The notes under the pieces are model-generated. The model saw only the letters and a list, made by a program, of their open reading frames with translations, had not been told where the DNA came from and did no database searches. Positions 1-64,000 of a stretch of DNA of 64,000 bases are shown one piece after another. The stretch lies in NCBI GenBank assembly GCA_964036045.1, contig OZ038378.1, positions 23,487,935 through 23,551,934 on the forward strand, read 5' to 3'. Source of the DNA: Eutreptiella sp. 'Long Island Sound 2002' (lineage: Eukaryota > Euglenozoa > Euglenophyceae > Eutreptiales > Eutreptiaceae). Every line of letters begins with the position of its first letter. Within the stretch, counting starts at the first letter, position 1. The position numbers and the translations under genes were made by a program.

Positions 1-1170
1 GGGCCAGCAAACCAGGAGTACGGCGTAATGCCGGAAGTGGCGAGCCGAGTAGTTGCGGACCTGGGAGCTTCGGATCTGGCCCTGGATGCGTTCTCTTCAG
101 GAACCTCCGCCCATCTTCGGGTTTGTGAGAAGTACTGCAGCGCCGAGGACTCTGCGTGGAAGAAGCACTGGGGTCCGCATCAGGGTTTGATGTGGATCCA
201 TTGCCCCCGATGGGACATTCCAAGGGCGGTAGCGAAGATTCGCAAGGACCGCTCCAAGGCAGTGCTGGTTGTTCCTATGGGATGCACCGAGGAGGAAAGC
301 ACCCGACATTGGGTGGTCTCATTGACCAACATGACCTTAAACAAGGTCGTCCTACCGGCTGGAGAGAGTGTCTATCAGGACGCTAAGGGACGCTTTATGG
401 GTGGCGGCCAACGCCGTGGGAAAAAAAAGGACGCTAAGGGACAGCCCATGCCAACCCAGAGATGGCCAACGGAATTCCACTATGTGGATGGGGGCCTTGA
501 ACAGGCCGACACCACGGACTTCATGTGTGTCAACCGCATCGTAGCGGACCCATGGCGGCAATGCTTTGCGGTTTCCACTGTTGACATCCGAGAATCGGAA
601 GACCCCCTCACAGAAGAGGAGTTGGATCTGGTTCAGGGGTATATGGATCAGCCCTTTCACGACTGGGGAAGCCAGCGTGAGGGCAAGGGCCAGGACAAAG
701 CCTGGTGGGAAGTGGATTCCATCGTCTCCGGTTCCTATGATGGGAATACCTTCGTACAGAGGGTGCTGGACCACATGTCCAGCCAGGACGAGCCGATCGG
801 CGGCAACCCACCCACCTACGCCGACCTATTCCGAGGCAAGACCAGAGATGGCCCTTTGGGCCACCTTGGAAGACCACCTGGGCCGAAACCGAGTGGGGTC
901 GCTACCCCTCAAGTAAGCTCAGTGGTCCAGGTGCCCGGAAAAGCCAAGGCGGAGTCCGATGATTGCCCCAAGATCCAGGCATTGAGGGCCAGGCTGAAGC
1001 AGAAGTATGGTGATTCCTTCTTCAGCGGAAAACCTGTGTTTCCCCCACCAGTGCGTGGACCGTATGGCGAGGCCAAGATACGACTGAAGCAGGACCCCCG
1101 TGTGTATCGACACCGGGAGTTCGCCCTGCGGGGCGAGAGGAAGGAGGCCATGGAGAAGATCCTCCGTTAA
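1..1170 (+). pseudogene. Element 1 pol, N-terminal part: spacer domain up to the start of RT
   Basis: The frame is open from the left window edge; an ATG at 28 is probably not the true start, because similarity to element 2 begins upstream of it. The product matches the region between protease and RT of element 2: an EYG...P opening, a DSAW..HWG stretch, then a lysine-rich approach to RT (KIRLKQDPRVYRHREF). In element 3 the corresponding spacer carries NPPF, but here that site reads IHCP, so any methylase-like function is lost. The frame ends at TAA 1168-1170, where element 2 continues straight into RT, so this stop comes from a one-base shift. Confidence 0.75.
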
Positions 1171-3190
1171 TTCCCTCGAGGAAGGCTGGCTTGAGCCGTG
1201 CCACTCCAAGTGGGCCTCCCTGTGCTTCGTCGTCCCCAAGAAGGTGGCCGGTGAGTGGCGGCTCGTGGTCGACTACCGCGGCCTAAACGCCCAAACGCAG
1301 CATGACAGCTATACTCCGCCCCTCATTGAGGACATGCTGCAAAAACAACACCGGCGGAGGATCTTGACCGTGATTGATCTGAAACATGGTTATCATCAGA
1401 TGCCTCTCGCCGAGGAGTCCCGTGCCTGCACAGCCATGAGCACCCCACTTGGACCTCTCCAGTGGAAGGTGATGCGCATGGGCGTTACCAACGGCAATGC
1501 GGCTTTTCAGCGGATGCTGCAGAACCTGCTTGAGCCAGTGCGTGACTGTGCGGACCCCTTCGTGGACGACGTGATCATCGCGTCTGGGGACCCCAGTATG
1601 AGCTACGAGGAGCTCCTGGAGGCACATGAGAGGGACGTCACTCGAGTGTTGGACTTTCTGGTTCGGCACAAACTCACGGGCAGCAGTGACAAGGCCACCA
1701 TTGCGGTAAGCGAGGTGGTCTTCGCTGGCCACGTAGTTGGGAACGGGCAGCGGAAGCCCATACCTGGCAAGGTGGCTGCCATTGAGCACTGGGAAAAGCC
1801 CAAAACGGTCTCTGAGCTACGGGCGTACTTGGGGTTCTGCAACTATTACTCGGGGTATATCAAGATGTATCCCGAGTATGCAGCCCCCATGACGACCATG
1901 CTCAAGGGCAACCGAGAGGAGACCAAGAAGGGGTCCAAGAAGGCTCTGGTCTGGAATGATGAGTCCGACCGTGTCTTTGAGGGGATGAAGCAGGCGCTGC
2001 TATCCGCAGTGGGCCTGCACCTCGTGGATCCTGACCGAGGGTTCGTCCTGCGCAACGACGCTTCCAAATACGCCGTTGGCGCTGTGTTGGAACAGGTGCT
2101 TGACGATGGGAGGCACGTGCCCGTGGCCTTCTGGAGCCGAGTCCTGGCGGAAGGCCAGAGACGGACGTGGACGCCCCGAGAAAAGGAGGCGTATGCCATC
2201 GTCATGGATCTCAGGAAATGGGCTGGGTACATAGCCCTCCATCCTGTCACCGTCGGCACCGACCATCAGAGTCTGCAGTCGTGGCACAAGGAGCACGTGG
2301 ACACCCCCTCTGGTCCCGCCTCCCGACGAGCAAGAAGGCCTGAGACCTTGGCCAAGTTTGACCTCACCGTTGTGTATGCTCCTGGTAAGGACAACACCGT
2401 GGCGGACTGTCTCAGTAGGTGGGCCTATCCCGCCAGCAAGGGCTTGACAGACGTGTCTGCCCATGGCGATGAGGCTGAAACCGCTGAGGCCAAGAGGATC
2501 ATAGAAATGGAGCGCCTGATGGAGGAGGAGGGTGTTAAATGCTTCGTCGTCGTGGCTGCGGATGCCCCCCTCGGAACGAGGATGGGCAGAGCGGTCAGAG
2601 TACTCGCCCCTGATGGAGCTGAGTCCGACAAGCACCTCTTCCCTGATTCTTACCTCCAGGACGACTGGACCTATGACTACGCCAAGTCTGAGGCCTTTCA
2701 GGCCGAATATAGGGCTGTGACCAACCCTGATGACGGGCAGAAGTGGCCAAAGGGGCTGACTGAGGAAGATGGCAAGCTCTACCGGAACGGTAAGCTGCTG
2801 GTCCCAGAGTCCCGGGTGCTCGAGCTATGTGAAGCTTGGCACCACCACATGATGCACCCAGGGGTCAAGAAGCAAGCCCTGGACATGCAGCGCCGGTTCG
2901 AGATCGACCAGATCGGTCTCTACACCGCCATCAAGAAGGTAAGGAAGGGTTGCTCGGTCTGTCAGGCCTGCAATCCCGATAACCGGAACGTCAAGGGGGA
3001 AGCCCAATGGACTCCGGTTCCTGACCAGCCCATGGAGAGCGTGGCCATGGACGTCTTCTCCATGCCCGAAGTTCACATTGGCAAGGAGACCTTTGACTGT
3101 GTGGTCCTTTGTGTGAATCGCCACAGCGGCTACGTAGTAGCCGTTCCGGCACGCAAAAAGGGATTGTTGCCAAGGAAGTGGCAGTCATGA
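1100..3190 (+). pseudogene. Element 1 pol, middle part: RT, RNase H and integrase zinc finger
   Basis: Frame +2; real similarity starts near 1172 (NSLEEGWLEP). RT motifs are visible: VVDYRGLN, DLKHGYHQM, FQRML and the catalytic FVDD near 1560. RNase H follows with LRNDASKYAVGAVLEQ near 2045 and DHQSLQSWHKEH near 2262. The integrase HHCC finger has its two His in HHHMMHPG and its two Cys in CSVCQAC (about 2840-2970). The start of the integrase core (AMDVFSMPEV) precedes the end. The frame is lost near 3155-3170 after an A-run (gcaaaaaggg), and the integrase continues in frame +1. Confidence 0.85.
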
Positions 3191-3900
3191 TGATTCGTCA
3201 TTGGTTGACCGTCTTTGACATCCCCCGCACCATTTGCAGTGACCGAGGGCCCCAGTTTACTGGTGGCTGGTTCAAGGCCATGTGTTCCCTCATGGGAATA
3301 CGTCATGTGAAGAGCGTCGCCTATCTCAGCCGGTCTAACGGCCGGGCTGAAGTGGCTGGACGGCAGCTGTTCGAGAAGCTGCGCAAGAATCACATCACTT
3401 ATCCACGTCGGAACTGGGTTGAGGAGATGTGGCCCGCTCTGAAGGCCCATCATGACACCCCCACTCCGGGTGGTTTGTCCCCTCACCAGATTTTGTTCGG
3501 CAGGGACCCCCTTGGTCGGGGGCTTCCCTTGTCTGGTGATGGTATGGCCACGGACGCCAAGGAATTCTTTGCGCGGCAAGAGGCAACGGCGCGGGACATC
3601 CGCCAGCAGCTCGAGAAGGAGCATGCTGAGCGTCAGAAGTCTGCCCCGAGCTCCACAGCGCAGAAGTTCAGGGTGGGGGACCCGGTGTGGGTGATCAGAC
3701 CCCGCCCTATGGGCACCCACCGCACCAAAACCTGGCTCACACCCGGAGAGGTGGTCCGCAGGATTGGTGAGGACACCTACCGCATCAAGGTGGGTCACAG
3801 ACAGTTCCGGGAGCGCCACGAGAGTCAACTCCGTGTGCGGGAACCCGACCTCCGTGGCCAACATGTGTCCCTGGACTATGCCGCACATGAGGCTGATTAG
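3109..3900 (+). pseudogene. Element 1 integrase core
   Basis: Real similarity begins around 3160. The second catalytic Asp is in ICSDRGPQF and the catalytic Glu is in SNGRAEVAGRQ. GLSPHQILFGRD and the basic, DNA-binding C-terminal region follow. It aligns with element 2 integrase without large gaps. TAG at 3898-3900 stops it just before the chromodomain, where element 2 reads through with an acidic linker. Confidence 0.85.
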
Positions 3901-4161
3901 GACGACGACTATGCTGAGCAGGACGACTATACCGTCGAGAAGATCCTGGCCCAGCGTCCGAACGCCTCGGCACCCGGAGGCCTGGAGTTCAAGGTTCGTT
4001 GGGGAGGCTATGGGCCGTCTCACGACACCTGGGAACCCGTCTCCTCATTCCTGCCGCGGATTAATACCCCCTTCATGGACTACATCCGCAAGCACAAGAC
4101 CAAGATCCATGTCTCGGACTTGGCAGCACTCACCCAGGCGATTGCAGCCAGGGGCGCCTGA
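3901..4161 (+). pseudogene. Element 1 chromodomain, behind an in-frame TAG
   Basis: Same frame as the integrase, directly after TAG 3898-3900 and ending at TGA 4159-4161 (86 codons). An acidic start (DDDYAEQDDYTVEKIL) leads into a chromodomain-like fold with FKVRWGGYG and DTWEPVSSF, matching YKVRWKRF and DSWEPPSIL of element 2. In chromoviruses this domain directs integration toward modified histones. The interrupting TAG is probably a point mutation. Confidence 0.8.
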
Positions 4162-5639
4162 TCACCGCCCTGAGCTCTCCCCAGATGCATTTTGAGCGCT
4201 TGTTAGGTCGACAGATCGTCCCTCACTTGCTTACTCTCTTCCATCTTTCGGTGACCTGCCATCAGAGTGGCCATTTACCCCCCACCTGCTGAATCCAGGA
4301 GAGGATGGCCCCTCTCTTCCACTTCTATTCGTCACTCTTCACCTGCTGAATCCTTGGGAAACCAGGCAGGGCGACTGACCTTGACATTTCATGACCTCTT
4401 AGGGCCTTGAAGCCCGTACCACGTTGCGCAACGGATGCCGCTGTCATCGGCATTGCGATTTTTTTCGGTGTGTGGTCTGGTCCCATGGCACTTGCGGGAT
4501 CCAGACCAGTCTACGTGTGTCTGCAGACTATATATGGCCTGAACTCAGGCGTTTTCCTGTCCACCCTCCTGCATATGCCTTATCCTAACCGGGGCGTGGT
4601 TTGGCGCTCTGTCCAGAGTGTGTTTACACGCCTATTTACCTGTCTCTTGTTCACTTTTCTGTCCCCCAGGATATGTGCATTTGTATGTTAAGTTTGTCAG
4701 CCCATCACCGAAAAATGGACTGTTTTTCCCCCCCGAGGGAATGCGAATCGGAATACGAAAGCGCCTTGAGTCGCCATGTACATGCTCTAACATAAGGTCC
4801 AGCCTGGACAAGTACCCAAGTACAGATTCTTCTGTTTGAGTGTCTGTGATACTGTGTGCTCTAGTGGCTGTGATGTGCTGAGATCCTGATGGCGCCAGGC
4901 GGGAAGCCCAGTTGCCTGACTACACTCCCAGCGGTCCGCCACTGTCAGTCCCAGTGTGAGCCTACCGACTCGCAGACGCACTTGCAGTCGGGTGGCGACC
5001 TCCGGTGTCCTGACCTCGGTCAGTCTGCGTGGGAAACTGGTGGTTTGAGTAGTCAACGCCTCCGCCCAGACTGCATGGGGACTCCCCCATGCATGGCCTT
5101 CGTGGTAATGGGGCGAGGGAAAAGACGGCCTTGATGTCCGATCCCTTATGGAGGAGCTCGTTCGGCTTTAACACTCTGGACTCGTGTCGTGGATATGGAC
5201 ATGGTGCGCCCAAGGAAGGACCCGTGGGGACTCTCCCCCAGACTGCGGCCTTGGGAAGCCTGGGTTAGCCTGATGGATCTTTGTGGTCGCTTTCGACTTG
5301 TGGGACCACCTCGGTCGTCGTGTGATGCCTATGTTGGCCGTGTATGCCACTGCCACTGTGGTAGTGACCGTCGCAGCCGGCACCCGGTGCGCCTGGTATG
5401 GGTTAACGGGTCCTTTGGATGCCGAACAATCGCCGCCAGGACCCGGGACTTAATACTTGATACTATACTTGCAGTTACTAACAGCTACAGCACCGTACCT
5501 GTCTTACTGTGGGATTTGGGCAGCCTAACCTGCAAATCAGCCTGAAGTGAGGATGTGACACCCCCCCCCCTTCAGGGGATGGTCCTGGGTACCCGCTGCC
5601 ATGCTTGGGTGTTATCGAGCCCCCGCCACGGTTTGCTCT
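4162..5639 (+). other. Element 1 3' untranslated region
   Basis: About 1.5 kb without a convincing gene between the chromodomain and the purine tract. Visible are two copies of ACCTGCTGAATCC near 4283 and 4340, a TATA-like CTATATATGG near 4528, and a C11 run near 5561. Short ORFs here have no recognisable domain. Confidence 0.6.
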
Positions 5640-5650
5640 AAGAAGGGGGG
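5640..5650 (+). promoter_or_regulatory. Polypurine tract of element 1
   Basis: AAGAAGGGGGG lies immediately before TGAAGC at 5651. Element 2 has the same arrangement on the other strand (GAGAAGGGGG then TGAAGC). This is the expected plus-strand primer at the 5' edge of a 3' LTR. Confidence 0.7.
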
Positions 5651-8600
5651 TGAAGCGGTACCCAGAACCTATGGCCCATGGCCCGGAGGCCTGTGAGCCG
5701 TCACACCCGCTATGGCCCATGGCCCGGAAGCCTGTGAGCCGTCACACCCGTGCGGAAGCCGTTGACACCGGCTGTCAGCGGGATATCCCTGTTCTCTAAC
5801 CCGCGAAATCTGGAATCCGATTTCTAACCAATAAATCGATTTAGAATTACCATAATTTTATTGTCTTAGGCGATTTTCAGTCGGAAATCAATGAAATACC
5901 CGATTTCTACCGCGATTTCTAATTGTCGTGAAATCGCCGCCTGATGTCGCCTGTTCGCGCGCTTTCGTCGATTCTCCGTGGCGAGTTTTGTGAGGGATTT
6001 TTCTCGAGTACCTTTGAGGTTCTAAGAGAACTTAAGGGCTGAATCTAGAGGGTTTTTAATGTACTTTTATCTGGTGTGTTCACCAGAATTTTTCGCCGTT
6101 GCGTCTTCGAGAAAATCAACACGCAAGCTTTTCCGTCGATCGCTCGAACTCATGGTTCTCAAGGACCATGAGTTCGGACGGAACCCTACATTCCCCCCCT
6201 ATGCCTTTCATCCATGGCCCTTTCACGCGGGCATATCATTTTGTATAGGGAAGCGGGCAATGGCGATGTTTTAGGCAGCGTATGGGTCTCGCAAACCCAA
6301 GTCGTTTGCGTTCGCAAACGCTAACTTTGTGGCCCTGTGAGCATGAACGTTAATAACCGAACACAATGCTCACAAGACCAAAAGCCCTGGGCCATTTTCG
6401 TTTTTCGAGCCAACTCAACGATGGCTCCACGCAATTCAATGCGTACCAAAACTCTATTTTCGAAAGAGGGCAAGTTTTGGTCAAAAATTAGGCCAAAATG
6501 GCCAAACCCCTGAGGCTCGTACTCGAAGCCTATGGGCAGTTGAGCCTCGAACCAAGGCAATATGTAAAGTAGAGACCACAAAGGACATTGTGGATGGCTT
6601 GGTTGATTTTCACAACCTTGTCTTCTATTTTATATAATTTCGCCTTGTGAGCACGCGTGCCATACTGCCTCTTTGCACACGCGCTCATATGCAAGCACTA
6701 ACGACACGAGTGGGCGGAGACAATCTAACCATAGTGGGCATATTTGAAGGCACCTACTATGGGCCTACTCCAAAAGTGTTTGCTCATATTTTTGTTCCTC
6801 AATGACCCAAAGATATGTTCATGCCAATATCGCCGATATATGCACTTTTTCCCATAAATAGTGTGCTTCAAGGATTGAGGTGTTAAAAATGTTTCCATTA
6901 TGCTTTGAACCTCAACCCTTAGTGCAAAAGGGAAGCAAAGCTTCGGTTTGCATCCATGCAAAAGCCCGAGGCTCCTTTCTCTTGTGATACGGAGATACGA
7001 TATTTGGAGGGACCACTTTTGAGTGAATTTTGGCCGTTTTGCCCGGAATGGCCACAAACCCCATCTTCCCCTGATTTTGCCCCCGAGGTTGCGTGCGCCA
7101 CTTGACCAAGGGAAAGGCACTTCGGAGAGGGCACATAAACCCGCATTGAATGGGGTGTTTCCTCATGTGGCCTCTCCTCTTGAAGGGAGAGTTGTGAGTC
7201 ACCCAATTTTGGGTATGTTGCCATTCTCCCCCATTTGTGTGTCACTTTCCCTCCAATGGGGAAAATAGCTACAGGCGACCATGAGGGTTGGCAAGTGGCA
7301 TATATTGGGACCTAAGTCCCATATGTCTCTAGCATCTTTGGTTGAAAGGATCCTCGCCGTGGCCATGGAGATATGGAATCATGAGTGTGGGCCATTTTGG
7401 CCATATTTCGCTGTTTTTGCCATTGTATGCCATATTGGAATTACCATATCTCCATGGGGCACAGGATCTAGCCAGGAAGGAAGGGCGATTGTTGTAGCTT
7501 AGGACCAAGGGTTGAACGCCATTGAGTTCCGTATTTGCTCCTCCTGCTCATCCGGAGTTATTCAACTTTTGCTGCGATCCATGATCCCCCCGTTTGCACC
7601 GCATGCTGCTTTCTGCCCCATCCGCGTGTTCATCCCCTTGGTGAATAGTAAGCAGCCAGCGTGACAGCAAGCGATAACCCAGGGCATGAGACCATAGGGG
7701 ATATCAAGGGTCGTGAATCAAGGCTTGGTGCGACAAAATCGCCAAGGTTTCCTACCCTGGACGGTCGCCCCAGTCGGCCAATTTTGCCTTTTTTGCAATT
7801 ATGACCCCACTTGACGAACCCGTGGTGCCCTGATGCCGGGACCTCAGAGGGAACCAGGTTGGGTGAGGGCTCCAGAAAGTTCGTAGGCGAAGGGCATAGG
7901 GTCAGTTGCCTCGTCTCTATCTCTGGCGGGTCCGGACGAGGGGTCAATTTTGGAGATTTTTGAGCTAATATCAGTTTGGGCTGAAACAGCCCATTTTCAG
8001 CTACCAACTCCTAGGGGATAATGGCGGGGCCATATCTCTGGCTCAGAGTGGAGTTGGGACCTGCTGTTAAGGGAGCATAGGGAGCCACTGTCGGTTGGCC
8101 TTGGAGCTCCTTGGTTTCCAGGAACTCGCCTGTGGTTGGGCGGGACACCTCCCCTATTGGCAGGGTTTCAGGGTCCGGACTGAGCAGGGCATGGGTTGTG
8201 TTTGAGCCCCCGCCCCCACCAGCCACTGAGAGGGTCGGACCTGGGATTGAGATATGAGTTGGGACTGAGTGTCTATTGTCCTGTGATGCCCTTACCCCAG
8301 TCCAGTCTAAACCCCATGTGTACATATCCTGATGTGTTGCTGTACATACGTTTGTTCCCTTGTTTCAGAGTATGGGATCCTGAAATGCTTTGGCACATTA
8401 CACGAGCGTGATGACGCCCCTGTGAGCGCAGTGCTTTGCCTGCCTGCTCGCCTGTGCGTGTCCACCGCAGCGTCCCCTGGCCAGGCCCCCCACGGGAACG
8501 CGTCAATGGGATTGCCATGGTGCTGGGTGGTGTTGAACCTTTAAAACGGCAATGACGGGAGGTAGAAAAATGTGTCTTCAGAGTGTCCTCAACCTATCAC

Positions 8601-8741
8601 CGGTGGAAAGGGTAAAAAAATGTAGATTCTCAAACACCAATAAAAACCAAAATTACACCAAAATTGCGCTTGGCAAAAATACAATTCTTTTGGGTTTTGG
8701 GTACCTAACTTTGACATTTATGTCAAAACGGGCCCCTAGGG
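5651..8741 (+). repeat. 3' LTR of element 1 (right end not defined)
   Basis: Starts with TGAAGC, as the element 2 LTRs do, right after the purine tract. The body is AT-rich and non-coding, with blocks of the GAAATC / CGATTTC type near 5800-5950 that resemble the AT-rich part of the element 2 LTR. No second copy is in the window, so the right end is unknown; it must lie before 8742, where element 3 begins. The region 5950-8741 contains only short ORFs that I do not regard as genes. Confidence 0.5.
5669..5750 (+). repeat. 41-bp tandem duplication
   Basis: Two adjacent 41-bp copies (5669-5709, 5710-5750) beginning CTATGGCCCATGGCCCGG and differing at one base, within the start of the element 1 LTR. 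Confidence 0.9.
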
Positions 8742-9035
8742 AAGGAGCAAGTAGAGCAAGAACAGGATGTCGATCGAATCAATGAATAGTTTGAAATCCA
8801 GTGTAACACAGAAGGGCTGCAGATAGACAAAGCAGGTATAAACACAAAGATTCAATCACAAATGGATAATACAAAAGATTTCATATGAAAACTGGACTGA
8901 CTCTAGCCTCAAAGATAGCATCAAGCACTTCATGTGCACTCTTTTGGGAGAAATGGTGCTGGTTAGGAATATGGGGCATAGGTGTCAGGCCAGACACAGA
9001 AAGTGACTTGGCCAAGCAACTGAATTCAGAAACAG
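8742..9035 (-). repeat. Element 3 left (3') LTR, outer segment
   Basis: About 294 bp nearly identical to 61057-61300 plus 62491-62540. The LTR is interrupted at 9036 by the giant LINE and resumes at 34201. The base before it (8741) differs from the PBS-side base in the right copy, which fixes the LTR edge. Flanking TAGGG (8737-8741) would be the left half of a target duplication; the right half is outside the window. Confidence 0.75.
9020..9035 (+). repeat. Left 16-bp target-site duplication of the giant LINE
   Basis: CTGAATTCAGAAACAG, repeated exactly at 34185-34200. The uninterrupted paralogous site is at 62525-62540, followed there by TTAAAAGTAG exactly as at 34201. Confidence 0.95.
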
Positions 9036-10217
9036 CGCCACGGACGAGCAACATGGTATGAAGGGACAAACGGGGAGGAACAAAAAGACCAGCGAGGTAA
9101 AGCACAACACAAAAAAAAAAAAAAAAAAAAAAAACCAAGCATACACACGTGACTAGTGGGGTCCAAGTATGTTGCCACGCTACGCTACGTAACCGAGACG
9201 TGCCCACCGCCCACCCGCACGCCCGCTTATGTAGGAGGCGAAAGGGAGCGAAAGGGAACAAAAGGTATGCCGCCGCATGCAAACGAATAGTAGACAAGCC
9301 ACACACCGCCACCAAGAACGCAAGTATGTTACCATGTCGTGCCACGTCGCCAACCGCGGAGTTGCGTGGGTTAGAACACACAAATAGCCATGGAGGGGGA
9401 CACGGGGAGCAAACACACAAATAGCATAGCGCCGGCGAGTGCCGGGTCCCAACAAACACACGTGCACGCACCCATGTTCTCTTCCCCTCACAGGTCCCGA
9501 GGAGAAGCGTATGCTCGTGTCTGCGTCGTCCGGGCGTTAAAGTAGGGTTGTCTTAGACGCTTAGGCAAGTATTGCATCGTGCCGTCGTCACACATAAGCG
9601 AACGCCCGGCAAGGCGGGAGGACTAGGACACATTGAGGTAGTGGGGAAAGAAGCAGGTATGTTGCATGTCACGCCGCGCGTGCGGAACGGGCGACGAGAA
9701 AAGGTAGCGACCAAAGGGGGGTGGAGACAAGACGGGAGCAAGTGGGGCGATAAACCTACGCGCAAGCCGGTCGCACACGCATGTCGCATGACGTACCAGC
9801 CAGCTCGAGGTGCCGTGTCGCGACAAAACCGCCGCCGCCGCACGCTTGTTTACGCACCCTTCTCTCCCTACGCAGGTTCAAAAGAGGAAGCCCGGGCCGA
9901 CAAGGAAAAAGACAGAGACACGCAACAAAGCGGAGGCAGGGAAAAAGTGCATGCCAGGGAGAGGAGTAGAGGAAAGGGTAAAGAGCAACGAAGCCGCGAA
10001 AGGAACAAGGGGTAGCCAGCGAACGAGCAAGGGGCGCACACAGAGGAGGGGACACGGCGGGCACACGGCGAGCACAACACCGCACCGAGACACCGGAGAG
10101 GGGAGCACCGGAGGACCAAGGAAAGAGCAGCACCACGCACCACGACACGCACGGCACAGACACCACACACACCGCACACACCCAACGAACCCCGGCAACC
10201 CACCCGGCAGTGGGCGG
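9036..10217 (+). other. Giant LINE 5' leader with repeated splice-like modules
   Basis: A24 tract at 9111-9134. Quasi-repeats recur with CAAGTATGTT-type cores near 9156, 9320, 9565 and 9652 and an AGGTATGCC near 9261. Pyrimidine tract plus CAG occurs near 9480-9497 (TTCCCCTCACAG) and 9861-9877 (TCTCTCCCTACGCAG). The segment around 9470-9570 is homologous to 35565-35665. Open frames here run into the tandem array and are not convincing genes. Confidence 0.65.
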
Positions 10218-13200
10218 GCAGACGGGAGAGGGACAGCGCCTGACCCCAAGCGCCCCTCACCATGGTGGAAGGCACCCCCCCCGGGGACGCCCTTCCGCCA
10301 CCCCCACAGCGAGCAACGCCGGCCCGCAAGGGCGCACGCTGTGGGGCCGGTGCTGGGCCCCCACACCCACACCTACCGCACCCGGGACACGCGGGTCGAG
10401 GAACCCTGGCTGCACGCTCCGGAGGACGGGCGGCCGGGGGAGGGACAGCGCCTGGCACCAAGCGCCCCTCACAACGGTGGAAGGCAGCCCCCCCCGGGGA
10501 CGCCCTTCCGCCACCCCCACAGCGAGCAACGCCGGCCCGCAAGGGCGCACGCTGTGGGGCCGGTGCTGGGTCCACACGCCCGCATCGACCGCACCCGGGA
10601 CACACGGGTCGCGGAACCCTGGCTGCACGCTCCGGAGGACGAGCGGCCGGGGGAGGGACAGCGCCTGACACCAGGCGCCCCTCACAACGGTGGAAGGCAC
10701 CCCCCCCGGGGACGCCCTTCCGCCACCCCCACAGCGAGCAACGCCGGCCCGCAAGGGCGCACGCTGTGGGGCCGGTGCTGGGCCCCCACGCCCACACCGA
10801 CCGCACCCGGGACACGCGGGTCGCGGAACCCTGGCTGCACGCTCCGGAGGACGGGCGGCCGGGGGAGGGACAGCGCCTGGCACCAAGCGCCCCTCACAAC
10901 GGTGGAAGGCAGCCCCCCCCGGGGACGCCCTTCCGCCACCCCCACAGCGAGCAACGCCGGCCCGCAAGGGCGCACGCTGTGGGGCCGGTGCTGGGTCCAC
11001 ACGCCCGCATCGACCGCACCCGGGGCAGACGGGTCGCGGAACCCTGGCTGCACGCTCCGGCGGACGAGCGGCCGGGGGAGGGGCAGCGCCTGACACCAGG
11101 CGCCCCTCACAACGGTGGAAGGCACCCCCCCGGAGACGCCCTTCCGCCACCCCCACAGCGAGCAACGCCGGCCCGCAAGGGCGCAAGCTGTGGGGCCGGT
11201 GCTGGGTCCACACGCCCGCATCGACCGCACCCGGGACACACGGGTCGCGGAACACTGGCTGCGCGCTCCGGAGGACGAGCAGCCGGGAGAGGGACAGCGC
11301 CTGACACCAGGCGCCCCTCACAACGGTGGAAGGCACCCCCCCCGGGGACGCCCTTCCGCCACCCCCACAGCGAGCAACGCCGGCCCGCAAGGGCGCACGC
11401 TGTGGGGCCGGTGCTGGGTCCACACGCCCGCATCGACCGCACCCGGGACACACGGGTCGCGGAACCCTGGCTGCGCGCTCCGGAGGACGAGCAGCCGGGG
11501 GAGGGACAGCGCCTGACACCAGGCGCCCCTCACAACGGTGGAAGGCACCCCCCCCAGGGACGCCCTTCCGCCACCCCCATAGCGAGCAATGCCAGCCCGC
11601 AAGGGCGCACGCTGTGGGGCCGGTGCTGGGTCCACACGCCCGCATCGACCGCACCCGGGACACACAGGTCGCGGACCCCTAGCTGCACGCTCCGGAGGAC
11701 GAGCGGCCGGGGGAGGGACAGCGCCTGCCACCAGGCGCCCCTCACAACGGTGGAAGGCACCCCCCCCGGGGACGCCCTTCCGCCACCCCCACAGCGAGCA
11801 ACGCCGGCCCGCAAGGGCGCACGCTGTGGGGCTGGTGCTGGGTCCACACGCCCACATCAACCGCGCCCGGGACACGCGGGTCGCGGAACCCTGGCTGCAC
11901 GCTCCAGAGGACGAGCGGCCGGGGGAGGGACAGCGCCTGACACCAGGCGCCCCTCACAACGGTGGAAGGCACCCCCCCCGGGGACGCCCTTCCGCCACCC
12001 CCCCAGCGAGCAACGCCAGCCCGCAAGGGCGCACGCTGTGGGGCCGGTGCTGGGTCCACACGCCCGCATCGACCGCACCCGGGACACACGGGTCGCGGAA
12101 CCCTGGCTGCACGCTCCGGAGGACGAGCGGCCGGGGAAGGGACAGCGCCTGACACCAGGCGCCCCTCACAACGGTGGAAGGCACCCCCCCCGGGGACGCC
12201 CTTCCGCCACCCCCACAGCGAGCAACGCCGGCCCGCAAGGGCGCACGCTGCGGGGCCGGTGCTGGGTCCACACGCCCGCATCGACCGCACCCGGGACACA
12301 CGGGTCGCGGAACCCCGGCTGCACGCTCCAAAGGACGAGCGGCCGGGGGAGGGACAGCGCCTGACGCCAGGCGCCCCTCACAACGGTGGTAGGCACCCCC
12401 CCCGGGGGCGCCCCTCCGCCACCCCCACAGCGAGCAACGCCGGCCCGCAAGGGCGCACGCTGTGGGGCCGGTGCTGGGTCCACACGCCTGCACCGACCGC
12501 GCCCGGGACACGCGGGTCGCGGAACCCTGGCTTCACGCTCCGGAGGACGAGCGGCCGGGGGAGGGACAGCGCCTAACACCAGGCGCCCCTCACAACGGTG
12601 GAAGGCACCCCCCCCGGGGACGCCCTTCCGCCACCCCCACAGCGAGCAACGCCGGCCCGCAAGGGCGCACGCTGTGAGGCCGGTGCTGGGTCCACACGCC
12701 CGCATCGACCGCGCCCGGGACACTCGGGTCACGGAACCCTGGCTGCACGCTCCGGAGGACGAGCGGCCGGGGGAGGGACAGCGCCTGACACCAGGCGCCC
12801 CTCACAACGGTGGAAGGCACCCCCCCGGGGACGCCCTTCCGCCACCCCCACAGCGAACAACGCCGGCCCGCAAGGGCGCACGCCGCGGGACCGGTGCTGG
12901 GTCCACACGCCCGCATCGACCGCGCCCGGGACACTCGGGTCCCGGAACCCTGGCTGCACGCTACGAAGGACAAGCGCGGCTCGGGGAGGGACAGCGCCTG
13001 ACACCAGGCGCCCCTCACAACGGTGGAAGGCACCCCCCCCGGGGACGCCCTTCCGCCACCCCCACAGCGAGCAACGCCGGCGCGCAAGGGCGCACGCTCT
13101 GGGGCCGGTGCTGGGCCCCCACGCCCACACCGACCGCACCCGGGACACACGGGTCGCGGAACCCTGGCTTCACGCTCCGGAGGACGAGCGGCCGGGGAAG

Positions 13201-16200
13201 GGACAGCGCCTGACACCAGGCGCCCCTCACAACGGTCGGAGGCACCCCCCCGGGGACGCCCTCCCGCCACCCCCACAGCGAGCAACGCCGGCCCGCAAGG
13301 GCACACGCTGTGGGGCCGGTGCTGGGTCCACGCCCGCATCGACCGCACCCGGGACACACGAGTCGCGGAACCCTGGCTGCACGCTCCGGAGGACGAGCGG
13401 CCGGGGGAGGGACAGCGCCTGACACCAGGCGCCCCCCACAACGGTGGAAGGCACTCCCCCCGGGGACGCCCTTCCGCCACCCCCACAGCGAGCAACGCCG
13501 GCCCGCAAGGGCGCACGCTGTGGGGCCGGTGCTGGGCCCCCACGCCCACACCGACCGCACCCGGGACACGCGGGTCGCGGAACCCTGGCTGCACGCTCCG
13601 GAGCACGGGCGGCCGGGGGAGGGACAGCGCCTGGCACCAAGCGCCCCTCACAACGGTGGAAGGCAGCCCCCCCCGGGGACGCCCTTCCGCCACCCCCACA
13701 GCGAGCAACGCCGGCCCGCAAGGGCGCACGCTGTGGGGCCGGTGCTGGGTCCACACGCCCGCATCGACCGCACCCGGGGCACACGGGTCGCGGAACCCTA
13801 GCTGCACGCTCCGGAGGACGAGCGGCCGGGGGAGGGGCAGCGCCTGACACCAGGCGCCTCTCACAACGGTGGAAGGCACCCCCCCGGAGACGCCCTTCCG
13901 CCACCCCCACAGCGAGCAACGCCGGCCCGCAAGGGCGCACGCTGTGGGGCCGGTGCTGGGTCCACACGCCCGCATCGACCGCACCCGGGACACACGGGTC
14001 GCGGAACCCTGGCTGCGCGCTCCGGAGGACGAGCAGCCGGGAGAGGGACAGCGCCTGACACCAGGCGCCCCTCACAACGGTGGAAGGCACCCCCCCCGGG
14101 GACGCCCTTCCGCCAGCCCCATAGCGAGCAACGCCAGCCCGCAAGGGCGCACGCTGTGGGGCCGGTGCTGGGTCCACACGCCCGCATCGACCGCACCCGG
14201 GACACGCAGGTCGCGGACCCCTAGCTGCACGCTCCGGAGGACGAGCGGCCGGGGGAGGGACAGCGCCTGACACCAGGCGCCCCTCACAACGGTGGAAGGC
14301 ACCCCCCCCGGGGACGCCCTTCCGCCACCCCCACAGCGAGCAACGCCGGCCCGCAAGGGCGCACGCTGTGGGGCTGGTGCTTGGTCCACACGCCCACATC
14401 AACCGCGCCCGGGACACGCGGGTCGCGGAACCCTGGCTGCACGCTCCAGAGGACGAGCGGCCGGGGGAGGGACAGCGCCTGACACCAGGCGCCCCTCACA
14501 ACGGTGGAAGGCACCCCCCCCGGGGACGCCCTTCCGCCACCCCCACAGCGAGCAACGCCAGCCCGCAAGGGCGCACGCTGTGGGGCCGATGCTGGGTCCA
14601 CACGCCCGCATCGACCGCACCCGGGACACACGAGTCGCGGAACCCTGGCTGCACGCTCCGGAGGACGGGCGGCCGGGGGAGGGACAGCGCCTAACACCAG
14701 GCGCCCCTCACAACGGTAGAAGGCACCCCCCCCCGGAGACGCCCTTCCGCCACCCCCACAGCGAGCAACGCCGGCCCGCAAGGGCGCACGCTGTGGGGCC
14801 GGTGCTGGGTCCACACGCCCGCACCGACCGCACCCGGGACACACGGGTCGCGGAACCCTGGCTGCACGCTCCGGAGGATGAGCGGCCGGGGAAGGGACAG
14901 CGCCTGACACCAGGCGCCCTTCACAACGGTGGAAGGCACCCCCCCCGGGGACGCCCTTCCGCCACCCCCACAGCGAGCAACGCCGGCCCGCAAGGGCGCA
15001 CGCTGCGGGGCCGGTGCTGGGTCCACACGCCCGCATCGACCGCACCCGGGACACACGGGTCGCGGAACCCCGGCTGCACGCTCCAAAGGACGAGCGGCCG
15101 GGGAAGGGACAGCGCCTGACGCCAGGCGCCCCTCACAACGGTGGTAGGCACCCCCCCCGGGGGCGCCCCTCCGCCACCCCCACAGCAAGCAACGCCGGCC
15201 CGCAAGGGCGCACGCTGTGGGGCTGGTGCTGGGTCCACACACCCGCACCGACCGCGCCCGGGACACGCGGGTCGCGGAACCCTGGCTTCACGCTCCGGAG
15301 GACGAGCGGCCGGGGGAGGGACAGCGCCTAACACCAGGCGCCCCTCACAACGGTGGTAGGCACCCCCCCCGGGGACGCCCTTCCGCCACCCCCACAGCGA
15401 GCAACGCCGGCCCGCAAGGGCGCACGCTGTGAGGCCGGTGCTGGGTCCACACGCCCGCATCGACCGCGCCCGGGACACTCGGGTCACGGAACCCTGGCTG
15501 CACGCTCCGGAGGACGAGCGGCCGGGGGAGGGACAGCGCCTGACACCAGGCGCCCCTCACAACGGTGGAAGGCACCCCCCCGGGGACGCCCTTCCGCCAC
15601 CCCCACAGCGAACAACGCCGGCCCGCAAGGGCGCACGCCGTGGGACCGGTGCTGGGTCCACACGCCCGCATCGACCGCGCCCGGGACACTCGGGTCGCGG
15701 AACCCTGGCTGCACGCTACGAAGGACAAGCGCGGCCGGGGGAGGGACAGCGCCTGACACCAGGCGCCCCTCACAACGGTGGAAGGCACCCCCCCCGGGGA
15801 CGCCCTTCCGCCACCCCCACAGCGAGCAACGTCGGCCCGCAAGGGCGCACGCTGTGGGGCCGGTGCTGGGCCCCCACGCCCACACCGACCGCACCCGGGA
15901 CACACGGGTCGCGGAACCCTGGCTGCACGCTCCGGAGGTCGAGCGGCCGGGGAAGGGACAGCGCCTGACACCAGGCGCCCCTCACAACGGTGGAAGGCAC
16001 CCCCCCGGGGACGCCCTCCCGCCACCCCCACAGCGAGCAACGCCGGCCCGCAAGGGCACACGCTGTGGGGCCGGTGCTGGGTCCGCACGTCCGCATCGAC
16101 CGCACCCGGGACACACGGGTCGCGGAACCCTGGCTGCCCGCTCCGGAGGACGGGCGACCAGAAGAGGGACGGCGCCTAACACCGGACGCCCCTCGCAACA

Positions 16201-16250
16201 CTGGAAGGCGCCCCCCCGGGGATGCCCATCCACCGCCCCCACACCGAGCA
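10218..16250 (+). repeat. Tandem array of about 28 monomers of 212 bp
   Basis: The marker ACAACGGTGG (or a close variant) recurs at 10259, 10471, 10684, 10896, 11109, 11320 and on to 15984 and 16195, with steps of 209-213 bp and mostly 212. Each monomer carries a C-run with GGGGACGCCC, a GTGGGGCCGGTGCTGGG stretch and a GGACAGCGCCTGACACC stretch. A higher-order unit of 13 monomers is duplicated: 10684-13437 against 13438-16194, offset 2754 bp. Its position directly upstream of ORF1 resembles promoter monomers of mouse L1. Because 212 is not a multiple of 3, long stop-free frames appear on both strands; I do not call them genes. Confidence 0.95.
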
Positions 16251-16326
16251 ACGCACCAACGCACCAACGCACCAGCCACGGGACATCCACACCCCGCCCC
16301 CTGCTCTTAGACACAGCGACATAGCA

Positions 16327-17394
16327 ATGGCGGAACCCGCGGCACCACGCAAGACACGCCCCCGATCTCCGACGCTGGACGAAGCACACGAGGTCATCAG
16401 GGCGCTGGGACTCAGAGACGGCGAAGGAGACCCCCCACAAGGGGACACGGGCACAGACTCCGACCTGGAGGCATTGCCGGAGCCCCCCACGGGGGGCGCG
16501 CCCGCGGAACCTGCGCCGCCGGCGGGCAGCGTACCCGCGATCTGCCCCGCGTGGAAACGGGGCCATTGCACCGGCGAAGGCTGGTGCCCCAAACAGCACC
16601 CCCAGCCCGATGCCGACGACGGAGCGTTGCCCGAGGTGAAACCCGCGGCCGCACGCGCCGCCCTACGCTACGGGGTGACGCAGGGCTGGATCCTGGATGA
16701 GACCGTGCGCGGCAGCGTGAACATCCAGGAGGCCGTCGACCGCGTCACCCACGCGGGACAGGCGGCAGTGGCCCTGCACACCCGGGGCCGCCACGGTGGA
16801 CCCGCAGAGGGGATCATTGTGGATCCCTCGGGAATGGTGCTGGTCCTGGCGGCGGACATGGTCCGAGGGGTGCTCCACGTGTCCCGCGTGCGGCGGGCGT
16901 GCCCACAGTGGACCATCCAGGTGTACACCCCCCCGCGGGCGTGGCTTTTTTTGACATGGGCGGTGCTCGCCGTCATGTGGCACCTGGCACCAGAGGACGC
17001 CCCCACAGGGACCGCGGAGGACATCGCCCGGGACCTCCACACCTGGCCGGCCGACCAGGAATACCCCTGGCGCAGGCCCCGGGGCGGCCTCCCGGTGGCA
17101 CCAGCGGCAGAGGGGCTCAGCCTCGCGGCAACTCTCCAACGGCACCCCGACAAGCAGGCGCGCCACTTCCTGGAGACGGGCACGGTCCCGGCCGCCCCGC
17201 CAGACTCCGAGTGGCGATGGGACGCAGGGGTGGCGCAACCACTGCCGGGCCCCTGGACCCTCCCGTTGTGGTACTTACCAATGGGCACCTTGGCCTACGC
17301 CACCCAGGCCGTCAAGGGGGCTTTCCCGCAGCCGCCCCTCCCCGGCGTGGCCCTGCTCCGCAGCCTGCAGGCGGGGGCCGCCTGGGTACGGTAG
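16327..17394 (+). CDS. Giant LINE ORF1: CCCH zinc-finger protein
   Basis: 355 codons from the ATG at 16327 (context gcaATGG); an upstream in-frame ATG at 16222 lies in the last repeat monomer and is less likely. The N-terminus is basic and proline-rich. A CCCH finger, C-x7-C-x5-C-x3-H (CPAWKRGHC...WCPKQH), begins at residue 73 (nt 16543). CCCH fingers bind RNA in other proteins, so a nucleic-acid-binding role like LINE ORF1p is a reasonable inference. The rest has no fold I recognise. It ends at TAG 17392-17394 and ORF2 continues in the same frame. Confidence 0.75.
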   Translation: MAEPAAPRKTRPRSPTLDEAHEVIRALGLRDGEGDPPQGDTGTDSDLEALPEPPTGGAPAEPAPPAGSVPAICPAWKRGHCTGEGWCPKQHPQPDADDGALPEVKPAAARAALRYGVTQGWILDETVRGSVNIQEAVDRVTHAGQAAVALHTRGRHGGPAEGIIVDPSGMVLVLAADMVRGVLHVSRVRRACPQWTIQVYTPPRAWLFLTWAVLAVMWHLAPEDAPTGTAEDIARDLHTWPADQEYPWRRPRGGLPVAPAAEGLSLAATLQRHPDKQARHFLETGTVPAAPPDSEWRWDAGVAQPLPGPWTLPLWYLPMGTLAYATQAVKGAFPQPPLPGVALLRSLQAGAAWVR

Positions 17395-17430
17395 AAGGAA
17401 GGGAAGGGGCGCTCGAGCCCCTATTTCCCC

Positions 17431-20022
17431 ATGGTCCAAGGCCAGGCGCTGATTCATGCCGAGGGCGTGGGGACCGTGGAATGGGGGGCGATCGTGCCCG
17501 GCACGGCGTGCAGGTGGATCACGGCGGCCGCCCCAAAGCCCATGCGATCGCCGCCGGCGTGCCACCGCCTCCTACGGATGGTCCCCTCATTGGCCCCCCA
17601 GCACGCCTTTACAAGGGACGTGTGGAAAGCCGTACTGAGCCACACCAGGGAGTGGCTGACGAACCCGGGTACGCGGTACCCGCCGGGACCGGTGCTCGAA
17701 CAGCTCACGGCCCCCACACCCGGGGTCCTCCACGCCCTACACAGGGCGTCGGCCCTCACGAAGCAGCTCAACGACGAAGTGCTGGACCTGGCGCTGGAGC
17801 CGCTGCGGGTGCTCTACCCGCAAGCACACATCCCACCCGCGGGCACGTCCAACCGCCTAGGCCGCCTGGGGTTGCAGCGCCGCGTCGAGGCCGCGCACCC
17901 AGGAGGCGTGGTGGAACAGTGGCTAACGCTCCGCAATCCGTCCACCGCGGAGGGCCACTGGTACCTGCACCAGCTCCTCTTCCAGCCACGGGCAGCCCCG
18001 GAACACCGCCGGCAGAACCCGTACCACACGCACCCGGAACGCCGGGGCGCGCAAAACTACCCGCAGCCAATCCCGCCCGCCCTCCCGCCGGGGCAGGGCC
18101 CGGAGGCGCTACAGCGGGGCCCCCCGCTCGACACCGCCACCACGGTACAGCAGTGGGGAGGCGACGATGCGAGCGGTGCCGAACCGGACTGCACGAACTG
18201 CGGAGCGGTGGCCTGGATGGCAGCCTGCAGGCACCTCACCCGAGATACCACGGGACTCCGGCAGTACAGACCCACGGACCGCACGGCGCTGGCGTCCGCG
18301 GTCGCGGCCGTCACCATGGGTCCAGTGGCGGCGTGGCCGGCGCAGCTGCTGCCCCACGTCCCCTGCCGCGACACGCGGCCCCGACGACCGGCCGCGACGC
18401 ACGAGCCGACGGCACCCCTCACGGCGGAGCAACTATACGTCGTCGCGGCGGCTTTGCTAGCAGACGGCGGGGAGAGCTTCGTCCACCACCACGGCCCGGC
18501 GCAAATTGCGGGATGCATACAAGGGCCCCAGCGCGATGCACCAGACCCGTGGCATGCCACACTCCGCGGACGCACCCGCGTCTGGGGTGCGGGCGATGGC
18601 GCACCCCCGCCCGGGCCTAAGCAGGGGGAGGCACTGGTACTGCAGACGGCAGGCTACCAAGCCATCGTACACGGCCACGCCGGAGGGTACCGGTCGCACA
18701 TCCTGGCCGGAGGCCGATGGACGGTCTGGCACAGCACCGCCAGGCAGGGGGCTTTCCCGCCCCTGTCCCACGTCGACTGGCGACAGGGGCCCACCCAGGC
18801 CTACTATATGTCGGCGGACCCCTGGCCGCTGGCGGTCCTGCTACACACTGTCAGCGCCCCCAACAAGAGGCAGGAACCGGGGTGGGTCAACCTCCCCGCA
18901 CTGGTGTGGAGCCCCGACCAGGAGGAGCATCTACGGGCCGCGTGGCAGGGAGACGCCATCAGGGCCACGGATGTCCCGGACCTCCACGCGGGGCCCATCA
19001 CGCACGCCCGCCCAGCGGCTACCCTGGCGGTGGCCCAACGGGGGCAGCAGAGCCCACAGTGGGTGGTCTGCATGTTCAGCCCGGCGGACGCGCACATCGT
19101 CGTCTGCGACCCTGAACGCCTGCCGGGGCCCGAAGCCGTGATCCGCGTGGCAGACTGCACACGCATGATCATCAAGGCGCTGCGGGAGGGCGAACACCAC
19201 GCCCTCCTGCTCCAGGTCAGGCTAAAGGACAACGCCCGGGCGGCGAGGCCGGGAGTGTGGCCGGCAGCGGCGCACCCCGCCGACCTGGAGCTCCAGCTGG
19301 CGGTCCCGACCACGGTGTACCACTGGCTACAGGCCTTCCACGACCTGCGGTGGAGGAGCAAACCCGACCGCCAAATCGGCTCCACGCACTGGCAAACGTG
19401 GCTGCAAGCAGACGCGCAGCGCGATGCCGCCCGAGGCCTCGGGCCCGCGCCCGCGACGCGAGCCCTCGATGCGGCGGCCCCGGGCCGCACGCTGGCACCA
19501 CACACGGTGCCGCTGGCCAACCTGCCCTTCGAACCAGCGGCGGAGGGCGCCATTCGGAAGTCAGTGCAGCTCCCCCCGGCGCGAGGGGCCACGGAGCCGA
19601 CGAAGTGCCCCCTGTGTGCGGACAAGTACTACACCAGCGGGGCAATGCTGGAACACCTGGCGTGGCACGCGGTGCACGCTGCGGCCCCGGCGGACGACAA
19701 GGAGGCGGCCGCCAACATCCTGCAGGGGAGAGCACGGAGGTCCCCGTGGCACGCCCCGTACACCCGGCGCCCCCCGCCCCAGGCAGCCGACCACGCAGAT
19801 GGAGGTGAGGAGGCACCCGGAGCGGCCCCGGGGGCCGGCGGTGCGGCCCCACCAGGGTCCATGTCCATCCCCGCGGGGCTGGCCCCCCTGGCCCCCCTGA
19901 CTCCCCCGGTCCCCCGGGCCCCCCTGTGGGCCCCGCTGGGAACGGGCTCAGCGGATGCGGCGCACCCAGATGCCCTGGCGGCACCAGCGAACCCTGCGGC
20001 GATGCCGACGCGGGATAGCTGA
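17431..20022 (+). CDS. Giant LINE ORF2: C2H2 zinc-finger protein of unknown role
   Basis: 863 codons from ATG 17431; the frame is already open from 17395, just after the ORF1 stop, so read-through from ORF1 is possible. A classical C2H2 finger, C-x2-C-x12-H-x3-H (CPLC...HLAWH), sits at residues 726-746, followed by an Ala/Pro/Gly-rich tail. A cysteine-containing patch near residue 250 (CTNCGAV) could be a second metal site. The middle (about residues 400-600) looks globular but unassigned. A C2H2 finger just upstream of an endonuclease or RT region recalls LINE N-terminal fingers. It ends at TGA 20020-20022, in frame with ORF3. Confidence 0.75.
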   Translation: MVQGQALIHAEGVGTVEWGAIVPGTACRWITAAAPKPMRSPPACHRLLRMVPSLAPQHAFTRDVWKAVLSHTREWLTNPGTRYPPGPVLEQLTAPTPGVLHALHRASALTKQLNDEVLDLALEPLRVLYPQAHIPPAGTSNRLGRLGLQRRVEAAHPGGVVEQWLTLRNPSTAEGHWYLHQLLFQPRAAPEHRRQNPYHTHPERRGAQNYPQPIPPALPPGQGPEALQRGPPLDTATTVQQWGGDDASGAEPDCTNCGAVAWMAACRHLTRDTTGLRQYRPTDRTALASAVAAVTMGPVAAWPAQLLPHVPCRDTRPRRPAATHEPTAPLTAEQLYVVAAALLADGGESFVHHHGPAQIAGCIQGPQRDAPDPWHATLRGRTRVWGAGDGAPPPGPKQGEALVLQTAGYQAIVHGHAGGYRSHILAGGRWTVWHSTARQGAFPPLSHVDWRQGPTQAYYMSADPWPLAVLLHTVSAPNKRQEPGWVNLPALVWSPDQEEHLRAAWQGDAIRATDVPDLHAGPITHARPAATLAVAQRGQQSPQWVVCMFSPADAHIVVCDPERLPGPEAVIRVADCTRMIIKALREGEHHALLLQVRLKDNARAARPGVWPAAAHPADLELQLAVPTTVYHWLQAFHDLRWRSKPDRQIGSTHWQTWLQADAQRDAARGLGPAPATRALDAAAPGRTLAPHTVPLANLPFEPAAEGAIRKSVQLPPARGATEPTKCPLCADKYYTSGAMLEHLAWHAVHAAAPADDKEAAANILQGRARRSPWHAPYTRRPPPQAADHADGGEEAPGAAPGAGGAAPPGSMSIPAGLAPLAPLTPPVPRAPLWAPLGTGSADAAHPDALAAPANPAAMPTRDS

Positions 20023-23000
20023 CTCCAGGAGGACACGACGGGCAACGCCCTGTGGCTCCTCTCGTGGAACCTGCGCAACGGCCTCGTGCCGCCAGACCGG
20101 TCCCTCCGGGACACACTCCGGCGGCGCCGGGGGCCGGCGGCCTGCACCGACAAGGAGCACCTCATCACCGGCATGCTGCCCCAGGAGGGGGGCTTTGCCA
20201 TCATGCTCCAGGAAACGGGGATCGCCACCAGGGCGCAGGAGATGCACGTGGCCGCGGCGCTCCGGGACAAGGGGTACACCGCCTACTTCAGCAGCCGGCT
20301 GGCGGAGACGGGGGCCACCTCCACCTCGAGAGGGGGGGGCCTCCTCACCGCGGTCAGCAGCAAGTACGTGGCGGAGCACGAGGTGCTCAGCTTCACGGAA
20401 ATTGTCCCCGGGAAAGCCGCGGCCCTGGAGATCCGCACGGACGGGGGAGGCCTCACCCTCATCAACGTCCACGGGTCGCAAGCAGGTTGCTCCCCGTGGG
20501 CGGGACGGGCGGCGTTCTGGGCCGACATACAAATGTATGCCACGGCACGCAGCCTCGGCGGGAGGCACCCGGTGGTCATCGCCGGTGACACCAACATCTA
20601 CATGGATGTCCCCGCCAACCCGGCCACGGAGCATTTCCGAGCGGGCTGGGAAGCCTGCGGCTTCCGAAGAGCCGCGGCAGGCGGCGAGGAGGACATGACC
20701 CCCACGCTCCACCCGTCCCAGCACAGGGTGGACACTTTCCTGGTCAACGAGCCCCTCCTGCCGTGGTCCCTGCGGGAGAGCGTCTGGGCTCGCGGCATGG
20801 CACACCCCCAGGTGGTCGGCTCGGACCACCTCCCGGTCCGCCTGGCCCTGCCGGGCCTCCTCAGCGCAGCGGGACGCGCGGCGATGCCCACCCCCTACAG
20901 CCACACGGAAGGCCGCCTCCTCCCGTACGACGCCGAGGCCGCGCCCGTCCAACACTGCCTGTGGGCGGCGGTCACCGCCGCGCAGGATGAACCCTCCCTT
21001 GCGCCCTGGCTGGGCCCCGCAGAGCAGCACGACTACGGGTCCATGCCAGCGGCTGCGGTGGACAAGGTGTTCGAACACCTCCACGCGACGCATGACGCCC
21101 TGGCGCGCGTGGTGGGACGCCGGCAGCCGTCTCCGGCGGGAACGGACCCGGCGGAGGGGGACCTCCCGGAGAGCGGAAAGCAGCTCCAGGCAGCGGTCCT
21201 CCGCTATGACACCCTGGCAGCGCGCGCCCCGGCAGCGTACCAGGCGGACGCGGCCAGGCATGGCATCCGGTCCGAGGCGGCGCTCCGGCTCACGGAGGAA
21301 CTGCAGAGTGTGTCGCCCGGGTTCCGCCCGACCACGCAGGGCCAGCTGCAGGAGGAGCTGGAGAGGCAAGCAGCCGCCCTCGAGGAGGACATTCGCCAGC
21401 TCCGCGCCCTCCTGGCGGCAGACCGCAAGCGCGCCATCAAGGACTTCTGGCGCCGCCACGCCCCCGACATCGCCCAGCGATGGAAAGCCGTGCGGGGAGC
21501 CATAGAGGTAGAGGCCCCAGGCCCGTCAGGCCTCTGGAACGTGCGGGTTCCCAACACCCAAACGCTCCTCACGGAGGCCCACGACGTGATGTTCGCAGTT
21601 CGCGCCTTCTGGCGAGAACTGTATGACAAACGCCCGGTGGACCTCCCGGGTTTCCAGGCGGTCCTCGGCCGCCACGTCCCCCGGGTCCCTGAGGGAGCCT
21701 GGACACAGGTCCAGCAGTACTCCATGCAGGACCTGAAGTCCGCCCTGGACAAGGCCGATGGCATGGCCCCGGGTCCTAACCACGTGGAGGCCCGCTTCAT
21801 CAAGGCCCTCCCGGCACCCGTCCAGTGGCTCCTGGTCCACTCCTACCGGGCCATCCTCCGCGGCGCCCCGCCACCGATGCACTGGAGGGACGCGCACATC
21901 TGGCTCAGCCCCAAGGTACCGGGCTCTGCCAGACTGGACGACTACAGGCCCATAGCCCTGGGCCAGCTGGACATGAAGCTGCTCACGGGCCCCCTCACCC
22001 AGCGCATCACGGAGGTGCTCACACGGCACGGGGTGGTCAGCGACTGGCAGCAGGGGGCCCTCCCTGGCTCCAACACAGGCCCCCCGCTGTTCATGGCGCA
22101 GCGGCAGCTCCAGCGGGGAAGGCCCAACTACGTCTTCTCCTTCGACGCCCGCAAGGCCTTCGACACCGCCCCACACGGCGCCCTCCACCTCATCTTGCGC
22201 CACCTCTCCGTGCCGCCGGACGTCATTGACCTCCTGCTCTTCCTCCACACGTGCGCCAGGCTGCGCATCGTCACAGCACACGGGCTAACGCAGCCCGTCT
22301 ACATGCTACGCGGCGTCCGGCAGGGCAACCCCGAGAGCCCCCTGCTGTACGCGCTCCTCCTGGAGCCCCTGCTCAGGGCACAGGGGCACCGCCTGCGCCC
22401 GCCGGGAGGGGCCGAGCACGGCCTCATCCAGGCCTATATCGACGACCTGCTGGTGGTGGCCCACACGCTGCAGCACTTCGTCGAGGGCGTGGAGGCGGTG
22501 GCCGCGTACCTGGGGATGATGGGCATGGAGCTCAACCCCCGCAAGTGCGCCATGGCCACCACGGAGGGGGTCCCGGGCCTGCAGCTGCGCCTCTGCCCCC
22601 ACCTGGAAAACCCGTGGTACTGGGTACCAGCGGCGGACTCCGTCCCCTACCTGGGACTCCAGCTGCAGCCGGACGGGGAGTTCTCCCTGCAGCGCAAGCA
22701 CCGGCTACGCCTGGCGGCAGTGCACGACTGGTGCCTTAACACCCTCGCGCCACCGAAAGTGGTGCAGGACGTCATCCTGGCGATCCTCGGAGGGGTGACG
22801 CAGTACGTCGCCCCTTTCATCGCCGACGACTCCGACACTGCACGCCACCTGGACCACATCACGGTCCAGGTCGCGAAGGACAGGGCACGGTACGCCTTCG
22901 ACGCCTCGCGGGACAGCCTGCAGGATGACCGGACCCTGGGGCTCACACGGGTGCCCACGCGGTGCCGGCAGGCAGCGGTGGCCCTCGTGGGTACACTCGT

Positions 23001-23403
23001 CCACCACCGCGCAACCTCCGTGCGCGCGGAGGTCACCAAGATGTTCTGGGAGATAGCCGGCGCGCACGGAATATGCCCCGAGGTGCACTACCCCGTCCCG
23101 GAGTTCGCAACTCTGGCGGGGGGCGACTGGGTCCACCGCATACCCCGGGCCCTGTCCGCCCTGGGAGTGGGGATGTACAACCCCATCGCGTGCCCCAGGG
23201 CGGCTCATGTCCAACTACAGTCCCCGCCGGGCAAAATCGTCACGCTGCGCACCGCCAAGCTGCGGCACCGCGACACGTGCCGCCTGACGGTGCCACACGC
23301 AAGGGCCGTGGCATGGGCACCACGGGCCACGCCACCCGATCCCCGACAACGACGATCCGTGGCCGACGGCGGTGCGGGAGTGCCTCAACCAATGCGCCGA
23401 TGA
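20023..23403 (+). CDS. Giant LINE ORF3: APE-type endonuclease and reverse transcriptase
   Basis: About 1126 codons after the ORF2 stop. The APE endonuclease set is complete: Asn in SWNLRNG (nt 20068), Glu in LQETG (20212), GDTN (20584-20595) and SDH (20821-20829). The RT core has YRPIAL (21943), FDARKAFDT (22141), GVRQGNPESPLL (22312) and catalytic YIDD (22435-22446). This is the enzyme of target-primed reverse transcription. The catalytic Asn lies before any in-frame ATG (the first is at 20173), so translation must enter by read-through of TGA 20020-20022 or by non-AUG or reinitiation events. RNase H and the zinc knuckle are not here but in ORF4, in the +1 frame. Confidence 0.93.
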   Translation, partial: LQEDTTGNALWLLSWNLRNGLVPPDRSLRDTLRRRRGPAACTDKEHLITGMLPQEGGFAIMLQETGIATRAQEMHVAAALRDKGYTAYFSSRLAETGATSTSRGGGLLTAVSSKYVAEHEVLSFTEIVPGKAAALEIRTDGGGLTLINVHGSQAGCSPWAGRAAFWADIQMYATARSLGGRHPVVIAGDTNIYMDVPANPATEHFRAGWEACGFRRAAAGGEEDMTPTLHPSQHRVDTFLVNEPLLPWSLRESVWARGMAHPQVVGSDHLPVRLALPGLLSAAGRAAMPTPYSHTEGRLLPYDAEAAPVQHCLWAAVTAAQDEPSLAPWLGPAEQHDYGSMPAAAVDKVFEHLHATHDALARVVGRRQPSPAGTDPAEGDLPESGKQLQAAVLRYDTLAARAPAAYQADAARHGIRSEAALRLTEELQSVSPGFRPTTQGQLQEELERQAAALEEDIRQLRALLAADRKRAIKDFWRRHAPDIAQRWKAVRGAIEVEAPGPSGLWNVRVPNTQTLLTEAHDVMFAVRAFWRELYDKRPVDLPGFQAVLGRHVPRVPEGAWTQVQQYSMQDLKSALDKADGMAPGPNHVEARFIKALPAPVQWLLVHSYRAILRGAPPPMHWRDAHIWLSPKVPGSARLDDYRPIALGQLDMKLLTGPLTQRITEVLTRHGVVSDWQQGALPGSNTGPPLFMAQRQLQRGRPNYVFSFDARKAFDTAPHGALHLILRHLSVPPDVIDLLLFLHTCARLRIVTAHGLTQPVYMLRGVRQGNPESPLLYALLLEPLLRAQGHRLRPPGGAEHGLIQAYIDDLLVVAHTLQHFVEGVEAVAAYLGMMGMELNPRKCAMATTEGVPGLQLRLCPHLENPWYWVPAADSVPYLGLQLQPDGEFSLQRKHRLRLAAVHDWCLNTLAPPKVVQDVILAILGGVTQYVAPFIADDSDTARHLDHITVQVAKDRARYAFDASRDSLQDDRTLGLTRVPTRCRQAAVALVGTLVHHRATSVRAEVTKMFWEIAGAHGICPEVHYPVPEFATLAGGDWVHRIPRALSALGVGMYNPIACPRAAHVQLQSPPGKIVTLRTAKLRHRDTCRLTVPHARAVAWAPRATPPDPRQRRSVADGGAGVPQPMRR

Positions 23404-26400
23404 ACACCTCCATTATTGCCGCCATGAGCAAGGGCCCACCAACCACCCCGGGTGGCGCGATGCCCTGGCCCACCTCTTCCACACCACCGGCACACGGGAC
23501 CCCCGCCTGAGACTCGTCCACCCCACGAGGGCTAAGCAGGACGCCCACACCGGCCCACGGGTGACCCCGGACGGCCTGCACCTCCACGTCGGGGGCTACC
23601 GCCGCCGGGACGGCCTGTCCCCCCCTACGCAGGGGGCGGCGTACCACCCGCCAGCGGCCCTCATGTACATCCTCCGCGACGTACTCGCGGAAAGCGAGCA
23701 CCAAGAGCCCAACGCGGACGTGGCGTGGCCAGAGCCCTTACGTCCCCGGCCCCACGCGCCGACGCCGTTGTGGCTGGTGACCACAGACGACCAATGCACC
23801 CAAGCGGCGGGACAAGCGCAGCTCCGGGCCGAGTGGGTGATAGTGCAAGTGGGGGCAGGCCAGCCCGAACCCCGTGGGCTCCCCCGTGGCACCGCCCTAC
23901 TGGTGGCTACGGGGGTGCCGCACGACCCACACATGGCGGTGCACGCGCTGGAGGACCGTCCGGAGGACACAGGACACTTGGTGGTACACCAGCGCGGGGG
24001 CCCGGCGTGGCTCAAGGAACATGTGACGTCGCTACGGTCCTGGGCAAGCACGGTCGCCGGAGCGGAGATCCGGCTGCACGACCACCCGGCGATCAGCCCA
24101 GGCGACACCAGGGCGCTGAGCGTGGACCAACTGACCCACAGCCACCCCGACGTCCGGTGGCACTCCACCGACCTCAACGCGGGGTGGCTCAGCCCCACCG
24201 GATACTACTGGATCCCGGAGGCCTGGGGACACACCTCCTCTGACGCGTCCGGGGGCGGACCCTGCAAACACGCCACCAGCGTCGCTCTCGCCGCCGACCT
24301 CACCCGCACGTGGGCGGTGGCCATCTCGGGCACGGTGCCCGACGGAGAGGGGGTGGCCGCCTCCCTCCCCCTACATTACGGTGCACACAGACCATGGGTC
24401 CACACGGTGGACGCCGAAGTCATCCCCCACCTCCTGCGGCACGCAGATCGCGAGCGAACCACGGGGGTCCCCGCGGGCGCAGCGAAGGTGGTCAACCAGA
24501 TGCCCCTGAGGTGGCTCCGGGACGGCCTGTGCGCGCGGGGGCAACACGCCGGGCACCCGTTCTGGTACGTCCGAGCCACCTCGCACCACAGTGACGCCCT
24601 ACTGCACAAGGCGGACTGGGCGGCGTCCAAGGACACCGTCTTGCAGAACACGCCCCCGGACCCTGGCCACGCCCAACTCATCGTCGCCGGCCGTGACGGC
24701 CATCTCGGTCTACGGCCCCCCACGATGCGGGTGCTCGGCGAGGTCGCGCAACGGGCGCAGACGGACCATGCGCTGACGCACCGGGGACACACACCTCTGG
24801 GCGCGGCCCACGCCACGGCCTACGTCCACGCCCGGGACCTCACCGCGGCGGCCACCAACCGCCGGGCGCTGCGGGCCCGAGACGGCCACACGCGGGTGCA
24901 GCGCAGGCTCGGCGTCCGGAAGGAGCGGCTCTCCGGCGTCGCCATCGTCCCGCAACCGTGCCTTTTCTGCGGCGGCCCGGAAGAGACCCCGGTGCACATG
25001 CACGTGGGCTGCACCCACTCGCGGCTCCTCTGGCCCCACTACCGCCAGGCGGTACACGAGGCAGCCCGCCACCTCCCACCCGGGGACAAGGCCCTGTGGG
25101 TGGCCTCGTGGTGCTCCGCAGGCGCCACGTGGACGGAGGTGTTCTGCTCCGGACTGGTGCCCGAGGACGCGGAGGCGCAGCTCCGCGCCATAACCCGATA
25201 CGACCCGCTGGGAGGGACCTCGGTGGACGACTTCCTCCACCACATGCTCCGGCTGGGGGACTTCGCGTGGGAGCTTCGCAACCACCAGCTGGAGCAACTC
25301 CTCCACGACCCCCTAAGCGCGGCGGCCCGGGCGCACCGGTGGCTCACTGCGGCGGAGGGCGACCACCCTCCCCCTCCCCCGCGCCCTGACAAGGACTTCG
25401 TAGCCTCCCTCCGTGTTGTGAATGGCACTCTGGAGTGCCCACTCCAAGAGAGCCCCCACCCATATCAGGACCTGCCGGGGGGGTTCTCGAGGCACCTGCA
25501 AGACGCCCTTTTCCCACCATGGATCATCGGGCGCGGCTCCATGACCGCATGGGAGGCGCGCATCGTGGGGGAGGAGTGGGCGCGGGAGTGGGGCCGGTGG
25601 TGCGCCGCCACGCGCGCCCCGGAGACCCCTGCGCAACGATACGCCGCCATCCTGCTCCGGGGGTGGGGGCCCGACACCAGGCCGAGACCCACCATGGTCC
25701 GCGGGGCGGGACCTGACCACCCGTGGGACGCGGCGACGGGGGAATGGCTGCAGGCGGCCCCGGGGCCGCAAACGGGATGGACTGGGGACGTATCCTCACT
25801 CGTCAGGACGCCCGTCCCGCCCCGCATCGTCCTTCACACCGCCAACGTGCTCCGGGCCACGGAGATACGCACGTGGGGACACGCTGCGGCCACCGTCCGG
25901 TGGCACCCCCCAGAGGACGGGGCCACCCAACTCACCGTGGCGCACTTCAAAGCGGGGGGGCCGGTATACGACGACGCCCTGTCCCGGCTGGGCGACACCC
26001 AGGGGCCCTTACTCCTCATGCTCCCCACCGGTATCGCAGCCGCGCTGCGCCAGGAGCTGGACGGCTGCGAAGGGCTGCGAGTGGGGTGGGAGGCAGTCGC
26101 GGACGGCACCCTGCTGGCCCTCCTCCACAGAGACACCGCGAACGGGTGCCAATGGGACGCGCTGACGCCCCACCTCACCGGGCGCCACGTGTACATGGCG
26201 AGCCCCCCCCAGGGGCACCCCCGCCCGGCGTGGGACGACCTCATCGCCGCCTTCCACGACCACGGGATCCTCCCCGGCGACACGTGGCAGGAGGTCCAGC
26301 GGAAGACGCTTGGCAAGGACTACCGGCGCCGCGTCCGCGCCCGCTTGCTGGAGATCCGGGACCCCCTCCGACAGAGGTGGGACGACCTCTGGCTCCGCCA

Positions 26401-26719
26401 TCTCGACCCTTGGTCGCCGCCCTCCCACCTCCCACACACCTGCCGACTCTGCGGAGAGTGTGACACGGTGTCCTCCGCAGCAGCGACAGGCGCCAACAGG
26501 TGCGAGCGGTGCACCCAGGTAGCCGCGTGCCCCTGGCCCGAACCTCCCGCAGGTCCGCGCAGGCGCACAGAGGAGGAGGCCTTGCGCCGGCGCATCGAGG
26601 GGGCACACACCCCCTCGCACGAACAGGCGGGCCCCGCGGGCGCTGCCCTTCTGTGGATCCACGTGCACCTGCGGGACCCCACATCTGTTGCGCACCTGTC
26701 GCACGTGTTCGCCCCCTAA
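23288..26719 (+). CDS. Giant LINE ORF4: RNase H, zinc knuckle and a long unknown C-terminus
   Basis: The frame is open from 23288 and overlaps the ORF3 end (23403) by 116 nt, one frame ahead; no ATG lies near its start. RNase H acidic residues fall at SSDASGGG (Asp nt 24242), a Glu in DGEGVAA (24347), TVDAEV (Asp 24410) and HKADWAA (Asp 24614). Their spacings of 35, 56 and 124 residues from the first Asp are close to those of E. coli RNase HI. A C-x2-C-x8-H-x4-C knuckle starts at 24959, as in LINE RT tails. About 480 residues of unknown function follow, then a C-x2-C...C-x2-C ribbon from 26441. The frame ends at TAA 26717-26719. Confidence 0.85.
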   Translation, partial: RCHTQGPWHGHHGPRHPIPDNDDPWPTAVRECLNQCADEHLHYCRHEQGPTNHPGWRDALAHLFHTTGTRDPRLRLVHPTRAKQDAHTGPRVTPDGLHLHVGGYRRRDGLSPPTQGAAYHPPAALMYILRDVLAESEHQEPNADVAWPEPLRPRPHAPTPLWLVTTDDQCTQAAGQAQLRAEWVIVQVGAGQPEPRGLPRGTALLVATGVPHDPHMAVHALEDRPEDTGHLVVHQRGGPAWLKEHVTSLRSWASTVAGAEIRLHDHPAISPGDTRALSVDQLTHSHPDVRWHSTDLNAGWLSPTGYYWIPEAWGHTSSDASGGGPCKHATSVALAADLTRTWAVAISGTVPDGEGVAASLPLHYGAHRPWVHTVDAEVIPHLLRHADRERTTGVPAGAAKVVNQMPLRWLRDGLCARGQHAGHPFWYVRATSHHSDALLHKADWAASKDTVLQNTPPDPGHAQLIVAGRDGHLGLRPPTMRVLGEVAQRAQTDHALTHRGHTPLGAAHATAYVHARDLTAAATNRRALRARDGHTRVQRRLGVRKERLSGVAIVPQPCLFCGGPEETPVHMHVGCTHSRLLWPHYRQAVHEAARHLPPGDKALWVASWCSAGATWTEVFCSGLVPEDAEAQLRAITRYDPLGGTSVDDFLHHMLRLGDFAWELRNHQLEQLLHDPLSAAARAHRWLTAAEGDHPPPPPRPDKDFVASLRVVNGTLECPLQESPHPYQDLPGGFSRHLQDALFPPWIIGRGSMTAWEARIVGEEWAREWGRWCAATRAPETPAQRYAAILLRGWGPDTRPRPTMVRGAGPDHPWDAATGEWLQAAPGPQTGWTGDVSSLVRTPVPPRIVLHTANVLRATEIRTWGHAAATVRWHPPEDGATQLTVAHFKAGGPVYDDALSRLGDTQGPLLLMLPTGIAAALRQELDGCEGLRVGWEAVADGTLLALLHRDTANGCQWDALTPHLTGRHVYMASPPQGHPRPAWDDLIAAFHDHGILPGDTWQEVQRKTLGKDYRRRVRARLLEIRDPLRQRWDDLWLRHLDPWSPPSHLPHTCRLCGECDTVSSAAATGANRCERCTQVAACPWPEPPAGPRRRTEEEALRRRIEGAHTPSHEQAGPAGAALLWIHVHLRDPTSVAHLSHVFAP

Positions 26720-26758
26720 CCCCCACCCGCCGCCGCCCTTTGCAGAGCCCGCAGCACC

Positions 26759-27988
26759 ATGCCACGCCGACGGGGTGATGGGCCGGGGCACACCAGGGCC
26801 CGCCGCAGAGCGCAGGAGGCGGCCGTCCGGGGCCTGGTGGCGGAAGCGGTGGCGGAGGCAAAAGCAGCGCACGCTGCCGCACGGTGCGACCTGGAGGGCA
26901 GTGCGAGGGCCTTCCTCAACGGGACCGCCCTCCCGGCCGTCCGCGCCCTGAATGGAGCGGGGGCCCCTACGCTGCTCCCGGCAATGCACCGGATCGTGAA
27001 CGCCGTCCGGCCGGGGCTCATCAGCCCGGAAGCGGCCCTCTACGGGCACTGGATGGAGTGGCGCCAGTCCAATCGGTCGGGCCGGCCCCTGTCCATGGGG
27101 GACACCCTCCGGCTGACGGGAGCGGGGTCTGCCATCTCCCTCCGCAGTAGCGCCCCAGCCCTGCTGCACGCCCTCAGGACGCGCTACCCCGGGCACGCGG
27201 CCCCGTACCTGAACCAGGCGCGGGCCACGTACCCGGGGGGAGTGTCCGAGCTGGATGCGGCGCTCCACCTTCTACACCCGCCGGACGAGGACCTGGAGGT
27301 GGGCGAGGTCACGGTGTTCGTGGAAGGCGCGGACGAGGCGTCCACCCGCCCCCGGCCGACCAACCCGGTGTATGACGGCACCGGGCCTACCCCCCCGTAC
27401 GCCGTCGTCTACGAGGCGTTCCCCAGGGAGCCCACTTGGTGCCCCGCCCTCCCACCGGCGACGCACGCGCCCCGCGGCTGGGCTAATCCAGACCTGTCCC
27501 CCCCCCTCTCCAGGACCAGGGGTGCCCACCACAGGGGGCAGGTCCTCTGGCAAGAGTGCCCTGGCACCCCCCTCCTCCTCCTCGTCGTCGCGACCCGCGG
27601 GGGCCCGGGGCGGATCCTGGGGATCACCCCCACCCACCTCTATGGGGCCACACCCGTACCCCGCCCCCCCCTCCCGGCGCCCGCGGCGCGGGACGGAGTA
27701 CACACCTTCCTGCGCACACAGGAGGTCACCGCCGTTACGGGGGTCCACCTGGTGCGGCTGCCCCCGACACCGCTCGACGACCCCCGGGGGCCCAGGGCCC
27801 TGAGCCCCGCCCCAGACTGGGAGCTGTGGCGCGACGCGTGGGCCGCGTGGCTCCCCCGCCTCCCCTCCCAATGCCGGTGGATGGCCGCGGACCCCCGGCC
27901 GTGCGGGGCTGACGCCACAGCCGGCCCCCCACTTCCTCCCCCCCCCCCCGCAGAGCACCACACGGCACTGCCCACGGCACGGCACTGA
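26759..27988 (+). CDS. Giant LINE ORF5: unknown 409-aa protein
   Basis: ATG at 26759 in good context (agcaccATGC), 39 nt after ORF4 and in the same frame. The N-terminus is Arg-rich and helical (RRRAQEAAVRGLVAEAVAEAK), followed by a globular-looking part and a Pro-rich C-terminus. The sequence before the ATG, CCGCCGCCCTTTGCAG, resembles a splice acceptor. Its TGA (27986-27988) overlaps the ORF6 ATG by one base. I recognise no family; ORFs downstream of the RT module are not usual in LINEs. Confidence 0.6.
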   Translation: MPRRRGDGPGHTRARRRAQEAAVRGLVAEAVAEAKAAHAAARCDLEGSARAFLNGTALPAVRALNGAGAPTLLPAMHRIVNAVRPGLISPEAALYGHWMEWRQSNRSGRPLSMGDTLRLTGAGSAISLRSSAPALLHALRTRYPGHAAPYLNQARATYPGGVSELDAALHLLHPPDEDLEVGEVTVFVEGADEASTRPRPTNPVYDGTGPTPPYAVVYEAFPREPTWCPALPPATHAPRGWANPDLSPPLSRTRGAHHRGQVLWQECPGTPLLLLVVATRGGPGRILGITPTHLYGATPVPRPPLPAPAARDGVHTFLRTQEVTAVTGVHLVRLPPTPLDDPRGPRALSPAPDWELWRDAWAAWLPRLPSQCRWMAADPRPCGADATAGPPLPPPPPAEHHTALPTARH

Positions 27989-30243
27989 TGCACCAGGAGG
28001 TAGTGGGAAGGGCGCGCCTGCCACCACGCATGCCTACCAGAGTAACAGTGATGGCAGACTCCGATGGGTCCCTCGGGCGGGACGACCGCCACCACCGCCG
28101 GTCCCGCTCCCGCTCCCCCGTCTCCTCCCCAGAGTGGACGGGGGAGACCCTCGCGGAGCGCGAGGAGCGGAGGCTGGCGGAGGCGGCGGTGGTCGGGCCG
28201 CCGCCGCCGGCCCGGGAACCTGGGCCAGCCGAGACGGCCGCCCCCGCCGCCCAAGCGGCCAGCCCCGCCGCCCCGCCCCGCCCTGACGCGCAGGAGGCGG
28301 AGACCGCGGCGAGCCACGCCGCGGCCCCTGCCGCGGCCCCCGGCACGCCGCTGGCAAGGGGGGCAGCCCCGGCGCAGGAGCCAGACGCGTCGCCGAGGGC
28401 TGCCGCAGCCGCGCAGGAGAGCAAGCAGGGCGCAAGAGGGGTTGCGACGGACCCCGCACGGGCCGTGGGCGACTCGCCGGCGGCCGCCGCGGCAGCAGAG
28501 AAGACCGAGGAGGGTGTGCGAGGGTCTGCGACCGCGGCCACGGGCGCCTCGTCGGCGGCCGCCGCGGCAGCGAAGGAGAGTGCGGAGGGCGCGAGAGGGG
28601 CTGCGGCCCCTGGCACGCCGCGCAAGCGGGGGAAGAACCCCGCACGGGCCGCGGACGCCTCGCCGGCGGCCGCCGCAGCAGCAGCAGTGGGCAGGGAGAG
28701 CGCGAAGTACCGCGCCCAGGCCAACCCCGCCCACACCCACACCAGCCCCCCCAAGCCGTACCCCCCCAAGCCCTTCCCCCCGGGGCGGGAGCGGCACGTC
28801 CGCCCCCCGACGCGCGAGCGCTCGCCGCCGGGCGTCACGCTGCCGCAACTGCAAAGGCAGCGGGACGCCCGGCGAGTGGTCCAGGAAGGGCGCAGCGGCG
28901 AGGGGGAGGGGAGCGGCGGACGGCGTGACAGGCAGGGGGCAGGGGAGGGGTCAGGGCACGGGAAGGGCGCGCAGGGGCGCGGGCAGGGAGCCCAGGTGCA
29001 GGGGGCGGAGCGAGGGGAGGTGACAGAGCGAGCGGGCTGGGGCGTGGTGGACGAGAGGCGGGACCCGCGACACGGGCAGGGGGTCGGGGAGGGGCCAGGG
29101 CACGGGAAGGGTGCTCAGGGGCGCGGGAAGGGTACCCAGGCGCAGGGGGCAGGACAAGGGGGGATGGGAGAGCGAGCGGGCCAGGGCGTGGGGGACGAGA
29201 GGCGGGACCCGCAACACGGGCACGGGACCGGAAAGGGGCCCAAGGGCAAGGGCAAGGGCAAGGGCAAGGGCCCCAAGGGACAGGAGGGACGGGGCATGGG
29301 AGCCCAGGGGGGGGGGCGGGGCGAGGGGAGGGGGGCAGAGGGCGGAGCGCCCCCGCAGCCGGACGTGCAGCCGCCGAGGTGCATCCCCCCCGGCATCCAA
29401 CAGATGCCGGCACACCACACCTACCACCACCACAACCACCACCACCACCACCTCTACAACATCGACCCTGACACCGGCGAGCTCGTCCCCCCCCAACCCC
29501 CACGACACCAGCACCAGCAAGCCCCCCCCGCGCCGAGGGCGGAGCCGGCGCGGATGGCCTCGGCGGAGGGGGGACGGGGCGTGGCATCGGCGCCGCAGGT
29601 GCAGGAGCAGCGAGGGGGGCCGGCACGGGGGGCGGAGGAGAGCCGGCCGTGGGACGTGGACTGGGGCGCAGTCCCGGACCCGCTGGGGGGGGAGACCCTC
29701 CCCCTGGTGGGGGAAGTGTACGGGTGGTTGTGCTGGGCCAACCAGGGGACCTCCAGGAGGTCGCGGAACCGGGCCTTCGATGCCGTGCTCCTCCGGAGGG
29801 ACGGAGGAAACCGAGAGGCACCCCCGGGGGGTTGGGCGGCCCCAGAGGACCACAAGAGGGTCCTCAGGTCAGTGATCCGGGCGGCGTGGCCAGACAGGGA
29901 TCCGACGTGGCCGGCCTTCCTAGAGGGGGGAGCGGTGCTCCGCATCACGGATGCGGACGCCAACAACTGGCTCCCCCGGGCTTTGCGTAGCGCCCTCGCC
30001 CACTGGCGCTACCGCCGGCACAACCCGCCGCCGCCGCAGCCCCAGCCCCCACACAAGCGGCGGCGCAAGGCGAAGGCCCAGACGGCGGGTACGGGAGGGT
30101 TGGGGGGGGGGATGGGCCCCCTGACCCACGCCCCCCCCACGGTATGGCACGACGTGCGGGGGCGCGCCGCCTCCCGCGGGAGGGAGTGCGGGGGCGACAA
30201 GCGCGGGGAGGAACCGGCTGCCCCGCAACCTGCTAACCACTGA
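27988..30243 (+). CDS. Giant LINE ORF6: low-complexity Gly/Arg- and His-rich protein
   Basis: 751 codons from the ATG that overlaps the ORF5 stop (TGATG at 27986-27990); later ATGs at 28030 and 28051 are alternatives. The N-terminal third is Ala/Pro-rich with repeated AAAAA...EGARG blocks. The middle has Gly/Gln/Arg repeats of the GHGKGAQGRG kind and a GKGKGKGKG run, then a His cluster near 29410-29455. A more ordered segment (about 29650-30010) contains DVDWGAVPDPLGGE and WPDRDPTWPAFLEGG, and a basic HKRRRKAK near the C-terminus could be a nuclear signal. RNA-binding condensate-type behaviour is possible, but no domain is recognised. Confidence 0.55.
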   Translation: MHQEVVGRARLPPRMPTRVTVMADSDGSLGRDDRHHRRSRSRSPVSSPEWTGETLAEREERRLAEAAVVGPPPPAREPGPAETAAPAAQAASPAAPPRPDAQEAETAASHAAAPAAAPGTPLARGAAPAQEPDASPRAAAAAQESKQGARGVATDPARAVGDSPAAAAAAEKTEEGVRGSATAATGASSAAAAAAKESAEGARGAAAPGTPRKRGKNPARAADASPAAAAAAAVGRESAKYRAQANPAHTHTSPPKPYPPKPFPPGRERHVRPPTRERSPPGVTLPQLQRQRDARRVVQEGRSGEGEGSGGRRDRQGAGEGSGHGKGAQGRGQGAQVQGAERGEVTERAGWGVVDERRDPRHGQGVGEGPGHGKGAQGRGKGTQAQGAGQGGMGERAGQGVGDERRDPQHGHGTGKGPKGKGKGKGKGPKGQEGRGMGAQGGGRGEGRGAEGGAPPQPDVQPPRCIPPGIQQMPAHHTYHHHNHHHHHLYNIDPDTGELVPPQPPRHQHQQAPPAPRAEPARMASAEGGRGVASAPQVQEQRGGPARGAEESRPWDVDWGAVPDPLGGETLPLVGEVYGWLCWANQGTSRRSRNRAFDAVLLRRDGGNREAPPGGWAAPEDHKRVLRSVIRAAWPDRDPTWPAFLEGGAVLRITDADANNWLPRALRSALAHWRYRRHNPPPPQPQPPHKRRRKAKAQTAGTGGLGGGMGPLTHAPPTVWHDVRGRAASRGRECGGDKRGEEPAAPQPANH

Positions 30244-31283
30244 CCGCTAACGCCCACGGCCACCCCCGGCCGGCCCGCGCCGCGCGGCAACGGCCGGGGA
30301 GGTGAGGGCCCCGGCGAGGGCCTGCGCGGGCATCCAGCTCTCGATAGGGGGGGCGGGTGAAGGGCGCGACCCCCTGGCCGATGGCTGGCCCCCGGGACCA
30401 GGGCCGCCATGCCGCCCCCGCCCCCCCCCCCCCACGGCCGGCGAGAGGCATCGTCAGAGGGCCAAAGGGCCCCCCCCAACCCCCCCCCCCCCCCCCGCAC
30501 AGACCCGGGGGCGGGCGAGGAGGCGGCCCCCCCACCCCCCCCCCCCCGCACCCACCACAGCAGGGGAGCCACAGGCGCGGCCCTCCGCCCCCCCAGGGCC
30601 GGGGGGGCGCCCCCCCCTCAGGGGGAACGGCGGCGCAATGCGGGCAACGGCGGCTGGGCCTGCTCCCGCGAACCCACACCGGCGTGCCGGAGCAACGCGC
30701 ACGACGGAGCAGGAAGGAGGCCGCGCCCCACATGACCCTCCCGTAACCACAGCCCGCTCCGAGGTGACAGAGGGGGGGTATCATGTCAGATGGGGCCCCC
30801 AGGGAGGCGGCCCACGGGCCGCCCCTCACCCCCCCCACCCCGGGGCGGCACTTCAGCCCCGACCGCAAGCGCGCGCCGGAAGGGAGCGCACCGGCGACAC
30901 GGAGAGAGCCAGGAAGGAGTACCACAGGCCGCCGCCTGGAACGAGAGCAGGGAGGCCGCGGCGCGACACCCCCCCCCCCCCCCCGCCCCCCCACCGGCCC
31001 GCCAGCCGCAGGGGCCCCGGCCCCCACCCCCCGAGGCAGAAGGGACGGACCCCCCCGCCCGAGAGGGGAGCCGGAGTGTGACCCGCCCCCACGCCCCAGC
31101 CGCCGGCTCCAATGGGGGCCGCGAAGAGCAAGTGGCCCCACGCCTGCGCACCGGGACGCCGCGCAGATCGTGCCCAGAGAAGCCGGGTAGGCGCGAACCG
31201 GAATGGTATGGGTGGCCACGCCCCCCATGGACAGCACGACACCAAGGGACGCCCGCTTTGTTGCCTACCCAGGGAAAGCATCC
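30226..31283 (+). repeat. Giant LINE 3' region, first copy of a 1-kb tandem duplication
   Basis: Begins CCGCAACCTGCTAACCACTGACCGC. Contains long C runs (near 30420-30550 and 30970), GGGGCGGCACTTCAGCCCCGACCGC near 30842 and ends near GACGCCCGCTTTGTTGCCTACCCAGGG. The same landmarks recur in the same order in 31284-32280. There is no convincing gene. Confidence 0.85.
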
Positions 31284-32280
31284 CCGCAACCCGCTAACCA
31301 CTGACCGCTGACCCTCACGGCCACCCCCGGCCGGCCAGCGCCGCGCGGCAACGGCCGGGAGATGAGGGGCCCCAGAGAGGGACTGCGTGAGGATCCAGCT
31401 CTCGGTAGAGGGGGGCGGGGGAAGGGCGCGACCCCCCTGGCCGATGGCTGGCCCCCGGGGCCGGGACCGCCAAGCCGCCCTCCCCCCCCCCCCCTTTTTT
31501 TTTGGCCGACAGGGGGCATCGCCAGGGGACCGAAGGACCCCCCCCACTCCCCCCCCCCCCCCCCCCCCTCCCACACAGGCCCGAGAGCGAGCGGGGTGGC
31601 GCCCCCCCCCCCCCCCCCCGCACCCACCCCAGCTGGGGAGCCACAGGCGCGGCCCTCCGCCCCCCCAGGGCCGGGGGGGCGCCCCCACCCACAGGAGGAA
31701 CGGCGACACGGTAAGGGCAACGGCGGCTGGACCTGCCCCCACGAACCCACACCGGCGTGCCGGAGCAACGCGCACAACGGAACACGAAGGAGGCCGCGCC
31801 CCGCGTGACCCTCCCGTGACCACAGCCCACTCCGAGGGGACAGAGGGGGGGTTTTGCAGGTCAGCCGGGGCCCCCAGGGGAGCGGTCCACGGGCCGCCCC
31901 TCACCCCCCCCCGCCCCGGGGCGGCACTTCAGCCCCGACCGCACGCGCGCGCCGGAGGGGAGAGCCAGAAAGGGGTACCGCAGGCCGCCGCCCGGAACGA
32001 GAGCGGGGAGGCCGCAGCGCGACACCCCCCCCGAGGCAAGGGGGATGGGCCCCCCCCACCCGAGAGGGCAGCCGGAGTGTGACCCGCCCCCCCGCTCTGT
32101 CCGCCGGCCCACAAGGGGGCCGCGAAGAACAAGCGGGCCCACGCCTGCGCACCGGGACGCCGCACAGATCGTACCCGGAGAGGCTGGGTGAACACGAACC
32201 GGAGTGGTATGGGGGGCCACGCCCCCCATGGACAGCGCAACGCCAGTGACGCCCGCTTTGTTGCCTGCCCAGGGAAGGCA
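31284..32280 (+). repeat. Giant LINE 3' region, second copy of the 1-kb tandem duplication
   Basis: Diverged by substitutions and indels from 30226-31283, mostly in the lengths of the C runs (31480-31620). It shares the TAACCACTGACCGCTGACC start and the GACGCCCGCTTTGTTGCCTGCCC end. Confidence 0.85.
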
Positions 32281-32530
32281 GAGGGACGGAAAGAGGCAGA
32301 GCGACCCCCCGCCCTACAATCAGTCGGCGACCCGGTGGTGCTACTGCCCGCCTCTTACCCCTGTGCACGTCAGTCGGCGATCCAACGCACCCCACCCAGC
32401 CCCCTCCCCCCCTGTCCCGACCCCGTGCGCGTGGACTGGGGCCTCCCGGCACGCGCAACACGCTTCACAGCGCACAGCCCCACCCTCAGAACTGGATTCA
32501 TAGCCGACGACACCCCTCAGTGGCGTAAGA

Positions 32531-32603
32531 GACTCCCGCGGCCCAGTAGTGAGAGCGTCGGTCTTCAATCGTCCAGTGCTGGGGTTCGATCCCGGGCGTA
32601 GGT
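32531..32603 (+). ncRNA. tRNA-related segment (pol III box A/B-like)
   Basis: A box-A-like GGCCCAGTAGTGAGAGCG (from 32540) and a box-B GGTTCGATCCC (32583-32593) are spaced as in a tRNA. The anticodon-like loop TCTTCAA has a stem with a mismatch, and no good acceptor stem is seen. It is probably a degenerate tRNA-derived SINE head, not a working tRNA. Confidence 0.4.
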
Positions 32604-32850
32604 GCTCCTGGGATCCCTGCACGTAGAGCTCTCTAGTTGGCGACGTGGGAACCACCCCCCCCTCCAGCAACTCGCGCCACCACCGATACCGGTGGATTGG
32701 GTGGAGGTCTCGTTCGTTTTACCCCCCACCCAAGAAAAACAAAAAAAATGGGAGCCACCCACCCCTGCAGCAGTGCGCACCGTCACCTGTACTCAAACAG
32801 GTCGATGGGAGGCCTCGCCCGGTATTCGAAGGGATCGGTGGGAGACCACC

Positions 32851-32912
32851 GATCCCGGGGTTCGAACCAGCTCCTTCGCGGCGCGCGCCTGGTGCGCTAC
32901 CTCCGCGGCGGC
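32851..32912 (-). ncRNA. Second tRNA-related segment, opposite strand
   Basis: On the minus strand TAGCGCACCAGG (32899-32888) matches box A and GGTTCGAACCC (32868-32858) matches box B. The spacing is slightly short for a full tRNA. It faces the first segment head to tail within the 3' region. Confidence 0.4.
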
Positions 32913-34151
32913 TGCCTTCAGAGATACACCGGCACCCGGGTCACAGAACAAACGCGCCCGCAACCCCCTCCCCCTGTGCTACGAGTAAGCCCGCGGTAGG
33001 GCTGCTCTGCTGGGCCATGAACCGGGACATTGGAGCACCACTCCAGCCACGGTCACCCCAACCCCCCCACGCATCCCGCAGGGCGAAGCTCCGTGCGCAT
33101 CAGGCTCGTCATGAGAATCCGGCGGGCCGGCGCCTGGACACCAAGACGACACCTCTCTCCCCCCCCGCAAGAACAGAGCGGGGCCCCCACAACCGCACGC
33201 CCGCAACGCAGACCCCGACAGCCCACCTAGTGGACGGGCAGAGGAGGGAAGAGGAACGCAAGACCCAGAACGCCCCACGCGACGGACGAAGGCACCCCCC
33301 CGGGGACGCCCAGCCGCCGCCCCCGCAACCCCAAGCCAAGTAGGGGGGAACCGGGACCGGACCGCCCCCCCCCAAGCACGCCAGACAGAGCACGGGACCG
33401 GGGCAGGACACGCGGAGGGGCACGGACCACATGGAACGGCCCTACCAGCGCCCAGTGCCGGGACCACGCGAGATGCGCGCGCCACACCACCCAGCGGGGA
33501 GCGGACACCGCGAGAGCGCGAGCGCACACACACCAAAAGGACACGCGGGGACCACCAGAAGGGCAACCGGACCGAGCGCGCGGAACGCACAGACCACATG
33601 GAATGGCGTACCAGCGAGCGAGGAAAAGGGACACCCGGACGGGACGGCCCGCCACACGCAACGCGGGATACGCGGGGCGGGAAGGGGGAAGAAGGGGAGA
33701 CACAACACCAGGTACCGGCCCGAACCCCCCCGAACCGGCCGCGAGCGCCGCGCACACACAGACGGGACACTGCACCCGCCAAGGCAGTAGTGGCGCACAG
33801 CGCCACGCCCCAACCCCTAGGCTAGGCAGCCTCCGCGCCAGCCCAAGGGGGTCCCACTGGCGACAAGCCAGTAGCACGGGCCCGGCGGCGCCGGTGCCCC
33901 GGGCGACCACGCATTAGGGGGGCGACGCAGTGGGTAAGCGCCCGCGGCCACGGCTGCGAATTGATGCACTGACCGGGGAGTGGCGAAACGGGGACGCCGG
34001 GGAAGGACGGGGCTCCGAGCTCTGTGAACCCGGGGGACTCCGCCACCAGGCAGGAGGTGCGTCTTGGAGGGCCCCCCACTAGGACCCGGTGGGGAGGATA
34101 TCACCTGGCCCGACCAGGTGGCCCCCCGGGGCCGAAAAGCGTCTAGTACCC

Positions 34152-34184
34152 GCAAAATCAAACCTCAAACCTCAAACCTCAAAC
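34152..34184 (+). repeat. Heptanucleotide 3' tail of the giant LINE
   Basis: GCAAAATC followed by three full AACCTCA units and AACC, ending directly at the target duplication. Many LINEs end in short tandem tails instead of poly(A). Confidence 0.85.
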
Positions 34185-34200
34185 CTGAATTCAGAAACAG
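34185..34200 (+). repeat. Right 16-bp target-site duplication of the giant LINE
   Basis: Exact copy of 9020-9035 (CTGAATTCAGAAACAG). The following TTAAAAGTAGAACC continues the host repeat as at 62541. Confidence 0.95.
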
Positions 34201-34778
34201 TTAAAAGTAGAACCACAATAAGTGGTAGAAACAATTGAGTATAGGGGTCTTGGGGTGGGAGACCACTAGGCTTAACCTCCAAGGCCTAAAGCATGAAATG
34301 CCTGTTTTTTTTCGGTATATCCTCCATGAAGGAAGATACCTCCGCTCAGTTGAGTGGTAGGGGTGAACTTCATGGGGGACTAGGGTTACAACCCTAGTTA
34401 CTTTGAGAAAGTGTACTTTAGGCTTCAAAAGAGAGATAAAAATACTTAAGTTAGTCTTAGCATCAACAAAAGGGTTTTAAGGGGGGCTTGGCCTGGATCA
34501 AGCCCTCCAAGAAAGACATGGCAGTGACTTTTTCCTACTCCCCCCTGAAGTACTAGTTAGCTAAGCTAGTAGGACCAAGGAAAAAGGCTCAAATATTCCC
34601 TAAATTACCTCAGAAATTGCATTAAACGTACCAAAAACATCCTCATCAGTTCATAGAAGCCTATCACACTGTAGGTACCCTCGAAAAACGGTGTAACGTA
34701 CCGTGAATGATGTCCCTTCGATGGGGCATTCCTCAAAAGTCGCCAGCGTGCGACGAAAACTTTTGGTAAAAATTTGGG

Positions 34779-34865
34779 GGTAGTGGGGTTTGAACCCAGG
34801 ACTCCCTCCCTAGAGCACATATGCTTGCCCACTAGGGTACAGTCGAACGCTCTAATGCGGACGGC
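34779..34865 (-). ncRNA. tRNA-derived SINE-like segment
   Basis: On the minus strand TAGTGGGCAAGC (34834-34823) fits box A and GGGTTCAAACC (around 34797-34787) fits box B, about 40 nt apart as in class I tRNAs. The stems are imperfect and no isotype can be assigned. It is probably a SINE head or tRNA pseudogene. Confidence 0.45.
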
Positions 34866-35299
34866 CACCGCTGCATAAACAGCGTTTCAGTAAACGTCCT
34901 GACCAAGGGCCAGGGCGGAGCAATACTCCCAATGGAGGACACAAAGCTCCAGGAGCCGAAAAAATTTAAAAATGTAACCAACAGGGAGTGATTCGTGCGA
35001 TTTAGCGAAAGGTGTAGCGATTTAAGAAGTCAAATCGCTAAAAATTGACGAAAGCACGCGAGAAATCGTCATTTTTATACCAAAGCTCAAAGTCGCAGAC
35101 AAGCGCAACGGAAGCGGACTTCAAAAACAAGGTTGCGCAAGCGTAAACGGCTTTTGAAAAAGAATGTATGAGCCGTAGTTTTTAAAGTTCTAAAGGAAAT
35201 TTTTGCACAGTTGCATCAAAATTTTTATAAACTTTAGGGAAAAGTAGTCAAACTCAACCCACACCACCTAGCAGGTGGACAACCCACCTCTCAGGTATG

Positions 35300-36000
35300 C
35301 CAGTATCATCTCATACGCATGCATTGCGTTCGTGTTGGTTGCTTCGTTAAAACGTTAGGGTTGTCAACGCTGTGTTCGTTGGGGGTTCGGGTGCTCCTCT
35401 CTCTTGCTCTGCACAGGTCAAAACAGGAATGAAAGGTATGCGATGCGAATGGAGCGCGCAGCGCGCACGTAGGGTTAGAATATGCGCTGTGCTCGCGATG
35501 CATGTGCCTAATTGAGGCATTCACACGCTGTGGCGCTTTCCCTGTACCCCAATTCATCCTTGTTCTCTCTTCACAGGTAAGAAAAGAAAGTGCTTGCTCG
35601 TGTTTGTTTGCTCGTGTGTAGCCGTGGCGCTAAAGTAGGGTTGCTTAAAACGCTTAGGCTTGTTTTGCGCTGTGCAGTGCGCCACTTTCTCTCCTCTTTC
35701 TGCAGGAAACAAGACAAGGGAAACGTGCATGACACACCGTGCATTAATCGCTTAGGGTGGTTTATAATTCGCCGTAGGTTTGTTTAAGCGCGTAGGGTTG
35801 TTTGGCGCTCGTGTTTTCCTCGGCATTCACATGATGCGTGGTGAGTAAGGTAGGTAAGCCCAGGAGGAGCTCACCTCCTGGTTGAGTCACGCTTGTGATT
35901 GGTTATGTTGGGTTAAATTAGGTAAAAACAACAGGAAATGGAGAGATTGTGCATGGCTGTGCATGCATATGACGCATCAAAGGGTAGGCCACGCGGAGTG
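35300..36000 (+). repeat. Quasi-repeats homologous to the giant LINE 5' leader
   Basis: TGTTCTCTCTTCACAGGT ... TGCTCGTGT ... GCTAAAGTAGGGTTGCTTAAAACGCTTAGGC (35572-35667) matches 9475-9565 of the LINE leader. Related modules recur near 35340-35425, 35450-35580, 35590-35710 and 35740-35830, several ending in a pyrimidine tract plus CAG. Lower GC than the LINE copy suggests an older relative. Confidence 0.6.
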
Positions 36001-36035
36001 CGCACGGTAAACCTTGTTTAGGTTACCCAGGGGCT

Positions 36036-36076
36036 CCACCCTACGTTCTTTAAGAGAACGGGTGGAGTTCCTTAAG
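36036..36076. repeat. Inverted repeat (hairpin)
   Basis: CTCCACCC-TA-CGTTCT TTAA AGAACG-GGTGGAG type palindrome with arms of about 14 bp, in non-coding DNA. Confidence 0.6.
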
Positions 36077-36699
36077 CTTGCTTGCTTGTACTGAGGTTCA
36101 GGAACAGCGTATTATAGGGCAGCCTGAGAAGCGTATAACACGTGGAGGCTGTCTTGGTTCCTCAGTCTTGAACCTCAGTCATTGGCCTTTGCTTTACAGG
36201 TGGGAAGGTAAGGGCGATTGGTGCAGTCCCTCTTGGCAGCGCTAAAATATGCTGCGCGGATCACAAAAACAAAAAACTGCAGCTCAACCAGGAGTGGTGA
36301 GTGCAGTCCGACTTCACCGCCATCCACGCTGTGCACGCACGCTGAGCACTCCCTCCCTCCAAGCCCTGACAGGGTAAGGCGTCATGGCGTCCCTGTTAGG
36401 CCACAGCCGCTTAGTAGCGCTGTGTTCTCTTGCTTTCTCAAAGGAGGATCAGTACGACCCGTGACTCCTTCAACAGCAACACCAAGTAGCGTGTGTAGGT
36501 GTTAGGGTCAGCAGGCCTGGCAGGAGTTGTGTGCAGGTGATGAGTGCTCACCCTGCCTTCGAAGGCCGGTGCTGGCGTTAGTGAGTGTAGTGTACTGGTG
36601 TCTTCTGTCCCGCGTGCTTTTCCACGTGGGCAGGGGAGTGCGTTAGCTTTTGGCCTTAGCAAAAATGAGCGTTTTGTATGCCCTTAGCACACTTGGCCA

Positions 36700-36711
36700 C
36701 CCCTCCCCTCT
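36700..36711 (-). promoter_or_regulatory. Candidate polypurine tract of element 3
   Basis: Minus strand AGAGGGGAGGGG followed by TGGCC. This is the right type and place for the edge of the left (3') LTR, but there is no second LTR start in the window to compare, and another purine tract lies near 36355. Confidence 0.35.
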
Positions 36712-37291
36712 AGTAGGTAGGGCTTTTGCCGTCTTCCCCAAAGGATGGGCGCCAGCACAGAAACTGGGCGCCATAGGAGTGGTACTAGTAACTGACTAGG
36801 ACCTTCGGTCCGACATCAGCGAAGCCCATTGAGTTGAGAGCCACGACCGGGAGAGAAGTGAGACACACACAGACATACGTAGCACACTTAGGGGTAAGGT
36901 AAACCCAGTAAGGAAGGGTAGAACCCCATGGGTCTGGACCAGTCAGAGGTCCTAACTGTGGGCTCGCTTGTCCCCAAGGAGGGAAGGCACACCTTGCCTC
37001 ATAACACCTTGCTTGTCATTCCCCCATGGTGTAGTAAGCCACCGTTCTTCGTTGGCTCCCCAAGGTCATTACATCAGGGCAGTCCCCATGCAACACATGG
37101 TCAACAAGGCATACACTCGCTGGGTGGCTGCAAACCTGATAAGCGGCCACCTGGTCCACGCTGGAAACCATAGGCATGGGTCTGCAGGGCACAGACAGGG
37201 TCAGTGCAGTGCTCAGTAAACAGTAGTCTGTGTAAAACCAATGGCCTTCGGCCAGGGGTGGTTGTCACGGGGGGCTAACGGTCCTGTCCTG
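36712..37291 (-). other. Element 3 distal 3' UTR, left of the element 2 insertion
   Basis: Non-coding stretch between the proposed 3' LTR of element 3 and the edge of element 2. I see no gene. Assigning it to element 3 depends on the nesting model. Confidence 0.4.
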
Positions 37292-39656
37292 TAAAGAAGG
37301 TCCCTACCAGGACCGGCCCCCGCTGTGCCCCTTCCGCCTGTAATCCCTGCTGATTTGCTCCTGATCAATGCTTGCATTTCTCAAAGTCCCGGGTCCAAAA
37401 TCCAAAAATATAGAAAATCGAAAATACAATCCTCCTTCAACCCTGAACAGCAATCAGATCCCACAAATGCAGCAATAACCCGATTCACAATCCAATCCAC
37501 GATGCGGGCTTCCGTTCAGCACACCGGTCTTCCCACGGTGGCGGGCATGTACAAGAATTGCACCAAGGAAGAAAGCCCTGAAATTGGTATATGATCACAA
37601 ATAAAGCAAAGTTGGGGAAAGAGGTAAACATACACATTCACAACCATAAACCCCTCATTCCCTGGACTCAAGACCTTCCCTTGACTCACCAACATATTGC
37701 CCTGAACCAGGTCAAATGAGATGGCTGAATGCCATGTGTCACAAGTCATTAAATAAACCCCAAAAATGTGTTCACCCCCAAGCCTATATATCCTAGCCCA
37801 ATAGGGGAGGTGGCGTGTCATGGCCTAGAGTGGCACTCAGGACCATGCTCTACCCTGACATAACCTTGGTTGGACTTGGAGTCGAATGGGCTCGGAGATA
37901 TGCCCCATGAGTTTGAACTCAAAACATAACAAAAAACTGCCAATTCACACCATATTGGCCATATATCAAATATATGCTCAAAATTGAGGTTACCACTTAT
38001 CCGAATGCTCAAAGCATGCATGGAATCGAAGTCTAGCATTCATGGAGGATAGAGACCAAAGGTCAATGCCCATGTACATCCCCACTTTACCCTCAAAACC
38101 CCTTCGGATATGGGCGCCACGCACTGCCCAAGTCAGCCCATGATCTTGAGACCAATTCTTGTGATCCTTCGTGCGCCAAGCCAAATGGAGTACGTGATCC
38201 GGCATATGGTGGTGTTCAACTCCAAAGCATATGCCAACATATGAACAACATACCATGGTTCGACTCTCCAAAGGCTTCTTGCTGTTTGCCGACCAGGTAA
38301 GTACACAAAACGCAAAAATGAGCAAAAATTGAGGTCAAAAACATGAAAATATGACCAAATACAAAGTTGTCATGATAGTATATCTCTATGCTCACCCATG
38401 ATATCCGCTCATGGTTCAATACACAAATGATTGGAACCATTTGCGAACAATTCCCCCACTTGGATCCCCAATCAGGCGCAGGGAGATACCTTCGCCACTC
38501 ATATCTACATGCCCCATGAAAATGGGAGTGCACTCATGGATCTCTTTACCAAACATACCATGAGCAATACATACGCGGTAGACTTAGTCTAGCGCTTTGA
38601 ATTCCATAATTGGGACATGGGCAAAGCCCTTGTCACGTGTGGCTCCCCATCTCTTCGGCCACACGAAGATATATAGCATGGGCGTGAGCACATCAAGACA
38701 TATACCATGCATATAACAATACCCTCAAAAATGTGGCTCCCACCATGATATGCCATGTCCCTCCATGGACATAACTTCACGTTAAAAATACGTAGGAACC
38801 CAAGGAAAGTATCTATGCAACCCCAACACTCATGCGGTACACTCGAAAGTCGCAATAAAATGTTCGGTTGCACGGTCCAAGAGTTATATATCACTTTATA
38901 CCCTATTGACCATTATCCCTTGCTATACCGGGCATGTGTACACACCAAAGGCGTTTGATGCTTCCTAAATTAAGTTGAGACTAAGGCGCTTGCAACCCAA
39001 CCTTCCTTGTTCTCTTTCATCACACTCGCGCGTAGATATGGCCCTTCAAAGTGGTCCCACGATTCGCTTTTGTTTCCCTTATATCTCCAAGTCAAATGGG
39101 TGGCAAGTATAAGGGAAACCTGATTCGGGCATAGGGAAAAGAGTATGACCAGTCGAAGAAGACCAAATCAAGTGCGGCGGTGTCGAAGTCGAGAATCCGA
39201 TTTCGACATCGCGAAAAATTCAGAATAAAATTTCGAGTGCTTATTTAGAAAATTGCGGAAGCAACGAACCCTTTACTGATGAAATCTGACCCTTCATCGG
39301 GGTGTCCGCCAAAATATCTGGAAATAACAGTTAACCAATCGGTTAACGCAAAATCGCGAGCCAACTGACAGTCGCCGATACATTGACCATCAGAACGAAA
39401 GGCTGAAAAATTACGGAAACATTATGATAATAAAACCCTGTTGATTCCTGATATTCCGATATATAAATCTCCGCTGGCGGCGCCTCGGTACTGAATATGG
39501 CCGCTCATAGCCGGAATGGCCAAACCTATCACACTATCACATCGGGTTAGGTCAGGTGGATGGGAGAGTATGATATCAGCCAATGGCGGCTTGCCGGCAC
39601 ATAGATACACACCCCAAGTGACCCCAAGATGGCCACGGGGGTCCGAACCGGCTTCA
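37292..39656 (-). repeat. Element 2 3' LTR
   Basis: Minus strand starts TGAAGCCGG directly after the polypurine tract and ends CTTCTTTA. It is a near copy of 48149-50517. The LTR ends in TA and not the usual CA; the TGAAGC start is confirmed by the separate LTR at 62808. Confidence 0.93.
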
Positions 39657-39668
39657 CCCCCCTTCTCA
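39657..39668 (-). promoter_or_regulatory. Element 2 polypurine tract
   Basis: Minus strand CTGAGAAGGGGG abuts the LTR start TGAAGC. Its sequence and placement match the element 1 tract at 5640-5650. Confidence 0.8.
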
Positions 39669-40053
39669 GAGTGTTGTTACCGCTCAAAAGTCATTGAAGA
39701 GAGGACGGGAGGACCCCAATGGGCTCCAACCCCCCCCCCCCCCATGTCCCAAGGACACATGGAGGCCCCACACACGTCGTAGGCGTCCCCCACGCACCAA
39801 GGGAGGGGTGAGGACACTGATCATCTGTGCCCTACGCCATATCAGGTCTCCTCTTGATCTACAACATGGACCAAGGGGATCAAAGATAGAAAAATGTCGT
39901 CGGTCGACCTAAATAAGTATACCACAGTGAAATATATATGTGGAGATCGAGTGAAGGGGGTAGATGGCCAATCAAGGCCCAAAAATCCCCGGATGAACGC
40001 CCTCACCCGTCTCCCCAAGCACAAAAACAAACAGAAATTCCAAGGGGAATCCA
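39669..40053 (-). other. Element 2 3' UTR
   Basis: About 385 bp between the chromodomain stop and the polypurine tract, including a long C run near 39731. No gene is seen. Confidence 0.7.
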
Positions 40054-42120
40054 TTACGGTGCTACTGCAGCAACCAAATGGACCAACACGTCCTTGACAT
40101 CCAAAGAAATATTCTTTTTCTTCAGGTAGTCCATCCAGACCGCGGTATACCTCGGCACCAAAATGCTCGGAGGCTCCCACGAATCCCTGGATGCGGCGAA
40201 TCTCTTCCAACGGACTTTATAAAGCCTACCCCCAGGCGTCCCCGGGTCCGCCTTGTCCGCCAGGATCTTCTCAGCGGTGAAGTCGTCGTCCTCACCCTCG
40301 TCATCCGAGTCCACATCGCCGGCCGTGAACTCGAAGGTGACGGGACGTCCGCTGGGGTCTGGTGCTCGGGGACGAAGCTGGGTATGGTCGCGGTCCAGGA
40401 TCTTATTATCCCCCACACGAACCGCATACACATGCTGCCCGACCTTCCGCACCATTACCCCCGGCACATACCAAGATGCCTGCCGATGCCTGGACAGGAC
40501 ATCCTTGTGGTGCCGCTCCACCCACACGGTGTCTTGGAGAGCATATTTCTGGACCTTTCCCTGCTTGAAGTACTTGGCCCTCTTGTCATGCTCCTCCTGA
40601 AGTGCCTTGCATACCTTGGCCGCCGTGTCGTCCGCCTCAGTCATCATAGCGTTCGCATCCCGGGCCACTTTGCCATGGTTCATCCACGGGAGAGTGCGTG
40701 ACACTCGATCCCGTAAGAACAGGATACGATGGGGCGACAGTCCAGTGGGTCCCGGAAGGTCGTGATACGCTTGGAGTACTCTCCACAGCGAATTATACCA
40801 ATTCCGGCCCGGTTCGTCGATGTGCAGCCGGCGGAACTTCTCGAACATCTGCCGCCCGGTCACCTCAGCCCGGCCATTCGACCGGCTGTGGTATGCCACG
40901 GTCTTGGCGTGCCGAATCCCCATGTGCTTGCACATCGTCTTGAACCACGTCCCCACGAATTGACTGCCCCGATCGCTGCAGATGACAGCTGGGACATCGA
41001 AAATCGTCAGCCAATGCCTGATCATGGCATTAGCGACGGTCTTGGCCTGCAGCCCCACTCCATGCTTGTCCTTCTTGTCCTTCTTCTTGGACTTCTTGCC
41101 CGGGACTGCCACGATATACCCGCTGTGCCTGTCCACCGCCAGGATGACACAGTCGTAGGTCTCTCCGTCCACGGTGACCTCAGGCATGGCGAACACATCC
41201 ATGGCCACGGACCGCATAGGGGCCTCCGGTATAGCCGTGTACACCGGGTTGCCCGCTGTGGAGTGGTTGGGGCTCTTCGTGGCCCGACACACGGCACAGT
41301 CGCTGCAGTACCTGTTCAGGATGGCGTAGTACCCCGGAGGGAACTTGAAACGCCACTCCAGATCCTGCTGCATCTTGTCTCGACCAGGGTGCATGAGCTG
41401 GGCGTTGTGCCAATGGTCAATGAGCTCCTCCACTTGGTTCTCGGGCACCAGCAGCTTGTCCTTGAGGAACAACTTGTCCCCATCCTTGGTCAAGCCCTCA
41501 GGCCATTCGTCGTCCGACGGGGCGCTCACGGCATGCCAGTACTTGCTCCAGTGCTCGGATGCCGCGTAGTCATCCGACCAGTCCTCTGTGAGCACCGACC
41601 TGACTAGCTCTACAGGGGCCATCATCCATGGCTCGAGGGTTTCCTCTCGAATAGCTTGGACGCGGGCGCCCCGGAACTTGGCCAGGTCTGTACGGTTTGC
41701 CATCACCACAAAGCACTTGACCCCCTCCTGCTCCATGGCCTTCTCCATCTCGATGATGCGCATGGCCTCCTCGGTCTCCTCGGCGTCCCCATGGCTGGAT
41801 ATGTCCATCCACGCCTTGCCCGCGGGGTAGGCCCATCGACTGAGGCAATCTGCCACAGTGTTGTCCTTCCCAGGGACGTATACGACGCTGAGGTCGAACT
41901 TGGCGAACGTCTCGTGCCACCGGGCCCTCCTTGCCGCCGGTCCCGAGGGGGTGTCGACGTGCTCCTTGTGCCAGCTCTGCAAGGACTGATGGTCCGTGCA
42001 AACCACCAGCGGTTGTAATCCGATGTGGCCAGACCACTTCCTGAGCGCACAAACAATGGCATACGTCTCCTTCCCCCTCGCGGTCCAGGTTCGACGTTGT
42101 CCCTCGGCCAGGATCCGGCT
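40054..42120 (-). pseudogene. Element 2 pol C-part: end of RNase H, integrase and chromodomain
   Basis: Same frame as the upstream pol ORF, separated from it only by TAG 42121-42123. It covers the rest of RNase H (CTDHQSLQSWHKEH), the HHCC finger (H..HPG with CSDCAVC), the integrase core with Asp in AMDVFAMPEV, Asp in ICSDRGSQF and Glu in SNGRAEVTGRQ, and an acidic linker. It ends with a chromodomain (YKVRWKRF...DSWEPPS). All catalytic residues are present. Element 1 has Trp where the TAG stands, so one G-to-A change (TGG to TAG) explains the break. Confidence 0.9.
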
Positions 42121-45039
42121 CTAAAACGCCACGGGTACGTGCGACCCGTCATCCCGGACCTGCTCGAGGACTGCCCCTACAGCATAGTCCGAGGCGTCCG
42201 TCCGTAGCACGAATCCCTTGTCCGGGTCCACCAGGAATAGCCCCAACTGCCCCAGGAGTCGCTCCTTCAGGCGGTTGAACGCATCCTCAGCCTCAGGGGT
42301 CCAGGCAAGCTTCTTCTTGCTCCCCTTCCGGCCATCGAACTTCCCCACCTGCAGCATCTTGTGCAGCGGCCCCGAGAGTTCTGCATACATCCGGACATAG
42401 CCCGAATAGTAATTGCAGAACCCCATGAAGGACCGGAGTTCGCTGATGGTCTGGGGCTTCTCCCAGTGGTGCAGGGACGCCAGCTTCCCAGGCATGGGAC
42501 GGCGTTGCCCGTGACCAACCACGTGACCCGCGAACTCCACTTCCTTCACGAAGAGTGAGGCTTTGGTGGGCTTGCACACCATGTTGTGCTTGTCCAACTC
42601 GCTGAGCACTCGGCGCAGATCCTTCTCATGCGCGTTGATGAGCTCGTCCTCAGTCATGTTCTCCGTGCCGGACCCGATGATGATGTCATCCACGAAGGGA
42701 TCGGCACAGTCCCGGACAGGACCGAGTAGGTCCTCCATCATGCGCTGGAAAGCGGCGTTGCCATTCTTGGCGCCCATAGGCACCACTTTCCACTGCATGG
42801 GCCCCAGCGGCGTCGACATCGCCGTGCAGGGCCTGGAGTCCGGGTGTAGCGGCATCTGGTGATAACCGTGTTTCAGGTCTAACACCGTGAAAATCCGCTT
42901 CTTCTGTTGTTTTTGGAGGATGGAGTCGATCAGGGGAAGCGAGTACGAGTCGTGCTCGGTCTGCTCGTTCAAACCTCTGTAATCAACCACCAACCTCCAC
43001 TCACCCTTCTCCTTCTTGGGCACAATGAAGGCTGGGCTGGCCCACTCACTGTCGGAGGGTTCGATCCCTCCCCGCTCAATGAACTCGGCCAACAGTTTCT
43101 TCATGGCCTCGGCCCGATCGCCCTGAAGTTGGTACTCCCGATGACGATAGATCTTGGGGTTCGGTTTCAGCTTGATTTTCGCTGTACCAAACCTCCCACG
43201 ATCTGGGGGGTTCTTGTTGGCGACGCCACTGAATAGTCGCGGATAGGCCTTGATCAGCCTCTCCTTCAGCTCGGCGACCTTCGGGTTCTCCTGGGCCTCT
43301 TCAGCCGCTTGCCTCGGTATCGATACAACCGACCGCACTGCGGTATAGGCCTCTTCTTGGTCCGAGTCCGACTTCTCCTCGTCCGATATGCCGTCTTCAT
43401 CGTCGTGGGGCATGCTTCCCACCGATAATCTTCCAAAATTTGCGGCCTCGGGCTGGTGCTCGTCGCTACCGGTTCCCACTCTTGGAAAACCCCACGTTGG
43501 GGGGTCCGACCCAACCGGACCATCGTATTGGTCCGCGATGTGATCCATGACCCTCGCCACGAACTCATCCTTCTCGTACTTGCCGGTGACCAACATCTTG
43601 TCGTCCCACCAATGCGGAGATGTGACCATGGCCCGCCTCTTCTTGGCTGCCACACGGTCGTGCATCCCCATCCGCATGTAGTTGACGACGTCGTCGATCT
43701 CGGCGTGGGACAGGACGTCAATGCCATCAATTGGCTGATCCGTCCCCTCCTTGGGCTCAAATATGACCTTCATGGGCACCGCCTCCACCCTACGGATGAA
43801 CGCTTCATCACCCGTGGGCTGGGCTTGCGCCCCATCCACCAGGAAAGCCTTGGTACCCCACGCTTGACCCGGGGAGGGCATTGATACGCCCTTGGCGTCG
43901 ATGAACAACTCCTCCTCTGGCCCGAATGACATCTCGTTCAGGGTGATGGGGTCCAGCGTCGACTTGAGACCCTCCAGCGGACATGGGGTGGATCCTATGC
44001 CGGTTATGACCAGGATCCCCTTCACCCTATCCGCGATGATCTTCTCCACCGTACGTCTGATATTGTCCAGGGAGCCATGCCAATACATGGGTCCCCACTC
44101 CTTCAAACCCCAATGCCTGTGCCAGGCTGAGTCTCCTCGATGCCAATGCCTCCTACACTTCCGCAAAAGTGGGGCATCCCGGGAAGCGAAGACGTCCGTC
44201 TCGGGCGCTTCGGCTCCCAGCGTCTGGATCATCCTGTCACACACCTGCGGCGCCATTCCATACTCCGTGAGCTGAACTCCGCGGTCTCCTCTGAACTTGG
44301 CACCCACAGCTTGCACCGCTCGGACGATCCGATCCTCTTCCTCAGCATTCCATTGGGATGATCCGCATGCATAATCCGTGGACAGCCATGTGAGGCATTC
44401 ATCATCCTCCCGGACCAGCGTAGCGCGATGGGGAAGGGCTCCAATGGCATTTGCCACCATGAAGTCATACCCCATGATCATATCCCAATCGGTAATGTCG
44501 GCCACATAGAAGTTCCCGGATAGAGTGCTTCTCTTCGCCTGATCAGGGCGGTTCAAGCGCTCATGCTCCCAGAATTCCATACTGATAGTGGCCTCATGGG
44601 TACCACCACCCATGATCTCTCCATTGGCCACCTTCAGGCGCACCGGTCTACGGCTGGGCTGCAGGGATTCCTCCTTGAACAACCCTCTCCGGACCAGGCT
44701 CACCTGGGCACCCGTATCCACCAAAACATCCACCACCAACTCCTCTTGTCCGCACCATACACGCACCTTCAAGTGCAACTGCCGCTCGTCGCCATGCGGT
44801 GTATGGACGACTCTCACGGCATGCAACTCTAGCACGTCCCGGTGCATCAGGACTTCGAGGGTATGATCACGGATGGTGTAGATCTTGGGTTGGTCTTGCC
44901 CGTCCACGGGGCTCTCCGTGGTCGCTCCTTCCTTCTTGCCACGTCCCTTGCCCACATAAACTTCCCTTGGCAGGGCGCTCCAGGGGTTGGGAGTGGCGAA
45001 ACTCAGTGGTTGTGGCTCTTCTGGAGCCTTCTTCGGCAC
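42121..45039 (-). pseudogene. Element 2 pol N-part: protease, spacer, RT and start of RNase H
   Basis: 972 codons. Aspartic protease with DTGAQVSLV at residues 108-116 and DMIMGYDFM further on; then the spacer with DVFASRDAPLL and DSAWHRHWG; then RT with VVDYRGLN, DLKHGYHQMPL and FVDDIIIGSG; then RNase H RTDASDYAVGAVLEQ. The first codon at 45039 is GTG and the first in-frame ATG is at codon 65, so the protease seems to be made as a fusion with gag. Gag is in the same frame but two stops intervene (TAA 45310-45312, TAG 45121-45123). It ends at TAG 42121-42123. Confidence 0.9.
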
Positions 45040-45309
45040 CCGATGTGCCTTCGCATTCCCTGGGATTCCACTGATTTTCCGAGGAGAGACCTCCGAGGTC
45101 CCACTCCTGTGGGGGCTCCTCTAGACTTGACTTCCCGCAGCCCCTTCCGGCTGCGATCCGCCAGGACTTTGTCGACCACTTTGCTGGGCTTTGAGTTCCT
45201 CCAACGTCCTCAACATGTCCTCAGCAACTTCCTCGATCAACCTCACTCGTCGGTCTTGACCAGGTCCACCACCATAGCCTCTTCCTCCCCCTTTTCCTTG
45301 GCCTTTGCC

Positions 45310-46683
45310 TTAGCCTTTTCCCCCGTCTCCGCCCTTCGCCTTCCAATCGGAAATCCGCTGCTCCTTGGGCTTCTTCTCGGGGTGAGCGGCGAAGTAGGCC
45401 TTCTTGTCCGCCTCATACACCTTGCACTGACGGTGGTCATGTGCATGGTTGTTTCCCTCGCCATAACAGACCCAGCACCCGTCGTGCTGAGACCTGTACT
45501 CCCGGAACGAGAGCGGTGGGTTCCCGATCCTCATTGGCGCTCTGCTCTTATTGGGTCCCACCTGGCTCCATCTGGACCGATCCTGCCCATGGTTCCTCAC
45601 GTTGTGCGCCACGAACGCGAAGAAATGGGCCTCCTCGTGATCCTCCCGGGATCCGGTCCAGTGGTCTTGGCCACTTCCACTGCCATCCTCCGCGGAATTG
45701 GCCGTGTCCTCCTGGATCTCCCGATGATGGCGGTCTTCTCGGTGGCCTCGTTGTCCATGACCATGTCGATCCTGCACGTGGGCCTCGTTCTTCGCATTGA
45801 GCTTCAACTCCACCGTGATGTACTTCACGATCTCGTCAAGGCTCATGCGGGCGAAGATGACTTGCATCCTCAGCGGCTCCCCGCGCCTCCACTCCACGTT
45901 GTTGAGGCGCAGCAACCTTTGCCCCATGATATCTCCAAACACCTCCACGTACACGGCGTTCTTCAGTCCCAACATCCGGTTGGGTTCGCCCAGGTTCCTC
46001 CTGAAGAACTCCATGATACCCGCATGGGTATCCTCCGCCACCATGATCCTCACCGCCACCCGCTTCTTGGCGCGCTTCTTCTCCTCGTCTTCCACTCGTC
46101 TCTTCCAGTTGCCGGGGAGGACGTCCTTCAGGAGGTGGCGGATCTCGCTGGCCTCGTTCCAGTCCTCCACCAGCTTGAGGCATCTGCGGTACTTCCGCAG
46201 ATACCGGTTCCACTCCCGGACCCGCAACTCACCGCGGTCGAGCGGCAGCGGGATGGACCACAGGTCCTCCAGCTTCTGGTTCGGAGCGTTCACCCGCTCC
46301 TCATCCTCCAACCACTGGAGGCAGGCCTGCTCCGTACGGATCAGTCCTTCCCGGATCTGATCCCGCAGCTCCTCCTTCAGGTCCTGCGCCAGCCGGTGTG
46401 GGAATGTCCGGCATACCCACTTGTCCCGCGTCGCTCCCCGCATCTCGCCGACGACCTCCTCGGCGAAGTCTTCCCAGTCCAGGATGAAGTCATCCAGGTT
46501 GGACGGGTTCCTGTCGTAATAGGGGAATTTGATTCCCCTGAGGTCGTCAATCCTGATGGCGTCTCCGACATCCCCAGCCACTACTCCACAGAGACGGATA
46601 CCACCTGTGGCCGGGGGGTGTGAGCGCACTCCCCGTACATCCCTCTCTTCCATGGAGTGCGGTCCAGTTGGGCCTGAACCCAT
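45310..46683 (-). CDS. Element 2 gag (capsid and zinc-knuckle part)
   Basis: 457 codons from ATG 46683. A helical, charged capsid-like region contains WNRYLRKYRRCLKLVEDW and FFRRNLGEPNRMLGLKNAVYVEVF. A Cys/His knuckle CWVCYGEGNNH...C near residue 405 and a Lys/Gly-rich end follow. It ends at TAA (45312-45310); the same frame stays open for 62 more codons (coiled-coil-like EEVAEDMLRTLEELKAQ) to TAG 45123-45121, then pol. Thus gag and pol share one frame. Confidence 0.8.
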   Translation of the reverse strand: MGSGPTGPHSMEERDVRGVRSHPPATGGIRLCGVVAGDVGDAIRIDDLRGIKFPYYDRNPSNLDDFILDWEDFAEEVVGEMRGATRDKWVCRTFPHRLAQDLKEELRDQIREGLIRTEQACLQWLEDEERVNAPNQKLEDLWSIPLPLDRGELRVREWNRYLRKYRRCLKLVEDWNEASEIRHLLKDVLPGNWKRRVEDEEKKRAKKRVAVRIMVAEDTHAGIMEFFRRNLGEPNRMLGLKNAVYVEVFGDIMGQRLLRLNNVEWRRGEPLRMQVIFARMSLDEIVKYITVELKLNAKNEAHVQDRHGHGQRGHREDRHHREIQEDTANSAEDGSGSGQDHWTGSREDHEEAHFFAFVAHNVRNHGQDRSRWSQVGPNKSRAPMRIGNPPLSFREYRSQHDGCWVCYGEGNNHAHDHRQCKVYEADKKAYFAAHPEKKPKEQRISDWKAKGGDGGKG

Positions 46684-46749
46684 GGGGTTTGGAATGCGGG
46701 AAGGACCTGCTCCATCGGCCGTCCATATCCCCGTATTGGGGTCCTTCGC

Positions 46750-48099
46750 TCACAGGTTTCCGCTTGGATGGCCTCGACCATGTCCGTCGGCGCTTCCCAT
46801 GGTTCGCCCCTGCATGTTCTGGTTCTGGATCTCCTCTTCCGCATAAACTGCATAGGTAGTCGTAGAGGGCGATGGATCCTGGGTGGCATGGGACATCTGT
46901 ACCGTCAGGCTCCTCGGGTCCGTGGTTGCGTGCCCTTCCCGCATGGACCCAGCCGGGGCCGTTTGTTCCCCGAGCATTGTGCGTTCGCTGAACATGGGAA
47001 CAAAAGGCAGCGCACCCGGGTCAACACGCGGAGGCGCGTAGGGTGCCTCTGCAGGGCCGCCCATGGGTTTATCCATGGCGCTCCTGAGGGTCTTAACCCG
47101 CTCCACCAGCTCTGCCGCGGCCGGCTTTGCCGGGAGCTCCGGACCCGAGGCGAGGGGCTGTAGCTCCTCTAGCCTTTTCAGGCGTCCCGACATGTCCTCC
47201 ACCAGGTGGAGGAGGCTGTCCACCACTCGCTGCTGCTTCTCCAGGGCCAGCTGCAGATTCTCCCGGTACCGGTCCCGTTCCGCTCGCAGCTCCTCCATGT
47301 CTTTCTCCGCGGCCGACTGGTCATCCAGGATCCCCGCGACGTCCTCCTCTAGACCGTCCTTGGCGTTGTCCAGGCGGTCAAGGCGATGCACGATGGCGTC
47401 CATCCCCATCTTCGGGTACTTGCCCATGAGCAAGGACACGTGCTCGCAGTGGTACGCAGCGTGCTTTCCGCCGGATTCAGCGCATCCCGCGGTTCCCGGC
47501 ACCTCAGACTCATCGCCCATGGGCGTATCGCCTATGGCGTCCGTCTCTGGTCCCGTATGCCGGGGCACAGGTGCCGTCCGGGCCCTGGTTGGACTCTCCA
47601 AGCCCTCGGCGTCGTGCTTCAGGGCGGGCTCGGGGGCCGTATGCGCCCTGGCGATCGGCGCGGACATCTCCGGCTCCGAAGGTGGCTCGTGGGCTGTCCG
47701 ATAGCCCTCGGAGTGCCCCTCGGATTCCCACAGCCTGACCGGGCTGGGGTCCGTGTCCATAGCCCCGGCGTCCCTTGCCGCGGACTTGGGTGACCCGCGC
47801 TTCCGGTAGCGCCGGGCCCGTCCTTCACTGCTGCCTGAGTGGCAGGCCTCATCAGAGTCCTCCGCGGTGGAGCGGAGGTTGCATGCCTTTCCGCAGCGAC
47901 GCTCACACATGGAGACCAGGTCCTCCATGTCACGTGCTCCTCTTCCCGAATGTCGTACTTCTCTTCGGGCTTCAACTTCCGGAGTTCGCCATGCTCTTGA
48001 ACGTCTCGGTTCTTCTATGGCTCCAATCTCCGGCGTGGTCTCCACCGAGTCCACAATACGCACCCGGGGCGTACTTGGGCAGGGCTCATAAGGGCCCAA
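46750..48099 (-). CDS. Element 2 gag N-terminal extension with coiled coil
   Basis: Open frame of about 449 codons on the minus strand in the gag frame; the first in-frame ATG is at 47928 (codon 58), upstream codons being non-ATG. It has a charged, low-complexity N-part with a MCERRCGKAC cluster, then a strong coiled coil (EEDVAGILDDQSAAEKDMEE through LLHLVEDMSGRLKRLEELQ) near residues 245-330, then a Pro-rich tail. It ends at TGA 46752-46750, only 66 nt before the gag ATG in the same frame. It is either a separate accessory protein or gag split by one nonsense change. Confidence 0.65.
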   Translation of the reverse strand: MGPYEPCPSTPRVRIVDSVETTPEIGAIEEPRRSRAWRTPEVEARREVRHSGRGARDMEDLVSMCERRCGKACNLRSTAEDSDEACHSGSSEGRARRYRKRGSPKSAARDAGAMDTDPSPVRLWESEGHSEGYRTAHEPPSEPEMSAPIARAHTAPEPALKHDAEGLESPTRARTAPVPRHTGPETDAIGDTPMGDESEVPGTAGCAESGGKHAAYHCEHVSLLMGKYPKMGMDAIVHRLDRLDNAKDGLEEDVAGILDDQSAAEKDMEELRAERDRYRENLQLALEKQQRVVDSLLHLVEDMSGRLKRLEELQPLASGPELPAKPAAAELVERVKTLRSAMDKPMGGPAEAPYAPPRVDPGALPFVPMFSERTMLGEQTAPAGSMREGHATTDPRSLTVQMSHATQDPSPSTTTYAVYAEEEIQNQNMQGRTMGSADGHGRGHPSGNL

Positions 48100-48135
48100 G
48101 TCCCCGGGTCGGCGGTAGGTAGGGGCAGCAGGTAA

Positions 48136-48148
48136 GCCTCTGCTACCA
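48136..48148 (-). promoter_or_regulatory. Element 2 primer-binding site (initiator tRNA-Met type)
   Basis: Minus strand TGGTAGCAGAGGC begins directly after the LTR end. TGGTAGCAGAGG is complementary to the 3' end (CCUCUGCUACCA) of the vertebrate-type initiator tRNA-Met sequence I recall. Confidence 0.8.
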
Positions 48149-50517
48149 TAAAGAAGGTCCCTACCAGGACCGGCCCCCGCTGTGCCCCTTCCGCCTGTAA
48201 TCCCTGCTTATTTGCTCCTGATCAATGCTTGCATTTCTCAAAGTCCCGGGTCCAAAATCCAAAAATATAGAAAATCGAAAATACAATCCTCCTTCAACCC
48301 TGAACAGCAATCAGATCCCACAAATGCAGCAATAACCCGATTCACAATCCAATCCACGATGCGGGCTTCCGTTCAGCACACCGGTCTTCCCACGGTGGCG
48401 GGCATGTACAAGAATTGCACCAAGGAAGAAAGCCCTGAAATTGGCATATGAACACAAATAAAGCAAAGTTGGGGAAAGAGGTAAACATACACATTCACAA
48501 CCATAAACCCCTCATTCCCTGGACTCAAGACCTTCCCTTGACTCACCAACATATTGCCCTGAACCAGGTCAAATGAGATGGCTGAATGCCATGTGTCACA
48601 AGTCATTAAATAAACCCCAAAAATGTGTTCACTCCCAAGCCTATATATCCTAGCCCAATAGGGGAGGTGGCGTGTCATGGCCTAGAGTGGCACTCAGGAC
48701 CATGCCCTACCCTGACATAACCTTGGTTGGACTTGGAGTCGAATGGGCTCGGAGATATGCCCCATGAGTTTGAACTCATAACATACCAAAAAACTGCCAA
48801 TTCACACCATATTGGCCATATATCAAATATATGCTCAAAATTGAGGTTACCACTTATCCGAATGCTCAAAGCATGCATGGAATCGAAGTCTAGCATTCAT
48901 GGAGGATAGAGACCAAAGGTCAATGCCCATGTACATCCCCACTTTACCCTCGAAACCCCTTCGGATATGGGCGTCAGGCACTGCCCAAGTCAGCCCATGA
49001 TCTTGAGACCAATTCTTGTGATCCTTCGTGCGCCAAGCCAAATGGAGTACGTGATCCGGCATATGGTGGTGTTCAACTCCAAAGCATATGCCAACATATG
49101 AACAACATACCATGGTTCGACTCTCCAAAGGCTTCTTGCTGTTTGCCGACCAGGTAAGTACACAAAACACAAAAATGAGCAAAAATTGAGGTCAAAAACA
49201 TGAAAATATGACCAAATACAAAGTTGTCATGATAGTATATCTCTATGCTCACCCATGATATCCGCTCATGGTTCAATACACAAATGATTGGAACCATTTG
49301 CGAACAATTCCTCCACTTGGATCCCCAATCGTGCGCATGGAGATACCTTCGCCACTCATATCTACATGCCCCATGAAAATGGGAGTGCACTCATGGTTCT
49401 CTTTACCAAACATACCATGAGCAATACATACGCGGTAGACTTAGTCTAGCGCTTTGAATTCCATAATTGGGACATGGGCAAAGCCCTTGTCACGTGTGGC
49501 TCCCCATCTCTTCGGCCACACGAAGATATATAACATGGGCGTGAGCACATCAAGACATGTACCATGCATATAACAATACCCTCAAAAATGTGGCTCCGAC
49601 CATGATATGCCATGTCCCTCCATGGACATAACTTCACGTTAAAAATACGTTGGAACCCAAGGAAAGTTGCTATGCAACCCCAACACTCATGCGGCACACT
49701 CGAAAGTCGCAATAAAATGTTCGGTTGCACGGTCCAAGAGTTATATATCACTTTATACCCTCTTGACCATTATCCCTTGCTATACCGGGCATGTGTACAC
49801 ACCAAAGGCGTTTGATGCTTCCTAAATTAAGTTGAGACTAAGGCGCTTGCAACCCAACCTTCCTTGTTCTCTTTCATCACACTCGCGCGTAGATATGGCC
49901 CTTCAAAGTGGTCCCACGATTCGCTTTTGTTTCCCTTATATCTCCAAGTCAAATGGGTGGCAAGTATAAGGGAAACCTGATTCGGGCATAGGGAAAAGAG
50001 TATGACCACTCGAAGAAGACCAAATCAAGTGCGGCGATGTCGAAGTCAAAAATCCGATTTCGACATCGCGAAAAATTCAGAATAAAATTTCGAGTGCTTA
50101 TTTAGAAAATTGCGGAAGCAACGAACCCTTTACTGATGAAATCTGACCCTTCATCGGGGTTTCCGCCAAAATATCTGGAAATAACAGTTAACCAATCGGT
50201 TAACGCAAAATCGCGAGCCAACTGACAGTCGCCGATACATTGACCATCAGAACGAAAGGCTGAAAAATTACAGAAAAAATTTTGATGTTAATAAAACCCT
50301 GTTGATTCCTGATGTTCCGATATATAAATCTCCGCTGGCGGCGCCTCGGTACTGAATATGGCCGCTCATAGCCGGAATGGCCAAACCTATCACACTATCA
50401 CATCGGGTTAGGTCAGGTGGATGGGAGAGTATGATATCAGCCAATGGCGGCTTGCCGGCACATAGATACACACCCCAAGTGACGCCCAGATGGCTACGGG
50501 GGTCCGAACCGGCTTCA
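48149..50517 (-). repeat. Element 2 5' LTR
   Basis: Near-identical partner of 37292-39656, about 98.5% by eye count. Minus strand TGAAGCCGG...CTTCTTTA. It is followed by the primer-binding site. Confidence 0.93.
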
Positions 50518-50898
50518 CCTCCGATGCAATGCGGGGCAACTGTGACAACTGCTCTTACACCCATACACAGGCACGTCTGCACAAGAGTGCTCGCTGCACC
50601 TGTGAGGTTAGAACACAGTCAGTAGACTGACACAGGGAAATTAGTTTCGCTTTTTACGCTGGGACATACTCTCAGCACGGGTTAGTAGCTGCCCCTCGTT
50701 GTTCTCAACGAGGTAGGAGCGGAAAATAGGGTTGATACTACCATCTGGTTGTATGAAGGCTGACATAGGTTCCCAGGTCGCCTCAGATAACCCATAGCCA
50801 TCCCACAGGGTTAGGAATTTTTAGCCCTGTTTATACTCGTGGCGAGCAATACCTGCAACCAAGTAGTAACCATCGACTGCCATCTCTTCGGCAGTCAC
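50518..50898 (-). other. Element 3 3' UTR, right of the element 2 insertion
   Basis: Non-coding sequence between the pol stop and the edge of element 2. No gene is seen. Confidence 0.5.
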
Positions 50899-53808
50899 CT
50901 ATTCGAGTTCGTCTGCCTCCTCTAGACTGGCAGCGTTCTCTAGGTCTATACGCTCGACCTTACTGTCGCTGAGGCGCCTTTCATCCCAGGACAAATCGTC
51001 AGGGGAGTGATAGTGCCTCAACTGTTTAGGTGCACACAGCAGTTCACCATCAAGACGTGGACTGCACCTGACATGGATCCTGGATCCATCTATGCTGATG
51101 ATACGATAGGGTCCAAAATAACGGTCCTGTAGGCAGTTACGTGGCCAGGAGGGTAGGCGTGAATGGTGAACGAAAACAAGGTCACCAACCTTGAAGCTGG
51201 CAGGTTGCCGTAGGCGGTTCCGTCGGCTCAGTTCACGGACACGAATGTGTCTCAGGTTAGTCCCAGCCTGGTTAGCCAGAGACTGCTTGTGTTCCAGCCA
51301 ATCCCCCACAGGGCTCTTGAAGTCCTCAGGAAAGGGGGTTTTGAAGAACCATACAGGTCGTCCTCCATGGAACAGTTCGTGGGGGGTGAAACCCATAGAG
51401 GAGCTTCGCTGTGAGTTCATGGTCAGCACTGCCCAGGGCACTAAGCGTACCCAGTCCTTGGTACGCTCCTGTTTCATCTGGATTCTTAAGTTTTGCTCCA
51501 CCACACGGTTCTGTCTCTCACAGAGAGGGTTAGACGTGTGGGTATAGGGCACACCTGTGGTTACCTCCACGTTGAGGGCATTTAGCACTCGTTTGTACCA
51601 CCCAGTGTCACTGCGGATGCGTACATCCTCATCAGAGTGCACCTGCTTAGGTGCTCCATAGGGTTCGAACCATTGTTCGACCAACATTTTCACAGTCTGC
51701 TCACCTGTGATTTTCTTACTGCAAGGGAACACACGGGTGAAGCGAGATAGGCCACAGGTGACCACTAGGCAACTATCATAGCCGCCGAAGCGTGGTAGGC
51801 CGTGGATGAAATCCACGTAGAGAAGAGAGTTAGCACAATAGGGTATGGGTAAGCTGGAGATCAGGCCCCTATCCCTACTGTCGCTCTGCTTGCGCGCATG
51901 ACAGCCACAAGCACCCACAATGGTCTGCATACGCGACCTCAGTTCAGTCAGGGTTAGACTAGAGTAGAAACACTCACGGAAGAAGTCCACTGAGCAATTA
52001 GCGCCAGTGTGACAAGAACTGAGATGGGACCACTGTACGCATCCATCCAGTCGTGCCTCAGGCACCACGATTCGGTCCTCGTAGAAGAGGTACTGATTGT
52101 TTTTATACCACTGGTGCCCGTCAATGACACAGGGTTCGAGACCAGTGCTGAGGGTTTGGAGTATTTCTTTATACTCTGACTGATAGTCGGTTAGACTCCA
52201 ACCCTCCAGGATTCCAGCAGTGCGCATGGACAGGTCAAGCTGGACATCCATACGCCGGAAAGCCTCTCTGGCGAGCGCCTCAGAGCTCTCACCTATAAGC
52301 GCATCGAAGTTGTTGCGCGATATATAGTCAGACAGTTCATTTCTTATTCCGGGGATATGATGAACTGTCAGCCTGAACTGACTCAGGTAAGTCCACCACC
52401 GCTTTAGCTTTGCTTTCTCTGCTGGTGGGCCCTTCTGAAAAGACTTCATAGGTTCCTGGTCACACAGCCAGACAATAGGGTTAGATCCCAGGAGTCGGGA
52501 TTGTGACGAAAGCACCAACATACCGGCCAGGAGTTCCTGGTCATAGGTGCTGTAATTGGAACGCGCTTGGTTCCATTTCCAATTCCAGTGTCCCAGTGGC
52601 ACCAGCCGCCACTCACTGGTAGGATAGTCATGTTTTAACGAACCATCACGGTTCAGTCCACTAGTACGATAATGGCAGTGGGTTAGTTCAGCGGGGTTAA
52701 GCTCCTGCCATTGGTAGATCGTACCACCCCCCCCTACATCACTGGCATCAGTGATCAGGACTATCTCGCCCTTAGGGCGGGGTACTCCCAGGCAGTTGGA
52801 GGAGGCAATTTTCTTCTTCAACTCCTGGAAACACTCTTCCTCTCTGGCGGTCCACCTCCAGGGAGTAGTTTTCTTGATTAGGTCAGTGAGGGGGGCAGAG
52901 GAGTAAGTAAAATTGTGGATGTGACGCCGATAGAAATTACAGGCGCCCACAAAACACCTCACGTCGTGTAGACCCTTCTTAGGGTCATCGCGGATCTGCA
53001 TGTCCTGTAGGGGCTGCATCTTAGACGCGGCTGGTTTCCACCAACCATACCCCACGTCGAAACCCAAATATTCCATCTCCTCTTTCAAAACCTCACTTTT
53101 TTCGAGTTTAATTCGGAGATGCTTTTCTTGACAAACAATGAAAAATTCACGGAGGAGAAGGACATGGTCCTCTTGGGTATTAGTACCCAAACTCACGTCG
53201 TCAATGTGGGCCTCCATTTCTGCACCTCGAGAAATCAACTCCTGTACTACAGGCCTGCGCCTCAGTATGTACAAAATTTTTTTCATTAGCTCTTGGAAAA
53301 GCGCTGGGGCATTAGCCACCCCGAAAGGCATAACCTTCCACTTAAAGACACGGCCCTTAGGGGTTATAAAAGCCAGCAGCTCCTGAGCTGCGGCGGTTAG
53401 GTCCACCTGCCAGAAACCAGAGCGTTTGTCCATTTTGGTCTTGTACCTGCATTTGGCAATACGCTCCGGGGTATTTTCCATGTTAGGAATACCTCCTGAG
53501 TGGTTCTGGGTTTTCCTGTTGACCTCACCATAGTCAACAAGCAGTCGTAGGGCAGTCGACCCTGGTTTGGCAACCAGGAAACAGGGACTGCAGTGATGGG
53601 GGTAGTCCCCCTTCTTATATTCTTCAACGAGGCCAGCATCAATACATTCCTGGATCTGGCGCTCGATTTCTTCAACCTGTTCCTGTGGAGAGGGATAGGG
53701 ACGACGCCTCACTCGCGTCTTTTCAAATTCAGGTTTCAGTTTCAGGTCCATCTGGACCATTTTTTTACAAGAGAGGGGGGGGCGGCAAGGCGCCGAATAC
53801 CTCCTCAT
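50899..53808 (-). CDS. Element 3 pol: RT, RNase H and integrase
   Basis: 969 codons from ATG 53808. RT has RLLVDYGEVN, KRSGFWQVDL, FGVANAPALFQELM and the catalytic AHIDDVSLG. RNase H opens with LITDASDVGGGG. The integrase has a His/Cys zinc region (SSCHTGANC...CGCH), a core with Asp in YVDFIHGLP, Asp in VHSDEDVRI and Glu in NPLCERQNR, and an SH3-like tail with RYFGPYRI. No chromodomain is present, unlike elements 1 and 2. The frame is intact. It overlaps the preceding ORF by 44 nt in the +1 frame at a C8/A7 homopolymer zone (near 53766-53781), so it may be made by frameshift. Confidence 0.92.
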   Translation of the reverse strand: MRRYSAPCRPPLSCKKMVQMDLKLKPEFEKTRVRRRPYPSPQEQVEEIERQIQECIDAGLVEEYKKGDYPHHCSPCFLVAKPGSTALRLLVDYGEVNRKTQNHSGGIPNMENTPERIAKCRYKTKMDKRSGFWQVDLTAAAQELLAFITPKGRVFKWKVMPFGVANAPALFQELMKKILYILRRRPVVQELISRGAEMEAHIDDVSLGTNTQEDHVLLLREFFIVCQEKHLRIKLEKSEVLKEEMEYLGFDVGYGWWKPAASKMQPLQDMQIRDDPKKGLHDVRCFVGACNFYRRHIHNFTYSSAPLTDLIKKTTPWRWTAREEECFQELKKKIASSNCLGVPRPKGEIVLITDASDVGGGGTIYQWQELNPAELTHCHYRTSGLNRDGSLKHDYPTSEWRLVPLGHWNWKWNQARSNYSTYDQELLAGMLVLSSQSRLLGSNPIVWLCDQEPMKSFQKGPPAEKAKLKRWWTYLSQFRLTVHHIPGIRNELSDYISRNNFDALIGESSEALAREAFRRMDVQLDLSMRTAGILEGWSLTDYQSEYKEILQTLSTGLEPCVIDGHQWYKNNQYLFYEDRIVVPEARLDGCVQWSHLSSCHTGANCSVDFFRECFYSSLTLTELRSRMQTIVGACGCHARKQSDSRDRGLISSLPIPYCANSLLYVDFIHGLPRFGGYDSCLVVTCGLSRFTRVFPCSKKITGEQTVKMLVEQWFEPYGAPKQVHSDEDVRIRSDTGWYKRVLNALNVEVTTGVPYTHTSNPLCERQNRVVEQNLRIQMKQERTKDWVRLVPWAVLTMNSQRSSSMGFTPHELFHGGRPVWFFKTPFPEDFKSPVGDWLEHKQSLANQAGTNLRHIRVRELSRRNRLRQPASFKVGDLVFVHHSRLPSWPRNCLQDRYFGPYRIISIDGSRIHVRCSPRLDGELLCAPKQLRHYHSPDDLSWDERRLSDSKVERIDLENAASLEEADELE

Positions 53809-55090
53809 AGGTTATCAGCAGTTTCTTCAGTCGGGGGTCAAGGTTAAGACTCTCAAGTTTCTGCAGAAAATCCCCCTCAGCATGGAGGTTGCTCTTTCCA
53901 TGTTCTTTCTTTTTCTGCCGATCAGCAGTTTCGGCAGGCACAGAACCATCGTCCCACTCAGGGGGACATTGCTGCCCATAGTGCAGAGAAGACACTAGCG
54001 GTATCTCAGGATCAGGCAGCGTATAGGAATCATTGTCCTCCTCAGACCAGATGGAGGATTTCCAGGTCTGTCTGAGGTATTGCAGCCGCTCTTGGCGCTC
54101 AATACCTTCGGCCTTCAGGTACAACAGCTGCCGGAGTTCCTGACTGTCATGCTCAGACAATGGCATGTTATTAGACGCAGGCCGCGCCAGAGCATCAGCA
54201 ATCCGGGCCACGGGTTCACCTGTGTGCATAGGCTGCATGTGTAGCACTGGCTTCCCAACAGGGGAAGCGGGCTCAGAGGTTGACTCTAGATCTACTTCCT
54301 CCAGCAACAGCTGGGCTAGGAAGGCACTGTGTTTTAGGTCAACACAGCTGGGATCAACAGGAGGAATAGTGCTGGCGATCTCAGACAGTTGGTCGTCTGC
54401 ATCCTCCTTTACAGCTGCAGGTTCCAGATAGCCATCGGGAGACTCACACCCTGTAAGTGTGGCAGATAGGTGCTCAGGAGATCGATTTTTGAGATCAGAA
54501 AGAGTCAGGCCACGATTTTCGGCCATGACCTCTTTCAGTAGCACCTGGTCTAGGTCACACAGGGGTACAGGATTGAGAGATCCATCAACGATCGACAGGA
54601 AACTGGCCCACTCAGGGGCCTGCATAGCTGTGTCTGAGTCCTCAGGCACATAGATGGGGCCGTCGGGGAGTTGCACTCTTCCCACGGTCATTCGATCTAG
54701 CATACGGCGCCAGTAAGCATGTTCACCAGAGCAGCCCCAGTCAGGGGTGCACATGACAACCCTTCCTCCCTCATAAGCGATTTTGGTTAGAACCTTCGCG
54801 AGCAGGGAGAAGGGAGGGTTAGCATATGCTAGGCCCATTGCTTTCCAGAAGAAACGGAAAGCATTGTTCGATTGTTTCGAGCAGTACAACTGCATGATGT
54901 GCTGTTGTTGGCTCGCAAACAATTCCACCTGGATCTCATCCAGGTTTACCTGAAGGGCCGCCAGTCCATTTTCAAGAACGTGACGGGCTAATTCGTAGTT
55001 TTCAGTACAATAGTTAGTCTTGGATGCGTAGCGCAGCCCAGACTCTTTTCGTCCTGACAGCTCCAAAGGTACGGAGAGACCCCATGCCAA
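53765..55090 (-). CDS. Element 3 spacer protein: methyltransferase-like domain between protease and RT
   Basis: 441 codons; the first codon is TTG, so expression probably depends on upstream translation. Residues 53-140 read VELFASQQQ...AYANPPFSLLAKVL...VVMCTPDW...YWRRMLDRM. NPPF (residues 91-94) matches the DPPY/NPPY-type catalytic motif of N6-adenine methyltransferases, and the arrangement recalls the Dam-like domain of DIRS elements (family knowledge; homology not tested). A long acidic linker follows. The ORF overlaps protease by 77 nt and ends at the homopolymer where RT begins. Confidence 0.65.
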   Translation of the reverse strand: MAWGLSVPLELSGRKESGLRYASKTNYCTENYELARHVLENGLAALQVNLDEIQVELFASQQQHIMQLYCSKQSNNAFRFFWKAMGLAYANPPFSLLAKVLTKIAYEGGRVVMCTPDWGCSGEHAYWRRMLDRMTVGRVQLPDGPIYVPEDSDTAMQAPEWASFLSIVDGSLNPVPLCDLDQVLLKEVMAENRGLTLSDLKNRSPEHLSATLTGCESPDGYLEPAAVKEDADDQLSEIASTIPPVDPSCVDLKHSAFLAQLLLEEVDLESTSEPASPVGKPVLHMQPMHTGEPVARIADALARPASNNMPLSEHDSQELRQLLYLKAEGIERQERLQYLRQTWKSSIWSEEDNDSYTLPDPEIPLVSSLHYGQQCPPEWDDGSVPAETADRQKKKEHGKSNLHAEGDFLQKLESLNLDPRLKKLLITYEEVFGALPPPPLL

Positions 55091-55442
55091 GGTCGCAGTG
55101 CAAAGAATAGGGGCGCTGGAGAGACAGCGTTTTTACCTGGGGGTTTCTTCGTAGGAAGTCTGTACCAATGACGACGTCAAAGGCGTCGGTGTCCAGCACT
55201 CTGCAGTGTTGGGTCACGGTTTCGTCGCCCAAGCATATAGTCACATCGACCCCCCCCAAGGAATGGATGGTACGCCCATCCCCTACTCTTATGGCCACGG
55301 TCTTAGTTTTCTTGAAAGTCTTTAGCAGGCGCCGGGCCACTATGGAAAGTGGTGCACCGGTGTCAGGCACCGCTCGAAAAACTTGATCCCCGATTTTCAC
55401 GAGGATCCAGAAAACCAAGTCCTCGTCTTCGGAGCCGCCCCC
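55014..55442 (-). CDS. Element 3 aspartic protease, read through from gag
   Basis: Open from the codon after the gag TAG (55445-55443) to 55014. Retropepsin signature DTGAPLSIVARRLL (near 55365) and the second hydrophobic motif DVVIGTDFL. There is no ATG before the catalytic Asp; the only Met is near the C-terminus. It is in the gag frame, so suppression of the gag UAG is the straightforward expression route. Confidence 0.85.
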   Translation of the reverse strand, partial: GGGSEDEDLVFWILVKIGDQVFRAVPDTGAPLSIVARRLLKTFKKTKTVAIRVGDGRTIHSLGGVDVTICLGDETVTQHCRVLDTDAFDVVIGTDFLRRNPQVKTLSLQRPYSLHCDLGMGSLRTFGAVRTKRVWAALRIQD

Positions 55443-55504
55443 CTACTCCTCATCAGGGAACTTGACATCCACCCCTGCAGCTATGAGGGACCTGGCCATC
55501 CAGG
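55443..55504 (-). CDS. Element 3 gag C-terminal end, cut off by the nested LTR element
   Basis: A short piece continuing the gag frame after removal of 55505-58793 and one CCAGG copy (3294 bp, a multiple of 3). It encodes an acidic end and stops at TAG 55445-55443, whose next bases are GGGGGGCGG. Confidence 0.7.
55500..55504 (+). repeat. Left CCAGG target duplication of the nested LTR element
   Basis: CCAGG, repeated at 58794-58798, flanking the outer ends of the 269-bp LTRs. Confidence 0.85.
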
Positions 55505-55773
55505 TATGACGGGTTATGCCCAGTACGGGGCTGCCTGCAGCCAGATCGCGATCCTGTAGCTTAGGATGCGTCGCGCGCGTGCAGAAATAAAGGATTTTAC
55601 GCTCTTGAAAAGTTCTGTGTATTATCCCAGGGTATTGCAAAATGACAGGCGGATGAACAATTTCAAAACTCTGTTAGTCTGTGGATTATTCAGGTCCTGA
55701 TTGTGGTGCTGTTCGTGCCTGGTGCAGAATTAGTTGATCTGGAATCGAGAACTCAAAGGTGGTCCTGAATACA
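55505..55773 (+). repeat. Left LTR of the nested element
   Basis: TATGACGGGTTATGCC...CCTGAATACA; the second base is A where the right LTR has G. Contains AAATAAAGG, a poly(A)-signal-like motif, near 55586. Confidence 0.9.
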
Positions 55774-55804
55774 AGAGTTTTGGTGTTCATCTAGGACAGT
55801 ACCA

Positions 55805-56329
55805 ATGGAAGAGGAGGTCCTGGAGTGCTGTGACAGTGAGAGTCCGACGGAGATGCCTGCTACAGTGTATGCTCGTGGTCTCGCTACGGAGTTGGAGAAG
55901 TGTGAAGTTCCACGAATCGTGAACCATGAAGAGAGAAAACAAGCTCGCCAAAAACTTCGCAACGAGAGGTACGCAAGGGCGTGTGCAAATGTCCTGCCGC
56001 CACATTACAAAAGTGTTCACGTTCATGGTCTGAGTGTGGAAGAACAATGGGAATGCGTTTACGGAGGTGTTCAACAGGCGCAGGCCATTCAGGCTGATGA
56101 AGAGAGCGAGGAGGCCGCCATTCGTGCGGCCAACAGTGAAAAGGAGTCTGCTTGCTCTGCGGCAGCAGGGCACGAAGCCCAACTGAAGAAGAAGATCCGT
56201 CGCGGCGGCTACGGAGCCCGCCGGTGTCAGAGAACAGAAAATCACCCAAGCAAAAATTCTGACCTGAACTTCTTCAGAGAACAGAGTCTTAGAGTGCACC
56301 CTGAGAGTGCACAGGCGTGCACCTCGTGA
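55805..56329 (+). CDS. Nested element ORF: 174-aa charged protein of unknown function
   Basis: ATG 55805 (context accaATGG), 24 nt beyond the PBS-like site. The protein is rich in Glu, Ala, Lys and Arg and probably helical (EERKQARQKLRNERYARACANV; KKKIRRGGYGARR), with a basic C-terminal half. It could be a small gag-like or RNA-binding protein, but no family is recognised. Confidence 0.5.
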   Translation: MEEEVLECCDSESPTEMPATVYARGLATELEKCEVPRIVNHEERKQARQKLRNERYARACANVLPPHYKSVHVHGLSVEEQWECVYGGVQQAQAIQADEESEEAAIRAANSEKESACSAAAGHEAQLKKKIRRGGYGARRCQRTENHPSKNSDLNFFREQSLRVHPESAQACTS

Positions 56330-56590
56330 GTGCCCGGGCGTGCACCTCAGGAGTGCCCAAGAGGATCAGTTCACTCAAGCGCGGTGGCGAAGGCGCTAAA
56401 GGTGTGCACGAAGGCGAGAAAGGCAGCGCGGCATTGCTGATCGCTGGCGCCGCTGCAGGAGAGCGCTGACAGTGAGCGCTGATGCGCAGTGCAGCGCTGC
56501 AGGCAAGCGCTTTTGGAAAGCGCTGCGTGCAAGCGCTGAATGACAGCGCACACAACGAGCGCTGCAGGAGAGCGCTGCTGAAGTCAAAGC
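56296..56590 (+). repeat. Short-repeat cluster with many AGCGCT palindromes
   Basis: First GCGTGCACCTC / GAGTGCCC units (56296-56365), then about nine AGCGCT or near copies between 56460 and 56580 in the nested element. Confidence 0.7.
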
Positions 56591-58524
56591 AGTAAAGGAG
56601 AGAGGGGCCGGGTTGTGGCAAGGAAGATAAATATAAAGGTTGTGTAGTGTCTTGCGTGTGTTCGTGCACGCTTGCGCAGTGGAAAGCCACAGAGGTGGCA
56701 GTTTTCACTGCATAACCGGGTTTCAGCCTCAGCTCATTCTCAGTTCGTGTCAGATTCATTGCCACAGTCACTGCTAGGACCAGCGTAGCACTGGACAGCT
56801 CTCTGGGTTGACGCGCGCCTCCCCTGAGCCTCGTGCTTGGGCTGGCTGGCTGTCAGCGCGTTTGCCTTTGTGTGTTTTTTTTTAGTGTTCGTCAAGTTTT
56901 ATATTTTGTGGCTGAATCTAGCTCAAATGAGCTTGATGGGAAAAACGGGTTTGACGTCAAGCGCCTTCGGCGCTCAAAAAGCACTGTTTTTGTGCTCAGT
57001 GGCTCACACTGATGTGCAGCCTTGCTTCAGTTTTTTGAATCTGAGGCCTCAGGGCCAGTTTTACACTGGCCTGATTTTGAGCATTTTGCTCAGGAGATGT
57101 CAACCCAATTTTGGCTTGATTTGCTGACAAGAGGAATATTTTTGCAAAAGACTTCTGAAATTTTTTCAGAGTCACAGTGTGGCTCTTCTCTTGTTTTTTG
57201 TTAACTCTTTGTTCCTGTTTGGGAGCTGGGGCACGTCTGTGCATCTGCCGGTGCCCCACTCCCACATTTAATCTATGGGTAAACTTATCATTTTTTTTGG
57301 GTACCCTCCCCACCTACTGTCCCAGTTTGGGACTCTTATGCTCTGCCACTGCAGACTTACATTGCAGAGCCACTGCTCCTGCAGTGCCTCCAGCCCCCCC
57401 CACAGAGGAGTTGGTGCCTCAGTGGGTACATACACTCTAGGCCAGAGTGTATGGGAACATTCTTCTTTGTTTTTTTTTTACAAGAGAATTTTGGGGTGCA
57501 GGTTTTGCCTGAGGGCAGCACCCCACGGTGGGAGGGGGGCGAGGCCTCAGCAACATATGTGCTGTAGGCCCGTGTACTGTTTACTTGCATTTTTTTTTCT
57601 GGGGACGCTCAGCAATTTTTTTACTAATGTATGCACGTGTGCACAGTTGCGCATGTGTTTGCTGCATTGTATGCATGCAGGTTCGTTTGCCCTAACCTTC
57701 TGATTTTCTTACCCTTTCTCCTTTGCTTCCCTGTTTCCAGGTCAGTGAGATACAATGGGGATCAATTTTCAGATGTCGACATATCAAAAATACTTTTGGG
57801 TGAGTCCAGCCAATTCAGGTCTGTGTTCTTGTTTCTGCACCAGCCCCCCCCTACGTCAGCGCCCCTATTTTGTTTCTCTGTCCTCTGCCTCAGAGTGATG
57901 GAGAGAGTGCTGCTCAAGATGCTCAGAAGTAATTTAATTTTATATATTTCACAAGGCCGCAGCAGAAGCTTTTTGTATATTAGCACTAAGGATCTCTATA
58001 CCCCGTGGGGCAGCACAGTGTGTATTCACTGTCTTTTTTTGTGCCCCGTTGTTGCTGCATTTGTGCCTGTTTGTCAATTTTTTTTCAAACTTCTGAGCAG
58101 AGTTTTTTTGGTGCACAAAGATCTTTGGAATCAGACTGGTGGCATGGGCAGTAAGTAGAACACAATCAGTGAAACTGTCTTGGATTTCAGCTTTTGTAAA
58201 ACTGCCCCCCTGAGTTTTAGGCCAGGAGTTTAGAGCAGGATTTTGCTTAGGTGAATTTCTGTTTGAAAACTTTTAGTGCTTTCTCAGGAATTTTTTCCCA
58301 TAGTCAGCTGGGTTTTTAGGTGGCAGTGACCCCCCCCACTCAGGATAGTGTTGGGATACCCGAAAAAAGTAGAGGGAGCTTAGTTCAGGACTTCAGGTCT
58401 TGGGGTTAGGACAGTCCATTTCAAAAAAAAAGGAATTTTTTTCTGTACATGGCTGTGCATACCCCTGGGTTTGTGTCAGCCCTTGCAGGTGGCCTGGTGG
58501 CTGCGGCAAGGGCTTGGCGGGGGG
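56591..58524 (+). other. Nested element non-coding interior
   Basis: About 1.9 kb, T-rich with many T runs. A pyrimidine tract ending CCCTGTTTCCAG|GTCAG near 57737 looks like a splice acceptor. No convincing gene. It ends with GCAAGGGCTTGGCGGGGG, a purine-rich tract before the right LTR. Confidence 0.6.
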
Positions 58525-58793
58525 TGTGACGGGTTATGCCCAGTACGGGGCTGCCCGCAGCCAGATTGCGATCCTGTAGCTTAGGATGCGTCGCGCGCGT
58601 GCAGAAATAAAGGATTTTACGCCCTTGAAAAGTTCTGTGTATTATCGCAGGGTATTGCAAAATGACAGGCGGATGAACAATTTCAAAACTCTGTTAGTCT
58701 GTGGATCATTCAGGTCCTGATTGTGGTGCTGTTTGTGCCTGGTGCAGAATTAGTTGATCTGGAATCAAGAACTCAAAGGTGGTCCTGAATACA
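58525..58793 (+). repeat. Right LTR of the nested element
   Basis: TGTGACGGG...AATACA, 269 bp, followed by CCAGG (58794-58798). It differs from the left LTR at only a handful of bases, so the insertion is recent. Confidence 0.9.
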
Positions 58794-58798
58794 CCAGG

Positions 58799-60908
58799 CC
58801 AATCGCCTCTTCTTGGAGTTATTCCCCTCAGGGGTAGCGTTATCCCCCTGTGGGCGCTTCTTGGGAGCACCTGCGGCAGGTGGGCGTGTAGCAGCAGGAG
58901 AGGGTGTAGCAACGTGCGCTGATGAGAGCCTCTGGGGGTTAGGCGGTCCACCTTTGCCACCCCCCTTGCCACCTCCTTTACCACCTTTATCCCCATTCTG
59001 AGGGTTTTTGGTGGGTGTTTGGGTCTTGTGGCGTTCAGCCTCCTGCCGCTTGAGTTTATCACTCTCGCGTTTCTTTATGTGACATTCGTCTCCGTAGTGA
59101 CGACGTTTGCCACAATAGCCACAGGTGATAGTACACCTGAAATGATCCTGATGGGTCACAGGTTTCCCATCCTTGGTATGCTGCTGTCGTTTCATCTCCA
59201 GCATACAGCTACTGCGTTGATCGCAGTCAGGGGCATGACAAGGTCCCCCCTTGTCATTGACATGTTTGCAGTAGAACAAAGGGGGTGTACCTGCATCAGG
59301 TTTAACCTCATTCATGGCACGTAGGTTACCCCTCCCTTTACCACCTCCCTGGTTGGTGTTAGTGGGATTTTTAGGCCCTTTCCCTTCGCCACGTTCGGGG
59401 GTAGGGGTACCACCCCGACCCAAGTGCTTCTTGAGGAATTTCTCCATGTGGGAGTCAGTCTTCCTCTCAAGAGCTAGCTCAATCAGCAGGTCCACCAGTT
59501 CATCGTACGAGTGGGTCCGGCTTTTCCTCTCAGAGGTAGCGCGGCAGGCATCCCACGTACGTCGGGGGATCTTACTCATGAGCCACAGGTGGGGCTCAGT
59601 GGCTCTGTAGGAGCCCACGTTCATCCGTGAAAACAGATACTCCAGGGCGCACACGTATTCAGAGATTCGCGCAGCGGAAGGAAACTCAGGGAGCATAGGT
59701 AGCTCCTCTATCTGTGTGCGCACACTGAGGTCAGTGTCATAGACTGAGAACGTTTTCTCCAACCTCTGGAATACCTCTACCCAGGTTGAACAGGTTTTCA
59801 CAATCTGTTTCACCTGTTTTTGCAAAAATTTCTTTTTGCAGGAACGTTTCAGCAAGGAGCATTTGGTGGCCACATCCACATGGGATTGGCCAGTGAGCAA
59901 AAGAAACTCAGCGGATTCTTCTGCCCATTCAGGCAAATTTTTCGGGTCGAACTCCGGCAGTTCTAGCTGGATGTTCGCCTGGGCAATAGGTCTGCCCATC
60001 TTCCCATCCCCCGGGGTTAGGCCAGAAGGAGAAGGAGATACGCCGGCAAGAGGTGCCAGGGCTGACAGCCCTCTTTTCTCAGTCTCCGTCACCGGCACGT
60101 CCTGTAGTTCAGCAATAGGGACTGTCCTGGCGCGAGGATGAAAAGGGCTCGGGCAAGTAACCTTGGGTAGCAACCTGGACACCCTTGATCTTTTGAGATC
60201 ATCAGCCAAAGTGCTCAATCCTGGTGAAGGTGTGAGTAGCGCTGGCTTGGGTAAGGGTTCAGTGATACCCAATTTTGCCTTGACAGCCTCCGACAGAGCT
60301 GTCGAATCCGGGTCTTCCGATCGGGATAGAAGTTTGGCCAATAGTTCGACCGTACGATCCAGAGCCCCATGGGTGGGCTCTGGGCGAGGTGGATCCATTA
60401 TCAGCAGGTCTGGATGCCTTGCTCTCGGGTGTTTGTGTACTCTCGGTCGTCTCGGTAGTGATACTGTGTCCGCTATGTCTGTAGATGGCCCAGAATAGAG
60501 GAAGGAGCCCATCTCAGTTTGGGGCGGCGAACCGGGGGCAATAAAAGGTAGTTCTCCATCTACTCCTACGTTGGACAGGTGGTACTCTTCGTGGAGCATG
60601 AACTCGTCCATCCTCCTTGGTAGGTCCTCTTGTTCTTCAGGACCAACTCCAAGTTCGGAAGAAGAGGAAGCTGGACAAGCCAACCGGGCGATGGAAGCTT
60701 CGACACGCCTGCGGAGCCTTTGCAGGCTGTCTTCACCATGGGCCGCTAAGGTTTCCATGGTTAATGGGATTGTTCTGGGTGTATTTAGTTCCGCCCTTCT
60801 GTGCTCAGGATCTTCTTGAGACGCAGATGCTGCTCTGAGTGGCGGTTCACTCACTGGGTGAGATAGTTGAACTTGTACACTTCTGATCGGCCAGGTTCGG
60901 TAGGACAT
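58799..60908 (-). CDS. Element 3 gag (main part)
   Basis: Starts at ATG 60908 on the minus strand. Ser/Pro/Glu-rich N-part, then a capsid-like helical region (FQRLEKTFSVYDTD...EYVCALEYLFSRMN...DELVDLLIELALERKTDSHMEKFLKKHLG). A Cys-rich stretch follows, then a classical CCHC knuckle C-x2-C-x4-H-x4-C (CGYCGKRRHYGDEC) near 59090-59130, a Gly/Lys-rich segment, and a basic end where the nested LTR element interrupts. The frame resumes at 55499. Gag packages the RNA in the virus-like particle. Confidence 0.88.
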
Positions 60909-61041
60909 GTTCAGTGTGTTTTTCTTGTGCTTCTGCTCAGAGTCGGTTCGAAAGGTTCTCAGGGTTTTCCGTTGCTACCGGAAAGATGTCCTTCATTAGT
61001 GCCCTGTAGATTTTGATGAAATCCTGCAGGTTTTTGATGGT
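60909..61041 (-). other. Element 3 leader between PBS and gag
   Basis: About 130 bp of untranslated leader between the primer-binding site and the gag ATG. Confidence 0.6.
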
Positions 61042-61056
61042 GAAATCCCAAAACCA
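61042..61056 (-). promoter_or_regulatory. Element 3 primer-binding site
   Basis: Minus strand TGGTTTTGGGATTTC directly abuts the LTR edge at 61057, with no spacer, as in element 2. The tRNA is not identified. Confidence 0.65.
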
Positions 61057-61300
61057 AAGGAGCAAGAAGAGCAAGAACAGGATGTGGATCGAATCAATGA
61101 ATAGTTTGAAATCCAGTGCAACACAGAAGGACTGCAGATAGACAAAGCAGGTATAAACACAAAGATGCAATCACAAATGGAGAATACAAAAGATTTTATA
61201 TGAAACCTGGACTGACTCTAGCCTCAAAGATAGCATCAAGCACTTCATGTGCACTCTTTTCGGACAAATGGTGCTGGTTAGGAATATGGGGCATAGGTGT

Positions 61301-62485
61301 TAGGTAGGTAGGTAGGTATCTTCGGGAGCTCGGGATGCCTCCTTTGACAATGCAGGAAGAAGGTCTTACCAAGGGGACGTCCCGTCCCTCCCACTGCCCT
61401 ATGTCAGGTGCCTCTTGAGCCGCTCCCGCATGTGCTTGGGAAGGCATTGTCGCGGCCACCCGGTCCATGTGTCCCAGGTGGGAGGGTGTCCCCACATGTG
61501 TCCATGAGTAGGGCCACATGCCCCCTCCTTTGGGCGGCAGCTCTGGGGGCTGCCCAGCCGTGTGGAGTATCTCTCACCACAAGGGGTATTGCTCCCGCTT
61601 GTCTACGGTACGACCGCCTCACCCTTGTGGCTTGAGTTGCGGGGCCGCTCCGCTTGGCAGGCGACCCCCTCCTGGACTGTGTACCGGCTCGCCTGTCACC
61701 GGTTGCTTCCATGGCTCCGGGTGACGTTTGCCTTGGTCCCCGATGCAGCCTGGCCGGGCTCAGACCAGTGGCCGTGGAGTACCGCTCCTGCCACTGGCCC
61801 GGTGGGTCGGCTGGGTCGCCCCAGTGTGTCCGACCCATGGGGTGTTGGTTCTTTCCTGTCCCTCGGCCGCCCTACGTGTGTGCGGTGTCCTGGGCCACCT
61901 GGCTCCTGTTCACCGGTGTGCCCGCTGGGTGTGTTCTGTTGCGTGTGCGATGTCCTGGGCCACCTGGCTCCTGTTCACCGGTGCGCCCGCTCGCTGTGTT
62001 GTTTTGTGCGTGCGGTGTCCTGGGCCACTTGGCTCCTGTTCAGCGGTGTGCCCGCTCGGTGTGTTGTTTGGCGTGTGCGGTGTCCTGGGCCACCAGGCTC
62101 CTGTTCACCGGTGTGCCCGCTCGGTGTGTACTTTCGCGTGTGCGGTGTCCTGGGCCACCTGGCTCCTGTTCACCGGTGTGCCCGCTCGGTGTGTTGTGTT
62201 GTGTGTGCGGTGTCCTGGGCCACCTGGCTCCTGTTCACCGGTGCGCCCGCTCGGTGTGTTGTTTTGTGTGTGCGGTGTCCTGGGCCTCTTGGCTCCTGTT
62301 CCCCGGTGTGCCCGCTCGGTGTGTTGTTTTGCGTGTGCGGTGTCCTGGGCCACCTGGCTCCTGTTCACCGGTGTGCCCGCTGGGTGTGTTCTGTTGCGTG
62401 TGCGGTGTCCTGGGCCACCAGGCTCCTGTTCACCGGTGCGGCCGCTCGCTGTGTTGTTTTGTGCGTGCGGTGTCCTGGGCCACTT
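61301..62485 (-). mobile_element. 1.2-kb VNTR-bearing insertion
   Basis: Bounded by GGTGT (61296-61300 and 62486-62490); the left LTR copy shows the empty site at 8982-8986. The left end is four TAGG units, so on the minus strand it ends in a CCTA-repeat tail. The right part is a 65-bp tandem array. No terminal inverted repeats and no RT. This is compatible with a non-autonomous LINE-mobilised element (SINE/SVA-like organisation) on the minus strand. Confidence 0.7.
61881..62485 (-). repeat. 65-bp minisatellite, about 9.3 copies
   Basis: The unit TGCGGTGTCCTGGGCCACCT... begins at 61881, 61946, 62011, 62076, 62141, 62206, 62271, 62336, 62401 and 62466. Because 65 is not a multiple of 3, all frames repeat the same peptide; I do not call these frames genes. 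Confidence 0.95.
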
Positions 62486-62807
62486 GGTGTCAGGCCAGAC
62501 ACAGAAAGTGACTTGGCCAAGCAACTGAATTCAGAAACAGTTAAAAGTAGAACCACAATAAGTGGTAGAAACAATTGAGTATAGGGGTCTTGGGGTGGGA
62601 GACCACTAGGCTTAACCTCCAAGCCCTAAAGCATGAAATGCCTATTTTATTTCGGTATATCCTCTATGAAGGAAGATACCTCCGCTCAGTTGAGTGGTAG
62701 GGGTGAACTTCATGGGGGACTAGGGTTCCAACCCTAGTTACTTTGAGAAAGTGTACTTTAGGCTTCAAAAGAGAGATAAAAATACTTAAGTTAGTCTTAG
62801 CATCAAC

Positions 62808-64000
62808 TGAAGCAAGTTCAGACCCCCGTGGCCATCTTTGGGTCACTTGGGGTGTGTATCTATGTGCCGGCAAGCCGCCATTGGCTGATATCATACTCTC
62901 CCATCCACCTGACCTAACCCGATGTGATAGTGTGATAGGCTTGGCCATTCCAGCTATGAGCGGCCATATTCAATACCGAGGCGCCGCCGGCTGAGATTTA
63001 TATATCAAAATATCAGGAATCAACAGGGTTTTTTTATCATAATGTTTCTGTAATTTTTCAGCTATCCGTTCTGATTGTCAATGTATCGGCAACTGTCAGT
63101 TGGCTCGCGATTTTGCGGTAACCGATTGGTTAACTGTTATTTCCAGATATTTTAGCGGAAACCCCGATGAAGGGTCAGATTTCATCAGTAAAGGGTTCGT
63201 TGCTTCCGCAATTTTCATGTCATACACTCGCAAAATTAATCCGACTTTTTCAGACATTCAGAATTGGATTTTCGATTTCGAGGTCGCCGCACTTGACATG
63301 ATGAATTTCGAGTGGTCCTACATTTTTCCCCGATCACGAATCAACCTTCCTTTTGTTGTCTCCTTCATTTTTCTTGGAGATATAGGCGAAACAAAATTGA
63401 TTCGTGAGGCCACTTTGAAAAGTCCTATCTCCGGGTCACTGCGAGGAGTTACAATTTTGAGTTATGGGCTGGAATCGCCTTGGTCTCAACTTAATTTAGG
63501 AAGCGTCAAACGCCTTTGATGTGTACACATGCCCGGTGTAGCAAGGGATAATGGTCAAGAGGGTAGAAAGTGATTTATAACTCTTGGACCATGCAACTGA
63601 ATATTTTCATGCGACTTTCGAGTGTACCGCATGAGTGTTGGTGTTGCATAGAAACTTTCCTTGGGTTCCTACAGATTTTTAACGTGAAGTTATGTCCATG
63701 GAGGGGCATGGCATACCATGGTGGGAGCCACTTTGAAGGGTGTGTGTTATATGGATGGTATGTGCTTGGCTATGCTCACGCCCATGTTATATATCTCCGT
63801 TTGTAGGAAGATATGTGGAGTCATACGTGGCAAGGGCTTCGCCCATGTCCTAATGGTGTGCTCCATAGCGCTAGACTAAGTCTACCGCACATATAGTGCA
63901 TGTGGGAAGGCTTACGGAGCGACCCACAAGCGCCACTATCAATTTTCCCATTTTCATGGTGCATGTCGAGAGGCAGTTCGAAGGTGTCTTCATGCGTCCA
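62808..64000 (+). repeat. Element-2-type LTR in plus orientation, running off the window
   Basis: TGAAGCAAGTTCAGACCCCCGTGG onward matches the minus strand of the element 2 LTRs with visible divergence. It sits exactly after CATCAAC, where the left element 3 LTR continues with AAAAGGG (34468), so it is an insertion into the right LTR of element 3. It is either the 5' LTR of a new element or a solo LTR. Confidence 0.85.

Follow-up and report, generated by a model that had tools for sequence, protein, structure and literature searches.

LINEs usually measure 6–12 kb, a limit that is attributed to early stops and to how far target-primed reverse transcription can extend. The I/R1/Jockey/Tad-like group consists of APE-type LINEs in which an endonuclease (EN) and a reverse transcriptase (RT) are followed by a C-terminal zinc motif, while mouse L1 carries a 5′ monomer array, that is, ~200-bp tandem units ahead of ORF1 whose number varies by copy. 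HeT-A, TART and TAHRE are among the longest LINEs known and have long untranslated regions. These Drosophila telomeric LINEs are described as repeats of six to twelve kb (PMC5537684) and terminons as giant retroelements of up to 40 kb (PMC6431247).

The window analyzed here, a 64,000-nucleotide stretch of contig OZ038378.1 from Eutreptiella sp. 'Long Island Sound 2002', contains one slightly shortened and broken copy of a giant LINE, as shown in Table 1. The sequence-only reading of this DNA had described a complete LINE inserted once with a 16-bp duplication. The single insertion is confirmed both by the direct repeat CTGAATTCAGAAACAG on its two sides and by an uninterrupted paralogue whose flanks match both sides of the insert (95% over 65 bp and 98% over 283 bp); the description as complete had to be given up, as full-length copies extend 811 bp further upstream to a common start. 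Several other retroelements also lie within the window, which outside the element has a GC content of 53% and a CpG ratio of 0.71; two flanks of other copies show a GC content of 52% with a CpG ratio of 0.61 and of 55% with 0.38, respectively.

Table 1. Features of the element and its target site, in window positions
Feature	Position	Strand	Basis or remark
TSD, 5′ copy (CTGAATTCAGAAACAG)	9020..9035	+	final CAG possibly element sequence instead
Inserted element, 5′-truncated copy	9036..34184	+	without ~811 bp found in full-length copies
5′ leader, inner part	9036..10222	+	~811 bp more ahead of it in full-length copies
Tandem array, 28.5 units of 212 bp	10223..16254	+	
ORF1, 1231 aa in intact copies	16327..20022	+	1266 aa from upstream ATG at 16222
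ORF2, 2181 aa in intact copies	20173..26719	+	endonuclease, reverse transcriptase, long C-terminal part
APE-type endonuclease domain, inside ORF2	20197..20829	+	Pfam (PF03372, E 4e-7)
Reverse transcriptase domain, YIDD motif, inside ORF2	21934..22665	+	Pfam (PF00078, E 5e-23) and translation
Zinc-binding-in-RT, weak	24902..25033	+	PF13966, E 0.04, below cut-off
ORF3, 1104 aa where its frame is intact	26759..30075	+	end approximate in window
3′ region, ~1-kb imperfect direct duplication	30221..32280	+	30221-31280 and 31282-32280, 80% identical
Stretch like 212-bp array unit	33185..33327	+	window self-comparison, 74–84%
(TCAAACC)n 3′ tail	34158..34186	+	last two bases overlap 3′ TSD copy
TSD, 3′ copy	34185..34200	+	sequence match to 9020-9035 repeat
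Uninterrupted (empty) paralogous site	62525..62540	+	flank comparison

With a probability of about 0.9, the element is a recently active APE-type non-LTR retrotransposon with a unit of 21.9–26.5 kb that is copied by target-primed reverse transcription. Direct support in the DNA itself comes from common ends, target-site duplications (TSDs), 5′ truncation and the domains for EN and RT; in addition, amino-acid change is reduced in both ORF1 and ORF2. The full-length unit runs from a leader of ~2 kb through a variable 212-bp array, ORF1, ORF2, ORF3 and a 3′ region of ~4 kb to a (TCAAACC)n tail.

Copies for comparison were drawn from the 40 candidates scored in a genome search with an internal or a leader probe; the numbers of first-look candidates, 1961 and 2789, do not amount to copy counts. 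From 40 listed, 33 copies with the leader were examined; 19 reach the identical start point and 14 lack it, and three further ones stop at +13, +34 and +64. The 3′ end is identical in 25 of 31 copies tested and was not found at the predicted place in 6. Among 20 copies picked by the internal probe in addition to those fetched along their length, 17 have the identical 3′ end at the predicted distance. Six full-length copies measure 21.9–26.5 kb. Internal order is conserved in five of the six copies fetched along their length, which are 97–99% identical over most segments; C18 lacks ~330 bp at the ORF2/ORF3 border and is otherwise colinear, and the sixth copy, read as far as the RT region of ORF2, has ~12 kb extra within ORF2. 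The search for copies lacking the array, the downstream ORFs or the 3′ region as a unit, suggested with the sequence-only reading, was run in part, the five colinear copies favoring the single unit and the sixth informing on it up to the RT region.

TSDs of 14–17 bp were found in five of the six full-length copies; with the 16 bp of the window, six of the seven copies in which both junctions were read have a duplication, and its length is variable. In a control of 42 mismatched flank pairs, the shared match was at most 8 bp (mean 5.9). The exception, C18, sits within a tandem array and has no clear duplication, its longest match of 8 bp equaling that of the best mismatched pair. The TSDs of C5, which lies in a tandem array, and of C4a and C15, which lie in repeat-like DNA, carry less weight, because of these surroundings, than the ones in C20a, C8 and the window. 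Since several near-identical full-length copies have their own TSDs, very long copies evidently insert as single units, and the earlier proposal of a LINE of exceptional length inserted in one event is well supported, one full-length relative being longer still at 26.5 kb. The proposed check on other copies likewise turned up coincident ends and separate TSDs.

A faulty assembly, or a set of nested insertions that by chance lies between matching 16-bp repeats, is suggested by the difficulty of assembling the array and by the other retroelements in the window, but the start (19/33) and 3′ end (25/31) are common to copies on many contigs with differing flanks, the order is alike in five of six fetched copies, and five copies have their own TSDs, so that this explanation is extremely improbable. 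Even a misassembly at the window locus would be unimportant for the family because independent copies with distinct flanks exist.

The sequence-only reading counted six ORFs; these are the three long ORFs of other copies, broken in the window. Intact forms elsewhere encode 1231 aa (ORF1), 2181 aa (ORF2) and 1104 aa (ORF3); each is intact in some other copy, and all three are open in none of six copies. In the window, ORF1 has an in-frame stop at 17392–17394, the ORF2 frame is broken past the RT domain, giving two of the ORFs counted earlier, and the ORF3 frame is broken near 27.96 kb, giving the fifth and sixth. The APE endonuclease and the YIDD-bearing RT recognized earlier were both recovered by Pfam, and the YIDD motif was read in translation. 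Among ten PDB sequences matched by the RT, seven are named R2 or LINE-1 and the other three are generic reverse transcriptases; a group II intron RT model gave 29.7 of 300 bits, far under its cut-off. The RNase H domain after the RT, likewise named in the sequence-only reading, is not confirmed: it found no match in Pfam (E ≤ 10), PHROGs (E ≤ 1) or PDB sequences and profiles, and the structure predicted for the stretch that might form it (346 aa, 17 sequences) had a pLDDT of 29, too low for use; acidic motifs are suggestive of RNase H by eye only. In ORF1, two zinc-finger motifs, one CCCH-like and the other C2H2-like, were recognized by eye only, and its structure prediction (863-aa window piece, 25 sequences; pLDDT 30) was also too low for use. 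A by-eye likeness of part of ORF1 to ubiquitin-protease boxes was rejected after no match in Pfam, NCBIfam, PHROGs or PDB. ORF3 has no known domain in the Pfam scan, and its relatives exist at 54–96% identity; at 90% clustering, ORF1 (1231 aa) has 439 members and ORF3 (1104 aa) 171.

The length and the extra ORFs recall terminons, Ogre or Burro elements (PMC6431247) and could point to other machinery, namely an LTR/integrase system, a Penelope-type terminon or a DNA transposon, instead of LINE-type target-primed reverse transcription. We regard this as highly improbable: an APE endonuclease and a LINE-like RT are present, integrase, transposase, GIY-YIG and PolB have no Pfam match among the element ORFs scanned, and TSDs of variable length, 5′ truncation and a simple-repeat tail occur without LTRs. 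LTRs were looked for by self-comparison of the window and by matching the window against the initial 811 bp from three full-length copies, and none was found. The short-repeat tail noted earlier is a TCAAACC repeat, present as 4.1 units at the 3′ end of the window copy. The 3′-most 200 nt fold no better than shuffled sequence (z −0.14), and Rfam and tRNA searches gave no match.

Within the 212-bp array, a block of ~13 units is duplicated in order at an offset of 12–13 units, the duplicated block being 96–100% alike compared with an array average of 92%. The array units are likely promoter/5′ UTR monomers. The satellite-like nature and varying length of the array bear on the origin of the unit: at a few source loci, a conventional LINE of 7–10 kb (ORF1–ORF2) may have gained a 5′ satellite array and a chance downstream segment (ORF3 and the 3′ region), and the giant size would then be confined to a subfamily. 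One copy does lie within a 208-bp tandem array that is 70% like its own array, and the 3′ region contains a duplicated block and a stretch resembling the array unit. On the other hand, no shorter relative was seen, the whole unit is present in five of six fetched, probe-chosen copies, the 17 of 20 further copies with the expected 3′ end were likewise probe-chosen, and ORF3 is a frame of 1104 aa with 171 clustered members and relatives at 54–96%. We consider this history unlikely, and it concerns how the unit arose, not its present nature.

In the coding frame, pN/pS is 0.38 for ORF1 and 0.47 for ORF2, against 0.93–1.66 in their other frames; from these ratios, ORF1 and ORF2 look selected, with reduced amino-acid change. 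The 3′ region, a presumed non-coding control, gave 0.57 in one frame, near the value of ORF2, and ORF3 as a whole gave 1.06. The 3′ region was also considered as coding on account of a codon-position skew, one among many tests, and was rejected for stops in that frame.

For the retrotransposon favored here, a cycle of target-primed copying can be proposed. An RNA would be made from one fixed start site, presumably that of transcription, and the ORF2 endonuclease would nick the bottom strand at sites whose top strand begins with C, in many cases with CT or CCC. Pairing could then form between the primer end and CUC/CC of the repeat tail, the RT would copy the whole RNA in place in a single pass, and the second strand would be joined to leave the 14–17 bp duplication. 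The five full-length copies with clear TSDs carry unshared filler of 5–29 nt where they were joined; the window copy, which stopped early, was joined without filler and with a possible 3-base overlap. A single pass over the whole RNA is a plausible route, and template switching within the array, for example, would fit the sequence data alike. The family appears to have been active recently.

To our knowledge, the element is about twice as long as the longest LINE known, and no LINE of such length was found among the literature matches listed, which in one case were 25 of 943 and mostly concerned unrelated uses of the words (Repbase lay outside the search). Because six copies measure 21.9–26.5 kb and five of them have clear TSDs of their own, the size limit of LINEs can be exceeded about twofold. 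We lean slightly toward a first giant LINE, in which RNAs of up to ~26.5 kb are copied in one target-primed event and the element's own proteins, ORF1 and a new third ORF, enable long-range copying. How large a LINE can be, how far its RT can reach and what accessory ORFs contribute become directly testable, and the RT, which may be a very processive enzyme, would be of interest in itself.

Compared with I/R1/Jockey/Tad-like LINEs, the element shares the EN–RT order, a weak zf-RVT past the RT, variable TSDs, 5′ truncation and a simple-repeat tail, but it is two to four times the usual length, with an ORF2 of 2181 aa, a third ORF of 1104 aa past ORF2 and an internal 212-bp array. Like mouse L1, it has ~200-bp tandem units before ORF1 in varying copy number, whereas its array, of up to 6 kb, is placed ~2 kb within the element, and its tail is not poly(A). 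It differs from LTR retrotransposons (Ogre/Burro) in having neither LTRs nor an integrase match. Long untranslated regions are shared with HeT-A, TART and TAHRE, but the element is about twice as long, has three ORFs and does not appear telomere-restricted; measured from contig starts, one of 40 probe places, that of C17, falls within 40 kb. Terminons are likewise giant, with extra ORFs and mostly 5′-truncated copies; unlike these endonuclease-deficient, Penelope-type elements of rotifer telomeres, the present element has an APE endonuclease and TSD-flanked insertions away from contig ends.

The window is part of contig C1 in the 2.28-Gb genome and carries an insertion at 9036–34184, which is exactly bracketed by the 16-bp duplication CTGAATTCAGAAACAG, as the sequence-only reading had proposed; the paralogue that it took for an empty site likewise consists of both flanks joined without the insert. 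The GC content of the element is 72.6%, compared with 53.4% in the remainder of the window. The element is defined as a non-LTR retrotransposon because it combines ends shared among copies, duplications of variable length, 5' truncation, and a simple-repeat tail with the absence of LTRs and a protein that has an endonuclease (EN) and a reverse transcriptase (RT). Its length, a third large ORF downstream of ORF2, and a long internal array are unusual. The window also holds gypsy-type elements, and an ORF adjoining each of the two shorter ones gives a weak Dam methylase profile match, below the cut-off.

Table. Features of the window and their positions
Feature	Position	Remarks
5' leader of the element	9036–10222	
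212-bp array	10223–16254	
ORF1	16327–20022	
ORF2	20173–26719	
ORF3	26759–30075	
Duplicated 3' block	30221–32280	
Gypsy-type LTR retrotransposon	37292–50522	Integrase and chromodomain
Its 2.37-kb LTRs	37292–39661; 48149–50522	98% identical
Two more gypsy-type elements	28–3900; 50899–55090	Opposite strands
65-bp minisatellite	61878–62487	9.4 copies; adjoins the empty site
Empty paralogous site	62525–62540	

All of the best 40 scored genome matches to a 1-kb ORF-region probe were 99–100% identical over the full probe. The 5' leader gave 48 matches among the 40 best scored candidates, most at 97–99% and six at 91–93%. The near-identity of the copies suggests that the family has been active recently. 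Six copies were retrieved as adjacent pieces for lengthwise comparison with the window (C-numbers denote contigs and their copies, L-numbers fetched pieces), and in five of them the order of leader, array, ORF regions, duplicated 3' block, and 3' end is kept. Most segments are 98–99% identical to the window, with 97–99% in ORF3 and 95–98% in the duplicated 3' block. C18 lacks roughly 330 bp where ORF2 borders on ORF3; the sixth copy, C4b (L026/L028), compared only through the RT region of ORF2, has about 12 kb extra within ORF2, possibly a secondary insertion. C11 carries two copies in opposite orientation, near 3.42 and 3.45 Mb, separated by about 37 kb.

The window copy had been described as complete, a description that has to be given up. 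Upstream of its 5' end, all six copies extend and agree mutually for 600 bp, and an upstream walk in three copies led to a common start, GTCGCGCGATCGCAGCAG, 811 bp ahead of the first base of the window element; the window copy, without these 811 bp of the longer copies, is therefore 5'-truncated. This start is present in 7 of 11 copies examined around it and in 12 of 20 further leader-bearing copies, the other eight stopping at +13, +34, and +64 (three) or having no match (five). The motif departs by one mismatch in C4a and L052 and by two, including the first base, in L060, and at about 200 bp upstream the C27 copy parts from the others. The 3' end consists of GTCTAGTACCCGCAAAA followed by TCAAACC-type units (altered in L085), and it occurs in the window, in five copies of the first set, in two of five further ones, and in 17 of 20 others; flanks vary between copies. 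Copies with coincident ends and duplications of their own, which the sequence-only reading had suggested seeking, thus exist: the start is shared by 19 of 33 leader-bearing copies (window and C27 counted in; drawn from 40 listed copies with seven, mostly more diverged, left out), the 3' end by 25 of 31, and five copies have duplications of 14–17 bp.

These five copies, in which both junctions were read, are full-length, with duplications of 17 (C20a), 14 (C5), 17 (C4a), 16 (C8), and 15 bp (C15); mismatched flank pairs (n = 42) share at most 8 bp, with a mean of 5.9. C18, inside a tandem array, shows no clear duplication at its two junctions, the longest match being 8 bp. Since C5 is likewise in a tandem array and repeat-like DNA surrounds C4a and C15, the cleanest duplications are those of C20a, C8, and the window; that of C20a may have as few as 11 bp, because the first six of its 17 bases are tail-like. 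Unshared filler of 5 (C20a), 29 (C5), 18 (C4a), 25 (C8), and 18 nt (C15) separates the duplication from the element start, and in some of these copies it holds internal short repeats; the truncated window copy has no filler, and the CAG with which its flank ends may overlap the element. As regards sites, the full-length copy C18 (upstream piece L031) lies within GC-rich tandem repeats of 208 bp that resemble the element's own array at about 70%; C15 (L042/L043) is apparently inserted into sequence resembling the end of that array, at CCCATCC, similar to the C4a site; and L084 holds a copy inserted near the target position used in the window, in a further copy of the host repeat that carries the window element.

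In all six copies with duplications, the window among them, the first base of the duplicated target is C (CT in three, CCC in two, CA in one), matching the tail's own CTC/CC. At 16 further 3' junctions, the first base is T in 12 and the following one C in 12, which is how the tail would read on. These bases suggest that the tail pairs with the primer at the target. The intact full-length insertions suggest that the full RNA is copied in one RT pass.

From first base to tail motif, the six full-length copies measure 21,864 (C5), 23,771 (C4a), 23,896 (C18), 24,006 (C20a), 24,462 (C8), and 26,493 bp (C15). According to segment coordinates of the copy-versus-window comparison, the array has approximately 28.5 of the 212-bp units in the window, 24.5 in C20b, 20.5 in C18, 19.5 in C20a, 18.5 in C4a, 16.5 in C4b, and 9.5 in C5. 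The window array contains a run of about 13 units twice in the same order, at an offset of 12–13 units and with 96–100% identity against a mean of 92% between units, so this array grew by block duplication. Mouse L1 monomers carry promoter activity, and by analogy the 212-bp array probably does as well.

The six ORFs counted earlier in the window merge into three in other copies. ORF1 (1266 aa from the first ATG, 1231 from the second) is uninterrupted in C20a, C18, C20b, and C4b, four of seven copies; ORF2 (2181 aa) in C4a and C20b, two of six; and ORF3 (1104 aa) in C4a, one of six. None of the copies compared has all three open. Public protein clusters of the 1231-aa ORF1 (439 members, 95% identity) and the 1104-aa ORF3 (171 members, 94% identity) support intact forms of both, and their members may stem from this species or ones related to it, or from more than one assembly. 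Measured against a reference copy, coding-frame pN/pS is 0.38 in ORF1 and 0.47 in ORF2; their other frames give 0.93–1.66, with C4b used for ORF1 and the leader only. Values by sub-window are uneven (ORF1 0.61, 0.32, 0.31; ORF2 0.19 to 0.73). The controls give 0.75–0.93 in the leader and 0.57–1.41 in the 3' region, where one presumably non-coding frame nears the ORF2 value. For ORF3, calculated without C18, whose ORF3 start is deleted, the whole value is 1.06 because frames shift among copies; in-frame values for the first part are 0.83, 0.33, and 0.15, and the second half, at about 0.4–0.8, is under weak constraint. Within the 3' region, the copies show a codon-position-like skew at 30544–32043 in one of the forward frames, stops notwithstanding.

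The EN (PF03372) and RT (PF00078) domains recognized earlier are both clear in ORF2, and a C-terminal zinc-binding match falls below its cut-off. RNase H, possible by motif reading, had no match in Pfam, PDB profile, or PHROGs searches. ORF1 and ORF3 have no supported match to anything known; PDB rows for ORF3 (E 0.07–0.9) lie over a poly-histidine region and the low-complexity parts beside it.

Literature searches, covering mostly open-access work without preprints or Repbase, where an entry may exist, surfaced no LINE of such size among the results listed. The 2019 review of giant transposons treats giant LTR elements, Penelope-type terminons, Polintons, and others, and the parts considered name no giant LINE (PMC6431247); nor do the passages considered in PMC8232201 and PMC8969392 contain a larger LINE. 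In the portion of PMC5537684 considered, the telomeric LINE repeats of Drosophila are six to twelve kb long, whereas full-length copies of the present element reach 21,864–26,493 bp.
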